DNA of 64,000 nt, from positions 1,092,501 to 1,156,500 of the forward strand of contig NC_092561.1 of assembly GCF_037975245.1 (NCBI RefSeq), read 5' to 3'. Below are positions 1 through 64,000 of the stretch, piece by piece (within the stretch, counting starts at the first letter, position 1; each line of letters opens with the position of its first letter). Position numbers and translations under genes: made by a program. Source of the DNA: Apostichopus japonicus (lineage: Eukaryota > Echinodermata > Holothuroidea > Aspidochirotida > Stichopodidae). The notes beneath the pieces were generated by a model. That model ran no database searches, was not told the DNA's origin, and saw only the letters and a program-made list of their open reading frames with translations.

Positions 1-299
1 TAAGGAATAAAACATTGCAAAGGTTCTGCTGTTTTATTCATGAGCAAACATAATCAAATATGAAAACAGACTGAACTACTGAAGTCTCGTGACATAAACC
101 AGATCCATGCACGTGCTGTTGATCAAGTTGAGTTTTAACTTTATCATCAGAGTTTTGAAAAAAGAAAGGAAAAAAAAATAAAAAAATATTGTTCAGGAAC
201 TTCTTTGAGTCCTGTACTAACAAAGAACGAAGTTGTAGTTTGGAGAAGAAGACAAAATCTGTATATAATATATATATATATATAAATAAATATATAAAT

Positions 300-670
300 G
301 AAAGTCTGTTCAAAGTATCTCTTTCGAGATCCGGCTTTAGGAATCACAAATGATTTTCAAGTAGGTTAACATCATGTTTGATCTCTAGAGTACGGCAAAA
401 TATGTCACCAAAACAGAACTAGTATTGTTAGATAAAGGTGTCAAACACCTACAGTGAAATTACAACCTTCCTTACCGGTTTTGAACCACTGGGCATACAA
501 TCAGCGTCCATGGCCTAGTTGGTTAGGGTGAAGGCGTACCAAGCGGGAGGCCCGGGTTCGAATCCCAGTGTAGGCTGGAAATTTTTCACTGTTCTGGATT
601 TTCCTTCTCATTACGTTTTCATTTATATATTCATTTGCCTTTGTCGTTTACCTCCATTCCATTAACATAT
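300..670 (+). mobile_element. tRNA-derived repeat family A, full-length copy
   Basis: Begins AAAGTCTGTTCAAAG and matches the dimer at 57.8-58.2 kb along its length. It contains A-box-like TGGCCTAGTTGG (511-522) and B box GGTTCGAATCC (555-565), then a tail GTTCTGGATTTTCC and a (TA)n run. The monomer is about 365 bp. Confidence 0.8.
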
Positions 671-680
671 ATATATGTAT

Positions 681-2345
681 ATATATATATATATATATAT
701 CCAAAAGAGAAAAAGGAAAAAAAATGATACTTTTATTTCCAACTAAATTGCTTAAAACTTTATATCAGTAACAAAATATTTTGAGCGTTATATATATCTA
801 TATATACCTGTATATGCCTACTGAGTTCAATTCTCTAGATAGTTCAACCTAGATACAGAAGTTCACCCTGTAGACAGTTCTGACTAAACTTTAATGCATC
901 TTAGATTTTGTTTCTTATGTATATTTAACTCTACATTAGGCATGCTTACTAAATCTTCCTTGTTTCATGAAAATATGTAATTTACTAAAGCATTGTGTTG
1001 CACACAGACATAAGCCTGCACATGTTACGATATCAAGTCCAGGAAATTGCTTTCCTGATTGGAATATTAAAAAAAAGGAACTACAGACGTGTCTCAACAT
1101 GCAAAGGATTATGGGTAGTAATCCCATCCACTTTTATCATCACTCAATAGGATATGAGTCATTTAGGGAGGATATTGCACAACAATAGAAACTTCACAAA
1201 AAACCAAGTACTACAGTCCTGCAACTGATTAGTCGCTCATGGCAACAGATCAGCAAAATTGCGTTTGGTCTACTCACCCTGTAACAAAAACAACCAAACT
1301 TGATGGTTCTGGTATACATAAACAAATGAAGATGCTAACCTGTCTCCTCTCCACATATGCACAATCCTTAGATCAACCACAAACTTCAATCACATATAGT
1401 ATTGTACTACCGCTATCTTTACCACTACTGACCTACAGTATGACCTTCCATTTCCTAATATATGACGTCAACAAAGGCATACTTACTGTTAATTTGCATT
1501 TACAGCCCATTCTACTAATCAGAAGTCATGTGACACAAAGTTTTCAAACTTTGTTCTCAGCTGAAAATCAAACCAACTCATACAACAAGTTGGATCCACA
1601 CATCAGGTATAAATTCACTTAGCCAATGGTAACCATTTTCCTAAGAATCTTAATTGAATTATCTGTACACATACAGTGTACTGTCCTCCTCCAAGTCCAA
1701 CCTACTGCAGGCCAATTACCCCGTACATGTCCTATTTTCAATGGTTTATTGTGAGCACACACTATACATGACTTGCTATATAATATCTGACCATGCAGGA
1801 ATTGTTTCATTGTGCTGTACTTTTTTGTGGTCAAATTAGTTTTCTTCATCTAACCCATCATTCATTGAGCAGGAGATGTTTGTTCATATGATTCCGAAAC
1901 AAGTCTAGACTTGTTTCTTGAATCAATGTCTCCTATCAGATTGAGAAGGGTACTTCAATTATGGAATTTCTTTTACTCCCACTCAAAAGGAATGAAGGGT
2001 CACTGTGGATATTTCGTAAATCTCTTCCCAGAGATAAACTTAATTATATTTATTTTGTTTAACAATGTTTTGCAAGATTTCTCAAGATGAGTAAGAATGG
2101 AACACTGACAAGGCATGAAGGGGGGGGGGTGGGGGAACACACATACCTGAATAACCTGATATTGTTTTAATTAGCAAATTCCAGTGCCTGGTAGATTTGA
2201 TTTAATTTGTGATAACAATAGGAAGGTGGAGCCAATAACAGCCACACTACATGTAAAGTAATGTATACTGGATAGTTATCGCTTATAAAACTATGTCACA
2301 TTCCACTTTCTAAAGCAGTTTTTGTGGCACTACTGTATACAGATA
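681..2345. other. No gene seen
   Basis: Low-GC sequence with no ORF that shows a domain or splice context. A G tract lies near 2120. Confidence 0.45.
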
Positions 2346-5300
2346 TCAAGAAATATTCATGGAACACACAGGAAGTCCATTATCACCAGTAACATCATCC
2401 TCACCAAGGTTGGGAGTGGGACTGAGGTCAGGAAAATCTTGGTTTTCTTTATCAGAGGTGGCACTCTCCGGGCTTGTTAGAACAACTGACTGTCTTGACA
2501 GATATGTAGTTCCCATTATAATGATGAAGGGTCTATAGGGCTTTTAGGAGCAAACTTTTTTGGCAGACTCCTTGCGGACCCCTTAGCCCTCCTCACCGAT
2601 CCTACTTTGGAATCTGTATAGAGGATTCTTTGCCCATTTTCAGACAACTAGATACTGCGAAGCATTGACCACCATTGGGCTGACATGGCCGTGACATGGA
2701 GAGCTATGAACCCAATCATTACCATTAACATTGCATCTAGTAATATACACAAGTAATGATACTGTGATGATACAGACCGATGCGGTAGAACTGCTTACAT
2801 AAACTTACCAATATTATGCAGAACATACCATTTTTTGGGGATCACCTGTACATTTATGGGTTTTAGTGGTTCTTTACATGCTATAATGAAGACTTTCAAG
2901 AACAAGTCTAAAGATGACTTCATGCACATTTACTAGTACTGTACTTGAATTACTAGTTGTTATTATGTAATCTATTATATATTTATTCATATATTCATTA
3001 TGAATATTCATGATAATCATATAGATTATACTTTTAAAGCCCGCCCTCCAAAGAAAGACGATTGCATACATTTCTTGCACCACTTGTCAATTGTCTAGCT
3101 TGGTCTTCAGTTATACACTACAGATCACAACAAAGTTTGCAAAGGAAATCCTTCACGAATAGATCCCAGCAATATAGTCTTTATGATTTGGTTAATAACA
3201 CAAATACAAGGCTGCTTTTTCAGCTCACCTTGAAACGACCCTGTACAGAATATACAACTGAGATTACTGCTGTACAGTATGTATGCACTTCAATGAATAT
3301 TCATTTTTATTGACCAATGCCACTGGAATATCTGATGTATTCATGCAAACCACCTTGTTTCAATCCTCTGTTAATTGGACCAAACTGCAAATCAAGCCAT
3401 ACTGTGTATGGTGGACTTGAATTTCCATTCTGCACCCCATGGAAAGAGGACAAATTATATTGATAACTCGTTATGCATGGTAATAAATTCACCACAGAAG
3501 TCAATCTAGCCATGCACTCACACACTGCAACACTGGGAATTCCCCCTCTACCAGGGTAGGCAGCCCTTGATATATTGAGCAATTACCACACACACACATA
3601 TGTCAGAGTGGTTAATTACAGTACTTCTATGATCAGAGATACATTGCAGAATCAATCTTGCCTCATGCACTATGAAACTATGATGCATAGTGCTAAGGTT
3701 GACATGTTAAGGATACAGTACGCTAGATCTAGAAATCCAAATTCCTTTCACTAAGGTCGGTCTTCCCCTCCCCTTCCTTTCCCTCCACCCACTTTTTGAT
3801 ATACGTTATACCAAGTTTTGTTAATCTTTAAAGTCTTAACCAACTGCAAGTTTGAAACCGAAGTACTCTAATTGGTTTCAAACTGAGAGGAAAGTGAAAG
3901 GGCACACAATGAGAGATCATTTGTGGTTTAGGGGTCAATAAAGGTCACAGAACGGTATGTGTGGAATGCAGCCTGATATGGAACACAGACAGATGAGAGC
4001 TGTCATAGAGAGAAAGGCATATTTAGTAGCAGAAAGTCATTGTTGTAGGGTGACAAGTGCTTGTTCTTGGGGAAGATCAGAGTGCAAAAAAGGAAGGGGG
4101 GGGAGGAGAACAAAAAAGGGCAGATTACATGTTTTTCAAACGAACAATGTGTATTGTTTGCAATATTCTCACCTGACACCGCAAGATTCCTTTTAGTCAT
4201 CTATGGCCCTTAAGACCTATCAGTGCAATGCCCATTGATATGAACAATTAACATTGTGAATATATTCTGTATGGTCGCTAGGGTAAATTCAAACAAATTA
4301 GCTAATATTGTAAACATACTAGTATTGTGTAAATACTGCAAACAAACACAAATTTCTGAGACTGATGACCGCTCGTAACATTACTTTAACCACCAACTAT
4401 CATCATCTTTGAGCTGGCAAATATCAAAAGGAAATGTTGATGGTTTGTGACGGATGTATAGATGCAAAGGGTTGGGGGGGGGGGGAAAGATCCAAAGAAA
4501 ATGCACACTTTGTGTTCCTGGGAATGCATTTTCCTTGGGAATACTATTTAAAGGTACAGTATGTCTAACTGCAATAACAAGATGATCTTTACTAAGGAGT
4601 TCTTGATTGTTACATTTAAATTTGATATAGCATTGGATGGAAGGATGGGGCAGGAGGGTGGGGGAGGTACATCAGCCTACTAATTGCCAATGGTAATATA
4701 GTCACTTTTTTGTTGCACTGATGCGCTGTTACATTATACTTATTCTTCTGTGGTAGTCATTGTATTGAATCTTACTTTCTCGGTTGGGAATAAAACCAAC
4801 ATGTGACTGGTTTTGAGAACATATTTTCTTCCAATCTTAAGCAGCATTTGCTGTGACATCACTCAGACAAACTAGTTTATCTTCTACCATATCTGATGAC
4901 GGAGGAATTAAAAGGGTGATGTTAACCAGAATTTTAGTCTTGATATGTCATAGCCCAAGAAAACTGAATGATTTGAGCGCTAGTTATGCTTTTAAAGTTA
5001 TTCTTATTTTCAGGATATTCACCTTTAAAATATGCTGAATCTCTGAAATGCCCCTTTAAAGATCTGTTGGCTCCAATTATAGCACGCCATAGCTAGGAAA
5101 GTTTTGTGATTACGTAATCGACCTGCCACGGTCGTAAATCAACCTCAGGCTGTACAATTAGCCTGCACAGCTTCTTAACACCAATAGGCTCTTTGTGTAA
5201 ACACTGTGTGGAATTTTCATGTCTACAGTATAGTTTATCATACAGCATTCACACAAAGATGTGGCAGGGGTTGCAGGCTAATTGGTAAAAAGAGGTCATT

Positions 5301-6694
5301 TTACAACCAAGGCAGGTTAAACTCAAGCATGCTACAGTTGGGGTCTATACAGTAGACCTTTAAGGATAAAGCGATGATAATGTCTGGTCCATGCTGCAGC
5401 ACTTTTTATTGGTGTAAAAAGTTTGCATCTACTCTAGCACTTAGAAGGCTATGAACTTTGCCTCTTATAAAATACTAAATATGGATCTGTGTAAAACCTC
5501 TGCTATGCAGCTTTGAACAGTTTATTTAGCAATTTGCCAATTTTGCATAGCAGTTTGAGATGTGATACCGGATAAATTATTCACTGCTGCAGGCCTAAAC
5601 GTTAATTATGTTCATCGATTGTTTAACAAAATATGATGTCTCATACCCAACCATGTTTTTTGAACTTCCTAAACAAAGAATCCTTGGATGACATTCAATG
5701 TAGATTTGTCCTTGACAAATCTGTAATATATTTATACATGTCAACATGTCATTTGATGCCATACATGTCTCATATGTTTTCCCATTGGGTATTGTGTCAT
5801 GGTCCAGTCACTTTGTCTGATGAACCTTACTTACAAGTTTAAACATTAAAATACCATTGACTCAAACATAAAATGGGTTATACAATAGATCTGTTCTGCT
5901 AGCAGTGTGTTGTGACTGGTGTAACAAGTTATCAAACATTAATTCTGTTGTGACTAACGTCATACTGCAAAGCTGACAAGGTAAGGACAGTCTGCTCTTA
6001 CCAGCCAGATCTGACATTTTGATTTATTACCACTCACCCAAACAGGTATATCTTTGTCGGTCTTGTCCTTCCCTCCTACAGACGACCCATCCTCTCCCTT
6101 ACGATCTTTAGGAGACTTGAGCATGCTGGGGGGAGAAGAAGGGTACAATATTTCTGTTTTTGTTTTTTAAATATACTTTAGGAGGACCTTAAAAACGTGA
6201 TGATACTTGGCCATGTCATTGATTTGCCTAGTTTTTGATATCTTGTTCAATATATCACCTGTTATGAAGAAGCCAATGTAAACTTAAAATCCCTAAATTG
6301 GAGTCCAATTGTCTAAACAAAGTTTATAATTACACCTCCTACTTCAATTGACTGTCTCTTTAACGGAAGGTAGTTTGTTGGATTGTGAGATGCTTCTAAC
6401 TTTTAGCAAATTGTAAACAGAAACATTTCTCTAGCGTTATTGCAACCGACATAACAATCACTGCAGTTTTGTAGATTTTCATTCTTATGTTTAATCTTCC
6501 GAGTACATGGCAAGAAACTCTCAAACTATGACATTGTACATGACATTACAAAATAACTTCCTGAGATATAAATCAGCAATGACATTGTACATGACATTAC
6601 AAAATAACTTCATTAGATATATATCAGCAAATATGAATATTCATACTTACGTTATATCATGCCGATGACCGACACATCCCATTGGCGACATCAT
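2346..6694 (-). CDS. Unrecognised small three-exon candidate gene
   Basis: Three exon-like blocks fit together in phase. Exon A (6694-6651) starts at a double ATG; an in-frame TAG precedes it in the same exon, and it ends at a GTAAGT donor in phase 2. Exon B (6125-6038) follows a CCCCCAG acceptor, encodes a charged Lys/Asp/Ser/Gly-rich stretch with KSPKDRKGEDG and DKTDKDIPVW, and ends in phase 0 at GTGAGT. Exon C (2489-2346) follows an acceptor ending GACAG, encodes an acidic Ser/Pro-rich tail with TSPESATSDKENQ, and ends in TGA. Joined directly they give 91 aa, hydrophilic, with no membrane segment or recognisable domain. Further exons may lie in the 3.5-kb gap between B and C. I do not recognise the protein. 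The phase agreement and the composition are the only support. Confidence 0.4.
5060..5359. mobile_element. MITE family M1, copy 1 (TTAA-flanked, long TIRs)
   Basis: A 300-bp block flanked on both sides by TTAA (5056-5059 and 5360-5363). Its two ends are imperfect inverted repeats: the left reads AGATCTGTTGGCTCC, the right in reverse complement AGGTCTACTGTATAGACC. Related copies lie at 7151-7502 and 63802-64000. TTAA target duplication is typical of piggyBac- and Kolobok-type elements. No transposase ORF is present, so it is non-autonomous. It sits in the long intron of the candidate gene at 2.3-6.7 kb. Confidence 0.8.
6528..6629. repeat. Tandem duplication, 51-bp unit x2
   Basis: Two adjacent 51-bp units beginning ATGACATTGTACATGACATT differ at only a few bases. 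They lie just downstream of the first-exon donor of the small candidate gene (6651). Confidence 0.85.
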
Positions 6695-7150
6695 TTTTTC
6701 CTACCTGAGAAAATATTTGAGAAGAATGTTTTTGTGGATAAAATTAATGAAACCAGAGCACAATGAAGAAATGGCAAGGTAGATCAAGGTCACCCAATTG
6801 TTTCCAAATCACAAAAATATCCAAATTGCTACATTTAAAATGTTTAACATAAATAATTTCCTGAAGGCCGAGACCATCCAAATTAAATTTGCAGCTGCCA
6901 TTGTGTAACGTACGTTCAAATTGCAAACAGTTTGGCCAAAATTCTGTAACCTGGGTGGCAGAGAATGTGACAGAGTGGCAGAGAATAGGTGACACAAATG
7001 CCTTCCTCAAATTTGAACAGTGTCTCACAGCAAAATGGTGCAACATTGTGTCTTATATGGATTAATTATCATAAGAAACAAATCCTGTTTCCTGTATTAG
7101 AATTAACCAGATCCACAGACATCAAATGCACACTCACTCACCATCATTAA

Positions 7151-7502
7151 AGATCTGCTTTATTGGCTCCAATTATAGCACGCTATAGCTAGGAAAGTTT
7201 TGTGATTACGTAATCGACCTGTGTGACGGTCGTACATCAACCTCAGGCTGAACAATTAGCCTGCACAGCTTTTTAACACCATACGGCACTTTGTGTAAAC
7301 ATTGAAAATATGTTCATGTCTACAGTGTTGTTGATCATACAGCGTTCACACAAAGACCCTTATACAAGAAAAATATATATGGCAGACGTTGTAGGCTAAT
7401 TGGTAAAAAGAGGTCATTTTATGACCAAGGCAGACCAATTACGCAATCTCAAGAAACTTTTTCATGATACTGTGTTATCGTTGGGGTCTATACAGCACAC
7501 CT
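7151..7502. mobile_element. MITE family M1, copy 2 (foldback, about 120-bp TIRs)
   Basis: A 352-bp relative of copy 1. Its left 120 bases align imperfectly along their length with the reverse complement of its right 120 bases: shared islands include CAATTAGCCT, GTAAT, ACCTC and the terminal GTCTGCTGTATAG type. It is preceded by TTAA (7147-7150) and followed by ATAA, probably a decayed TTAA. No ORF. Confidence 0.85.
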
Positions 7503-10435
7503 ATAAGCTACATATTCAACTTGATCATACAGTGCAGCCTAGTAATAATGTTAGAGAACTGTAACAAATTAGTTTGGGCTTAGCTTAATTCAACAAGGAT
7601 GCTTAGTAGTTTACTTTCAAGATCACCATCAAACGTTCTAAGGCTACATGAGGTTCAATGGAAAGAGGTAAAGAAAGTTTTGGCACAGAGAATCGGTGAC
7701 CTCTGGATTTTTCGTATACATATGTTTTCCAAGTAAGTTTTCTGTTTGTTCATTTCTTTACTAAACTAACTGAACTCCATGCTAGGGGAGTACTTAGAAG
7801 TTAGAGCTTACTTTTACTGCACTAAATGCACCCACCAACCCGTCATGTGGCTGTCAGTGCTTCTTCTTAAATTTGGTCTAGCCCAAGTACAAGTTTGTAT
7901 ATTACAACTTAGTTGGTTGCTATGACCCTTGCCAACAAATATGGGTCTACATAGTACAAATACTGTAGCAAGTTCAACAAGCCTGCTGCATACTATTGAT
8001 TTTCAAACTAGCATTTCCTTTCAAGCTTGATAGTGATACACGAAACAGTACATGCATTGCGAACGTGCTGCTTGTCACTCAGGCTGCACCACTAGTCTAG
8101 CACTGCAGTACTCCAGTAGTATACTTACTACTACTAGTAATTGTAGAACTACAATATGTTGTACCCACATCTATGTCATGAGAGTCAACGTGGTAGACCA
8201 ACACCGACCCTCCCGTGCAACAGATAAAGAACGAAACATACGTACCAGATTTACACTGAAATCTCCTGTCGACATATCTTTTATTTTCAACCTGCATTTC
8301 AAAGCTTCTAAAGCTCACTAGCTCGCAGACATTACAAACAGACAAACAGATTGACCTTCTATCACACTCGGGTAGCTGTGCTTCGCGATGGCAAGTTTCG
8401 ACATGTTTTCACGTGCCCAGACTAGACAGGTCTTAGTGTAGTACGCGCGTAGGCGGCGCAGTTTCCATACATTCACATGTACTATATATACTGGTGACTG
8501 AAACTAAGGAATCTCACATTTAGAGAGATTTCCTGAGGAAAGTTAAACATACCCTCTTTGAGGTCCCCATCTTTCTTCGTGGGCTTTATTTAAACGGCGA
8601 AAAGAAGATTACGAACAAGTCCCTTTCCTCTACATCCCTCAAAGTGAAGTTATGGAATTTTTGTAGCTACAAAGGGAACAAAGTTCGAGTTGTTCATTGA
8701 TGACTGTAGCAGGTACGGTCGTGTCTGTACTCGTAGCGCGCCAATAATACGGCACACAATGGATTTATACGGTTAGTTTGTAGTATGTCCGAAGTTAACA
8801 GGGAAACCCCCTTGATCTTGGCGGGCAGAATGTGCAAATGTGCGGCTGTCTTACTGCGTATGGTAACAAGAGCTAATTGCCAATTAAAATGTCGGAAAGA
8901 TATGAACTTTCTCTACCGTGTAATTATTTTGTCCTGAGAGTTTAACTTCTAACACATTTAGTTGCGAAATATTTGTTAGTGCGACATGGTTCTCATACAT
9001 GAAAGATAAAGTGAACTATTAGTATTTCTCCTCGCAAACTAGGAAGCGTTGGTCATAACTTTTGCCCGGGAGTCTAATATGAATAATAGATTTCAGGTCT
9101 ATTTACTACTTATATGAAAGCGTAGGCCGAAGTTTGGCAACCCAACAGTTAGAGCTTGGTTGACTCAAAGAAGCTAATTTGACTGTTCAATGAATGCTTT
9201 GATCAAATGCCTAAGTTGGCCACATATGTACTGAAATGGGTACATTGTTCTTGGTGTATGGAAGAATGAACTTGTTTCCGGAGTAGATAAGTTTAAATTT
9301 TAGACCACGACAGTGAAGTCCTTGTAGCCAACAGATTCCAAAATATATCCAGAAATCAACTAGTATATTTATAACAAATTTAACCTAGGTTCATTATTCC
9401 AATTTAAACTATCCAAAATCTTGTAAATTCATAGTACTGTAGGCTACTAAGCGGTTCCGTTCATCAAACATTGTTGTGAAATACAGTACAATGTGTCCAA
9501 GGTATATTGAAGTGTCTTAGGTGAATACCTGCAAGGTAGAATGAAGTTGACAAAACTACAGGGAGGTGTTATGCCCTCAATATTGATAAAGTGTATATGG
9601 TGTTCAGTACATTTTGTAATGTTTGAAGTACTTTATGTTGAAGATTGCCACTTTTTTCCCCACAAATATAAGCTGACCACATAAATTTTTAACATCTTTT
9701 TATTGGCAACCCTAAAAAGGGTCGAGACCCACAGTACTTTTTGTACCAGGGCAATTGGGTCATTAATACTCTTTATCGAAAGGCATGACATGACCTTTTG
9801 TTGGTTAATCCAAAGCAGGTGAAATAATTTCAATCAAATAGCCAGATTTATGCAAGCAATGCTGCCATAGAGATAAAACAAACAAGCTATCCCAAAGTAC
9901 AATCAATTGCAACTATGAGAATATTAGTAAAATTGACCAGAAACCTCTTGCGATAACAAAAGAAATGTTAATTTACATAACATTATGAAAAAAATTCGTC
10001 TCGACATTAGGGTTTGGATAAATACCAAGCAAGTAATTCATGGTGACAGTGCGCTTTTTGTTTGAATTAGCATCTCCCCATGATAATCATTATGAAAGCT
10101 GCATAATTTTGCAGCAACTTAATCCGTTGTAGTGAAATAATAGTGTTGAGGAGAGAATAAATCATACATTTTAAATATGTGATTGTTCCTTTACTTTTTG
10201 TTTTGTCTCATGGCTCTCGGTATAGGCATAGTAGCCTACCATGATAACTCCATCCACAGCAAATTTCACAAATCATCTCATTGGTGCAGTGTAAAAGCAT
10301 GCATCACCACCAGTCTCTGTACAAAGATAACTACAAAATCTTTCATGTTTGCTAAGTATGCTCTAAGATTCAATAACAATGCAGTAGAGATCAAGAAAAT
10401 GGGAAAGAAAATCAAATTGATCAAAAACGTCCAGC

Positions 10436-10441
10436 TTTATT
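10436..10441 (-). terminator. Candidate poly(A) signal of CCDC34
   Basis: AATAAA on the minus strand, 640 bases past the CCDC34 stop codon. It was the only canonical hexamer I noticed between there and the stop. Use is inferred. Confidence 0.35.
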
Positions 10442-11076
10442 AATCAGGACAAAGAATGCTTAAAAACAACTGTTTACATACATGTCTGCCAACTACAAAA
10501 TTATTGCAATTTCTTTGAAATATTTCCTGAGGCAGGGTTAGGATCAATGGGTGGAAGAAGAAGAAAATCTGTAGGTGAAGCTTTGGTAAGTTACGATCAT
10601 GTTGAGAATTCCAAATGACTGAACAAACCCATAAATTACATCAACTAAATTGTCATAGAAACGTTGATAATCCACTGCAAATTTAGTTAATTTTACTCAC
10701 AGATAATTTGAAAATCACCTTTAGAAGTCTCTTTAACAATGCAATCAATATCATGAAAGCAGCAACATTTAAAAGAAATTCTAGTCTTGATAATGCTACA
10801 GTTCATAATTGCTTTCATTTTCCATCTAAATGCTAGCTTATATCATACAGATCCTTTCAAGCAGCTGAAGAGAAGAAAGAAGAAATAAACAAGGGGAAAA
10901 ACAAGGAAAAAGGAAAGAAAAACAACAGAAATTTGCTTCCCCAACTGTTGGAGAATCTATTGAATTGCTCTACTTCTTTCCCTACACCTCCCCTTTCTCT
11001 TACTCATCTTCAAATCTGAATATTTGTGCTAACAAAGGTTTTATCGATCATAAATTATACTCCTCTGTTGTGAATA

Positions 11077-14000
11077 TTACCTAGGTCTACCCCATTTCTT
11101 AAAAGTGTCATTATTCGATCTATCTTTGAAGAGTAACGGCGGAGACTGAATGATTTCATTCTCTCTCTTCTTGCTGATTTTCCTTTTTGTCGAAGACCCA
11201 GAAGATTTGCCTGGTTTTGAAGCTGCTGGGATTTCGTTTGGCATCCATGGGACAGGGTTGTAGTACGATGAAGCAGAATGGAGATTACCTCTGAGATTTC
11301 CTAAAATAGCAACACAAAAAGAACATCACTATCATATTGCATATTCACTCGGACACTTTTTGTTGTTTCTCAGACACTAGATATATTATTTATTCAACTT
11401 GTATAAATGCTTCAACTATCATAAAGAAAACAAAAACCATGGTGACATCATTCACTTTGCTGTTCTCCAACAGAAGCTTTAAAAAAAGTCATAGAAATTT
11501 GAAAAATTCATGTCTTCACCATACAATATGCGATGAGAAAGTGGTCAATTTCAAATGTACCTAACAGGGTACCAAACCTTTGGCTTATTAATATATAGGA
11601 TAAATGAACAATAAATGTCATGTAGATTTCACTTCAACTAATAGGCCGCTGAAATATTTAGGGCCTGCCTATCATCCCTGGTATTGTTAAATAATGACTA
11701 GGTAGAATTTTAGTTTTAATATGTCATTTATACTAAAAAAGATAAATATGAGGAGTAGTATGTTTCTATACCTATGCTTATTTTGAAGACGCTTTTAAAT
11801 TATGCTTTATCTCTGGTATGCTTCTTCAAGGCTACCTTGATGATGATGATGTTAGGATTAATGAGTGACTAATAACCATTTAAATGAATTTAATTTGATT
11901 TAATTATCAACATGTTTTATAATTGCTTCATTATTTGAAACGTTATAATTAACTCATCATTAGTAATCAAGCAAATGGCCTACAAGCTACAATATATTGT
12001 AATGGGAGTTGAGCATTTGGAAAGTTTATCAACATCAATTTCAAATCGAGAAGCAGCTAAAACAGATGGATTGAAGCTTATGCTTGCTAATCTTTGATGA
12101 CTACAGTCCTTACAAACTCAACATATATATGTTGTTCCGTTGTTTTATTCACATTACTGCGCCCATTTTTTATGTATTTTTTATTTTTATATTCTTTATT
12201 GTGGTTTATAACCCTGTCTTATATCATTTATTACTTTTATTGCTGTTGTTATTACTTTTAGGTTTCTTTTAAGTTTGGTAATTTTATATTCCAGGTATTG
12301 GTTCTTTTGTACAGTGCTCTTGAGCATGTTTTATTTCATGATAACAGCACTTTAATATTTGTTATTTTTTATATTATTTACTGTATAAACAAATTTAAAC
12401 CAGAGGTGCTAATATGTTATAAGATTTACATATTTGATTCAGATGAAGACACTATTGTTATACAGATCTACATACTTTTACAGATTTTTCCCTTTTTTCA
12501 ACCTCTTAGAAAACATTTTTTGTATTTGTAACATCTTTAATGATAAACTAGAATGTTGTATTAATTGGATTAAAAAATACAATCCACGTAAATTAACTTA
12601 TAACTAAAAGTAAGAGTCGAATTACACTGACAAATTTAAAGACAAAACAAACTTAAAGGAGGCAAACAAAAGACTGAGGAAACAGACCACATTTAAACAA
12701 CAACAAAATATTTCCACAGCCTGACAATCTTTTTCACTATCATATACGTTATTTGTGTGATATTGCATATATTGTGTAGAATCATTCTCCGATAAGATTT
12801 CCTTCGATAACACACAAAGCACACTTCTTATTATAGTTATTTGCTGTTGAACAATGGTGCTCTGACGTACATGGTCAGGCTTGATGATTCTAAGTATTGT
12901 ATCGGTTAAGTCTGACTTTGTCTTTGACATGATCACAATCTAAAATTTGTCAGTAACTGTCATACCTTACAAGGGTGAAATCCCATGATGCAGGAGTAAT
13001 CAAGTTATTTATTGTTACTGTCATGGTACAATAGTCTGTTGGACAATTGTTCATAATCCTAATGTGTCCCTCACAAAGGCTCACAATCAATGTCCAAATT
13101 CCTCAGGGTGCATCTTGCTTTAGACAGACTTGTTTGATTTAAACCAACTGGGATTTCCATTGCATGCCTTTTCTGGTAAAAGTAAGCTTGCCGCGAGGGG
13201 GGGGGGGGGTGAGGTGAGTCGAGGCGAGAAACTTAATGTATTACTATAGGGCTCCTCTGGGCAGCAATTTGAAAAGTCTGTAAGGCTTCAGACTGAAGCT
13301 ACTTCAAGTTTTTTGTTGAAGTTGTTTTCATTGTTAATTCTGCTGATTATATTAAAGTTACTGTTTCTATGGAGTATTGCAGGTGCTCTCAAAATGTTAC
13401 AATCCTTTCTGTGCAATTTTTGCTGCAGTTTATCATTTTGCTGCAAAATGATAAGTTAATTACATTCTGATGCCAGTTAATCAGGTTGTTGCAAAAAGTT
13501 GAATTGACAAGATTAATTGTTATGACTGATCGATTATATCATTTTGCTGCAGAATGTTCAATTCCTCATGTGAAAACTTCCAAAATTTTGGATCAGTACT
13601 TTTTATTTGAAACGAAACTTAACTAATCAAGCTTACGAATAAAATTATTTTGGGATTTCAACATCGATTAGAATCACATGTCAAGGTTAACTCGAACAAG
13701 TTTCTTCCGGAGGGATGATTTTTGCTTTTCATAATTTAAACTAACCTGTATCGTAGAAGCTACCCGTTGCTGGTTTTGGTTTATTTTTGGCTTGTTTTTT
13801 CCATTTCTTAAACGCTTCATCAGCTTTCTCTTGCCTCATCCTCTCTTCTAATGCTGTCCTCTGTTTTTCCTCCTGGGCTTTTTCTCTTAACTTCTTCTCC
13901 TCTTCTTTCTTCTTGCAAAGCCATTCTTGCCTCTTGGTCTGCCAAAAGAACATGAAATACAGTCAAAGCTCATCATTGGTTTGAATAAAAGAGGAAAAAC

Positions 14001-16220
14001 AAATGCAGGTTCAGTGACAACAGGTGGGGGGAGGGTGGAGGGGGGGTGGAGGTATGAGGCCATGCTCCCTTCCCTCACCTAACATTTTCAGAGTGATAGT
14101 TTTCATATAGATGTGGTTCCACTATGTGCGAGATTTTGAAACAAGTGAAAATTGGATGACCTGCTACAGTAGCCTCCAATGTCAAACCTATTTGGTCAAT
14201 GCACATTGATCATATTAAAAAATTTCAATTGATTGAAATAGGGGATAACATTTTTGACCAGTTTATAGCAGTTGAATTTTGATTTTATCCATAACTTGTT
14301 GGTTGGCATTGCGGTAAACTTGAACAGTATGAACTTGAACAGAAGAAGTTGTAACATCTGTGATGTTATCAGTTCAAATCCACCTATAAATAAATGAGGT
14401 TATCAAAATATTGTGGCCAAAAAACAAAAACAAAAAAAGGAAAAGGAAAAATAAATATGAAAAATTTATGTCAACATTTTGCCCCCATGATATACTTTTA
14501 CCAATTATTAGTATTGTTTCTTTGGAGTAGCTAAGCATTTAGTCTACAAATAGCAGTCAACTTTCAGCCACAGAAAACAAGCACATGATTGAAATTGTGC
14601 ATTAACAGAGCAATGGGGAATCGTTTGCAGGAAATAATTTAATGGTTTGAATTTTGTCCCCTATAAAATCCTATGGTCCCTGTGTAAAAACAAAACTGCT
14701 ACACCTCTTTGCATTTGTATAGCAATTTGATATGCGAGATTTCCAATACCACTGAAAATTGGATGACCTCCTAGCCCCCGATTTCAAACCTTTTTGGTGA
14801 AATGCACATTGATCATGTTAAAAAATTTCAATTGATTGAAATAGGGGATAACATTTGTGACCAGTTTATAGCAGTTGAATAGCATTTTGGGATGCGATAA
14901 GCCTACAGTACTGGTTAAATTATTCCATGTCTTCAATATCAGTGTCAAAAATGCTAGTCAGCAAGAAAGAACAATATAAAGACAGATACCCCCCCCCCCC
15001 CCCCGGCTACTCCCACACAGAATTAGTGCACTATCGAAGGCATCCTATGAAAGTCATGTACTGTAATACAGACAAAAGTAAATGTGCACATATTTTTTAT
15101 GATATATAATCACAGATATTGTGCACACTTAATCATAAATTCCAATGTCCTGAAACCAGACACATCTATTTCATCTTCGTACCTTGTCTTTCTCAACCCT
15201 CTTCTGTTTGACTAAAATCTTTTCTTTTTGCTCCCGTCTTTTCTTCCTGTCCTGTTTAGCCCTTTGCTGTTTTTCGTCTTTTTCCTTGGCTCTTAACCAG
15301 TCCCGTACTTGACCCTCTATGTACCTCCTACGTTCCTTCTGCTTCTCTTCCTCCTCCTCTTTAGCTTTCAGGTCGGCCAGTTTCTGACGGACTTCTTCAC
15401 GCACTTTCTTTCTTTCCAGCTTAGACTTTTCAATCAGCCACTTTTCCCAAGGGGTGAGAGGAGACTCTTTGTCATTTCCATTGTTCTGTTCTGGATCCTT
15501 GGAGATATCTGTGTTGGGGTTGTCTTTTTGTGGTTCAGTACCCCTCCTTGCAGGTGAGCTGTTGAAACAATTAAATATACAATTACAGAAATTGTTCAAA
15601 CATATCATCACAGACAGTGAAATGTAAAGGCAATTTCATATCACCACAGGAGTAATTGTCTATAAGATACTGCAATATTCAAAGTTTTAAACATAACCAA
15701 AAATAACTGCTCAAAACTGCTATTTAAAATATGCACACTTTGTTTAACACTGTTTCTTCTCTGTCTTTTTTTTAGGCAAGTGGGGGAGCTGGGGGAGGAA
15801 TTGACGTAAACTGTATACAGGTATGGGGGGGGCGGTGAGATATGCAAAGAATAGAGGTTTGAGATGATCCTACCTTGTCGTGGAGGAGTTGGTGAGACTC
15901 CCTGTGGACAAACTATCAATACTGCTATGAGATAAGACAGATAAAAGCGATCTAGTAGATTCACCGGTCTCATTCATATCAGCAGATGAATTCTTAGGCC
16001 GAGGGGATGCTGATGGATTTTCAAACGAGCGGGATGAACTTTGAAAAGTATTGCTGCCATAACTCGTCTCTCTCATGGGTGAATGTGACTTGCTGTTATA
16101 TTTACTTTTGGTATTGGTTGGTGTTGATCTGGAAAGAGGTTGAGATGCTGGTGAACTGGTACCCTTTGGGGTTGAATGAGAGATCTTGCTACTTTGAGAT
16201 GACTGACTGGTCTCCATCAT
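11077..16220 (-). CDS. CCDC34: CCDC34-like coiled-coil protein, complete, four coding exons
   Basis: Exons 16220-15874, 15558-15183, 13938-13746 and 11300-11077 join in phase (2, 0, 1) to give 379 aa; human CCDC34 is of similar length. The N-terminal exon is Ser/Thr-rich and disordered. Exon 2 begins the conserved part with LTPWEKWLIEKSKLERKK and continues as a Lys/Glu coiled coil. Exon 3 holds the family signature EAFKKWKKQAKNKPKP, and exon 4 contains YYNPVPWMPNEIP, matching the conserved Pro/Trp-rich tail of CCDC34. In vertebrates the protein is linked to sperm flagella and cilia (known); the role here is inferred. The start is a double ATG six bases after a TTTTAAG acceptor (16226), so at least one upstream exon exists. 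A block at 18315-18304 reads ATG plus three codons before a CAG|GTAAAT donor and would splice in frame, extending the N-terminus with MAVQGV. Head-to-head with IBA57. Confidence 0.9.
11301..13745 (-). other. CCDC34 intron 3
   Basis: 2.4-kb intron between the exon ending in FYDTG and the terminal exon. It is AT-rich, with a T-rich patch near 12180-12270 and a G tract at about 13197. A 104-codon minus-strand ORF (12936-12622) has no splice context in phase with CCDC34 and no recognised domain, and is probably chance. Confidence 0.6.
14127..14285. repeat. Direct repeat DR1, copy 1
   Basis: A segment of about 160 bp containing TTCAATTGATTGAAATAGGG recurs at 14731-14890 in the same orientation with few differences. 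Both lie in CCDC34 intron 2, so this is either a local segmental duplication or two insertions of one short element. Confidence 0.85.
14731..14890. repeat. Direct repeat DR1, copy 2
   Basis: Second copy of the CCDC34-intron repeat, about 600 bp from the first. Both contain the palindromic core AATTTCAATTGATTGAAAT and end in TTTATAGCAGTTGAAT. Confidence 0.85.
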
Positions 16221-16226
16221 GACACC

Positions 16227-19200
16227 CTTAAAAGAAAAGGATAGAATAAAAGTTGTTAGAATGATATCAACATCAACTTGAAATGTCTAGGCTCTTTTTC
16301 CCTGTGCTATATTGTATGTGATCCTTTGTTGTATGTACATGTATGGATGATGCAATAAGTTTGCATTGAAAAGGGCAAATATATTCTTTCAGTTGCAATT
16401 GCATACTGATCAGTGCGAGTTTGCATCGTGGTAGTTATATTTTAAGCTACATGATTCCCTCAAAGATCTGCTAAAAAGCCTTCAGAATGACATAGAAGTA
16501 TAAAGTTTGTAAAATCTTGAGTGAAAATGTATCATGCAAGCAAATTGTATGCATTAACTTTACCATTATAAGTTAGTTAAATTTGTTATACAGGCTCTAA
16601 AAGGGGATTCAAAACAAAAAACTGGTGTTCTTATTGGAATTTGGCAAAAAAATGATGATGGAATAAGTTGTGAAATTACCAATTGACACAGCTGCGTAAA
16701 TGCAATATACAGCATAGGCCTATAACAGAAGGCCACTTACCTGTACGTATGTAAATTGTAATGCTAGTGATTACAACGTTACAGCATAATATAAAGTACT
16801 ATCTGTCCAAGTGTTCAATAATTTAACAGTTTTACAAACCACAGTGTGCATATGATGAGGTTTTATTTTAATTGACTTTACAATTACAGAACACTTTGTA
16901 AAATATTCAAGCTTTGTGCATCAAACTTGTGAACTTTGTATCTCTGCAGATAACTTTTTTTTAAATTTTTTTATTTATATTATTTAACTGAGGGTGACTA
17001 GGTGACTAGGTAAGCCAAAGCTTATCTTCCCAGAGGCCTTCAGTTACAAAGACAAATAAAAAGAATTGTAGTCAAATCAAATTAAGACGGTTAGATACAC
17101 AAATAAAAAGGCAAATGAAAGAGTAAACGAGTGCTCAGGTAGAAATACAGACATTGAATGTGAGTAAGAACAATGAATAGCACTGCCACTATGCCAGTGA
17201 CTACTGTACTTAATATGACAAGAAGACGGATGGCTTTATGCTTTATACCAATTAACAGTTGTAGCTCATTTTGAAATTTTTAGAGTTAAATCCAGGTACC
17301 CTGTTATGTTACTGCCAGTGCTACTGTAGGCCTAGCCTAATGTGGGCCTAAGTTATGCTGTGCTTGTACTGTAAGTTGTACTGTAACGTGCTACGATTAC
17401 GAATATGATTCAACACTAACTTACTCAGTTGCAGTCAATCAAATTACATTCATTCGTTCTATCCTATTTCATTACCAACAAACTCGTCTCATAAAGCAGG
17501 TTTTACCCACAAAGCGCTCATCAATTCCGATGTCACTAGAGTAGTTATTACTCTGGGCTAGTAGTAGCAGAAGTAGTTATAGTTACTTGGTCCAAACATT
17601 CCTCACTGCACTAATTTAGGGTCTCTACACTAATTGAAATAAGCGCGCTGTTTTGATAATTTCATAATAAACTTGGAGTCGTATGTGGTGGACCGGTTTC
17701 ACGAAAGTACCTACTGTAGCAGGACGATACTGGTTGGTACGCCATTCGTCACAACTGGCTTTGGTCCTAAGGTCTAGATAGCTCACATTTAACGGTGTTG
17801 CTAGACCTTTGAGATTGAAAGTAAAGCATAGGAACATTCATATGTCATTGGTACGTACTAAACTGTAGTATGATAGCTTAAAAGTATCCTACCGCAAACG
17901 TTAGGCATATTACTAAGTTAGGCCTAAACACTAGAACAGTAGCACTATAGTATCACTTTCATTAATACTCTGTCAGTCTGTGTAGGGTATAAAAACTATA
18001 AACTAGCCTAACTTTGGGCCTTTCGAGCATAAGTTATTTACTTTAAGTTATCCATTGTAAAAATTTGTTTGATTGTTAGAATTTAATGCACATTTTCTAA
18101 GAAATGGTTAACATTCCTATTAAAGCGTAATTAATATTAATATTTCCTTCAGTACCTCCAATCAGTTTTTCAACATTTGCTAGGTTTAAAGGCATTGAAG
18201 ACTCGCCCCAAAATGCGTGCGGCCATCTGAAAAAGTTAACTTTCTTGCTTGCAAGTGACGTTTTGTTCGTGTCGCTACAAAATGCAGAGAGTATTGGATT
18301 TACCTGGACAGCCATCCCCTCAACTTCAGTCAAGTCTGTTTGAAGGAATGGCTCATCGGGATAGGAGGTCTCCACGACCCTTGAAGATCCCACAATCTGC
18401 TGAAACGTGATACCTTATTTGTTATCTTTAGCTGGACCTGAGATGTCCATCGCTGTATTGTTTGTATGCTGTGCTGTGGGTATTGACCGCAGCTGTATGT
18501 ACTGACTGTAAACTAGTGTCTAATTACCGACGGTAGCAAGCTATGTGTGTTTTTTCTGGGACCGATGGTGGCGTTTAAAACTTCTGTTACACCTCATTCG
18601 AAACTAGGTCAAATTACCGGCATTAGACGTTTCTTTTTGCGCGAGTCTTCACACCCTTTAAACATTCTACACAAGTAATGTTGTAAAGCAAAAATTGATA
18701 ACGTATTGCTTGGATATCATGGTTTACATTATCATTATGGCTATTTGCCTGGCAGTCGGTGAATAACAATGTTTAGCACAGTATTTGTTATGTGTAAACA
18801 TTATATGCAAATTCAGGAAACACCTCTCTCAGACCTGGTAAACAAGTCTATAAAATTTGGATAAATACTATAGACACACAGAATATGAAGCTTTCAAAAT
18901 CCCATTCTACCTCAGTCCAGCTGCCATTGAGAATATTGACGGGACCATGTTATCCTCCCTACACCTGAAGGAGAATGAAGGCAGTATGTTTTCTTTGTAT
19001 GGCTTGTGTATATGATAGCTTTGCTTATTTGCAAATTTTAGTTCTTCGTAATCCAGCAGCCTGGGACATAAGATATCACAGATGAGGCATTGCCTTATTC
19101 ACTCTGCAGGTGTACTGTATGTAAAGTGAGGTCATCACTGTCACCTCCTGTTATTCCAGAGCTGCCTGGTGAAGTTTATTCAATGTTTCTCTTATTCAGT

Positions 19201-19640
19201 CACCTGCCGTGTGAATAGAGGTGACCGTACACTAATTCAGAAATAACATTTGAGTGCATCTTATGCACAAACAATTCTGTTTTGATCAACTCAAGATAAT
19301 GATTGACTAGAGAGCCAAACTTGTAAAATGTAAAGTTGCATGGTGGGTCCATTTATGAAGCACTTAAGACTTTGACTTGGCAAATTTCACTAATTGTTGA
19401 ATAAATTTCTCTCAGTTCAACACATAATGTGTGAGCAACATGGACATCAACAGATAACAGATTTTGACCAGTGAGGTTTGTACTTGTAAGCATTTGTGGA
19501 ATTGCAATTGGAAGTCTGAGATGAAAGCACATACTGTACTGGTCACATTACCTTATACTCAAACTCACTCTTAGTATGGCAATGTTTTAATATATATTGC
19601 ATGGTTTTCATCATTTTGTTTTCTTTCCCTTTTCTGGCAG
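16227..19640. promoter_or_regulatory. Shared upstream region of CCDC34 (minus) and IBA57 (plus)
   Basis: The two genes diverge from this segment. On the plus side an acceptor TTTTCTGGCAG at 19640 shows that IBA57 has an upstream non-coding exon. On the minus side the acceptor at 16227 shows the same for CCDC34, with a strong CAG|GTAAAT donor at 18304-18302. Both first exons probably lie near 18.3-18.9 kb, suggesting a bidirectional promoter. A minus ORF at 18393-18097 overlaps the putative CCDC34 first exon, but its frame is closed upstream by TAA without an ATG. Confidence 0.4.
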
Positions 19641-19697
19641 GTAATGTATACTGCCGTCAATTTGAAGTGAAACCAGCCTAGAGCTAATTGAGACACC

Positions 19698-22600
19698 ATG
19701 AGTTATCTGGCTAAAATACTCAACACCACTTGGAAGTCTGTTGGAACTCATAATGGTTTTAAACTGTCATCATTGCTCAAGAAAGGATCCAAGACACTGC
19801 CCATAGTGCAAAGGTGTCAATTTTGTGGCAAGTCAATACATCAGGAAAATCCAAATGGGATAAAGTCACTCAGGGTTGTTGAGCTAAAAGATAGGGGAAT
19901 ATTGCAAATTGCTGGAGTTGATGCAGCTAGTCTGCTTCAAGGAGTAATCACAAATGATATGGAGATGCTTGAAGGAGAAGAAAGGGTGAAAGCAATGTAC
20001 ACTATGTTCCTGAATGCGCAGGTAATAATGGTTTGTTTACAATTTATGTTGCATAAATGTTCAAGTGATGATGGCTCATGTACTGCAGCTGGTTGCTGAA
20101 TGTTATAATGGCCAGCTGTGTACTGTATCTGGTTCGTCTGTGTTCATTTCATTTACTGCTCAAGTAATGTTCTGTGGTTCCACTCAGGTTTGTAAGTGGC
20201 TTGTGAATATTATCTACTGTACAGTAGTTCTATAGTGTTTGGGTCATGATGGCTCATGCCCTGAAGTTGGTTCCTTAATGTTCGAGTGGTCATGATAGCT
20301 CATTGTGACAAATGTTCTCATTGGACAGCACTCATTTTGATTTAATCTAATAAACAGCTCAAGCAATTTGTCACTAAGTGTGTAAATCCGTTCAATAGCA
20401 ATATCTGATACATATTAATATTTTGTCAGTACCTGTTACGCTTAACTTTAAGAGTCAAACCAGTTTGATGAGAACACATTCTTCCCCAATTCTGATCAAA
20501 TGTTATCTGAAACTGAAAGTGCCACTTTTCTCATATTGAAGTACACCCAAAGCTTGTTCTGTACAACCCAACCTTTCTTAATGTGTATTATATTACAGGG
20601 TAGAGTCCTTTATGATGCTCTCATCTATCGTCATGACAACCCAGCTGAACCAACGTACCATATCGAATGCGACACCAAAATCTTGCCAGATCTTCACAAG
20701 CATTTAAAGATGTACCGACTGAGAAGAAAGGTTAGTCTGATTGGGTGGATTCAAAGAATGGATAAGATTTTCCATTTGAACCTGAAAAGAAGTAACGACA
20801 AAGGAATAGCATTTGACATTTTAGGCTATTATTGAGTTAACAAACTAATGAGTTACTTTGCTTCAGATGGGATTTTACTGCATGTTCTACTAGTATTGAA
20901 ATACTTATTAATTTCAACTCAAAAACCTGTTTGAAAGGAAGGGGAAACATACACTCAGTGTGGTGGAATGGTCTGCAAAAAGTAAGAATTCACTGTGCTA
21001 AACATGGAAAGCTGTAGCAGGCTCTGTTAAAATCCTGCTGGAACAAGGCTGAACCAATATCAAATCTCAGCAGACTAACAGTGCCTGTTATGTGAAAAGT
21101 GGAGCACAAAAAAAAAAAAAAAAATTGGCTGCAGTCTGACTTTTGAAAATTTTCAAGAATTGTTTGATTTCTCTCATCCTTTAATTGGAAAAGTTAGGAA
21201 TTTCCCCATAAAAGAATTGCTGCTTATATGTAGCTTCTTTCTCTATACTTATTTCAGGTTGAACTCTGTGATGTCAGCTCGGATTTTAAAGTGCGGTGTC
21301 TTTTCGACAACAAGCAATTCCCACCATTCAACGGCTTTTGGACTCCAGACCCAAGGCTGAGCACCTTCATGTATAGATCTGTGACACCTTCAAATCTATC
21401 AGGTGAGAGCACTCTCATTTTACAGAGTCGAATTTAGAGTTTGAGGAATGTTCTGTAAGGATGATTTCAAAGTCACTTATTTTCATAATTCTTAGCGGTC
21501 TTCTGAGGCATTTTTCCCATTGGAAGGAAGCCAACTTTATCCTCCTTGCAGTAGTGTAAATTGTCAAGAATGTTTTCGAAAATTGTCTTCCATATCAGGA
21601 ATAATGCTTCACGAGTCTGCTAGTGTGAAATGTTCCGATTCTTGGAAAATACAAACAAGCCTGAAAAAAGCACAGAAATTCCTTTGACTAGCTCAGGATT
21701 TGAACCAGTGCCATCAGTGTTATGCAGCTCAAAGTTGGTGGTGATATCTATGTAGCTATTTTTTGTTTGCTCCCAGTCAGTTTTTCTAGTGTTTATTAAC
21801 TTAGAAAAATATTTATACAGGTACATCTAACATGGAGTATGCATTTATATAGCAACACATTGTGCTTGCAATACGTCATCTAATGTCACACAAATAAATG
21901 AACACTGTAAGAGAACAGCACACCCAGCCAAAGCTAAAAGTACAGATGACATTTACAATTTTCAGTTGTTGAACAAACGGAATGTTTCTCCTGCAGTCTC
22001 AGATGTTGCTGGAGGGGTAGAGGTGGTTTCCGTGGAAGAGTACAGACGATACAGGTACCAGCTAGGTCTGGCCGAAGGGGTCGACGACCTCCCTCCTGGT
22101 GATACTCTGCCACTGGAGGACAATCTAGTCTTTTTGAATGGTGGTAATGTTGATGCAATATTTCTATATGGTTTTCTGTGTTTTTTTGCTCCTTTAAACT
22201 GCATTTGGGATTAGTTTTGCTACTGTGTCTGCTGGTTCCATACTCAAACAAGCATATAAAAAAAACTTTTGTAAAACCAAGTCCACCAAAATAGCAATAG
22301 ATTTTAGGTGAAAATCAATAGTTTAATTTAAAAAAAAAAAATTAGTACATTCCATTGTGTAAAATTTGTGAGGTTATATTTTTGAACTAATGAACTGAGA
22401 TTTCTTGCATAAAATATAAATGTATGTATTTTAGATCCTCCTGCAAGCAGGAACCCACGAAGAAGCCATCATTGGCTTATCAAAGCTGCAAGCTGACCGA
22501 AGTCAGTCTCTTAGATTCATATTTAACGTCCATGATTATGAATTGTCAATTGTCAACAACTCTGTAACTGGACGACATACATTAATCTTGGAGTGACTCG

Positions 22601-24323
22601 AACTCTGGACCTTATGATTGAAAGGCACCGGCATTAACCACTGAGCTAATAAATAAATAGATAAAATAAACAAAAATAAAAACTTGTGAAACTTGTTTAC
22701 AGATTACATTTCTTTGTCCCACAAAATGTTGACAGCCTTCACCCAGGAATAGCTGTTCAGACTGGCCTTATCATTCTACATACATCTTGCTGGACAACCT
22801 CATTTGCAAAATTTTGGATAAATGCAACAAAACTGACCTATATGAAGATTTCTTTGTGTATCAAGATTATTCTTGAATGTGACTCACAACAAAATACTTC
22901 ACCACCTCGCATTTTCTTGAGGTGGTCCATCTAATTTATTATCTGGACACCCTACTCATCTTCACAGATCCCAATAATATTCCATAACCATAGCAATTTA
23001 ATTTTATAATATTGACAGTGGATTTCAGCAAAGGATGTTACCTCGGCCAGGAGCTAACTGCCAGAACACATCACACTGGAGTAATAAGGAAAAGACTAAT
23101 GCCTGTGGAATTGAAAAGGTAACACCTCAGTTTCCAAGTTTAGCATAAAAGTCATTTACATTGTTTATCAAATTACTATAATCAATTAGTGTAATCTTCT
23201 CCGAAATGTTATTTAGTGTCGGTAGTTAAGCAACAAAAGTTTAAGTTAAATTGCAAAAACCCAAGAAATATTTTGCTACAACTGAGTACAAACCAGTGAC
23301 CTCAGGGTTAACAATCATGGATAGCGTGGCAGAGCAAGGGGTTGTAATTGTAAGATCGCTAGTTCCTATCCCGCTCTGGCCAAAAATGTCTTGCCTCTTT
23401 GTAAGTTTGTTTATAACATCCCAGTCATTTTGCCATCATTCATTGACGTATTCTATTAGTTTGTCATAAATTGAGAATTCTTCTTTGGGACCGGAAACGA
23501 TCCCGCGGAAATACTTGAGCACCCGATTGATAAATTTATGGTAATTTTTTTCCATGTTCTTCCGTTAGTTCCTCAGATGTTATTCCAGCTGGAAGTGCAA
23601 TAAAGACTGAAAAGGGAAGGAATGCCGGAAAGTTCAGAAGTCAAGTGGGAAACTCAGGTTTAGCTCTGCTAAGAGTAGCCTATGGGTGAGCATACTTGAG
23701 ACAAACCACATATTAGTGGATGCATGATATTTCAGGACTTCTCTAATACTTTCGAGAATTTTTTTTAATATTTTTTTTTATGGAATGTCTGTGTTTATAT
23801 GTGAAGAGTTTGTCTTGATCACTGTGTAGGGGGTAAGCGCTTTGGCATTAAAGAATGTATAAAATCATCCGCTGATTGGTTAGAGGGATCGGATTTTTGT
23901 CAAGCACCAATCTCTTACCTGAAAGTTTTTTTTACATCAATTGAAACCATAAAAATTGCTAGAGCGAGTTCAAATTCATGTGAATTTAACTGACAGTTGT
24001 GGGAGTTTACTTTTCTAGAGCCCATTCTGCTTCTCCACATTTGCAGTAGCATCGTAAAATAATAACATTCCCAGCTTGATTTGTTTCTATTAGTGCTATA
24101 TGCCTTTTTTTCAAACCACAAGCTAGACAGTTTTAGTTTGATTCATTTTTACAATTTTTGGTCACTTTTCATTGGACATGTAAAGACAAACTCCAGTCCT
24201 CATTGCTTTCTGTCTGTCTTCTTTAGTCGAGGAGAGCTGTTGCATGTCGTTCTCCCGAACGGGGCCAGATGTGAGATGGTGGCCCACATTCCATCCTGGT
24301 GGCCAATCGATCTTCTCCAATGA
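19698..24323 (+). CDS. IBA57: IBA57, mitochondrial iron-sulfur cluster assembly factor (YgfZ/GcvT fold), complete
   Basis: Seven coding exons join in phase to 353 aa: 19698-20021, 20599-20730, 21258-21402, 21997-22143, 23019-23118, 23569-23685 and 24227-24323 (TGA). Human IBA57 is of nearly equal length. The N-terminus is basic and hydroxylated, as in a mitochondrial presequence. Conserved blocks include [16 protein letters not shown] (substrate-fold start), [13 protein letters not shown] across junction 1, [16 protein letters not shown] across junction 2, and the family signature [18 protein letters not shown] at about residues 254-271, whose Cys256 is the invariant cysteine. The family acts with ISCA1/ISCA2 in late [4Fe-4S] assembly in the matrix (known). 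The start is the first ATG after the 5'-UTR acceptor at 19640. The exon 4 acceptor CTCCTGCAG (21996) is chosen over TTTTCAG 31 bases upstream because only it keeps the frame. Confidence 0.96.
22433..22650 (-). mobile_element. tRNA-derived SINE family B, copy 1
   Basis: Reading the minus strand from 22650: TTAGCTCAGTGGTT (A-box-like), then GAGTTCGAGTC (B box), then an unrelated body ending in AGGATCT. The copy at 50071-50285 matches along its whole length. Inserted in IBA57 intron 4. Confidence 0.8.
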
Positions 24324-25339
24324 ATCTGGAGGTACAAGTTAAAAAACTGGTGAAACTTTCCATCCCAGGTGCCACTGGCAGTCTGACCGAAACTCCAGTA
24401 GACTCAGGAAGGCAAGCCATGGATATTTAAGTTTTACATGAATCATCAAGGTAGAAGGCAAAAATGTATTTCATCTTGATGGGAACATTCAGTAGTAACA
24501 GTAGTTAACATTTATTGATACATCTCTTCTCTTACCAGCATTGTGTTTTCTACTGGCCGAATAACAATGAATCTTGTGCCATATCAAGTACATGGTAAAG
24601 ACATCCTGGGATTTCTTGTAATAGGGGCTTGCCGAGACAGTTAGTGGGAAGATACAACCGTAAAGTAGCGGTGCGTATGAAAGTATCTGTCATAAGAAGG
24701 AATGCCATCCCATGAAGGGTAAAAAGCTTTTGCCCCTGTGTACCTTGTTTTCAGCAAAATAATGTTTACAACTAATTTTTAAGTGCCACAAAAGCAGAGT
24801 GGAATTTGCCCTCTGTTCCCTGGGTACACCCCTGTGTTATCTTTGTTGAATTGGCAATGTAGATCAATCCATAAGGACGCTATCAGCTTTACGACATGTT
24901 TGTCACCATATTGCCTGGGCAAGATGTGTTTATCTCAAGAAGGGCATACATCATGTTCCCAAATGTGTTGGTGTCAATTTCTACAGTACTGCCATGTAGT
25001 ATTGATGTGCAGAATAGTATGGGAGAGGGGTGGAATGGGGTGGGGTGGTGGTGGAGCAAGAAAATGTGCATTTAAATTGTGGAATATTGGGGTAAAGTTG
25101 GGAATTGCCTAACTGTTATGTCTCTCCCTACATAATCGTACGCATGTGCAAATATTTATAATGTAGCTGTGGAAATGTAAGAACAAGTCATAAGTAGTAC
25201 CTCCAAGTTCAGTGTGCTAAAAAATTCTGGAGATTATTTCTAAGTATCATCTTGAAGGGTTCAGACCCTCCAAATGATATATCCAAACTTTTGAGTTTTC
25301 ATTTCAGTTTCATAGACATGTGACTCAGTGAATGTAAAA
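24324..25339. other. IBA57 3' flank, no other gene seen
   Basis: Presumed 3' UTR and intergenic DNA after the IBA57 stop. No canonical poly(A) signal was found close to the stop, and no coding sequence is supported. Confidence 0.5.
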
Positions 25340-25874
25340 TAATAACAATAATAACATAAGAAATTGTAAAATGCTTTGATCCAGTAAAAAAAAAATGCTC
25401 AGAAGCGCTGCAGGAGCAAAGTACCCAAAATGGACACAACAGTTATCAAACAAATGGATACGTATTCATGAATAAGAACGTCTTGAGTTCTTTCTGGAAA
25501 GTTGACACATGCTGGATTGTTGTCAGATGTAAAGGGAGATTGTTCCAAAGTTGTGGAGCTGATCTAGCAAAGCAACGTTCCCCATAGGTGGAAGTGCGAA
25601 CAGTAGGAACAGATAGCATATGTTGTACGCTTGAACGAAGCACCCTGCTAGGTCTGTATTCTTGAAGAAGCTCTTGTAGGTTAACTGGGGATAGACCATT
25701 CCTTGCTTTGAACGCAAGGACAAGAATTTTATAATTGATTCTGTCAGCAATTCTAAGCCAGTGAAGATCTTTAAGAATTGGTGTTATGTGTTGGTGTTTT
25801 TTTACTTTTGTTACAAGTCTAGCAGCACAGTCCTGATCACGATGAAGCTTATTAAGAAGATGAAGGTGGCTCAA
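25340..25874 (-). mobile_element. L2/CR1-like non-LTR retrotransposon, 5'-truncated
   Basis: A 142-codon ORF (25874-25446) is the C-terminal end of a non-LTR reverse transcriptase: AARLVTKVKKHQHITPILKD, LHWLRIADRI, RPSRVLRSS, TYGERCFARSAPQLWNNLPL. A 3' UTR follows with GCAGCGCTTC and an imperfect (ATT)n tail at 25340-25365, as in L2/CR1 elements. Endonuclease and catalytic RT domains are missing, so it is dead on arrival. Confidence 0.85.
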
Positions 25875-26903
25875 AAATGAGTGTTAAGATTTTGAGCATG
25901 ACTGACCTTCTGTTTTTTAATTTTTTAGCATATTTGGGTTTAATGCTGATGATATTGAATATACAAATATCTGTGCTACATTGGTAGAAATGTACTTTTG
26001 TGTGAATCTTCCAGCACCCATGACAATCACGATTCTTTGAATATCCGCAAAGAAAAAAACCTCTGAATCTGCATGTAATTATGATATATACCACTCACTG
26101 TGATGAAAAATGTTTTGCATTTTAACAAACATGGATAATGAAGTGTATGGCATTTGTTTCTAGCGAGTGTGAAATCTATTTGTAAAAAATTAATTTGACA
26201 TTTTGTTCACTAAATATGTGAAACTGACAATCTATGCATATTCAATGTAACAGCAGTAAATTAACGTAGTGTGGGTTAAATCTGAGCAGGATTCTCACAC
26301 TAACATGGTAGAATATTAATATACAACTTTTGCAGAACATGAAAATGCATGCCTGTGGTTCACATGTCTTTTGACATTCGTACTGCATATTATCGGTAGT
26401 GGGGTTTAATGTTTGTGATGATGTAACATTGGAATGCTGCTCTCCGGAGCAAACTATTTGTGTCTATAAAAAATTATATATCAAATTGAAGATTGCAATA
26501 TACAATAAACCAGAAAATTACATAGTCAGTGACATGTCTTTTCAATGTACTTTAAGACTTTCTTGTTAATAATGATCAACATTGGTCATTTATCTTAACA
26601 CATGGTCATGCATTAACACCCCATGCACCCTCTCCTTAGACCCACCCCCATCCTGACCCTGTTACATTACAACAATTCACATCAAGGTACAAATTGAAAC
26701 TGCCTATTCAGCCTATTGAAGATAGCTTGTAACTGGAGTGGATACCCCCCCCCCCCCACCTTACAATAAAAAAATTAAAAAATGATGACTGGATGCCGAT
26801 CCCTAAAAATTCTGTCAGTGGCAACCCACAATGTATCAAAGGGAGAACTGCTCGAACCATTGTGTCCAACAAAATACCGATACTCAATAAATTATTTCAA
26901 AAG
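25875..26903. other. Intergenic, between L2/CR1 fragment and the zinc-finger gene
   Basis: AT-rich DNA with a C tract near 26746. No gene seen on either strand. Confidence 0.5.
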
Positions 26904-26909
26904 TTTATT
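26904..26909 (-). terminator. Candidate poly(A) signal of the last zinc-finger exon
   Basis: AATAAA on the minus strand, 107 bases past the stop of the most distal terminal exon (27016). It would end the longest transcript of the NPL-zinc-finger locus. Confidence 0.5.
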
Positions 26910-27015
26910 TTGACTTGAATGCCCATGATAACGGGTATTGTTTTTTCCCTCCAAAGTTTAACCTTCTCATCAAGTTCCAAGAGAAAGTAGAAAATAATTG
27001 ATGTCCTCTGTGCTG

Positions 27016-27614
27016 CTAGCTGGGAGCGATGATATGTTTTCTCTCATGTCTTCGCTTACTCTCGCGATGCGGGAACCGCATCTCGCAGTATCGACATTTG
27101 AAAGGCTTCTCGCCGGTATGAATCCGTTCGTGTTGGGCTCTGGTGGTCTGATCCCTGAATCCGTTTCCACAGAACCGACACTTGTGAGGTCGATCCCTAC
27201 CGTGGATCATCTCGTGATGTTCCTTGTGTTTGATCTGGAGGAACTCCTTGCGGCAGTAACGACACTTGTGGGATACTTCGTGATTCATCTTTGTCTGGTA
27301 ATCGTCGAAAGGTTTTTGACAGATTCTACAAGCAAACTTTGCAGATTGTGTTTCTATCCTTTTCTGGAGGTAAAGTTTGGAAGCAACTCTGTTAGCATAG
27401 CTGTATTCGCTTTGCAGACTGAAACCGTCCTGTCCTTGAACATGATGATCTACCCCTGCTAAATTTCTGGGAGGCAGATTATTCCTTAGGGTTAAACTGG
27501 AATTGAAGGGATGCACATCATCGGCTTGTCCACGGTGAAACATTTCAGAATGGGAGATCAGCTGCAAGAGACCTGGTTTCTGTTTAGATAATGGCTGAGG
27601 TTGTAGGAGCACTA
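27016..27614 (-). CDS. Alternative terminal exon 5 of the NPL-zinc-finger gene (four C2H2 fingers)
   Basis: Phase-1 acceptor TTTTTTTCATCCAG, then a continuous frame to TGA at 27016. Spliced to the constant exons it predicts 444 aa. About 95 residues of low-complexity linker precede four C2H2 fingers beginning at FACRIC, HKCRYC, HKCRFC and FKCRYC. Fingers 1 and 2 abut (NHEVSHKCRYC) without the usual five-residue linker, while fingers 3 and 4 are joined by the canonical HTGEKPF linker. The exon carries its own stop, so it can only be last in a transcript. Predicted role: sequence-specific DNA binding. Confidence 0.88.
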
Positions 27615-28444
27615 CTGGATGAAAAAAAAACGAGACAACATCGGCATAATATCGGCATGGTTACCACTATTCCATATCCTGGAATATCATCAACAGTAAT
27701 AATCATTGTTACATGTAAGCATCATCAAATGGTTTAATATTATACAGCAGGTGGGCACTAAAAGAATCTTAGGGGGAGGGGGGGTGGGGGCACCATGAAA
27801 TTTGGTACCCAATCCGCTTGCCACAGCACTAAAGAATGTACATACTCCTGTGCATTGTCCATCTGTTATATTGAAATATCCTATCAAAAGTAGTCTATGG
27901 GCCTTTATAAACTCCCCAAATTATTCACATATTTTTCTTGTCATACATCTGTAGGCTGCACTTAAAGGGGTGGGGGGGGGGCATACTTTGCCAACCTGTG
28001 ATGTGATATATTACTGCTATTCACCATTACTACTGTACCACCATTATTATGATCATTGCATTATATCATGATTGAAAAATAGTTTCACTATCATTAATAT
28101 CATTGCATTTAATTAATTAACATCGTCACTGGAGGAGGCTTGACCAGGGGCGAACTGGGCCATAAACTGCTACCAAACCTGGTGATCCACCCGGCTGTAG
28201 CTGGAGCCTTGAACCAAGCTTTATACAGTTTGGGGATTTAGGTGAAATTAGCATATTTTGCAGCCCAGAGGAACTCGGCAAGGCAACCTAGCAGAGCCTG
28301 CAGTGCCTCGGACTCGGCAGCGTCCCAGTCAGAATGACCATTTTGAGATTTTAGAAAAAATGATTTCATGACATTTCAATTGCAATATGTCTTTCAAATC
28401 TATCCTCTTCTGGATTCAATATTAAATGGGTGAAGGGAATAAAT

Positions 28445-28700
28445 ATAAGGGGAGAGCTAGGGAAGAAGGGGTGGGGAGAGGGGAGAAGGGGTCGGGAGAG
28501 GGGAGAAGGGGTCAGGAGAGGGGAGAAGGGGTCAGGAGAGGGAAAAAGGGGTAGGGAGAGGGAAGGAGGGGTGGTGAGAGGGAAGTATGGGTGTGGAGAG
28601 GGAAGAAGGGGTGGGGAGAGGGAAGTAGGGGTGGGAGAGGGAAGAAGGGATGGGAAGAGGGAAGGAGAAGAGGGAAGATGAAAGGAGGGCAGTGAGAGGG
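28445..28700. repeat. Minisatellite, about 20-bp purine-rich unit
   Basis: About 12 imperfect copies of a unit like AGGGGTCAGGAGAGGGGAGA. The long ORFs across it on both strands come from the repeat. Confidence 0.9.
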
Positions 28701-29685
28701 GAAGGAGTGGCTCATCACAGGGTGGCTCTTGAGGAGCAATTGTAGTTCTTGAAATGCTCTTTTGTTTGTCCTTATGTTCTGTTTTTTCCTTTGCTGATAT
28801 TTGCAGTTGCTGCATTGATTTGAAGCTAGTATGTATTTCAGGAAATGTATCACATAACATAGAAATGAAGAATGTGAGCAGATATGCCATCATAAGGTTG
28901 TGAAAATAACTGTAATTATTGATACATGAAGGTCACTGAAAACAATTACACATAACAGCTATCAAAGAGAAATAATTAAAATGTTAATATCAAAGGCCTA
29001 ACAATTACTCAAATTTCCCACTTGTTTGCCGCTGTTACAATAATATATATAAAATAAGTTTCATGCATTGCTTTTGGTGAAACTTGTACTGGTATTAAAA
29101 CCCAGATACCAATGTAGTTCATTAGCTTAAGTTTATTTAAAGTAATAAACTTTCACACCAAATAATAAAGATTTTATTTTATTTAACTCCTTAAACTTGC
29201 TGTTTACAGTAGGTGAGAGTAACAGCAATTCAAAAACACATCTGTGGGTGACACAACATTGAGAGTTTGAGACCAACCAGTGGCATAGCTAGGGTCTCAG
29301 GGGTTCCCGGTTCAAAGGTAACAGTGGGGGGGGGGTGACCCCTCATCCTAAGGCTACTTTATTAAGTGCACTTAATTAAGCTATAAATGTAAAAAATACA
29401 GAGTTCTATTATACATGACGTGGTCAGTTGGTTCAAAATATCGTAACCATACCCTTATTTGTTCCAGGACATATTGGGATGTCCTGATTCAACGAACCGC
29501 CTCTGTGACCAACTTATGAAATTATTATTTCCTGATATTAAAATCTCCTTTAAGGTCAAATCTTTGACCATATCTGTTGTTTTATCAATGCTGAAACCTG
29601 ATTTTAAAGTAAACACTTTGTGGGTTTGTTTTAAAGTTCAGTGTCCACCACCACTCAAAAAAAAGTTTTGTAAAAGTATTTATTT

Positions 29686-30278
29686 TCATGATTTTAAATG
29701 CGTCTTTCTGTGTTCCCGGAGATGGCCCTGCTGTTTGAAAGCACTGCCACATGTAGGGCACACAAAAGGCCGCTCCCCAGTGTGGATGCGGTTATGAACC
29801 GTCAGCGCAGACTGCAACCGAAAGGTCTTCTTGCAATATCCGCATTGGAACGGTCTAGCTCCTGTGTGGATTGAGTAATGGGTCATTTTGTTGCTCAGCT
29901 GAGCAAATTTTTTCCCACAAATTTCGCAGTGGTACTTTCTTTCTCCAGTATGCTTTGTCTCATGTATTTTTAGTTTGGACCGGAAGGCAAAAGTGGCCTC
30001 GCAGAAGTTGCACTTGAATCGGGGCTCAAATGGCCTACTCCTTTGGCTACCCAGTGGCAGCCAGTGAGTTCCAGTGGTAATTGGATCATGTGTTCCTGTG
30101 TGTTTCCTAGTGTTTTCTTCTATGCCAATTGTCTCTGTCCTTTCAGTCTCTTGTCTATGATATTGTTGATCGGTGTTTGAAGGGTAAAATGTTGCCCTGG
30201 TCCCGTTGTTGCATTGTGGGTAAGCTGTAATATGGACTTTCGGTTGTTGGCTCTGATAATTCTCGTCATGAATTGGCC
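29686..30278 (-). CDS. Alternative terminal exon 4 of the NPL-zinc-finger gene (four C2H2 fingers)
   Basis: Acceptor TTTCCATCCAACTTAG, phase 1, open to TGA at 29686; predicted isoform 442 aa. After a polar linker come four C2H2 fingers starting FKCNFC, YHCEIC, FQCGYC and FVCPTC, joined by HTGERKY, HTGARPF and HTGERPF linkers. It is closely related to terminal exon 3 (shared KIHETKHTGER, TFRLQSAL versus RFRQQSVL, and AFKQQGH), so the two arose by exon duplication. AATAAA lies on the minus strand at 29684-29679, only two bases past the stop, with more such hexamers further on. Confidence 0.9.
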
Positions 30279-30464
30279 CTAAGTTGGATGGAAATAAACG
30301 AAACGATAACATTTCTTTCTATTGTGAATCAATTCTTTGTTGTGAACAATGTCATTTGTGACTTCATGTGAATAAATAAAAAAGAAATAATTAAAAAAAA
30401 TACAGGGATTTGTTATTAAACACCAAGAAGCTTTACGTTTCCTTAGCTAGATGATTACTAGAGA

Positions 30465-30818
30465 CAGTGGCAAAGCTAGGGGTACTTGTCAGAGGGGGCG
30501 AGAATGGTCTGTAGGGGCGCTTTCGACTTTATCTAAGCGGAGCGCCACCACAGGTTGGCGCGGAGCGTACAGAAATTGTTTGAGTAAAGATACTCCCTAG
30601 ATCGCCGGAAATGACCTTTTCCGGGCCTTGCTAATTTGCAGATAAACGAAGAATAAATAGGTGTCATCGCCAACAAAATGTGAAAAATGCGCAATAAAAG
30701 AGTCAATAATTGCCAATAAGTAAGTGGTAAAAAGCTGAAAAGGGCGCCAGCTGTCCATTTGAGTCCGTCAGGGGGGGGGGGCATCCGCCCCCCTGACTGT
30801 ATGGACGCTCCGCCACTG
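30465..30818 (+). mobile_element. hAT-like MITE with 8-bp target-site duplication (family M2, copy 1)
   Basis: The 354-bp element starts CAGTGGCAAAGC and ends, in reverse complement, CAGTGGCGGAGC. It is flanked by a perfect 8-bp duplication ACTAGAGA (30457-30464 and 30819-30826). Eight-bp duplications and CAGTG-type termini are typical of hAT transposons. No transposase is encoded. It is inserted between terminal exons 4 and 3, and a diverged relative lies at 55429-55716. Confidence 0.88.
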
Positions 30819-30826
30819 ACTAGAGA

Positions 30827-32430
30827 CTTCTGGTAACTATCATGTGTTGTTACGTCTTCAAGACTCAAGTAACGTTATCACTGTAGGCAAGCTATGAACT
30901 GTCACGTGATATGTCACATCCTCAGCCACTTCTGTATGTCTGTCAATGTACATACAACATGTTATTATTACCAAGTCAGGTGAGTGAGTGATACAAATGA
31001 AGTAGGTTTCACATTCACACATAAAGTACTGCAGGCATGCCTATAGGAAACGAAGAAAGAGCTGTTTATAAGTTTCTGGTTTTCTTGGATGGTTTTGCTT
31101 GGCTACGATTTGCTAGTACAGCAAATGGGATACTTAATTTTAGTGGCTTTTAGCTTAATAATTCAAGTGATATGTCAGGAATTGGGTAAAATATTCAGTC
31201 AACCATGTTACTTTGAAGGTTTTAGCTACATTCTTTAAGTCGCAATGTGTGTTTGTCAAATTTGAACTTCGACCTTTCCAGCCTACTGCCCTAAAAGCTC
31301 AGTGCAAATAATACCGTTCTATGCAATTTTCATCTTAATAATCATTATTATTATTGAGATATCTGTCATTAAACATTTTGAGCTGAATAAAATTCTCCAG
31401 ATAGTAGATTCTACAAACTTCTATCAAAATTTGCAAGCCCCACCCAACAGATCATGTGCCAATCAAATCTCTCTGCTTTGTTAACGACCATTAGGCCTAC
31501 AGTAGGAAGTACTTTCACTTTCGTGGGTAGCTTGTCTTAGATCATTTCTCTTGAATATTATCTTTCTTTCAGTCTACTAGTAAATATGGGTTACATTTGT
31601 GTAATGAACATGCTGATACGGGCGGTTGCAGTGACTTTACGGTGAATCATTAATGCCAGAAGGGCAACAGAAAATAAATTTCTCTCTTTCCATTGCGACA
31701 GCTTTTCTCCATTAAACCCACCTGGTCAGAGTATAAGGAACACTGAATCTGCTTCGGAAGTCTGTTTTCCGAAATTCATTAGCGAACACGTATTGAGACT
31801 TTAATTACTTTGTTCAAATCCACTGGGAGGATGAATGCTTCCATTCCCAAATTTGTATAGCGCCCCCAAGTTCCACATTTGGTTAGCGCCCCCAATTCCA
31901 TATTTGTACTGCACCACCTTCTTGAAGTCCTCTAAGCATCATCCTAGTTCCTGTTTGAATGCTAGAGATGTTAATTACAAGCAGATGAGAGAATTCAGCA
32001 TCCGCAGAGGGCAAATGTTGAATTAGAGTAAAAGTCAATAGCGCCATCTATACAGCATTGTGACCAATGTTTGGAGGGGTAATAAATTGTTCAAAATTTA
32101 GCAGCCTAGTGCAGATAACCCCCATAAACAGTTGGGCAGAGAGCTGTACTGACCCCTACAGTATGTGCAATTGGGGTCCTAACTAAATGTGATGACCAAA
32201 GCAAAGCTAATAAATGGATCCAGCAACCTATGTGATATTATAGTTTTCAGTAGACTACTTGGACAAACCTTAAGCTGTAGTTTGAATTGTTATTGTTTCC
32301 ATTCTGGTTTTGTGAATGAGGAATAAATAAGGTTGGGGTGGGGGAGGGGATGGATGGGGCGGGGTAGAGTGGGAAGGATGTGAGCAACGGTCTATATATC
32401 TAATGCCAAACAGCTTTGGGTGAAAGTTTC
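30827..32430. other. Region between terminal exons 4 and 3, no coding sequence seen
   Basis: AT-rich intronic or intergenic DNA of the zinc-finger locus. No exon with fingers or with a phase-1 acceptor plus a long frame was found here. Confidence 0.45.
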
Positions 32431-32726
32431 GACCCCCTTCTCCTTTTAACTTAGATGAAGCAGAGGTCTTGTCAACAGCTTTTAAAAACAATCTTACATG
32501 GCACAGTGATGGAAAGTGACCACCACACCATCCAGTTATGAAGACCTATGGTTACAGAAGCTTCAAATACTCTGGCTCTTATCTCTGGAACAAGTTACCA
32601 GATCACATTAGAACATGCTCTACACTTTCTACATTCAAAGTCTACTTAAGACCCATCTTTTCACTTGTTCTTTTGTCTACTGATTTGGCACTATATAAGT
32701 CTCATTTATTATTATTATTATTATAG
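32430..32726 (+). mobile_element. Non-LTR retrotransposon 3' end with (TTA)n tail
   Basis: The frame at 32538-32726 reads YGYRSFKYSGSYLWNKLPDH, the conserved extreme C-terminus of L2/CR1-type reverse transcriptases. It is followed by GCACTATATAAGTCTC and (ATT)n at 32706-32725. The left boundary is approximate. Confidence 0.75.
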
Positions 32727-32980
32727 GATAGGTCATGCTGCATATGAATATCACCCAATCAGGGGAATAAAAATATAGGACAATGGTAGGAATACCATTC
32801 AATTATAAAGATAAATATCTACAGTATCTATTGATAGGTTTGATGAGAAGCCTTGCCATTCATTTCAACCGCTTGACATGCTAGTATACAATTACCATTG
32901 TATTGTAATATTAAACAATATTAACAACAAAATTGTAATCATACATCATTGTACCAAGTAATATTATATAAGAAACAATA

Positions 32981-32986
32981 TTTATT
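32981..32986 (-). terminator. Candidate poly(A) signal after terminal exon 3
   Basis: AATAAA on the minus strand about 280 bases past the stop of terminal exon 3 (33264). A private poly(A) site is expected for a mutually exclusive last exon. Confidence 0.35.
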
Positions 32987-33263
32987 TATGTTTTACATTA
33001 TATTTATAGTACGATACATTATATTATTGTATTGCGCAATTGGGTGTGTATTTAGTCTTCCTCTGTCATTCGTCACAATTAAGAGCTCATGACACTAATT
33101 TACAGTTCCAGAAATAACCCTCTTAAAATACTTTGTCTTGTTTGGTCCATTCTAGCATATATCTCTTTGTGGCCTCTCCTTAGTATAGATAACTGGTCAC
33201 ATAATTTCTGTTCAATACCAATGTACCAAACGTTGGTATTGATAATTACCAATCATTCAATTA

Positions 33264-33802
33264 TTAAAGAATCATGGGTTTGTTGTGTTTCTTTGTATGT
33301 TCCTTCACATGTCCCTGCTGTTTGAAAGCCTTCCCACATATTCCACAACTATACGGCCTCTCTCCAGTGTGAATCCGCTCGTGAGCTTTGAGCACCGATT
33401 GCTGCCTGAAACGTTTCCCACAAAATGTACACTGAAACGGACGGACGTCCGAGTGGATTTTCTCGTGGGTGATCTTATTGCTTTGTAATCTAAACCGTCG
33501 CCCGCAGATGGCACACTGGTAACGTCTCTCCCCCGTGTGTTTAGTCTCGTGTATTTTGAGCCTCGAGGGGTACAAGAACACCTCGGAACAGTATCTACAT
33601 TTGAGGTTAGGCATCCCCCTCTCTTGTCTTATATCCTCCTCCTCCGGGGTAGGGGAGTTAGACTGCTCATTGAGGAGGAGTGGTTGATTGACTTCTGGAG
33701 GTGAGGACCCTTCCATTGGCTCTAGTAGTTGGTCCAGAAGTCTATTTTGATTTCCGTCCTGGGGTTGTGGGCTTGATCCAATACTTGATTGGTCATTTAG
33801 TC
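33264..33802 (-). CDS. Alternative terminal exon 3 of the NPL-zinc-finger gene (four C2H2 fingers)
   Basis: Acceptor GTCCCAAATTAG, phase 1, open to TAA at 33264; predicted isoform 424 aa. An acidic and Gln/Pro-rich linker precedes four C2H2 fingers starting LKCRYC, YQCAIC, FQCTFC and YSCGIC. Linker 2 is degenerate (HSDVRPF); the others are canonical. It is the closest relative of terminal exon 4. Each finger has the CX2C...HX3H metal-binding pattern, so DNA binding is expected. Confidence 0.92.
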
Positions 33803-35665
33803 CTAATTTGGGACAGAAAATACAGGAAATAGATGAGGACCTCTATGAATTGATGTAGAAAACGGAAGATGCTGATGGGGGGGGGTGTGAAAGGATGACC
33901 TTTTTTATGCAAAACTTGTTGAATGTGAGCGCCATGGATATACAGTAATGAAGATATTGAGAGAAGGTGAGATTGTGACAAATTTTGGTCTTTAACGCAA
34001 CAGTTCGTTTGAGTAAATAAAGGTTCTATGAATGTTTTGAAATTTATGTTGTATTTGATGAGCTGTAAAGAGTGGTACTTTCCCTTCACCTATCATCCTT
34101 GTAGGGGCTACAGCATTTATACCCATATGAGGTGAGAAATAGTCATAGGGGGGAGCAGGGAATAGGAATTCCTGTGGGACTTGCAGTTGTATTGAATTGC
34201 ACATATTTGTTAGTAGTTTTAGGCTCATCTTGGCCAATTCATTTAGTCTTGTGTGAATTTAAGTCTCGCCTAAACGCCACTGATCAGGACAATACACTGA
34301 ATGGCCAAAATTGTTCCATCATGTACACTACAGAAAAAAAGAACCCTTGAATCTTGAATGCAGGAGTTACAGAGAAGGAGAGAGAGGTGAGGGGGGGGGC
34401 AGGGGAGGGGATGGAGAAGGGCAGGGAGGAATCTGATGGAATGGACAATCTTAGCCAACTTTGTAAATTGCACTTTTCTTGGTAGTTTGAGGATCATATT
34501 GACATACATGGGGCTGTACACCAATAGGTTGTCTATCCATTAGGTATGAGGTATGGCCATGCCTATGACCAGACAGCAGATACTCTAAGTTACAAAAAGT
34601 ATATAAAAAATGTATATTATGAGAGTTACATTAGTAACAACACGGTTCAATCCAAGAATGTCCAAACATGAATATAAGACATCATAGGTAAAGCCAAAAT
34701 TAATTTCAACATTTGAGTAACATGATCTTTATTTGGTCTTAGAGCTCTTGCTCTTTCGAAAGAATTCAAAACAACTCCATTTTTCTTTTATACATGTTCT
34801 ATCTAAAATGTCTCCAGCAGAAATGATGATCCTCTCTGTGTTCACTGCAGAGTTTACTGTGCTTTAAATACATGTACTCACTTTACTGTAGATACCTAAA
34901 ATTTACTGCACAATCACGATCCCATCGGCAGGGCCACATTATCCCTCTCGGGCCCTATAGTACTTTACAATACATGCTTGGGGCCTTCCCCTGTTATTCA
35001 GTATTGCAGGCACAATCCAAAATTAGGATGTTCACTTGGTATATATATGTTTTCTGGAAATGTTCACAGAGGGCTGTTCCACTGTGAGGAGCCATCCATA
35101 CAGTTAGTTACCTCATCTGGCCGCTGGATAACCCAACATTACCCACATGACATCCATCTATGTCAAATCTATTGTATCCATAGACAAGTATGCAGCATAA
35201 ATACATTTGGAATTAACTATTATCAGATAAGATTAATGTATTCCTACTCTATCTGACATCTAACCTGCTTAAAATCAGTGATATATCACAGTTATAAAAA
35301 AACAGTAATATAATCTGTGATATCACAAAACCTGGATAACAGCGACCAAACTTACTTCCATTTTTAATACTGAAAGGAATGTGAAACTGACAAATTCACT
35401 GATGCAATTAATAAATATGTACGTCATCAGAACTTTAATGACGACGAAAAATTGTGTAGGAACCTGAACTATAGGCAGGCAGGAGGAGACGGAAGAAGTG
35501 GCGAGGGGGGATGGGGCAGGACTCATCAATGACTCAATGACGGAATAATCTATGAAGGCTGGTATAACTTGATCAAAAAAGTTTTGTTTTTAAATTTTCT
35601 ATATAACATATACTTAAAGATGTCAGTACCGTCATCCCTTGACTGGATTTTTTTAATCATATTCA

Positions 35666-36240
35666 TCATCTTTTGTGAGTTTTCTCGTGATCCTTTAAAT
35701 GTGGCTTTTGCCGAAACCTTTTGGAGCAATAGTCACAGCTATAAGGGCGTTCCCCCGTATGAGTCATCATGTGCTGTCTCAAGAAGTTACTGAGTCGAAA
35801 TGTCTTTGGGCAGAATTTACACTGATAGGGTTTCTCCCCCGTATGGATTCTCTCGTGGCACCTCAGGTAGCACGGCTGCTTAAAGGAGAGTCCGCAGTAC
35901 TGGCAGGGGTAAGGCTTTTCTGTCTGGCGATCCGCTCGGCGCAAGTAGGGTCTGGCCACTGAAGTAGCGGACCGACCCGCGAGTGTAACGTGATCACTAA
36001 CTGAGGTGGATGTTTGACGGTCTCCCCTTATGCTCATTTGGTCGTGCGGCGGCGTCGTCTGAATAACTTGTAATGTGTCGCCGTGACTACGGTATCTTTT
36101 ACATGATTCTAGATTACTGACATTCGTGCTTTGACTTTTGTGTATTAGTGCTGCTCCAGTCGTGTGACCCAGGTGCCTAGAACTGTTAGCAGCATGAGGA
36201 TACCTAGTAGTGGTTATGAAGCCAGTTGACCCAATTTGAC
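35666..36240 (-). CDS. Alternative terminal exon 2 of the NPL-zinc-finger gene (three C2H2 fingers)
   Basis: Acceptor TTTTTCCTTGTCATAG, phase 1. The frame is open from 36240, well upstream of the first internal ATG at 36037, to TGA at 35666, which shows the exon is entered by splicing. Predicted isoform 436 aa. A Ser/Thr/His-rich linker precedes three C2H2 fingers starting YPCQYC, YQCKFC and YSCDYC, with canonical TGEKPY and TGERPY linkers. Finger 1 has an extra Cys in its helix region (KQPCYLRCH). Confidence 0.92.
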
Positions 36241-38520
36241 CTATGACAAGGAAAAAGGAAAATTCCTATTAAAGGCCAAGCGCTTTAACTAACCAGGGGT
36301 AAAACTACAGTAACTAATTGTAAAAACCTCAAATACAAACAAAAGCATGGCGATTATTGTGGTTGGTTTAATTAAAGTATATGATATATATTGCAAATGC
36401 ACACACGTTTTGATATAAGATGGTAGGATTAGAGGGGGGGGGGGGGCTCTGAATCACTCAAATTATTGATTGGCAAAAAAAAATAGTGTTTTGATTTGCC
36501 AAAATGGTTAAATTAGCTGGTTAATATCCTCAATACTTCATTCGCATAAAGTAGCAGCGAATTACCTGGGCTACAGTTGTTATAGTCGATAATATCAGTG
36601 TGCTATTAACAAATAGTTCATGCGATTTTACTTTTCTCATCATTTATAAACTCTAGACTGATTAGTGTCATCAGCTTTTGTAATATCAGATGGTTCAATA
36701 CCCTGACAATCAATAAGTTTTAAGAGTTAGGTAGGTGGTACGCTAGTCACTGACAAGACATGGTCATGGAGGACACCTCGTTAAGGGGACACAAGATGAG
36801 ACTGGACGCCGGTCGGGAATGATATTTGCAAGCTAACGAGCCTTACATGTGCAACTTACATATTTCACAATAGTAATACTCAAAAAGGAATGTGCAGAAT
36901 ATTGTAAAATATCAGCACAATTTCAGTCAATATGAAGCTGGAAAGTACTGTACTTAACTGTGCTGAAATTGTCGGCTAGCTTCTTGCTTTCTGCACAGTG
37001 GTATATGGACATCTATTTTAGAAAAAAACAGCACTTACAAAAATAAATATCTAAGGCAGATTGTTTAGCCTTTAGCCTACTCCTAGATTTTTTCTGGCGT
37101 TTTAAAATGACAGACATTATACTGTACATGTGTGTGGAGTGAAAAGAGAAATTATAGACTACTTGAATGGTTGTAAAACACATTACAACAACCGTAAGCT
37201 AGGAAATGAAATGCATCTGAGCTATCATGTTTAGGTCAGTTCTACAAGAAATGTAATTTATCACAACCAATTCAACAATTAAGAGAACGGCTAACACAAA
37301 ACAAGCAGGGATGCAAAATCCGGTATTTCATTTTATTGATATATTTATTTACAGCAAATGTAATGTAAAAAGTCCATCACTTGGAACTCTTATTCCGATC
37401 ACTATCCGTATGATCGACAAATATAAATGTAGATTAAAAGGTCTTCTAATGCACATGTTCTTTTCTGGAGGGATTGTCTCTGGGACAGGTTATCATTGAC
37501 CAGGGGTAAGATACAGTAACATCTGAAAAATGCTTTGAGACCTATCGCTGGTATAAAGCGCTATATAAAATCGAACATTATTATTATTGTTATTATATAG
37601 TGTTGAATTTTCATAAATCAATCAATATGACATGATTCTGTCTCGTTTGTGTATTCACTTGTTTCTAACCAGCCAACTAGTGCACAAGTTTATGTCATCT
37701 GGGCAAAGATAGAAGGTGGGCTATAAAAAATACTTTATTCTATAATCTATCTAAGTAGCCTTGCCATCTAAATCTATCGTCAAACCATATTGAGATGTAC
37801 AGTATGTGAATAACTGAATATTAAATTTGAAATAACCTCAACCAAAATAGCAAACAGTCTTTTTATGGTAAAAAAATAATATCATCACAACCTGAAGCAT
37901 GGCAAGCTGTCTGACCAAATAAACCAATCAAACCAATTTGCAGCAGATAACTTGATATATATAGATATATATGGGATACTTTTATGTGGTATGTCAACAT
38001 GATTACAATTAACGAGAGAGATTTCTCAGGGAATACTTTTAATAATTTGTGTAGCAGTTTTGACAGCTCTAGATTCTCTCTTATAAAACACATTGTTCTC
38101 ATAAACAAAAATTGATATACAGTTTGGGAGGCATTTTCCCGATGCTATAACAAATAAATTATTCCGTGTCTCAATATAAATATATGGTTATGAAAAATCT
38201 ACGAAAAGCCAACCATTGCTGATGGTAACACTGTGGTATCTCCACACAGCAAGCAGACCAATGTCCCCGTTACAATATCAAATGGCAAGTATGCACTCCT
38301 AATTACACTCACTAATTACTATTACAGTCCTTTGTTCTTACTTTCACAAATATCGCTTGGCAAACAGGTCAATTCACCCATCAAAGTATTGTCCTAAGGC
38401 CCCTTTATAACAACCATGTGACCAGGTGTGATCCCCCAGCGCGCCCTTCACATGGCAGACTCTCGCGATCCCCCGACGGCAAAATGGCAAGCCTCATGAT
38501 CAACCCCCCCCCCCTAACTA
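36241..38520 (-). other. Intronic region between terminal exons 2 and 1
   Basis: No coding exon seen. It contains a G tract near 36434 and an L2/CR1-like 3' end at 37490-37600. Confidence 0.45.
37490..37600 (+). mobile_element. L2/CR1-like 3' terminus
   Basis: The sequence AAAGCGCTATATAAAAT is followed by an imperfect (ATT)n run, the 3' end typical of L2/CR1 retrotransposons. No coding part can be recognised upstream, so only the 3' end is claimed. Confidence 0.65.
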
Positions 38521-39191
38521 TCACTTAGGAATCTGTCTTGACTTAACAGGTACTCTGTTATGGTGTTTCCCTTGATGGACACGTAAATGCGAGTTCTGTA
38601 TGAACGTCCGACCGCAGAGCTCGCAGGTATAAGGCCGCTCTCCTGTGTGTGTCCGCAGATGTTTTTTCAATGAGTCCTGAACCCTAAAGGTTTTCAGGCA
38701 GAGTCTGCACTCATATGGACGTTCTCCTGTATGAATCCTCTCGTGCCTAATCAGGGTGCCCTCATGCACGAAGATCTTTCCGCAAAATTTGCATTTGAAG
38801 TTTTCATTGGGATCCAGAGATCTCTTCTTCGAACCGGTTCTAATCTTAGTACCCCTCCTAAAGCCAATTTCGGCAGATCTCCCCACGGGCAAATCCCAGT
38901 GAGTTTTCCGGTTAGACGTGTGATACAAGGTCTTCACGTTTGTCATTTCCGTACCGGGTGCGCTTTGAGTAGGATAATTCTTAGAGTATGTCATGAGTGA
39001 GTAGTTGACAGACGAAGGGATGACAGTTGGTCTGAATTGTGTCTGTTGTGTTTTTGAACCTCTTTGTATAAACCCCCCACCACCACCTCCTCCTCCTCTT
39101 CCTCTGACAGTATTTCTGACTCTTAGATCAGGGTGGGTGTCATAGAATTGGAATGGTGTTGATGACTCAATGTTTGTTTCCACGGGGTGTC
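38521..39191 (-). CDS. Alternative terminal exon 1 of the NPL-zinc-finger gene (three C2H2 fingers)
   Basis: Acceptor CTCATTGTTTTTTGTAG, phase 1, open to TGA at 38521; predicted isoform 468 aa, the longest. A long linker with a run of nine glycines precedes three C2H2 fingers starting FKCKFC, YECRLC and YTCELC, joined by canonical HTGERPY linkers. A basic tail follows (PVKSRQIPK). This is the terminal exon nearest the constant exons, 3.7 kb from the last of them. Confidence 0.92.
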
Positions 39192-39466
39192 CTACAAAAA
39201 ACAATGAGAAAAAAAAATTGGGTAAGTGGACTTATTTGATGATTTGCCAGTGTGTAGTATGTACGCTAGGATTATAGGACAAGAGTCCTGGTTTGGGTTA
39301 AAAAATGAGCAGGTGCAGCTTGATCTCCAGGATTAGTGTCAGGATATTATCAGACTCTTTGTTTGCATTGATGGTGTTGAGAGGGTGTAACTTAACTGTC
39401 AATTTCTTATGAAACAATTTTCCACCAAACAGATCATGTATGGTACTTCAAGGGTTGGGGAGTAGG

Positions 39467-39840
<374 letters not shown>

Positions 39841-42800
39841 CAGCTTACATGCAATTTTATAACTTGACAAAAGATATGGGGGATGACTGACCATTTTTTG
39901 TACATTGTTATTTTTGCAGACGACATGAAGGAACATTTTGACACTTTGTCTATAAATATTAGGGTGCTTACAGAAGCTGAGTTCCAATGGTGTGGTTAAG
40001 TTAAGAGTATTTCGAGCGGGTTTTCTCCATTAATTCCTATACAGGCCAGAGGAAAACGTCGGTTGGAGGGATAGAAACAAATTAATATACCGTTACAGAA
40101 AAATAAAATTTTATGTCCAAGGGTAGGTTACTAGATTGCAGCAGTGAATGGTAATGGATAAGCTGGCTAGAGGAAAAACTTGGTTGGAGCAATGGGCCAG
40201 ACAAAATAACAGACTCCAAAAAAAGTGTACATGGGGGAAAATATGAGAGGGTAGGTTACTCAACTGCAGCGGTCAATAGTTATGGATAAGTTAGAAATGA
40301 CACAAAATCAGGGAATACATTTTAATGTTCACATTTTGTGTAGCATTTTCAATGGCTCTGAATTGTGTCTTTCTTTGAATACCATAGTTCCTGAGTAAAA
40401 AAAAAAACACTTCTATACATCTTTAAACTTGTTTAGCCACTTGAGACCATATATGTATAGCATCTTGGGACATGATGCAATACTGGATAAATTATGTCTT
40501 GAAAATAGTTCGGAAAAACTATTAAATGTCCGTTATGAGATTTTCTCAAGTGTCTAGATTGAGGGATGATCTGTGGGTGACCATACATATTTTGCTAGGC
40601 CATAGTCATTGCATTGGCCACAAATTTTATTATGCACATGATGCACTGAAGTGTACTGTGAAGTCCTCAGTTCACCCCCCAAAATGTGACCAAACATGGG
40701 TTTAGTCTGCTTTCGATAATGTTGTTAGTCTTGAGTAGCCCTGAAAAAAGATTGTCATGGGCCAAGAACTATGAATAACATAAGCAACTGTTGTGATAAA
40801 ATGTCAGGAGTTCAACACATCAAAAGTCACAATATAATATCACAGGTAATTTAACCACTCTTAATAATTGTTACTAACTCTTACTAAATCATAAGGCACC
40901 ATCCCATGTGTATTGAGAATGGGGTCACACGGTAAGCTGTACGGGGCCAATTTTTTATGGAATTTATTTGTCTGCTTGTCCCTTGGACAAGCAGGTCATA
41001 CATTTTGGTCCGAAAACAAAAGTACCAAAATAACAAGGGCTGATCAAATATGTACACTGTAGGATGTGATGTGTAGGTTTGGCAAAACATCTCAGACAAC
41101 TGCAGGACCATCAAAATTATCACCAGTGTTTGCAACATGTAGCTGTACCTCAGGACACAGCAGAACACGGGTGGGCAAAGCACACCCTGCGAGAAACCTT
41201 TCAAAAACTCAATGATACGACCAGAGAGACAGTAGCTTAGAACAAGATATGACATATCCATAAGTATGAGGATTTAGCATTTACAGTTCCTACTAATGAA
41301 AGAATAGTTTTCAACATTAAACAGATGAATGACACATAGAACTTTAGGATCGTTCATTTCCTTTTTTAATCTTGGGTTTCCACTTTGGGGTCACGCATAC
41401 TGTACATCCTGCGGTGTTGTGTTGCAGCACATAGACTGGGTGCAAGAGTTTACTACGGTCTGCCAGACAGACATCATGTGCCTCGTTGCTAGGCAGATGA
41501 GCTGCTAAGCTGACCACCCACTACAGTTTACGGAACAGAATGACTGTACATTTACAAAATGTCTTTCATCGTTCCCATTGGTAGAAAGAGGACTAACTGA
41601 TCTGAGTATAGTGTAACGTATATATATACCTGGCCACACATGAAGTGTTAGGAACCATCTTGCCGATGGACGGCATACATAGCACGTGGTCATAGTCGGA
41701 ATGTCCAGAGCCACATGGTAGTTTAGACTGTACTGTTGGGCTAGGTACACTTGCAACCTCTGTCACCCATTGCAACCTCTGTCACACAGTGCAAGAGTTG
41801 CAACGCAATCGAACAGGCACAGTCGGAAAACTATCTAGTTTCTGATTTAGCTGTTGCCTTCACCAAACTCTGAACCACCGACACTTGTCCCAACCCTGGC
41901 TCTCCCATCGTATTTGAATCATATAACACATACAGGCTACAAAAGACATTCTGCACAAACTCATATGTATACTTACTATCCTAATTAGCAGGGCCTGGCT
42001 ATAACCTACTACAGCACAGTAACAAAAAACAGGGCATCACAAGCCAGCTGACACTCTCTTTACTTTGACTTCTCTAGGCTGTCTTTGTAACATGACATTA
42101 AGATTCAGAGCTTCTCTCCTTCATTTAAGAGGAAGACTTAAAGGCTAAGTATGACTTATGACTTCTCTAGGGTGTCTTTGAAACATTACATTAAGCTTCA
42201 GAGACAGTGCATCCCGCCTTCATTTTAGAGGATGACTTAAAGTCTAAATATAAGTCTTGATTTTTCATAATCCAAATATTCAATGCTAGTAATGTATCAA
42301 TAGCTATTCCTGGTTTTCAGATATTCACCTTAAAAATATGGTTCATATCTGGAATGATTCTTTAATGCTACATTTATGATGTCCAGCTCCTCAGGGAATG
42401 CCTAAATAAAAATAATGTAACTCCTTTGTTTTAGAAATTCTAATGACACAACCAATGTATATGTTTCCTAAACTTTACATACACAACAGAGCACTCCATG
42501 ATTATTCATTTAACACACATTCGTCATTTGACGAGAAATTTGTAAAACACTGTAAAACATGTTTACTTGAGGCCATGAAAGTACGTTAATTTTCCTATTG
42601 AGTCTGTGTGTTAGACTAAGTGGTCCAGCCACCTATTGAGTCTGTGTGTTAAACTAAGTGGTCCAGCCACTTTATTTGATGAGCCTCAGATATTTAGAAC
42701 GAGTCCTGTCTCAAACATTCAAAGTTGTACGGAAATATAACCTGGACAGATGGCGGTGTATTTTAAATAGTCTACAACATATCATCAAAATTAAATTATT

Positions 42801-42867
42801 TCCTTAAGCTTATCAGACTCAATATGCTAGTTGTGCATTTCATAACCCTATGAAATAGATTAATTAC
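39841..42867 (-). other. Long intron between the constant exons and the first terminal exon
   Basis: No supported exon. It includes a 38-bp tandem duplication at 42595-42670 and part of an interspersed repeat ending TCTGGAATGATTCTTTAA near 42365, which also occurs near 5050 and 49260. Confidence 0.5.
42595..42670. repeat. Tandem duplication, 38-bp unit x2
   Basis: Two adjacent near-identical copies of a 38-bp unit beginning CTATTGAGTCTGTGTG. Confidence 0.9.
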
Positions 42868-45800
42868 CTGTAGATGTTGAAGGTAGATTTATTGTTTGAC
42901 CTCTGTCCTCTCTTTCTATCTGTTGTGTTGGTTCATCTTCTGTCGTGTCTGCAATTGTGTGGATTTCCTCTTTAACATCAACCAATTCTACACCTGCAAT
43001 TGAAATTCATATATTCCAAATGAATGGCTTGCTATATTTGAATATTTGCAAGTTACCTCACATCAACATTCCTGTTGAGTGCTTTCAAAAGCAGAGTACC
43101 AAAAGTACAACATGTTTTTGGGTGGAAAGAGGGCTTGTACTCTTCAGTATTAAACCTCTGAGGTCAGCATAGCTAATTTATACGCTAAAACAACCTACTT
43201 TGTGGTTACTATGGCTTGTTTGTACTCTTCAGCAACAAACTTTGTGGTTACTATGGCTATATTTGTACTCTAAAACAACCCACTTTGTGGTTACTATGGC
43301 TATATTTGTACTCCTTAGCAACCTACTTTGTGGTTAAGATGGCTATATTTGTACTCCTTAGCAACCTACTTTGTGGTTACTATGGCTATATTTGTATTTT
43401 TCAGCAACCTACTTTGTGGTTACTATGGCTATATTTGTACTCCTTAGCAACCTACTTTGTGGTTAAGATGGCTATATTTTTCTCCTTAGCAACCTACTTT
43501 GTGGTTACAATGGCTATATTTGTATTCTTCAGCAACCTACTTTGTGGTTACTATGGCTATATTTGTACTATTCAGCAACCTACTTTGTGGTTACTATGGC
43601 TATATTTGTACTCCTTAGCAACCTACTCTGTGGTTACGATGGCTACATTTGTACTCTTAAACAACTTATGTTGATGTCATCACAACAATATTTGTACTTT
43701 TCAGCAAACTAACAACTGGTTAAATTTTCAGCTACACTCTCTTTCAGGTTTCCAGTTTATTAATTTATTACTACTTATTATTTATCCTTACCAGCATTAT
43801 CAATAGGTTCCTGAGTAGTTTGCTTAGATTCAGAGGTTAGCGATCGATCCATCATGTTTCCTGAACTATCTGATGTTTGCACTCTTTCATCTGTTTCCGG
43901 CTGGTATTGGTCACGGTCTTCCGAATATTCAACAGAATATTTCTCCTCGTCTACCAAAAGAAATACAGATAACTTCAATATCACCACCAGAAATGCGCCC
44001 ATTTTTACAATTTCTGTTATTTTCAGGTTGCCTATCAAAATCCATCATTGCCTACAGACTTCCACAGAAACCATGGGACCTTCTTGTGCGTGCTGCTGTT
44101 CCACCTTTAACTTATAACCCTACACTCATTCAGCAGGGTACTTTCAAATGTGATCGTACTTCGAGATGCATCGTCTGCAGCCACCACATTGTTGAATCCA
44201 ATTCCATCACCAGCCACTGCACCCAACTCACACACAAGACTAAGGGTCACATCACTTGCACAACCACTAATATCATCTATCTGATATCTTATAGAGTTTG
44301 CAGCATCCAGTATGTTGGTGAAACCAAAACCAACCTCAAGAAGCGGTTCTATGGTCACAGATCCACAGTGGACAACATGAAGACTGAGACCCCGGTTGGA
44401 GAACACTTTTACCTTCCCTACAATACCACTAATGACATGTCCCTACAGGGGACCGAATCCTTAGGTAGCCCTGCTGACCTAGTGCGAATTAGCAAAGAGA
44501 GGCTGTGGTTGCAACGCCTTCCCACCATTCAACTTCATGGGCTCAACATTCAGGAAGGACATGACTAACCCTTCTTCTACTTCTCCCCCTCCTAGCTCTT
44601 TTCTCCGCACTTTCCTGTCTTTGTCCTTCTGCAGTTTATTCTTCTCATAATCTTCTCTTTGTCCTTCTACAGTTACCTCCTCTCCCTTTCCCCTGTTTTT
44701 TTCTTTCTTCTCTCCATCCTTTGTCTACTAATCTCCTTACATCAATCTCTTTTGTGTTCACCCTGCTCATTAACCTGTCTGTATTCTGTGCATGTATTTG
44801 TCCCTTCTGTTACTGTTACTTGTCACTCAGCCTCTGAAGAAGATCCTGCTAGGATCGAAATGTCAGGCCCACTTACTTTTACAAATATTTTATATCTTAT
44901 TATCAAGAGCAGTTCTCACCTTCTCTTTCATGAGGATGGCGATCTTCTTGATTCATAGCTGGGAAATACGAGGCATCCATCCCTGAGAAATCCCCCGAAT
45001 CATCTCGGGGTACTGATGCATCTTCAAAACAAAATTTGTCCAGTCACTTTAAATGTTTGCAAAGCCTTACTTATAAACTTTTAAAGATTACAGTTTGCAC
45101 TTTAATCTGTGTAAAATGGTACTGGGCATAAGATTGCAAATTTTGATCAAACTAATACATTCCTCCTGAATATATTTTCATCAAATTAAGGGCAAAGGGC
45201 AAATAATTAATGACTTCTACAAGTTTGATTCCACCATCAACACTTTGTTGTCATTTTTGTAACAACATTGTCCAAATCCAAAGAAAATTTCAAAAATTCT
45301 GAGACATTGTCAATACTTTTAAGTCATTAATTTAACTTAGATTGTGAAGCTAAATAACCTACATCATTGTGGAGCTATTGCAGCATTGAATAGTATAACA
45401 AATTGATCAAAATCATAGTTCTTATGAAGTGTATTTGTTTGCTAGACACAAAATCAGAAGATAAATCACTTAAGAACTCACCATCAGCAAAAAAAAACAA
45501 AACAAAGAGAACAAGAAATGTGTTGACCTCTACAAAGACAGGGTACAGGGAACAGGTTTACTTAATTGGCGTGATAAGAAATAAGTTTTAAGTTGATGGC
45601 ACTATCACATTTATTTATCACTTATTTATCCGGCATGGAAGCGTTACCTACCGAGGTTAGCTTCTTCTATCCAGTCATCAGCTTGGACACCTGCCTCAGC
45701 CTCATCCATCATGACTTCAGACGGCATGTAGGAATAACCAGTAAGATAAACCACATCTGCAAAAAGAAAGGTAACGCAGAGATCAATCAGGACTGTTCTT

Positions 45801-47780
45801 AATTCTGGGGGTGTTGAAAAGCGCAAACCTTTTCAAATGTATCAAGTTAGCATAAATATTGATGGAATTTCTATAAAATATTTAAAATGGAGAAATAGTA
45901 AAAAAAAATTTGTTCTACAAAAAATCATCTACCATTATGACATTGGTGGGCACCTACTGTAATCCACTTCTTGTAGTAAGGAAGCGTTTATCAGGTAAAG
46001 ACAGTTACATTCAAAAAGTCATTTTCTGAAGTTAGCAACAAGACATTGAGATGGGGTTTTCAATTAACAGTGCATCATACTTTAAATGTAACATTATCTG
46101 TCCCTGAAGCATCCAGGCCAAAAGGATTTACTGAAGAGGATGTATGACGATGTTTCCAACTATATTCTTTATATTGTCTTACTTGTTCCTTGGACTGAAA
46201 AGGTGACCTTGTCATTCGGCATGAGTTTCAGGTCTAGATTCTGTTGATAAGTGACACCACTGACCAGAGTGCAAAGAAGGTATTCTGCTGTGCTGGTCCT
46301 CATCACCACATGAGAAAAGCTATCACTCTTGGCACCTGGGGAACAAATAATGAAATAAAAGATATTAATGTCACTACCGTTTCAACAGACATTTTTGGCC
46401 AAAAAAAAATTGATCAAATTAAGCATGACCGAATGCTCTAACCTTCAGATACCCAAAGGATAAACATGATTATATGCATTGGTAATGTGGGACAATTTTG
46501 CAATAAACCTTAGATTTTATGACAGCATATGTATAAGGTGCATGGTCATGTTCTTCACAGCACTTAACAGATCCTATCTGCAGTAGTTCCAAGGAGCTAT
46601 AAGAAGCCCATTTCTGACACTACAATTGCTCCTCCAAGTTTTATTTTTATTTCAAAATTATGTACTCCATGAGGAGTTACTGTGTGGTGTAAATTTTGGA
46701 CTCTAAAAGAAAGAAATGCCTCAAATGAGAGGAAAATGCATTAGAAGTGGTACTGAAATATGACAGCATGAGGACACTGATAATGAAGAGGTGTTATAGC
46801 GTAACAAATGTGTGATTTAATTAATGTTCGCATCAACTGTGCGAGTGTGAGGGTATTAAGATTGTTTAAGCGTGTGTCGGTTGTGAGTGTTGCTTGGGAT
46901 GCCCGATTTGTTTGAAATGGTGTGTGTTGCGCGTGTTTTCTTTAGATAGGGTTTGGAACGGATTGGGAGGCAGTTATTACTTAGAGTTTATAAAGATAAG
47001 GCGATGTGTTCTGTTATCTTAGTGTTACTTAGAGTTTGCAAAGACAAGACGTGTTCTATTATCTCGGTAAGACTCTGTTGAAGTTTGGCAACACATACAC
47101 TTTGACGTAGTGACAAATATAACCCTCTGTGACTGGAGTTAAGTTATTTGTTCCATATGGAAATGTGCTAGCTGGAGGGCCAACTGCGTACAGTGAAAGC
47201 TTACCAATTCTCTATTGAGACGGTACAGCAAGACTGCATTTGTTGTGAGGACACAGGTAAGTGAAGGGCTAAGTAAAGTTCAACATGAGTGCATTACCAC
47301 TGTTTGAAAAAAGTGAGGGGAGCAGTACAAAAAATCTGCTCCCGGGTACCCATTTGTTAATTTCACACGGTCCCCCTGGTACCACGTTCATTACGTGTTG
47401 CACAGATGGTAATGTCAGATCGATCCTACCTACAGTAGTTCCACAGAGCTATGTGTTTTTAGTACTTACCATCTATACCACTATAAGTATTGTATAATAG
47501 TTTGTTTTTCATCATGAAAGATGAAAATCTTGTGAGAACCAAGTGTTGGGTCAAATTGAAAAACTGTTCAAGCACAGGACAAAACTTGTGTTTTAGTTGA
47601 AATGCTATGGAGGAATGATGATATACATAGATGGCAATCATGGCTTATGTGGGTTTTTTTGCTCTAATTTGAAAAGAGTTTCTATACCTAAACATCCTCT
47701 GCTTTCCATAGTTGCCATGGAGAGCTGAATCTCGCCAACTATGACTTCTGTTTGTGCCTGTCCAGGTTCTAAAGTCATAC
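42868..47780 (-). CDS. Constant exons of the NPL-zinc-finger gene: nucleoplasmin-like domain plus acidic linker
   Basis: Six exons: 47780-47688 (ATG at 47778), 46335-46183, 45756-45652, 45021-44920, 43950-43792 and 42993-42868. Every internal junction is phase 1 and internal exon lengths are multiples of three (153, 105, 102, 159, 126). They encode 245 residues plus one base, a G, which completes the first codon of any of the five zinc-finger exons. Residues 1 to about 95 match the nucleoplasmin-like (NPL) fold of nuclear FKBPs and related histone chaperones: EYLLCTLVSG, LDLKL, DKVTFSVQG and VVYLTGY appear in family order. NPL domains oligomerise (known). Residues 96-245 are acidic, Ser/Thr/Gln-rich and probably disordered, with a SUMO-type site VKEE at Lys211. 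The start is taken at the first ATG because the likely upstream exon has an in-frame stop. Predicted product: an oligomeric nuclear DNA-binding factor; function unknown. Confidence 0.85.
43190..43675. repeat. 43-bp minisatellite, about 11 copies
   Basis: The unit resembles CAACCTACTTTGTGGTTACT followed by ATGGCTATATTTGTACTCCTTAG, period 43 with rare one-base indels. It lies in the intron between constant exons 5 and 6. Because 43 is not a multiple of three, a long plus-strand ORF (43216-43674) passes through three different translations of the unit; it is not a gene. Confidence 0.95.
44025..44905 (+). mobile_element. Penelope-like retroelement fragment with GIY-YIG endonuclease
   Basis: From about 44025 the plus strand encodes a 5'-truncated Penelope C-terminus ending at TAA 44568: DLLVRAAVPP, a Cys-rich segment (CDRTSRCIVCSHH), then the GIY-YIG core IIYLISYRVCSIQYVGE with TNLKKRFYGHRS. 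The reverse transcriptase is missing. A 3' region of about 330 bp follows, containing a hammerhead-like motif. It occupies most of the intron between constant exons 4 and 5 of the NPL-zinc-finger gene, antisense to it. Confidence 0.85.
44830..44868 (+). ncRNA. Hammerhead-ribozyme-like motif in the Penelope 3' region
   Basis: In order: GCCT (stem I), CTGAAGA (catalytic box CUGANGA), GATCCT-GCT-AGGATC (perfect six-bp stem II), GAAA (second catalytic box), TGTC with the GUC cleavage triplet, and AGGC closing stem I. Stem III is essentially absent. Penelope-like elements are known to carry hammerhead motifs. Activity of this minimal form is uncertain. Confidence 0.65.
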
Positions 47781-48555
47781 CTGCAGAAGAAATTAAATAG
47801 CATCGATTACCCAACTTACATATCTTTTATGCATACTCCATCTATATGATAAAGAAAATCCAAGAATTTAATCTTCCATCTATGCTTCAAGGTCTTGAAT
47901 TGAGCTGAATTTGAATACTGACAGACCCAGCAAAGATCAAAACAAAAAATAATTTAACTGTGGAGAAATTAAAACTTTTTAGTCTTTATTTCATATAAAT
48001 TCTCCTATATATACTAGGCTATCTTCCATTCGCCCCCCTCCCCCGCCCCAATGAAATTTCTCTGGTTGCTTTGGGTTTGATTAGGAACTTACCAAAACTG
48101 GGATCTGGATATCTACTTTTTCATTTCATTTATGCCTTGTTAATCTAATGAATTCAACTATACTTACCCCAAATCATTCTAGCTTTACAAAATTGCTGGT
48201 TTACAGAGAAACCTTCCTTGTGATTTATTCATGTGAAACAACTTTTATCATCAGGGCCTGAGGCAAACCTGTAAAGATTGTACGAACAAGAAGAAATATA
48301 TACTTAATGGTTCAAATTAAACATAGGCCTAATGAAGCTTACATTTACTCCCTAAAGCAAACTGGACAATTTTAGGAGTAGGACATTGGAATTACTTGTG
48401 AATGAAAGTGTCATATGATACAAAACTAGGTGTAGGCCTAAGCATTTGTTATAGGTTGGGAATGTTTAGTTAAGTAGAAAAAAGGATCAGGAGGAACACT
48501 TAAGTCCCCATCAAGGACCCAATAGAGAGAGAAAAAAAACTGAAGACACAAATAC

Positions 48556-49160
48556 TCAGACCCGATTACAATGCTTAAAGTGCTTGTCCAAAGCAATCTT
48601 AAGCCCATTGACATTACTTGCAAGTACAACTTTCTCAGGCAAACCATTCCACTCATTCACAACCCTATTAGAAAAGTAGTTATGCTGAATATTAATCCTA
48701 CTATGTGACTTTTGGAGTTTAAGACAATGACCTCTGGTACAACTCCTGTTAGCAAACATGAAAAAGTCGGCAATGGATAAATTGTCGAAGCCATACACAA
48801 TCTTGAAAACCTGGATCAAGTCCCCACGTAACCTCCTAAGCTCCAGTGTGGTGAGATTCAACAGTTGTAACCGCCTATAATAAGGAACACTCTTTAAGGA
48901 ACTAATCATCCTAGTAGCCCTCCTCTTGACCTTTTCAAGTACTTCCTTATCTTTAGCAAAATAAGGGTTCCAAGCCTGCACAGCATACTCCAGATGAGGC
49001 CTAACCAACTGCTTATAAAGCCTAACTACGATGTCCTCTTTCAGAAAACTGAAGTTCCTCTTGATCATACCTAAAACCCGATTACCTCTTTTAGCAGCTT
49101 TAAGACAATGTTTAGAAGGTTGCAGAGATGAACCTGGGCCTACTTGATATTGAGGCAACC
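48556..49160 (-). mobile_element. Non-LTR retrotransposon reverse-transcriptase C-terminus, truncated
   Basis: A 200-codon ORF ending at 48556 reads VRLYKQLVRPHLEYAVQAWN, KVKRRATRMISSL, YYRRLQLLNLTTLELRRLRG, FFMFANRSCTRGH and NYFSNRVVNEWNGLPEKVV, the C-terminal thumb and connection region of a Jockey/CR1-like non-LTR element. It differs from the L2-type fragment at 25.4 kb. It has no endonuclease or RT core and lies upstream of the first coding exon of the NPL-zinc-finger gene. Confidence 0.85.
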
Positions 49161-49596
49161 TTCAAGAAAAGAATGAATAAAGTACTTTGTTTCCATCTAG
49201 GCTAGCCTAGCTAATCCAGTTATCAGGACATTCAGCTTTAAAATAAGCATAAATCTCTGGAATGCTACTAGCCTACTGTAGTACTAGTGGTACGTAGTAC
49301 TAGCCCAAGTTAAACTTAAAGGCCAAATAGGTTATGTTATGGTCCACTCCTTAGTGGAGACCTAGGCTAGCATAAATGTTAGTCGATTATTTTTAAAATA
49401 AGCTAATGAACCATGAAAATATCGGTTTAATACATCTTGCGAGTGGTAGTCTAAAACAAAGCTTTTTGAGCTAGCTGTTACGGTGAACTACCACAGCCTA
49501 GCGTTAACCTTTCGTTACATTTCTTTTTTAGGCTTAGCCTAGCCTAGTAATAGGCTAAATTTAGACCTCATAATCATATCTGTCGAAGTATCTTAC

Positions 49597-49700
49597 CACT
49601 CTCCTTAAGCTCCTGATAGGTGGCTATTACTTTAACAGTATCGATAACTCTTTGTGGTTTGAAAATTGAAATTTTTCCCGTTCACAGAATTAGAAAGGAA
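49597..49700 (-). promoter_or_regulatory. Probable non-coding first exon of the NPL-zinc-finger gene
   Basis: A strong donor GAGAGTG|GTAAGATA ends at 49597 on the minus strand. The preceding frame is open for about 30 codons but is closed upstream by TGA with no ATG, so it is best read as 5' UTR spliced to the ATG exon at 47780. The right boundary is a guess; the promoter would lie just beyond it. Confidence 0.35.
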
Positions 49701-50070
49701 GACTTAAACTTAAAGTTGAAGACATATGCGGAGAACGTTAACAATAGCCAGATATAGACCAAAACTATAAAACTTGTAAGACGGTCGGAAGCTAGCAGCC
49801 ATTAGTAGCAGAATTTAGCATGTAACGGCCACTAACAGACGACGATAACGAAAAGGACACGGGCATATGCGCAACTGATCACGCAAGCTGTTGATTTTTA
49901 CTTTTTATTATTTAAATAATTCGACATATGGAGGTATTTTAAGGGCCTAAAAACCTTCACTTATTTATTAATTAAAGTAAAAATTCTTTCTAGACCAAAA
50001 CCAGTCAGTAACATTTTACCCCTATTTCGATTCAAAATCATCGTAACTTGAAAGTGTCATCATCCTAACA

Positions 50071-50285
50071 GTGGAGTGTTAGCTCAGTGGTTCACGCCGG
50101 TACCTTTCAATCATAAGGTCCCGAGTTAGAGTCACTCCAAGATAATGTATGTCATGATGTATGTATTGACAATTCATCATCATGGACGATAAAATATGAA
50201 CCTAAGAGCCTAATTTCGGTCAGCTTGCGGCTTTGACAGGCCAATGAGGCTTCTTCGCGAGTTCCTTCTTGAAAGGGGATCTAAA
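50071..50285 (+). mobile_element. tRNA-derived SINE family B, copy 2
   Basis: Starts GTGGAGTGTTAGCTCAGTGG; a seven-bp acceptor-like stem TGGAGTG pairs with CACTCCA downstream. The B-box region is mutated to GAGTTAGAGTC. The non-tRNA body matches 22433-22650 in reverse complement. Confidence 0.8.
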
Positions 50286-52285
50286 ATACAATATATACTT
50301 CTAGCAAAAAACCTTTTAAACACGCATTTTATTTTCAAATTAAAACAGTTCGAGTTATTCAGGAATTTAAGGGCCTAAAAAGTATCAGAAAAGACATGAG
50401 ACCCTCCTCTTTTACGTGGTATTAATCCACTACCGGTAAAAAAAAAATGCCAAGTAGAACTGTTTTTCAATCATGAATAGTTTCAGAATATGTAGACTAA
50501 CTGAAAGACTCAACGCGAAGTGTAATATTTGTAGTACTGTTTTATCTACCGGGAAAGACTATTTTGATAAGTAAGGACCAATCATGGCAGAGCAATCCTT
50601 TAAAAAGAGATAAACGCATCTAACTGTTTTGGATTATTCTCAAGTATTACGAAGCAATTTATTTTCCAATCGTATAAATGTTCAAGTTATGTCAAATATA
50701 AATGAATGGCTTAATCAGAAATGTATACATTTGGGATCATATGCGATTGTTGCTTCATGTATCTCATCTTTCGAAGTCAGCTACAAAACTGTTACATATC
50801 GACAGGGGGTAGGAGCCGGGGAGCTTTTCCCCAAAAATAGCAAATGTGCCCTACTGGCAAATAAAATGTGCCCCTTTGATGAAGAACTGTCTTTTGGATA
50901 TATTAAACCTTTGTTTATTTTCAATTTTATTTTAATTATTCACGTGCACCATAATAGTATTGATAGCATACTAACACATCATATATATTTAAGTGATATG
51001 GCCGGTGTGTATCGGTTTATAGCATAACGAGTGGTGGTTGTGGAATGAGAAAGTGCCCCTCTGATGTATAGCCCCCCCCCCTGTACTTTGGAAGCTTCCT
51101 ATCCCCCTACATATCGACATAAAAATGAATGTATATACATAGTCGTAAAACAAGTTCAATTCTTCACAACTATCCGGTATTAGACAAGTTTAGCTTTTTT
51201 TGAAGTTCAATGTCAAATAAAAGTTTCCTTTCGATTCATACTGTATCTAACAGTTTGAGTTGTCTGCTAAAGGATATAGGCTATAGCTACGTACCTATAT
51301 ACTAGATCGACGTTTACGTATTGCTAACCATTATGGCCGAAAGCGTAACGTTATACTGTAGAGGGCCGGCCACTCATCGGTAAATTACGATATCGAGCCG
51401 TGCAATCATTTGGCAATATATCTGCATTTCCTTGATTGTTTTCTTAAAGGAGCTAATTTATTCTTCCTTTTGGGTTTTATGTATAAAAGGATGATTTTAT
51501 AATAAAGACGAATTTCATAGAAAATGCCGAAATCACAATGTATCCTATCGTCCTGTATTTACTGTGCGCTCAAATATTCAATATCAGAATGCATATTCAA
51601 TGCATCCTATAGCTATTTTAACAAGGTTTCAATTAATTTTTATGAATGCTAATAAAAACATAAACAAATTATTCCCCCATTAGGCTCTTTCTTACAATAT
51701 TTGCAGAATAGGCTATAACTCTATCGTTCAAAATTAAAAGGCAAAACTAAGGGCGACAGTATTTATGTCCCCCTAAGTCAAATGTGTCCGTAAGTTTTCA
51801 GATGAATTGTCGCCTAAAAGGTCTGATATAAATATATATAGTGACCAACCGTGGGCAACGCTAAGGTATATACTAATGGCTGTTGTTATTGTTCGATGTT
51901 AATTGCTGCTGTTAGGGGCTGTTCTTAATTGCTGCTAGCGTCCAACTGGTTACATGTACACAATAACGGGGTAGAGGGATCGTCTTTTGAACGAAATCCC
52001 AGCAAGAGTCAAACATAAGTTGGGGGGGGGGGGGGTGCTGAAGAAACTGTCTTCCAATATTTTCTGCTGCCCATTTGCCCATCTCTTATATTTATATTTC
52101 TCCTTTCGGTTTGTTTGAAGGAGAGACATGGGTACAGAATGAACCGATTAACCAGTGTACAATGAAAACTTAACTGTTTAGCGGTCAATATTGGTTTTAC
52201 GAAGGGTGGTTGAAGCTGTGCAAGGTACTTTATTCTATCGTTGTGGCTATTCGCACGAACGTAATCGTGCGAATAACATTGACTA
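50286..52285. other. Intergenic, no gene seen
   Basis: AT-rich DNA with C and G tracts near 51070 and 52022. The 132-codon plus ORF at 50629-51027 has no domain or splice context and is not called. Confidence 0.45.
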
Positions 52286-52606
52286 TTAGCACGCATGTAA
52301 CTTGACCAATGGGCGCTCGTGGTTGATGTAACCAATGAACTGTCCTGATATGTGCTGGCCGGGAGGGATGAACAGGACATCGATGGACAATAACACAGCA
52401 GTGCATGACAATGGAACAGGAATTTGATAACTATGGGGATTTTCAGGGTTATGTTCAAAGGATATGGATACTTTTTCTATTTTTGTAATAAAGGATTCCA
52501 AAACCGTCGAAGCAGCAAACATGCTACTAGATGAATTAAGTTCATCATATTCCTTATGCATTTTAAGAAAGTTTTGCAACAAATCTTTTCTGAAATATTC
52601 CAACAA
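52286..52606 (-). CDS. Possible exon or ORF of unknown identity
   Basis: A 106-codon minus frame whose first part (LLQNFLKMHKEYDELN, VLESFITKIEKVSISFEHN) is protein-like in composition, and an acceptor-like TTGGAATATTTCAG lies in front of it. I do not recognise a domain. It may be an exon, a transposon remnant or chance. Confidence 0.22.
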   Translation of the reverse strand: MLEYFRKDLLQNFLKMHKEYDELNSSSSMFAASTVLESFITKIEKVSISFEHNPENPHSYQIPVPLSCTAVLLSIDVLFIPPGQHISGQFIGYINHERPLVKLHAC

Positions 52607-52879
52607 AATCTTTAATTATTTCTCTGAATTTTCCCAGAATTGATCACATCTTTGATTTCTCTCATATTTTACAGATTTGGCTATTGATTTTGAAAAAGAT
52701 AACCTTTTTTTTGAGAATCAGCAAATTTTCATCGACCAAAATCTTCAGGGGGGCAAGTGGGGGGGGGGGGGGCAAATCGACCGTGCACACCCAACACTGT
52801 GGTTGGGGCCATGGTTTACCTTCCCCGCCTACTAAGTGCTTTTCTAATCACTACATTCTAACATGCCTACTTATACCCA

Positions 52880-53040
52880 CATACACGTTCGTGCGAATAG
52901 CAATCCTTATTGGCACGCTTTCGTGTGTAAAGTCACTGTCTATAAGCACGAGCATGTTCGTGCGAATATCGATGTTTATTGGTACGTCAACGTAACAATA
53001 ACGGTTGTTATTGGCACGTGCACGTGCCAATAGACACGAC
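52880..53040. repeat. Degenerate repeats ending in a perfect 24-bp palindrome
   Basis: GTTCGTGCGAATA...TTATTGG(C/T)ACG occurs at 52887 and again 69 bases on at 52956. A related, degenerate form is near 52250. At 53009-53032 lies the perfect palindrome TATTGGCACGTG/CACGTGCCAATA, with two CACGTG boxes and inverted CCAAT motifs. This could be the hairpin end of a foldback element or a binding-site cluster. Confidence 0.7.
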
Positions 53041-53063
53041 CTTATTCTATAGTAGCATAGCAA

Positions 53064-55428
53064 GGAGCCTAGCGCAGCAAAATAAATGGTCCTCCAAAGG
53101 CGAGGCCCAAGTCACCTTAACCCAACCAACCAACAAAGTATTCTTTACTACGTCTTTACATAATCCATTCGTTACGCCGTGTTCCAGGGTTCCATCGAAG
53201 ATTTTGTCCCTATTAATATTCTGTTTTGTCTATAATCAATCGGATAGGTATGGCTATTCTGGGAACTGGAAACTACCTGGTGATTGATATTTGATATACT
53301 CATTTCAACTCTTTGTGATTCACCACGGTCCGTGCAATGTAGGGACTTACCTTGCACAATGTATAGAAAGCTTGGCAACTCTTTTTATAGTATCTGTATA
53401 TCTGATAAATAATAAAAACAACTTTTGATAAAGTAAAGTTAAATAATGAAATATTTCAATATATATACAACACACACAAAAGTAAAATTCCATTCTATTG
53501 TACCAACTTTCTATGGACTCAAATAGGACTATGTAGGGCCTATGTCTATCAGCCATTGTAAATTACGGGTCCGGGAATTTAACGGTACTTTGACTTTGAA
53601 ATCAGGTTTCTTGTTGTTCTGCAGAAACTTGAAAAAAATTATTGCTTTGGTATGGAGTGATTTGTATGAATCCGATGGTATTCTTTCAAACAAAAGGATA
53701 TTACAAACTATGGGCATGCAAAATTGGCGGGGGTGTGATCGCATAGCCAAAGGTTAATGATTCAGACACGTAGTTCAAAGTGTTATCCAAATTTTACTTT
53801 ATTCATACATGATCAAGGTTAGGCTGTACATCAGAGTTTTTTGTACAAGTTTCAAGAAGTTTTTGCCCCAAGCATCCATAATTTTTGGATAATTTTGGTT
53901 GTCCCTGATTTTAAATTTGGCGATGCGGTATCCTCCTCAGTACAGGCCTTAATATGTTAATGTTCATCCTTTTTATATAAATTCTAAAATCAACTTGTTA
54001 TTTGAACTTAATATATACCACATAGCACCACTGGATATTGTTTTATTTTTGTCGAGGATATCTCTATTTTTGTCCAATTTTCCCAACTAGAAATGGTGTA
54101 CAGTATTGCCGAAGAGGTGACCCTTGTTACCCCCCCCCCACACCCCCCATCCATGTGCACCATACCTGACTCAAGAAAGAACTAGTCCGAATATGCTAAC
54201 CTCGATATAAATCATAGATGTATCAAACAAGTCGAGTACACCTCCCACAACCCCACTCGAAGTTCCTGGGGGATTCCATGGCTCTCAAGTGCCACCCTTT
54301 AGACGAATCATAAACGTTTCTCGTAAGCCACTCTTACCGCAAAGTAACTTTGAATATTGCATAACGTATAGAAAGTACACAGCTTTTTGAAGTATAGCTA
54401 TTTATAATTGCCAATATCTGTGTTGAATATTCAATACAATATGTACATAAATGCATGTGTGCAAATGTGCAAATGTACAGGAATAATAACATAATTAACA
54501 CTATACAATCACAAAATTATCTCATACTCCAAACTATATATACATCCTTTAATCCAGGGTTGTCCAACCTATGGCCCACGGGCCACAGTCCGGCCCGGCG
54601 CAGGGTTGCGTCCGGCCCGCCAGAGATGCTCTACGGTGCGAAATTTTAGTGAGCAGATTTATTGATAACAATCTGAAGCTATATAATCAATCATTAGAAC
54701 CTTTTTGGTCCAAAAAACTGCATACAGGTAAGTTTGTTAGACACTCTCTCAGCGGACGGGGGTGGGGGGGGGGGGATATCACGGAGTATCACGAGTTCCT
54801 CCAATTTTGCATGCAAGAGTGAATTAAAGTGTTTTAACTAATCGCAGTATAGCCAGTCAGGCCTTTGTTTGTATATGCTCAACTATTTCAAGAATAGTGT
54901 ATAGCCTAAACCTTTCAAGACTTAAGCAACGTATTATTGTTAAAAACAAAACAAAAGTAGTATTTTTTGCTTCCTTTGATAATCGCTCAAGCAGATAGTC
55001 ATACGCTGAGCTTTATGACGTCAATGACTTGTATGGTAAAACAGGCGCTTAATTAGTGTTCGGAGGGAAAAGCCAAATTTTGTCCCCATTTTAAGGGACT
55101 CTATGTTTGCTTATACAACGCTCGTATTGATATAAATTTTCATGACCGCATAAAGGCTCTATCATCCCCTCAGGTTGGTGATGGGGATTGGGTTTACAAA
55201 GCGTGACTGACGTCCGTTGTGGTCGACCTCCCGTTAGGCTCACCCCCCCCCCCCATTTGAGAAATTCCTGTTTCGGTAGGGGGTGAGATAAAAAACGGTG
55301 CTATCATTTCCATCAATATAGCTAACTCGGTATTTAATTTACAAGACTGCGTGCGTGTTATAACTAATGTAGCCATGTGGAAGAAAGTTGGGGTAGGGAC
55401 TGGCGATGACACGTGCCCCCCCCCCAAA
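53064..55428. other. Intergenic, no gene seen
   Basis: No supported coding sequence. At about 54556-54650 the sequence CAGGGTTGTCCAACCTATGG followed by CGGCCCG-type repeats looks like one end of a hAT-type DNA transposon; the other end was not found. Confidence 0.4.
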
Positions 55429-55716
55429 GGCGCGTAGCCGAGGGAGGCGAAGGGGTCAGCCGCCCCCCCCCCTTGAGCATATTTTTAAAATTTTTTTTTA
55501 AAGTTTTTATGATATCGCTAGTATTTTCAAAAGAGAAAATGCTAAGATGCAACTGTCAAGGTCTGGGAAGTGCCATTTCCAGCGATCTGGCAGGCATTTT
55601 CAGCCAAAATGTTCTTGTACGCTTCGCGCCAAATATGGTGGCGCTACGCTTAGATAGTTTGCAATGCCGAATCTACAGTTTCGCCCCTCCCTTGGCAAAT
55701 TCCTGGTTACACGCCT
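55429..55716 (-). mobile_element. Diverged relative of the hAT-like MITE (family M2, copy 2)
   Basis: In reverse complement it shares with 30465-30818 the blocks ATCTAAGCG, AGCGCCACCA, TTGGCGCG and AGATCGC-GGAAATG in the same order and spacing. Its ends AGGCGTGTAACC and AGGCGCGTAGCC form a short inverted repeat. Target duplication is not clear. Confidence 0.65.
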
Positions 55717-56163
55717 GCCCCCACCCCCCCCTCCCAATGGCCATGTATATATCAACACACATCAAACATTTTCAAATACATAATTATGATACCAGCTGAT
55801 CAAATGTGGGAAATATACGTACATATCCTATGTTTCTATATTGACCAAAAAGGAGATGTTGTGTTTTCATTAAAGGCAACAATCAAGATACCCACGACGC
55901 ACGGAACTTTGACTAAAAATATCAATAACTGAACCGAAGTTAACTTTTTCAAAGAAATCTCGTTCTATGTATAATTTTTAGTCTTGTCCATTACGTCCCT
56001 GAATATTTCAGCAGGGCGGGGGGGGGGGGGGGCTTTCTCTTCTCCCCCTTTAAACTCTGTTGTACCCTGCAAACTAAGATTGTTCTACTGACATTATCAA
56101 CGATTGACTGGACATTTGAAACGGAAATTCAATAACTTCTTTAGCCACTACATAATTAATGAA

Positions 56164-57504
56164 CTAGATATAACCATCGGTGGATAGGCTAGACATTTTC
56201 GTGCTAACTATTGTAGCTTGCGAACATGTAGAAGTCTTCTTAATATTCTTTCTAGTGTTACGCTTTGTTATGAAAATGACAATTACTAAACAACCAATGA
56301 ATATGATCATAAGTAGGAACAGAAGTGCCAGACTTATCCAGACGACAGGCTTGCTTGTTGATGATTGGCTACCCACAGGACAGATGGAATCTTCAGTAAT
56401 GTCGGTCAGGGCTTTTGCTCTTAGTTCAGCCGGTTCTTGACACTGTGTAAACGAGTATGGAATGCAATTTGTTCTCCCAAGTTGTAACATCCACTCTCTC
56501 AACCATATAATGTCACAGCCACAAGATAGATAGTTGAATGAAAGGCAAATACCGGAAATGGGTGGCATAAAGTCCAGCATCCCTTGCCCGAGAGTGGTTA
56601 AGGAATTTCCAGATAAGTCTATATACTGCAGTTCGTTCTGAGTACTAAATGCAGATGGATGTATACTGGTTAATCCGTTCCACTCTAGATGGATCTCCCG
56701 TAATCTTGCATTGCTCGATAGCATTTTGTCATCTATGTAACTGATGTGGTTATAGCCAACATATATGATTTCCAGATTAGGTAAATTTCGCAAGACGGAC
56801 TCTCGTAATCTGGTGATATTTTTATATTCTAAATTGAGGTATTTCAAACTGGTGGTTTCTTTATACACAGCAGTCGCTTGATTTTGGAACAAAGTTTCGT
56901 TGAAACTCATCGATGTGTCACCTAGGTGTAATCTCTCTAAGGATTGAAAAGAAAGAAAAAATCCCGCCTCCAACTTGAGATCACTATTGCTTTGAAGGTC
57001 AAGTTCAGAAACTTCGTTCATTTGCCCAAGGGAATAACTTCCAAAACTCAACAGATTGTTTCCATAAAGTTCAATTTTTGTCAGCATATTATTCGATAAT
57101 GCTTTGTCTTCGATTATCGAAAGGTGACTGTTGTAAGTTATGCTTACATGTCGAAGTTTTTGTAAATAGTTAAGATCAGTGTTACGCAACATGGAGATGT
57201 TCGTATCTGAAATATCCAGGAATGTCGTCTCTACTGGCAGATCGATCGGAACTCGGTGTAGATCGGATCCGGTACAATGAGCTATGACATCATCATTCTC
57301 TTCGTAACAGTAACATGATACAGGGCAGTCATATGATATTATGTCTTCAGACGGTGAGTTTGTGGTCGCTGATTGGACTCCTAATTCCTGCGTTGTTAAG
57401 GAACAAATCACCAGAGAGTATATGACCAGTAATAGATGGGAAGGACCAATCATCGCGGAACAGTACATAACGCAGAGGAGACCAATAATCGATGAACTGG
57501 ACAT
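56164..57504 (-). CDS. Intronless leucine-rich-repeat transmembrane protein
   Basis: A single 446-codon frame from ATG 57504 to TAA 56164. Order: hydrophobic N-terminus (about residues 5-36, signal peptide), LRRNT cysteine cap (CPVSCYC...C, Cys60/64/66/77), about eight LRRs (for example LDISDTNISML, YLNLEYKNITRL, IYVGYNHISYI, YIDLSGNSLTTL), LRRCT cap (LSCGCDIIWLREWM with two later Cys), one transmembrane helix (about 387-413) and a basic 33-residue cytoplasmic tail ending DGYI. There is no TIR, Ig or kinase domain. Such proteins act as cell-surface recognition or adhesion receptors (family knowledge); the ligand is unknown. Intronless LRR receptor genes are common in echinoderm immune-type families. 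It could also be a neuronal-type LRR protein. Confidence 0.88.
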   Translation of the reverse strand: MSSSSIIGLLCVMYCSAMIGPSHLLLVIYSLVICSLTTQELGVQSATTNSPSEDIISYDCPVSCYCYEENDDVIAHCTGSDLHRVPIDLPVETTFLDISDTNISMLRNTDLNYLQKLRHVSITYNSHLSIIEDKALSNNMLTKIELYGNNLLSFGSYSLGQMNEVSELDLQSNSDLKLEAGFFLSFQSLERLHLGDTSMSFNETLFQNQATAVYKETTSLKYLNLEYKNITRLRESVLRNLPNLEIIYVGYNHISYIDDKMLSSNARLREIHLEWNGLTSIHPSAFSTQNELQYIDLSGNSLTTLGQGMLDFMPPISGICLSFNYLSCGCDIIWLREWMLQLGRTNCIPYSFTQCQEPAELRAKALTDITEDSICPVGSQSSTSKPVVWISLALLFLLMIIFIGCLVIVIFITKRNTRKNIKKTSTCSQATIVSTKMSSLSTDGYI

Positions 57505-57754
57505 ACAGGATACCGATAAATCTGTACGGATTACAACAAAGCAAACTTATTAGTGTTCAATAAAAAAATGACAAAAACATATTCGGAGAGTTTTATTTGA
57601 ACAATATCGTAAGAGTGATGCATATTAATATATAACTCACATCTCAAGGGTGGATGGAGGGGTAGGAGGGGATGGGGTCATTCCTCGATAAAGGAACATG
57701 TCGACTCTAAACGTAAGCAGTATTGGCTCAAATTTATGCAAGAAAGATTCCCTA

Positions 57755-58315
<561 letters not shown>

Positions 58316-59936
58316 ATAGTGGCACAAAATGGACAGACGGTCATTTGTCGAAGCTTTTTGAGTTGATTTTATGGTTTGTCCTTTGAATTTCCCTCCTGCC
58401 CCCCCCCCCCACCCTTGCCGCTAGATTGAAGCCTCCTTTGACGCTCTTGGTTATTTATTAATATACTATAAGAAGCATGTAAACCTTACCTCACGTGGTT
58501 GGTGTGTAGAAGCTATAAGCTGACCGTTTCTGACCGTTTCTGACCGTTTCTGTCCGTTATCAACAGAACGGTAGTCTGGCGTTCTTGATTAACCAACTGC
58601 ACTGTATTGTTCAAAAAGCATGAAAATTGTGTTTCAAGTACTAATATATAGATATATATAAACATACAACCAGCACCGTAGATTATATCTGCGTCTTTGT
58701 ATAGGCCCATATGAATAATATGAACTATAGCCTTTCCGAATTAACGTAACGCATCGCTAAACTTGCAATAAACCTATAGTTTGTTTTTGGCAAAATAGCG
58801 AAGACAATGGGTTGCATATTTTCAGGAAAGAAAAGCAAAAAATTTGTAAAAATTGGTGAATTCTACATGAACTCTGTACCGTATACTTGAAACAGAGGAC
58901 ACGTGCAACACGTGCCTGGGTATAAACGTGGCTTTTGTCCCTTGGGCACGAAATGTAGAAAACAATAAAATATGATTATAAGTATATAGTTGAATTAGTT
59001 TCAAGTGGATTGTATATTTAATTTAGGTCTATTGTAAGGTGTAAGCCTATATAAGGTGTATGGCGCTTGGTTGTGTTAATAACTTCGTTTGAAGTTTTGT
59101 GTCCATGTTTGGAAAGGGGAAAGGGGAAAAGGGAGAGGAGGAGGGTGGGGGTAAACCCCCCACCCGCTGTGTCCGCGCCTAAGTTTTAGTCAAATCAATC
59201 AGGCTATTCATCAAAATAAGAACAGGACCGGTGGAATCTGGCGGAGAGGGGGGAAGGGGGAAGGTGTATGTGAGGGGCAGTAGAACACTAAACTTTGATA
59301 AATATATCCTCCGCGCTTTCCGCACACCCATTGAATATTCTCTTTAAACGAAGGAGCACGTTTCCGTTACATTACGCCCACCCCACCCACCCACCCCCCC
59401 CCCCCTTAAGTTCTTAAGAAAAGGAGACTTTCTAATTAAGCCACGCGGGCGAAATGTTTCATTACAAATAAATGGAAAACATGATTCATTTGATTTTCAT
59501 ATTGGAGCTAATTGATTAGATTGGGCAATTATAATGTCAGTTTCATAAAACTGGAAGGAAGGGTAGGGAGAAAGGGGCACATGTTCCATACATGTGCCCT
59601 TGACTCCGCCGCCCTGTGTATATAAAACAACATGTAAAAAGAAAATCGAATATCTTTAAAAGTGGTTGTTTGATTATTAAAAGCCGGACGTAAATAAACA
59701 ACTTAATAATATAAATTGTTGGAGAATTGTTTTGTGTGTGTGTGTTTCTTTTGCTTGTGTGTCTTCCATCGCTTCTGCTTATTTCCCCTAAGCCACCACC
59801 CCCCCCCCCGCCCCCTCCATTTCCTAGCTTGTTAAATTATGTACGCGATGTGATCATGTTGAACTGGAAAGAAAACGAAACTGAAAATTTAAGATGAAAA
59901 TTTAATAGTCAAACTAAATTTGACATAAATTCTTAC
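58316..59936. other. Intergenic, no gene seen
   Basis: Includes a short tandem of TGACCGTTTC (three to four units near 58520-58556) and G/C-tract-rich DNA around 59120-59400. No supported coding sequence. Confidence 0.45.
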
Positions 59937-60057
59937 CTCATCGTTGTTCATATTTATCCCTTAGCCATTCTTTCAGCCAAAACGGGGTAATGCTCCATTT
60001 TTCCAAGTTTCTGATTGTTCTATTGTTAACATTGTTTTCCAAGAATAAAAATTTCTT
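59937..60057 (-). CDS. Possible exon of unknown gene
   Basis: Acceptor TCCTATACAG, then an open frame of 39 codons reading KFLFLENNVNNRTIRNLEKW and TPFWLKEWLRDKYEQR, then TGA, one base before a GATGAG|GTAAGA donor. The composition is protein-like, but the stop beside a donor is odd. It could be a terminal exon, or an upstream exon of the LRR gene in which the frame is untranslated. No domain recognised. Confidence 0.25.
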
Positions 60058-61281
60058 CTGTATAGGAGGAACAAAGAAATAAAAAACAATTAATTTAAAA
60101 ACAAAATTGATACAGATAATTCCTGTTCAAGTATTAAAACAGAAACTCAAGTAAATTATAAAAAAGACAAAAAATAAATAAATGAAGAAGAAGAAGAATA
60201 AAAAATAAGAAAAAAACAAAACAAACCAAAGATATTAAAACTTTTAATACTGATTTATATACTATTCAATATGAATTGAATGATATTAAAACTGAATTGT
60301 ATTATTGGAAATAGGAGCGTGTCCTTTCTGGAGAGAGGAGGACAGAATATTGTTCAGACCAACACAGTACAAGGCAATAATTATCCAACAAGAGGGAAAC
60401 GACTTTTAGCAAACATATTCCAATCAAAATGTGATCATTCCAAAAGACTGCAATATTTGAGTGGAGTTACCGTTTATTATATAAAGCTTTGTTTCAAAGT
60501 TTAGTTGTGACTTGCTGATCTCTTATTATTTCTCTATAATCTTTGCTGGACTTGATCTTGAATCATAAAGCCACAAATGTGCAAAAGCCGTAAGGGAAAA
60601 TTCGCGCCCTCTACTTATTGCTTTATTTACAATAGCGCTCGAAACGAACGATTAAAACAGGAAGGAGTTGAATCGTCCCTCCCTCCAATGATCGTCCCCG
60701 TACGATATGTAATCACTCAGTCTGACTGTATATCTCTATACATGTATGTCGTGACTTATATTATTATTAATATATGGTGGACTGAAAATCACACATCATA
60801 ATGCACTGTATCCTGCTACTGAATTGCCGGGGATACATGTGACAGTTTGTACTGCTATACGCCGGTGTGGCTCGGCTTGGTCACTTCGGACCGTTATCTT
60901 TATGCACTGAGAAGATTACACACGTGGAAGCCTTTAATATGTATTAAAGATGAACTACGATCGTTAAATTGTCGCCATGAATCAGTCTAAGGAACCTATA
61001 GTACACAATATATTATGATGTTTTCAAGATGAAGCAAACTTTTTGGTCTTTGGTCAAAGTCGGAAATTAAAAGCAACTGTATAGATAAAATAAAGACAGT
61101 GAAGTTAATATTGCGATTCTGAATCTCCTTGTCCTTGATAATATCTTTTCACCGACAATGGTCTTTGAAGAACTGTGACGATGCATTGATTTTTTTATTT
61201 TTTTATTTATTTATTTTTTTATTTTGACCGGAATCAAATATTCTGCTCGTTGTATTATATTATATACTACAAAGACCTGGG

Positions 61282-61312
<31 letters not shown>

Positions 61313-61841
61313 TGATTGATGATGTGAAAGAGGAACACTTTTTCTCATAATCTCAGCGGAATTGGGCTTGCTACGGGGTTTGGAATATTTATAATTTGTT
61401 AAGCCGGTGGTATCCCTGGGTGTAATATCACAAACGCTTGTTCACCTTTCAAAACATATATATATAACGACATCATTTGGCGGGTAAAATGTACCGGATT
61501 TTTTGTATGGTTATTAACCTACAAATGGTTTGCCTATTCTGTGGATTCATTGCAGTATACTGTAAGTTCAAATTATTACATATTTTCTGTGTGGTTATTG
61601 TATGTCGGCCTACTGTATGAATCTGTCTGATGTTATGTAAATAATAATGTAAATTATTACATATATATGTATATATATATATATGAACAAATCAATATAT
61701 GAATATAGATATATACACGCTAGATAAGTGTAAGTTGCATTGATGGAATTAAAACCAAATAAACCATGACTATACAGGAAGCGGATTAAGGAGCAAAGAA
61801 CGGATTATATATGCTTGTAGAACTGATAGTTATTAAGGGGT
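60058..61841. other. Intergenic, simple-sequence rich
   Basis: A-rich stretch at 60150-60240 and TA runs near 61285 and 61660. No coding sequence supported. Confidence 0.45.
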
Positions 61842-62246
61842 CCCGAGTCTATGTTGAGGCCGGTGATGTGAGACTTATAATACGAAAGATCCAATCGATT
61901 TCTTTACGTTTACGTTCAGTAGCTGATTTGAAGTTCGAGGCAACTGAAATACATTTAACGTTTTTGAGAGAATGACTATGAAGGTTGAAATGTTCGGAAA
62001 CTGTGAATCCTGCAAAATTATCACGAATAGATTTTTTTGTGATTATTAAAACGTAAGCGGAAACCGGGAGCCTGTTTCACCTACATAATTGCCCTCTTTG
62101 CAAAGTACACAGTAGAAAATGTAAATAACATTAATAGAATCACAAGAGAGGGAAGGGGGTCTTAGACTAAAGTCAACATTGGGAATCTTGACCACGGTGC
62201 CTGGGGTAATATGGGGGCATATTTGGCATCGAGGTTTACCGCAAGG
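61842..62246 (-). pseudogene. Penelope-like GIY-YIG relic with frameshift
   Basis: The minus strand from 62246 encodes GKPRCQICPHITPGT and then INVIYIFYCVLCKEGNYVGE, the Cys-rich segment and GIY-YIG core of a Penelope-like element. After ETG the frame breaks near 62060 and continues in another frame with LRFNNHKKSIRDN, FTVSEHFNLHSHS and KEIDWIFRI. An in-frame stop lies near the end. It belongs to a different lineage from the fragment at 44 kb (different linker and core residues). Inactive. Confidence 0.8.
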
Positions 62247-62586
62247 TTAATTGCCTGCGGAGGTGGAAACTGAATGGGGGAGTCTGGAGGAAGTGAGTAG
62301 AAATTTAAGGTTGGGGGGTTGACGAAATGCTAGCGATATCGATCGGAGTCTGAGTTATTTCGGGTATAATGGGAGGATTACACTACTTTAGGCGGTTACG
62401 CATACAATGGAAGTTATATTATTATACAAAACAAAACCTATCAAACCTAACCCCTAAAACACTGATCCATCCTACCGACTGTAACCACGACTTCAAGTTT
62501 CCTTAATATTCGGTTCGTATCCCGTAATGTTAACAATTCCCGAACGTTTCCTTATAAATTGAACAATATTGAAGTATAATATTTAA

Positions 62587-62725
62587 TCAATGTTGGTCGA
62601 AATGACCAGCAAGGTTGGGCGAAATGACCATACTGGTTGGGCAAAATGACCAATGAGGGTTGGGCGAACTGGTAATGTTAGACGAAATGGCAGTTGGGCG
62701 AAATGGTTGTTGGGCGAAGTGACCA
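62587..62725. repeat. Irregular tandem repeat GGTTGGGCGAAATGACCA
   Basis: About seven imperfect copies of an 18-20-bp motif with variable spacing, ending beside a family A tRNA-derived repeat. Confidence 0.75.
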
Positions 62726-62730
62726 GCTTC

Positions 62731-62894
62731 CGTTTCGAACCTCTGGACATACAATCAGCGTCCATAGCATAGTGGGTAGGGTGTCCGCATATAAAGCGGG
62801 AGGCCCGGGTTCGAATCCCGGTGGAGGCTGGAAGTTTTTTCACTGTTCTGGATTTTCCAACTCATTACGTTTTCAATTATATATATATAGATAT

Positions 62895-62934
<40 letters not shown>

Positions 62935-62935
62935 A
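62731..62935 (+). mobile_element. tRNA-derived repeat family A, partial copy with (TA)n
   Basis: Contains TAGCATAGTGGGTAGG (A-box region), GGTTCGAATCC (B box) and the family tail CACTGTTCTGGATTTTCC, then an imperfect (TA)n tract. Confidence 0.8.
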
Positions 62936-63052
62936 TTGATTGATTTATTTATTTATGTGTGTGTATGTGTGTGTGTGGGTGTGTGTACTTAATGAGTAAG
63001 TAGTTACTTTGATGCTCATGAACAAACAATCAAATCACAACATTGTTTTCAG

Positions 63053-63706
63053 GTGATGGGTCAGTTTGCTACATGCGTACCAGTGATGTTTCAGACGCAG
63101 ACACCAGTCTAACATCTATAATTACCAAAGTTAATTGCGAGGTATCAAATGACTCGAACCATGTCATTCGATTTGATACCGAAGTCGATGTCTCCCTCTC
63201 TGGTAAGCGAATATTTATTGAAATGTGTCAGAACGTTTTTCTTTTTCAAAGAAAAAATAATCAGCTTTTTTTTATAACGATTACAACATTGATAACAATT
63301 TGAAAAGCACTGATCCAGCTCCGTCAGCATTCATCATCATCAGCCTTAGCAACCAGCCACAAAATCCCATTTGAAAATTTAGGTCATAACTTACACGCTA
63401 GTATATAAAGACCCCCCCCCCCCGGCCCCACCCATACCCAATTAGAATTCAGTCTGGCAACTAGGTCACGTCACTAAAGGATTTGCGATTTGGATATACA
63501 CAACGCCTTTGTTCTTTCCTCACACACCAAATATAGAGTTGTTAAAGATGTTTGATCCTTCAAATGATAACACCATCGTACCAACCGGGGATGTCATCGG
63601 TTCTACCCAAACCGCCATCAAGTCTACCAATGACGTCATCGATACTACACAGAAAGTTTTACAATCTACATCCCAGGAGGATTCCACAACACCAATCAAC
63701 CAGTAG
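63053..63706 (+). CDS. Two 3' exons of a putative cell-surface protein (partial)
   Basis: Exon 63053-63202 follows TTGTTTTCAG and ends at CTG|GTAAGC, phase 1 at both ends. Exon 63537-63706 follows AAATATAG and joins in phase 1, ending in TAG. The first exon reads SVCYMRTSDVSDADTSLTSI and VNCEVSNDSNHV, resembling the end of an immunoglobulin-like domain (NCEVSN). The second is Ser/Thr/Asp-rich, like a stalk. No transmembrane segment is visible before the stop, so the form would be secreted, or the last exon is alternative. Upstream exons were not identified. Identity is uncertain. Confidence 0.35.
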
Positions 63707-63801
63707 TGTGTATTACAAGACAATGAAACAACACAAGGTAGGCCTATATCATGCTTAGGATTATGTATACTGCTTGCAGCACGAGAAATTACAACTTTTA
63801 A

Positions 63802-64000
63802 GGTCTGCTGTATAGACCCCAACTATAGCACGCTATCATGGAAAAAGTTTCTGGAGAGAACGTAAACGACCTGCCTTGGTCGTAAAATGACCTCTTTTTA
63901 CCAATTAGTCTGCAGTGCCTGCCACATATGTTTTCTTGTATGAGGGTCTTTGTGTGAACGCTGTATGATTAACTACACTGTAGACATGAACATATATCCA
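63802..64000 (-). mobile_element. MITE family M1, copy 3 (cut by window end)
   Basis: Begins after TTAA with GGTCTGCTGTATAGACCCC and matches the reverse complement of the right half of copy 2, including GACCTGCCTTGGTCGTAAAA. It continues beyond the window. Confidence 0.85.

Follow-up and report, generated by a model that had tools for sequence, protein, structure and literature searches.

A single gene of the sea cucumber Apostichopus japonicus very probably joins one chaperone-like N-terminus, with a nucleoplasmin-like (NPL) domain, to a terminal exon chosen in cis, so that its products would be NPL oligomers whose DNA-binding ends can be exchanged. In the 64-kb window, which lies on a chromosome of this species, constant exons and five separate C2H2 zinc-finger exons are all found on the minus strand (Table 1). 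From a single donor after position 42868 the pre-mRNA would be spliced to any one of the terminal exons, which each have an acceptor, a stop and presumably a 3' end of their own. The products would be NPL oligomers that each carry one of several C2H2 finger sets, which might direct one chromatin-associated core to various places on the DNA; unlike isoforms could also be combined within an oligomer.

Table 1. Features of the NPL zinc-finger locus, in positions of the window.
Feature	Position	Strand	Content
First coding segment	48177-48168	minus	ATGATTTGG + G = MIWG; then donor GTAAGT
Constant exon 1	47780-47688	minus	NPL domain start; translation identical in P0001-P0003
Constant exon 2	46335-46183	minus	NPL core
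Constant exon 3	45756-45652	minus	NPL end and start of acidic linker
Constant exon 4	45021-44920	minus	Acidic linker
Constant exon 5	43950-43792	minus	Acidic linker
Constant exon 6	42993-42868	minus	Ends ...LPSTST + G; common donor GTAATT after 42868
Terminal exon A	39191-38521	minus	Gly-rich linker and 3 C2H2 fingers; product 472 aa
Terminal exon B	36240-35666	minus	Linker and 3 C2H2 fingers; product 440 aa
Terminal exon C	33802-33264	minus	Linker and 4 C2H2 fingers; product 428 aa
Terminal exon D	30278-29686	minus	Linker and 4 C2H2 fingers; product 446 aa
Terminal exon E	27611-27016	minus	Linker and 4 C2H2 fingers; product 447 aa
First AATAAA 3' of exon E stop	26909-26904	minus	Consensus match only

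The six constant exons between 47780 and 42868 have GT donors and AG acceptors, and every intron is in phase 1. The first-pass annotation called these six exons as they stand but overlooked the first coding segment, so its proteins were 4 aa too short. The public predicted isoforms P0001-P0003 all begin with MIWG, and the Pfam match to NPL, which begins at residue 2, fits this start. The codon counts proposed for the five joined products (469, 437, 425, 443 and 445) agree with 468, 436, 424, 442 and 444 aa plus a stop when counted from the start used there.

At E<=1 the 249-aa constant part matches a single Pfam family, NPL (PF17800), with E=3.5e-18 for residues 2-93 and model positions 1-92 of 94, and a whole-genome search places a match to the same family in constant exon 2 (C1:1138681-1138851). 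The family profile matches the solved NPL domains of Drosophila FKBP39 (2.9e-7) and Arabidopsis FKBP43 (4.5e-7), and those of HDT1, HDT2 and HDT4 are weak matches. In the predicted structure, residues 2-93 form eight strands at a block pLDDT of only 51-78, pLDDT is below 50 for residues 96-354, and the finger helices lie in blocks above 90. Foldseek matches this model to the NPL domain of FKBP43 (TM by target about 0.77) and to Zif268-type fingers, and the constant part is predicted by the model to have a nucleoplasmin fold. The acidic linker (residues 96-249), with 43 D+E against 11 K+R, is probably disordered.

The earlier description of five separate exons, each with a phase-1 acceptor, a linker, three or four C2H2 fingers and a stop of its own, is confirmed in the sequence: acceptors 39191, 36240, 33802, 30278 and 27614 open into frames with 3, 3, 4, 4 and 4 fingers that end in their own stops. 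All 17 matches to a strict C2H2 pattern in the six frames of the window fall inside these exons on the minus strand. C2H2 families are the top Pfam matches in each of the ends A-E, and no FKBP family occurs among the Pfam matches listed for them (up to 25 per end). Exons D and C share 60% identity over 111 residues. The presumed contact residues differ among all terminal ORFs, both in the window (5/5) and in two paralogous loci (29/29 and 22/22). We infer that the ends recognise different DNA sequences, and that the protein forms oligomers and associates with chromatin. The acceptor of exon E is a tandem one (CAGTAG), and the position named for it before, 27614, would give 448 aa; the public isoform P0003 uses 27611, 3 nt off.

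Several joins of the constant part to these ends are represented in public predicted (X-numbered) records. The constant part with end B is identical residue for residue to P0001 (isoform X6), with end C to P0002 (isoform X7), and with end E from 27611 to P0003 (isoform X4). In a relative, the 447-aa open frame P0004 (2,079-nt contig) joins the constant part to end D and keeps the junction PSTST/G. Compared with D of the window, its end has 95 of 110 finger-region residues and 23 of 80 linker residues identical and shares all 16 residues presumed to contact bases; judged from these alignments, end D is strongly conserved in another species. A further record, P0005, has a constant part nearly the same as that of the window and an end that fits none of the five and is without a finger; it counts against the main explanation, as do the fingerless ends of P0006 and P0030 described below. 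The claim that a constant N-terminus, bearing a domain of oligomerisation type, is combined with alternative zinc-finger ends holds, since X6, X7 and X4 are exact and the two paralogous loci repeat the layout.

These two loci are convergent, lie on the same chromosome (C1:7.12-7.26 Mb) and carry 29 and 22 multi-finger terminal ORFs, allotted to their locus by strand. No fingers were found on the minus strand of 7122001-7178000 or on the plus strand of 7183649-7258000. The array of 29 spans about 62 kb, and each of the nine distinct annotated isoform ends that were examined corresponds to a different one of its 29 ORFs. In P0016 and P0018, linker pieces of terminal exons near 7,219,416 and 7,218,409 precede the end near 7,216,912 in genomic order, and one internal linker piece has a GTAAAC donor after it. 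The terminal exons had been called mutually exclusive, which, for the isoforms seen, is true of the fingers but not of the linkers, because these two isoforms include linker pieces of skipped ends. In P0030 a paralogous constant part is followed by a fingerless end, and no finger was seen in P0009 and P0034 either. The whole genome gives 30 NPL exon matches; it also holds many other C2H2 clusters.

It had been argued that a chance series of zinc-finger genes would not share phase. In the window alone this argument has moderate force: the best-scoring acceptor is in phase 1 in four of the five exons (the exception is exon C), and 14 of the 45 other ORFs that reach 100 codons also have a crude phase-1 acceptor near their start. 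Six unrelated long tandem-finger ORFs on C17 (L003-L008) have best-acceptor phases 0/1/2 in the proportion 1/4/1, so a phase-1 bias may be common to finger exons in general, which weakens phase evidence from a single locus. That the joined lengths are multiples of three is true but only restates the shared phase and is no independent evidence. The isoform records and the paralogous loci are stronger support. Independent small zinc-finger genes, placed in tandem by chance downstream of an NPL gene, are a highly improbable explanation. It would suit the abundance of C2H2 clusters in the genome and the in-frame ATG that each of the five window ends has after the upstream stop and before its first finger, 12 codons ahead of the acceptor in end D, so the sequence leaves room for separate starts there. 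Such an ATG is lacking in 23 of the 51 paralogous ORFs, however, and their best-scoring acceptor is uniformly in phase 1, in 29/29 and 22/22 (binomial against one third, 1.5e-14 and 3.2e-11, values that are overstated as tandem duplicates are not independent). The three public isoforms are exact joins of constant part and end, which already refutes independent genes for B, C and E provided that these isoforms rest on reads, and P0004 has the constant part and D in one frame.

Trans-splicing of constant and finger exons from separate transcripts, with promoters before individual finger exons, as in mod(mdg4) and partly in lola, is a more serious but still unlikely alternative. The layout is the same as that of mod(mdg4), whose terminal exons have independent promoters (PMC12692577), and 29 ORFs over about 62 kb is long for a simple read-through choice. 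On the other hand, mod(mdg4) has ends on both strands (PMC12692577), whereas every finger of the window shares the strand of the constant exons and none lies on the opposite strand in the two paralogous intervals, where ORFs were allotted by strand. P0016 and P0018 carry neighbouring terminal-exon pieces in genomic order, and no motif common to the acceptors was found. The same-strand layout and these two isoforms lean to cis over trans-splicing. There is a modest chance that the locus exists but not all of its ends work, with A and perhaps D as relics or very rarely used. Among the protein records matched in the searches, which pick up relatives with 5-residue words in common, none has end A and none from A. 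japonicus has end D, and B, C and E are present. Against this, the conservation of D in another species is strong, and in A the frame and all three fingers are intact and the acceptor score, 7.8, is among the stronger ones; end A is presumably in use.

A search for regulatory motifs shared by the terminal exons found none, a point against the main explanation. Runs of at least 8 C occur within 600 nt upstream of four of the five window acceptors (chance 0.002, 0.010 and 0.026 in three controls). As a general control element poly-C was rejected, being post hoc and not repeated in the larger loci (6/29, P 0.10; 2/22, P 0.39). Base pairing between the donor intron and the acceptor regions is no longer than in shuffled sequences, and none of the 6- and 7-mers upstream of the 51 paralogous acceptors survives the number of tests. 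Poly(A) signals are found in 4/4, 22/28 and 17/21 of the gaps between terminal exons, which is uninformative since AATAAA is common in AT-rich DNA.

Insects provide the best-known cases of a single locus that supplies an oligomerising domain with many DNA-binding ends, and there such loci act in the wiring of the nervous system and in chromatin architecture. The gene lola has 20 isoforms, 17 of them with different C2H2 ends, mod(mdg4) has at least 30, most with FLYWCH domains, and TTK-type BTB domains are reported from arthropods only (PMC11426971). The present locus, whose host belongs to the Echinodermata and thus lies outside insects, resembles them in a constant and presumably oligomerising N-terminus with many alternative C-terminal ends at one junction, known here from predicted isoforms. 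It differs in its constant domain, which is NPL where theirs is a TTK-type BTB, and in that the finger exons follow the constant exons on one strand. The match to lola and mod(mdg4) that had been drawn is therefore one of layout and not of descent, as no BTB match was found.

The NPL-FKBP proteins (Drosophila FKBP39, yeast Fpr4, plant FKBP43/53) also have an N-terminal NPL domain. In FKBP39 it is followed by a charged, disordered stretch (PMC5225439), as it is here, but the present proteins have C2H2 fingers instead of an FKBP (prolyl isomerase) domain. A pentamer is reported for NPL (PMC4414354) and a tetramer for full-length FKBP39 (PMC5225439). Plant HD-tuins (HD2) combine an N-terminal NPL domain with a C-terminal C2H2 zinc finger (PMC4414354). 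NPL and C2H2 are both present here too, but the HD-tuins are described there as having 'a C2H2 zinc finger', in contrast to 3-4 per end, alternative ends and an animal host. Holothurian NPL paralogues (most of P0007-P0039) have the same NPL domain, phase 1, several sets in which different ends follow a common constant part and, in some, a PSTS-type junction; in the two loci read through they differ in longer constant parts and in far larger arrays, of 29 and 22 ends.

No paper on an animal NPL-C2H2 gene or on a lola-like echinoderm locus was found in the literature searched, which was largely open-access and seen in part. A broader reading, possible but tentative, is that sea cucumbers independently evolved libraries fed by splicing, in which many NPL loci supply a common ring of histone-chaperone type with well over 50 finger sets and mixed rings show several DNA specificities, as a counterpart of the insect BTB architectural proteins. 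If true, the design would have arisen a second time and independently in echinoderms, around an NPL core in place of BTB, and would be one that is reached repeatedly. This would separate what the design needs (one junction, a shared phase and an oligomeric core) from insect history, and a comparison of the two cases could test the reason for such loci and any need for trans-splicing. In sea-cucumber biology it would mean a large set of candidate transcription factors masked by automatic names such as 'FK506-binding nuclear protein'. The source name of P0006 from H. leucospilota, '46 kDa FK506-binding nuclear protein', is not borne out, as NPL is the only domain found in it, and its end is without a finger and fits none of the five. 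The NPL tree, in which only 4 of 17 inner branches are well supported and which is used solely for this group, places P0006 together with the window and P0004 at a support of 100/99.

In Apostichopus japonicus, a holothurian echinoderm, predicted public proteins carry the constant part of the window locus joined to different C2H2 zinc-finger ends. When the constant part was searched against 5.8 billion proteins 25 matches were found, and three of these, from A. japonicus, showed no difference from it along the whole query (100%). The constant part joined to end B is identical to P0001 (isoform X6), joined to end C to P0002 (isoform X7) and joined to end E from acceptor 27611 to P0003 (isoform X4), all predicted public records. 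The NCBI pipeline gives several X-numbered isoforms to one gene where transcript alignments demand them. A fourth protein, P0004, comes from a relative and is encoded by a 447-aa open frame on a contig of 2,079 nt; its source, 'lgn', is taken here as assembled public reads. It has an orthologous constant part and end D with the same junction (PSTST joined to G). Compared with the window product, identities are 72/89 aligned residues for NPL, 80/150 for the remaining constant part, 23/80 for the linker and 95/110 for the finger region, and the presumed contact residues of end D (positions -1, 2, 3 and 6 of a C2H2 finger) are equal in 16/16. Among the 39 proteins from three protein searches there was no record of end A, nor of end D from A. 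japonicus itself; A is the only window end without record support.

The window (C1:1092501-1156500, on a chromosome of 21,652,200 bases within the 671.6-Mb assembly) is free of N. The six constant exons proposed in the first-pass annotation were confirmed as splice-bounded minus-strand frames with all introns in phase 1, each of the five proposed acceptors opens a separate frame ending in its own stop, and the codon counts were reproduced. The gene begins one exon further upstream than proposed, with a short segment giving the protein start MIWGMTLEPG... This start is shared by P0001-P0003, and the NPL model match begins at residue 2 of this version. For end E the public record takes the second AG of CAGTAG; the proposed acceptor, 27614, adds one extra valine. 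Joined lengths in multiples of three were rejected as separate evidence because they repeat the phase argument. A plausible phase-1 acceptor near the start is also present in 14 of 45 other window ORFs of at least 100 codons, which serve as a rough null. A strict C2H2 pattern in six frames of the whole window found 17 fingers, every one inside the five terminal exons, where a looser pattern found 18. The presumed contact residues are different in all window ends (5/5). Ends C and D share 60% identity across 111 residues, exceeding the 28 to 49% of the best pieces of other pairs, which suggests that they arose by duplication inside the locus.

Coordinates of the window locus and of the paralogous arrays on C1
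Feature	Position	Strand	Details
First coding segment ATGATTTGGG	48177-48168	minus	GTAAGT next; phase-1 join to exon at 47780
Constant exons 1-6		minus	93, 153, 105, 102, 159, 126 nt; splice-bounded frames
Acceptors of ends A-E	39191, 36240, 33802, 30278, 27611	minus	
29-end locus (isoforms P0013-P0023)	C1:7,178,001-7,258,000	minus	constant exons 7257.8-7254.2 kb
22-end locus (P0007)	C1:7,122,001-7,198,000	plus	22 multi-finger ORFs, 7134.4 to 7183.6 kb
Linker-piece region (DNA stretches L039 and L046)	C1:7219416-7216900	minus	isoforms P0016, P0018

Two larger NPL-C2H2 loci are convergent within C1:7122001-7258000. The constant exons of the 29-end locus finish in a phase-1 donor and are followed downstream by 29 multi-finger ORFs (7246.2 to 7184.0 kb), not counting three single-finger ORFs of the array. 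The top-scoring acceptor is phase 1 in 29/29, and the distinct isoform ends, nine of nine, map to nine of these ORFs. The corresponding figure for the 22-end locus is 22/22, leaving out one single-finger ORF, and P0007 is its sole match among the 39 fetched proteins, as far as these were matched. Strand decided to which locus an ORF was allotted; 7122001-7178000 has no finger ORF on its minus strand, and the plus strand of 7178001-7258000 has two only, both ending by 7183648. Acceptors were ranked by a simple custom score, which in exon C placed a phase-0 site over the recorded acceptor, and binomial values for 29/29 and 22/22 are overstated because neighbouring ORFs can be duplicates. An in-frame ATG ahead of the first finger is absent in 23 of the 51 ORFs, and these are therefore not complete independent genes. 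In both loci, too, every end has its own set of presumed contact residues (29/29 and 22/22). Two further related proteins were also covered: 20 kb around P0011 contained five ORFs, each of them phase 1, and 18 kb around P0010 contained one; a relative of P0010 has two ends (P0026/27).

Isoforms P0016 and P0018 of the 29-end locus end as P0014 does, with one or two additional pieces ahead. They correspond to the linkers of the terminal exons near 7,219,416 and 7,218,409 (minus), placed in genomic order ahead of the end near 7,216,912, and the piece near 7,219,416 precedes a GTAAAC donor. A skipped end can therefore supply its linker as an internal exon, with still one finger set per protein. 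The ends had been described as mutually exclusive, which according to these isoforms applies to the finger sets and not to the linkers. If read-based, P0016 and P0018 favour one transcript spanning several terminal exons. Most likely, a transcript from a putative promoter upstream of 48177 would run through the whole array, and splicing coupled to 3'-end formation would pick one finger set per transcript. Cis-splicing would be sufficient because the finger exons come after their constant exons on the same strand. For mod(mdg4), trans-splicing and ends on both strands are described (PMC12692577).

The likeness to lola put forward in the first-pass annotation holds for layout and working, in that one constant part is combined with many alternative ends, but not for family membership. 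The NPL-C2H2 loci fall outside the lola and mod(mdg4) family because no BTB domain was found in the constant part by Pfam search. Of the 20 isoforms described for lola, 17 have different C2H2 ends, and mod(mdg4) has at least 30 isoforms (PMC11426971). This kind of locus is thus already known; its domain, lineage and scale outside insects are undescribed as far as literature searches show. A preprint from 2026 about the genome of Holothuria glaberrima gives 167 C2H2 genes, and the terms nucleoplasmin, FK506 and alternative splicing are absent from its main text (PMC13228809).

At E up to 1, a single Pfam family matches the constant part, NPL (PF17800, 3.5e-18). Against solved structures one sequence by itself gave weak results (best 0.016), and a 13-member family profile matches the NPL of Drosophila FKBP39 at 2.9e-7 and of Arabidopsis FKBP43 at 4.5e-7, with weaker matches to plant HDT proteins. 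The AlphaFold2 model of P0001, built on a 13-row alignment, has low confidence (mean 50.8, pTM 0.25). It predicts eight strands between residues 2 and 93 (block pLDDT 51-78) and three finger helices (blocks at 93 or more), with residues 96-354 under 50, and its Foldseek partners are the FKBP43 NPL and Zif268-type fingers. Linker residues 96-249 contain 43 D+E versus 11 K+R in 154. NPL cores are described as pentamers with moderate, indiscriminate histone binding (PMC4414354); for full-length FKBP39, a tetramer whose tails are tentacle-like is described (PMC5225439). By analogy with the NPL and C2H2 families, the NPL core would turn each protein into an oligomer, the acidic linker might serve as a flexible tether and the ring would display several finger sets; chromatin binding and mixing of isoforms may be expected on the same grounds. 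An animal NPL with several C2H2 fingers fits none of the classes in a figure legend of PMC4414354 (NPL-FKBPs, HD-tuins and nucleoplasmins). Names transferred via the NPL domain are misleading: P0006 is publicly named '46 kDa FK506-binding nuclear protein', yet has NPL only, without an FKBP domain.

The named sources of the 39 distinct proteins are A. japonicus and Holothuria leucospilota, both Holothuroidea. One constant part with different ends is found in P0001/2/3, P0024/25, P0026/27, P0029/30 and P0035/36, and P0013-P0023 share theirs in 11 records with 9 distinct ends and isoform numbers to X20. P0005/6 also have a common constant part, with ends lacking fingers. P0030 (A. japonicus isoform X2) differs from P0029 in a long end without C2H2 fingers, which we would guess is possibly a transposon-derived terminal exon. 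PF17800 gave 30 exon matches in the whole assembly, all over the curated cut-off, 11 of them on C1 and 5 with stops within the matched stretch; besides the window, the reading of terminal exons covered the downstream DNA at four of the 30.

Several other features lie in the window. A long array of GAT/GAG and 13-nt repeats (39464-39840) is situated a few hundred bases 5' of acceptor A. Poly-C runs of 9-13 occur within 600 nt 5' of acceptors B to E, a pattern that did not recur in the paralogous loci when checked there. A 43-nt unit repeated in tandem about 11 times (43191-43665) lies in the intron that separates constant exons 5 and 6. Between constant exons 4 and 5, an ORF at 43828-44568 (plus) has a GIY-YIG endonuclease match slightly below the cut-off (22.1 versus 22.6 bits) and presumably resembles a Penelope-type element. 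A 201-aa ORF at 48556-49161 (minus), 5' of the first coding exon, has no Pfam match at 0.001, and we take it to be similar to the tail of a LINE reverse transcriptase. An uninterrupted 460-aa ORF at 56164-57546 (minus) encodes leucine-rich repeats (LRR_8, 3.9e-25).
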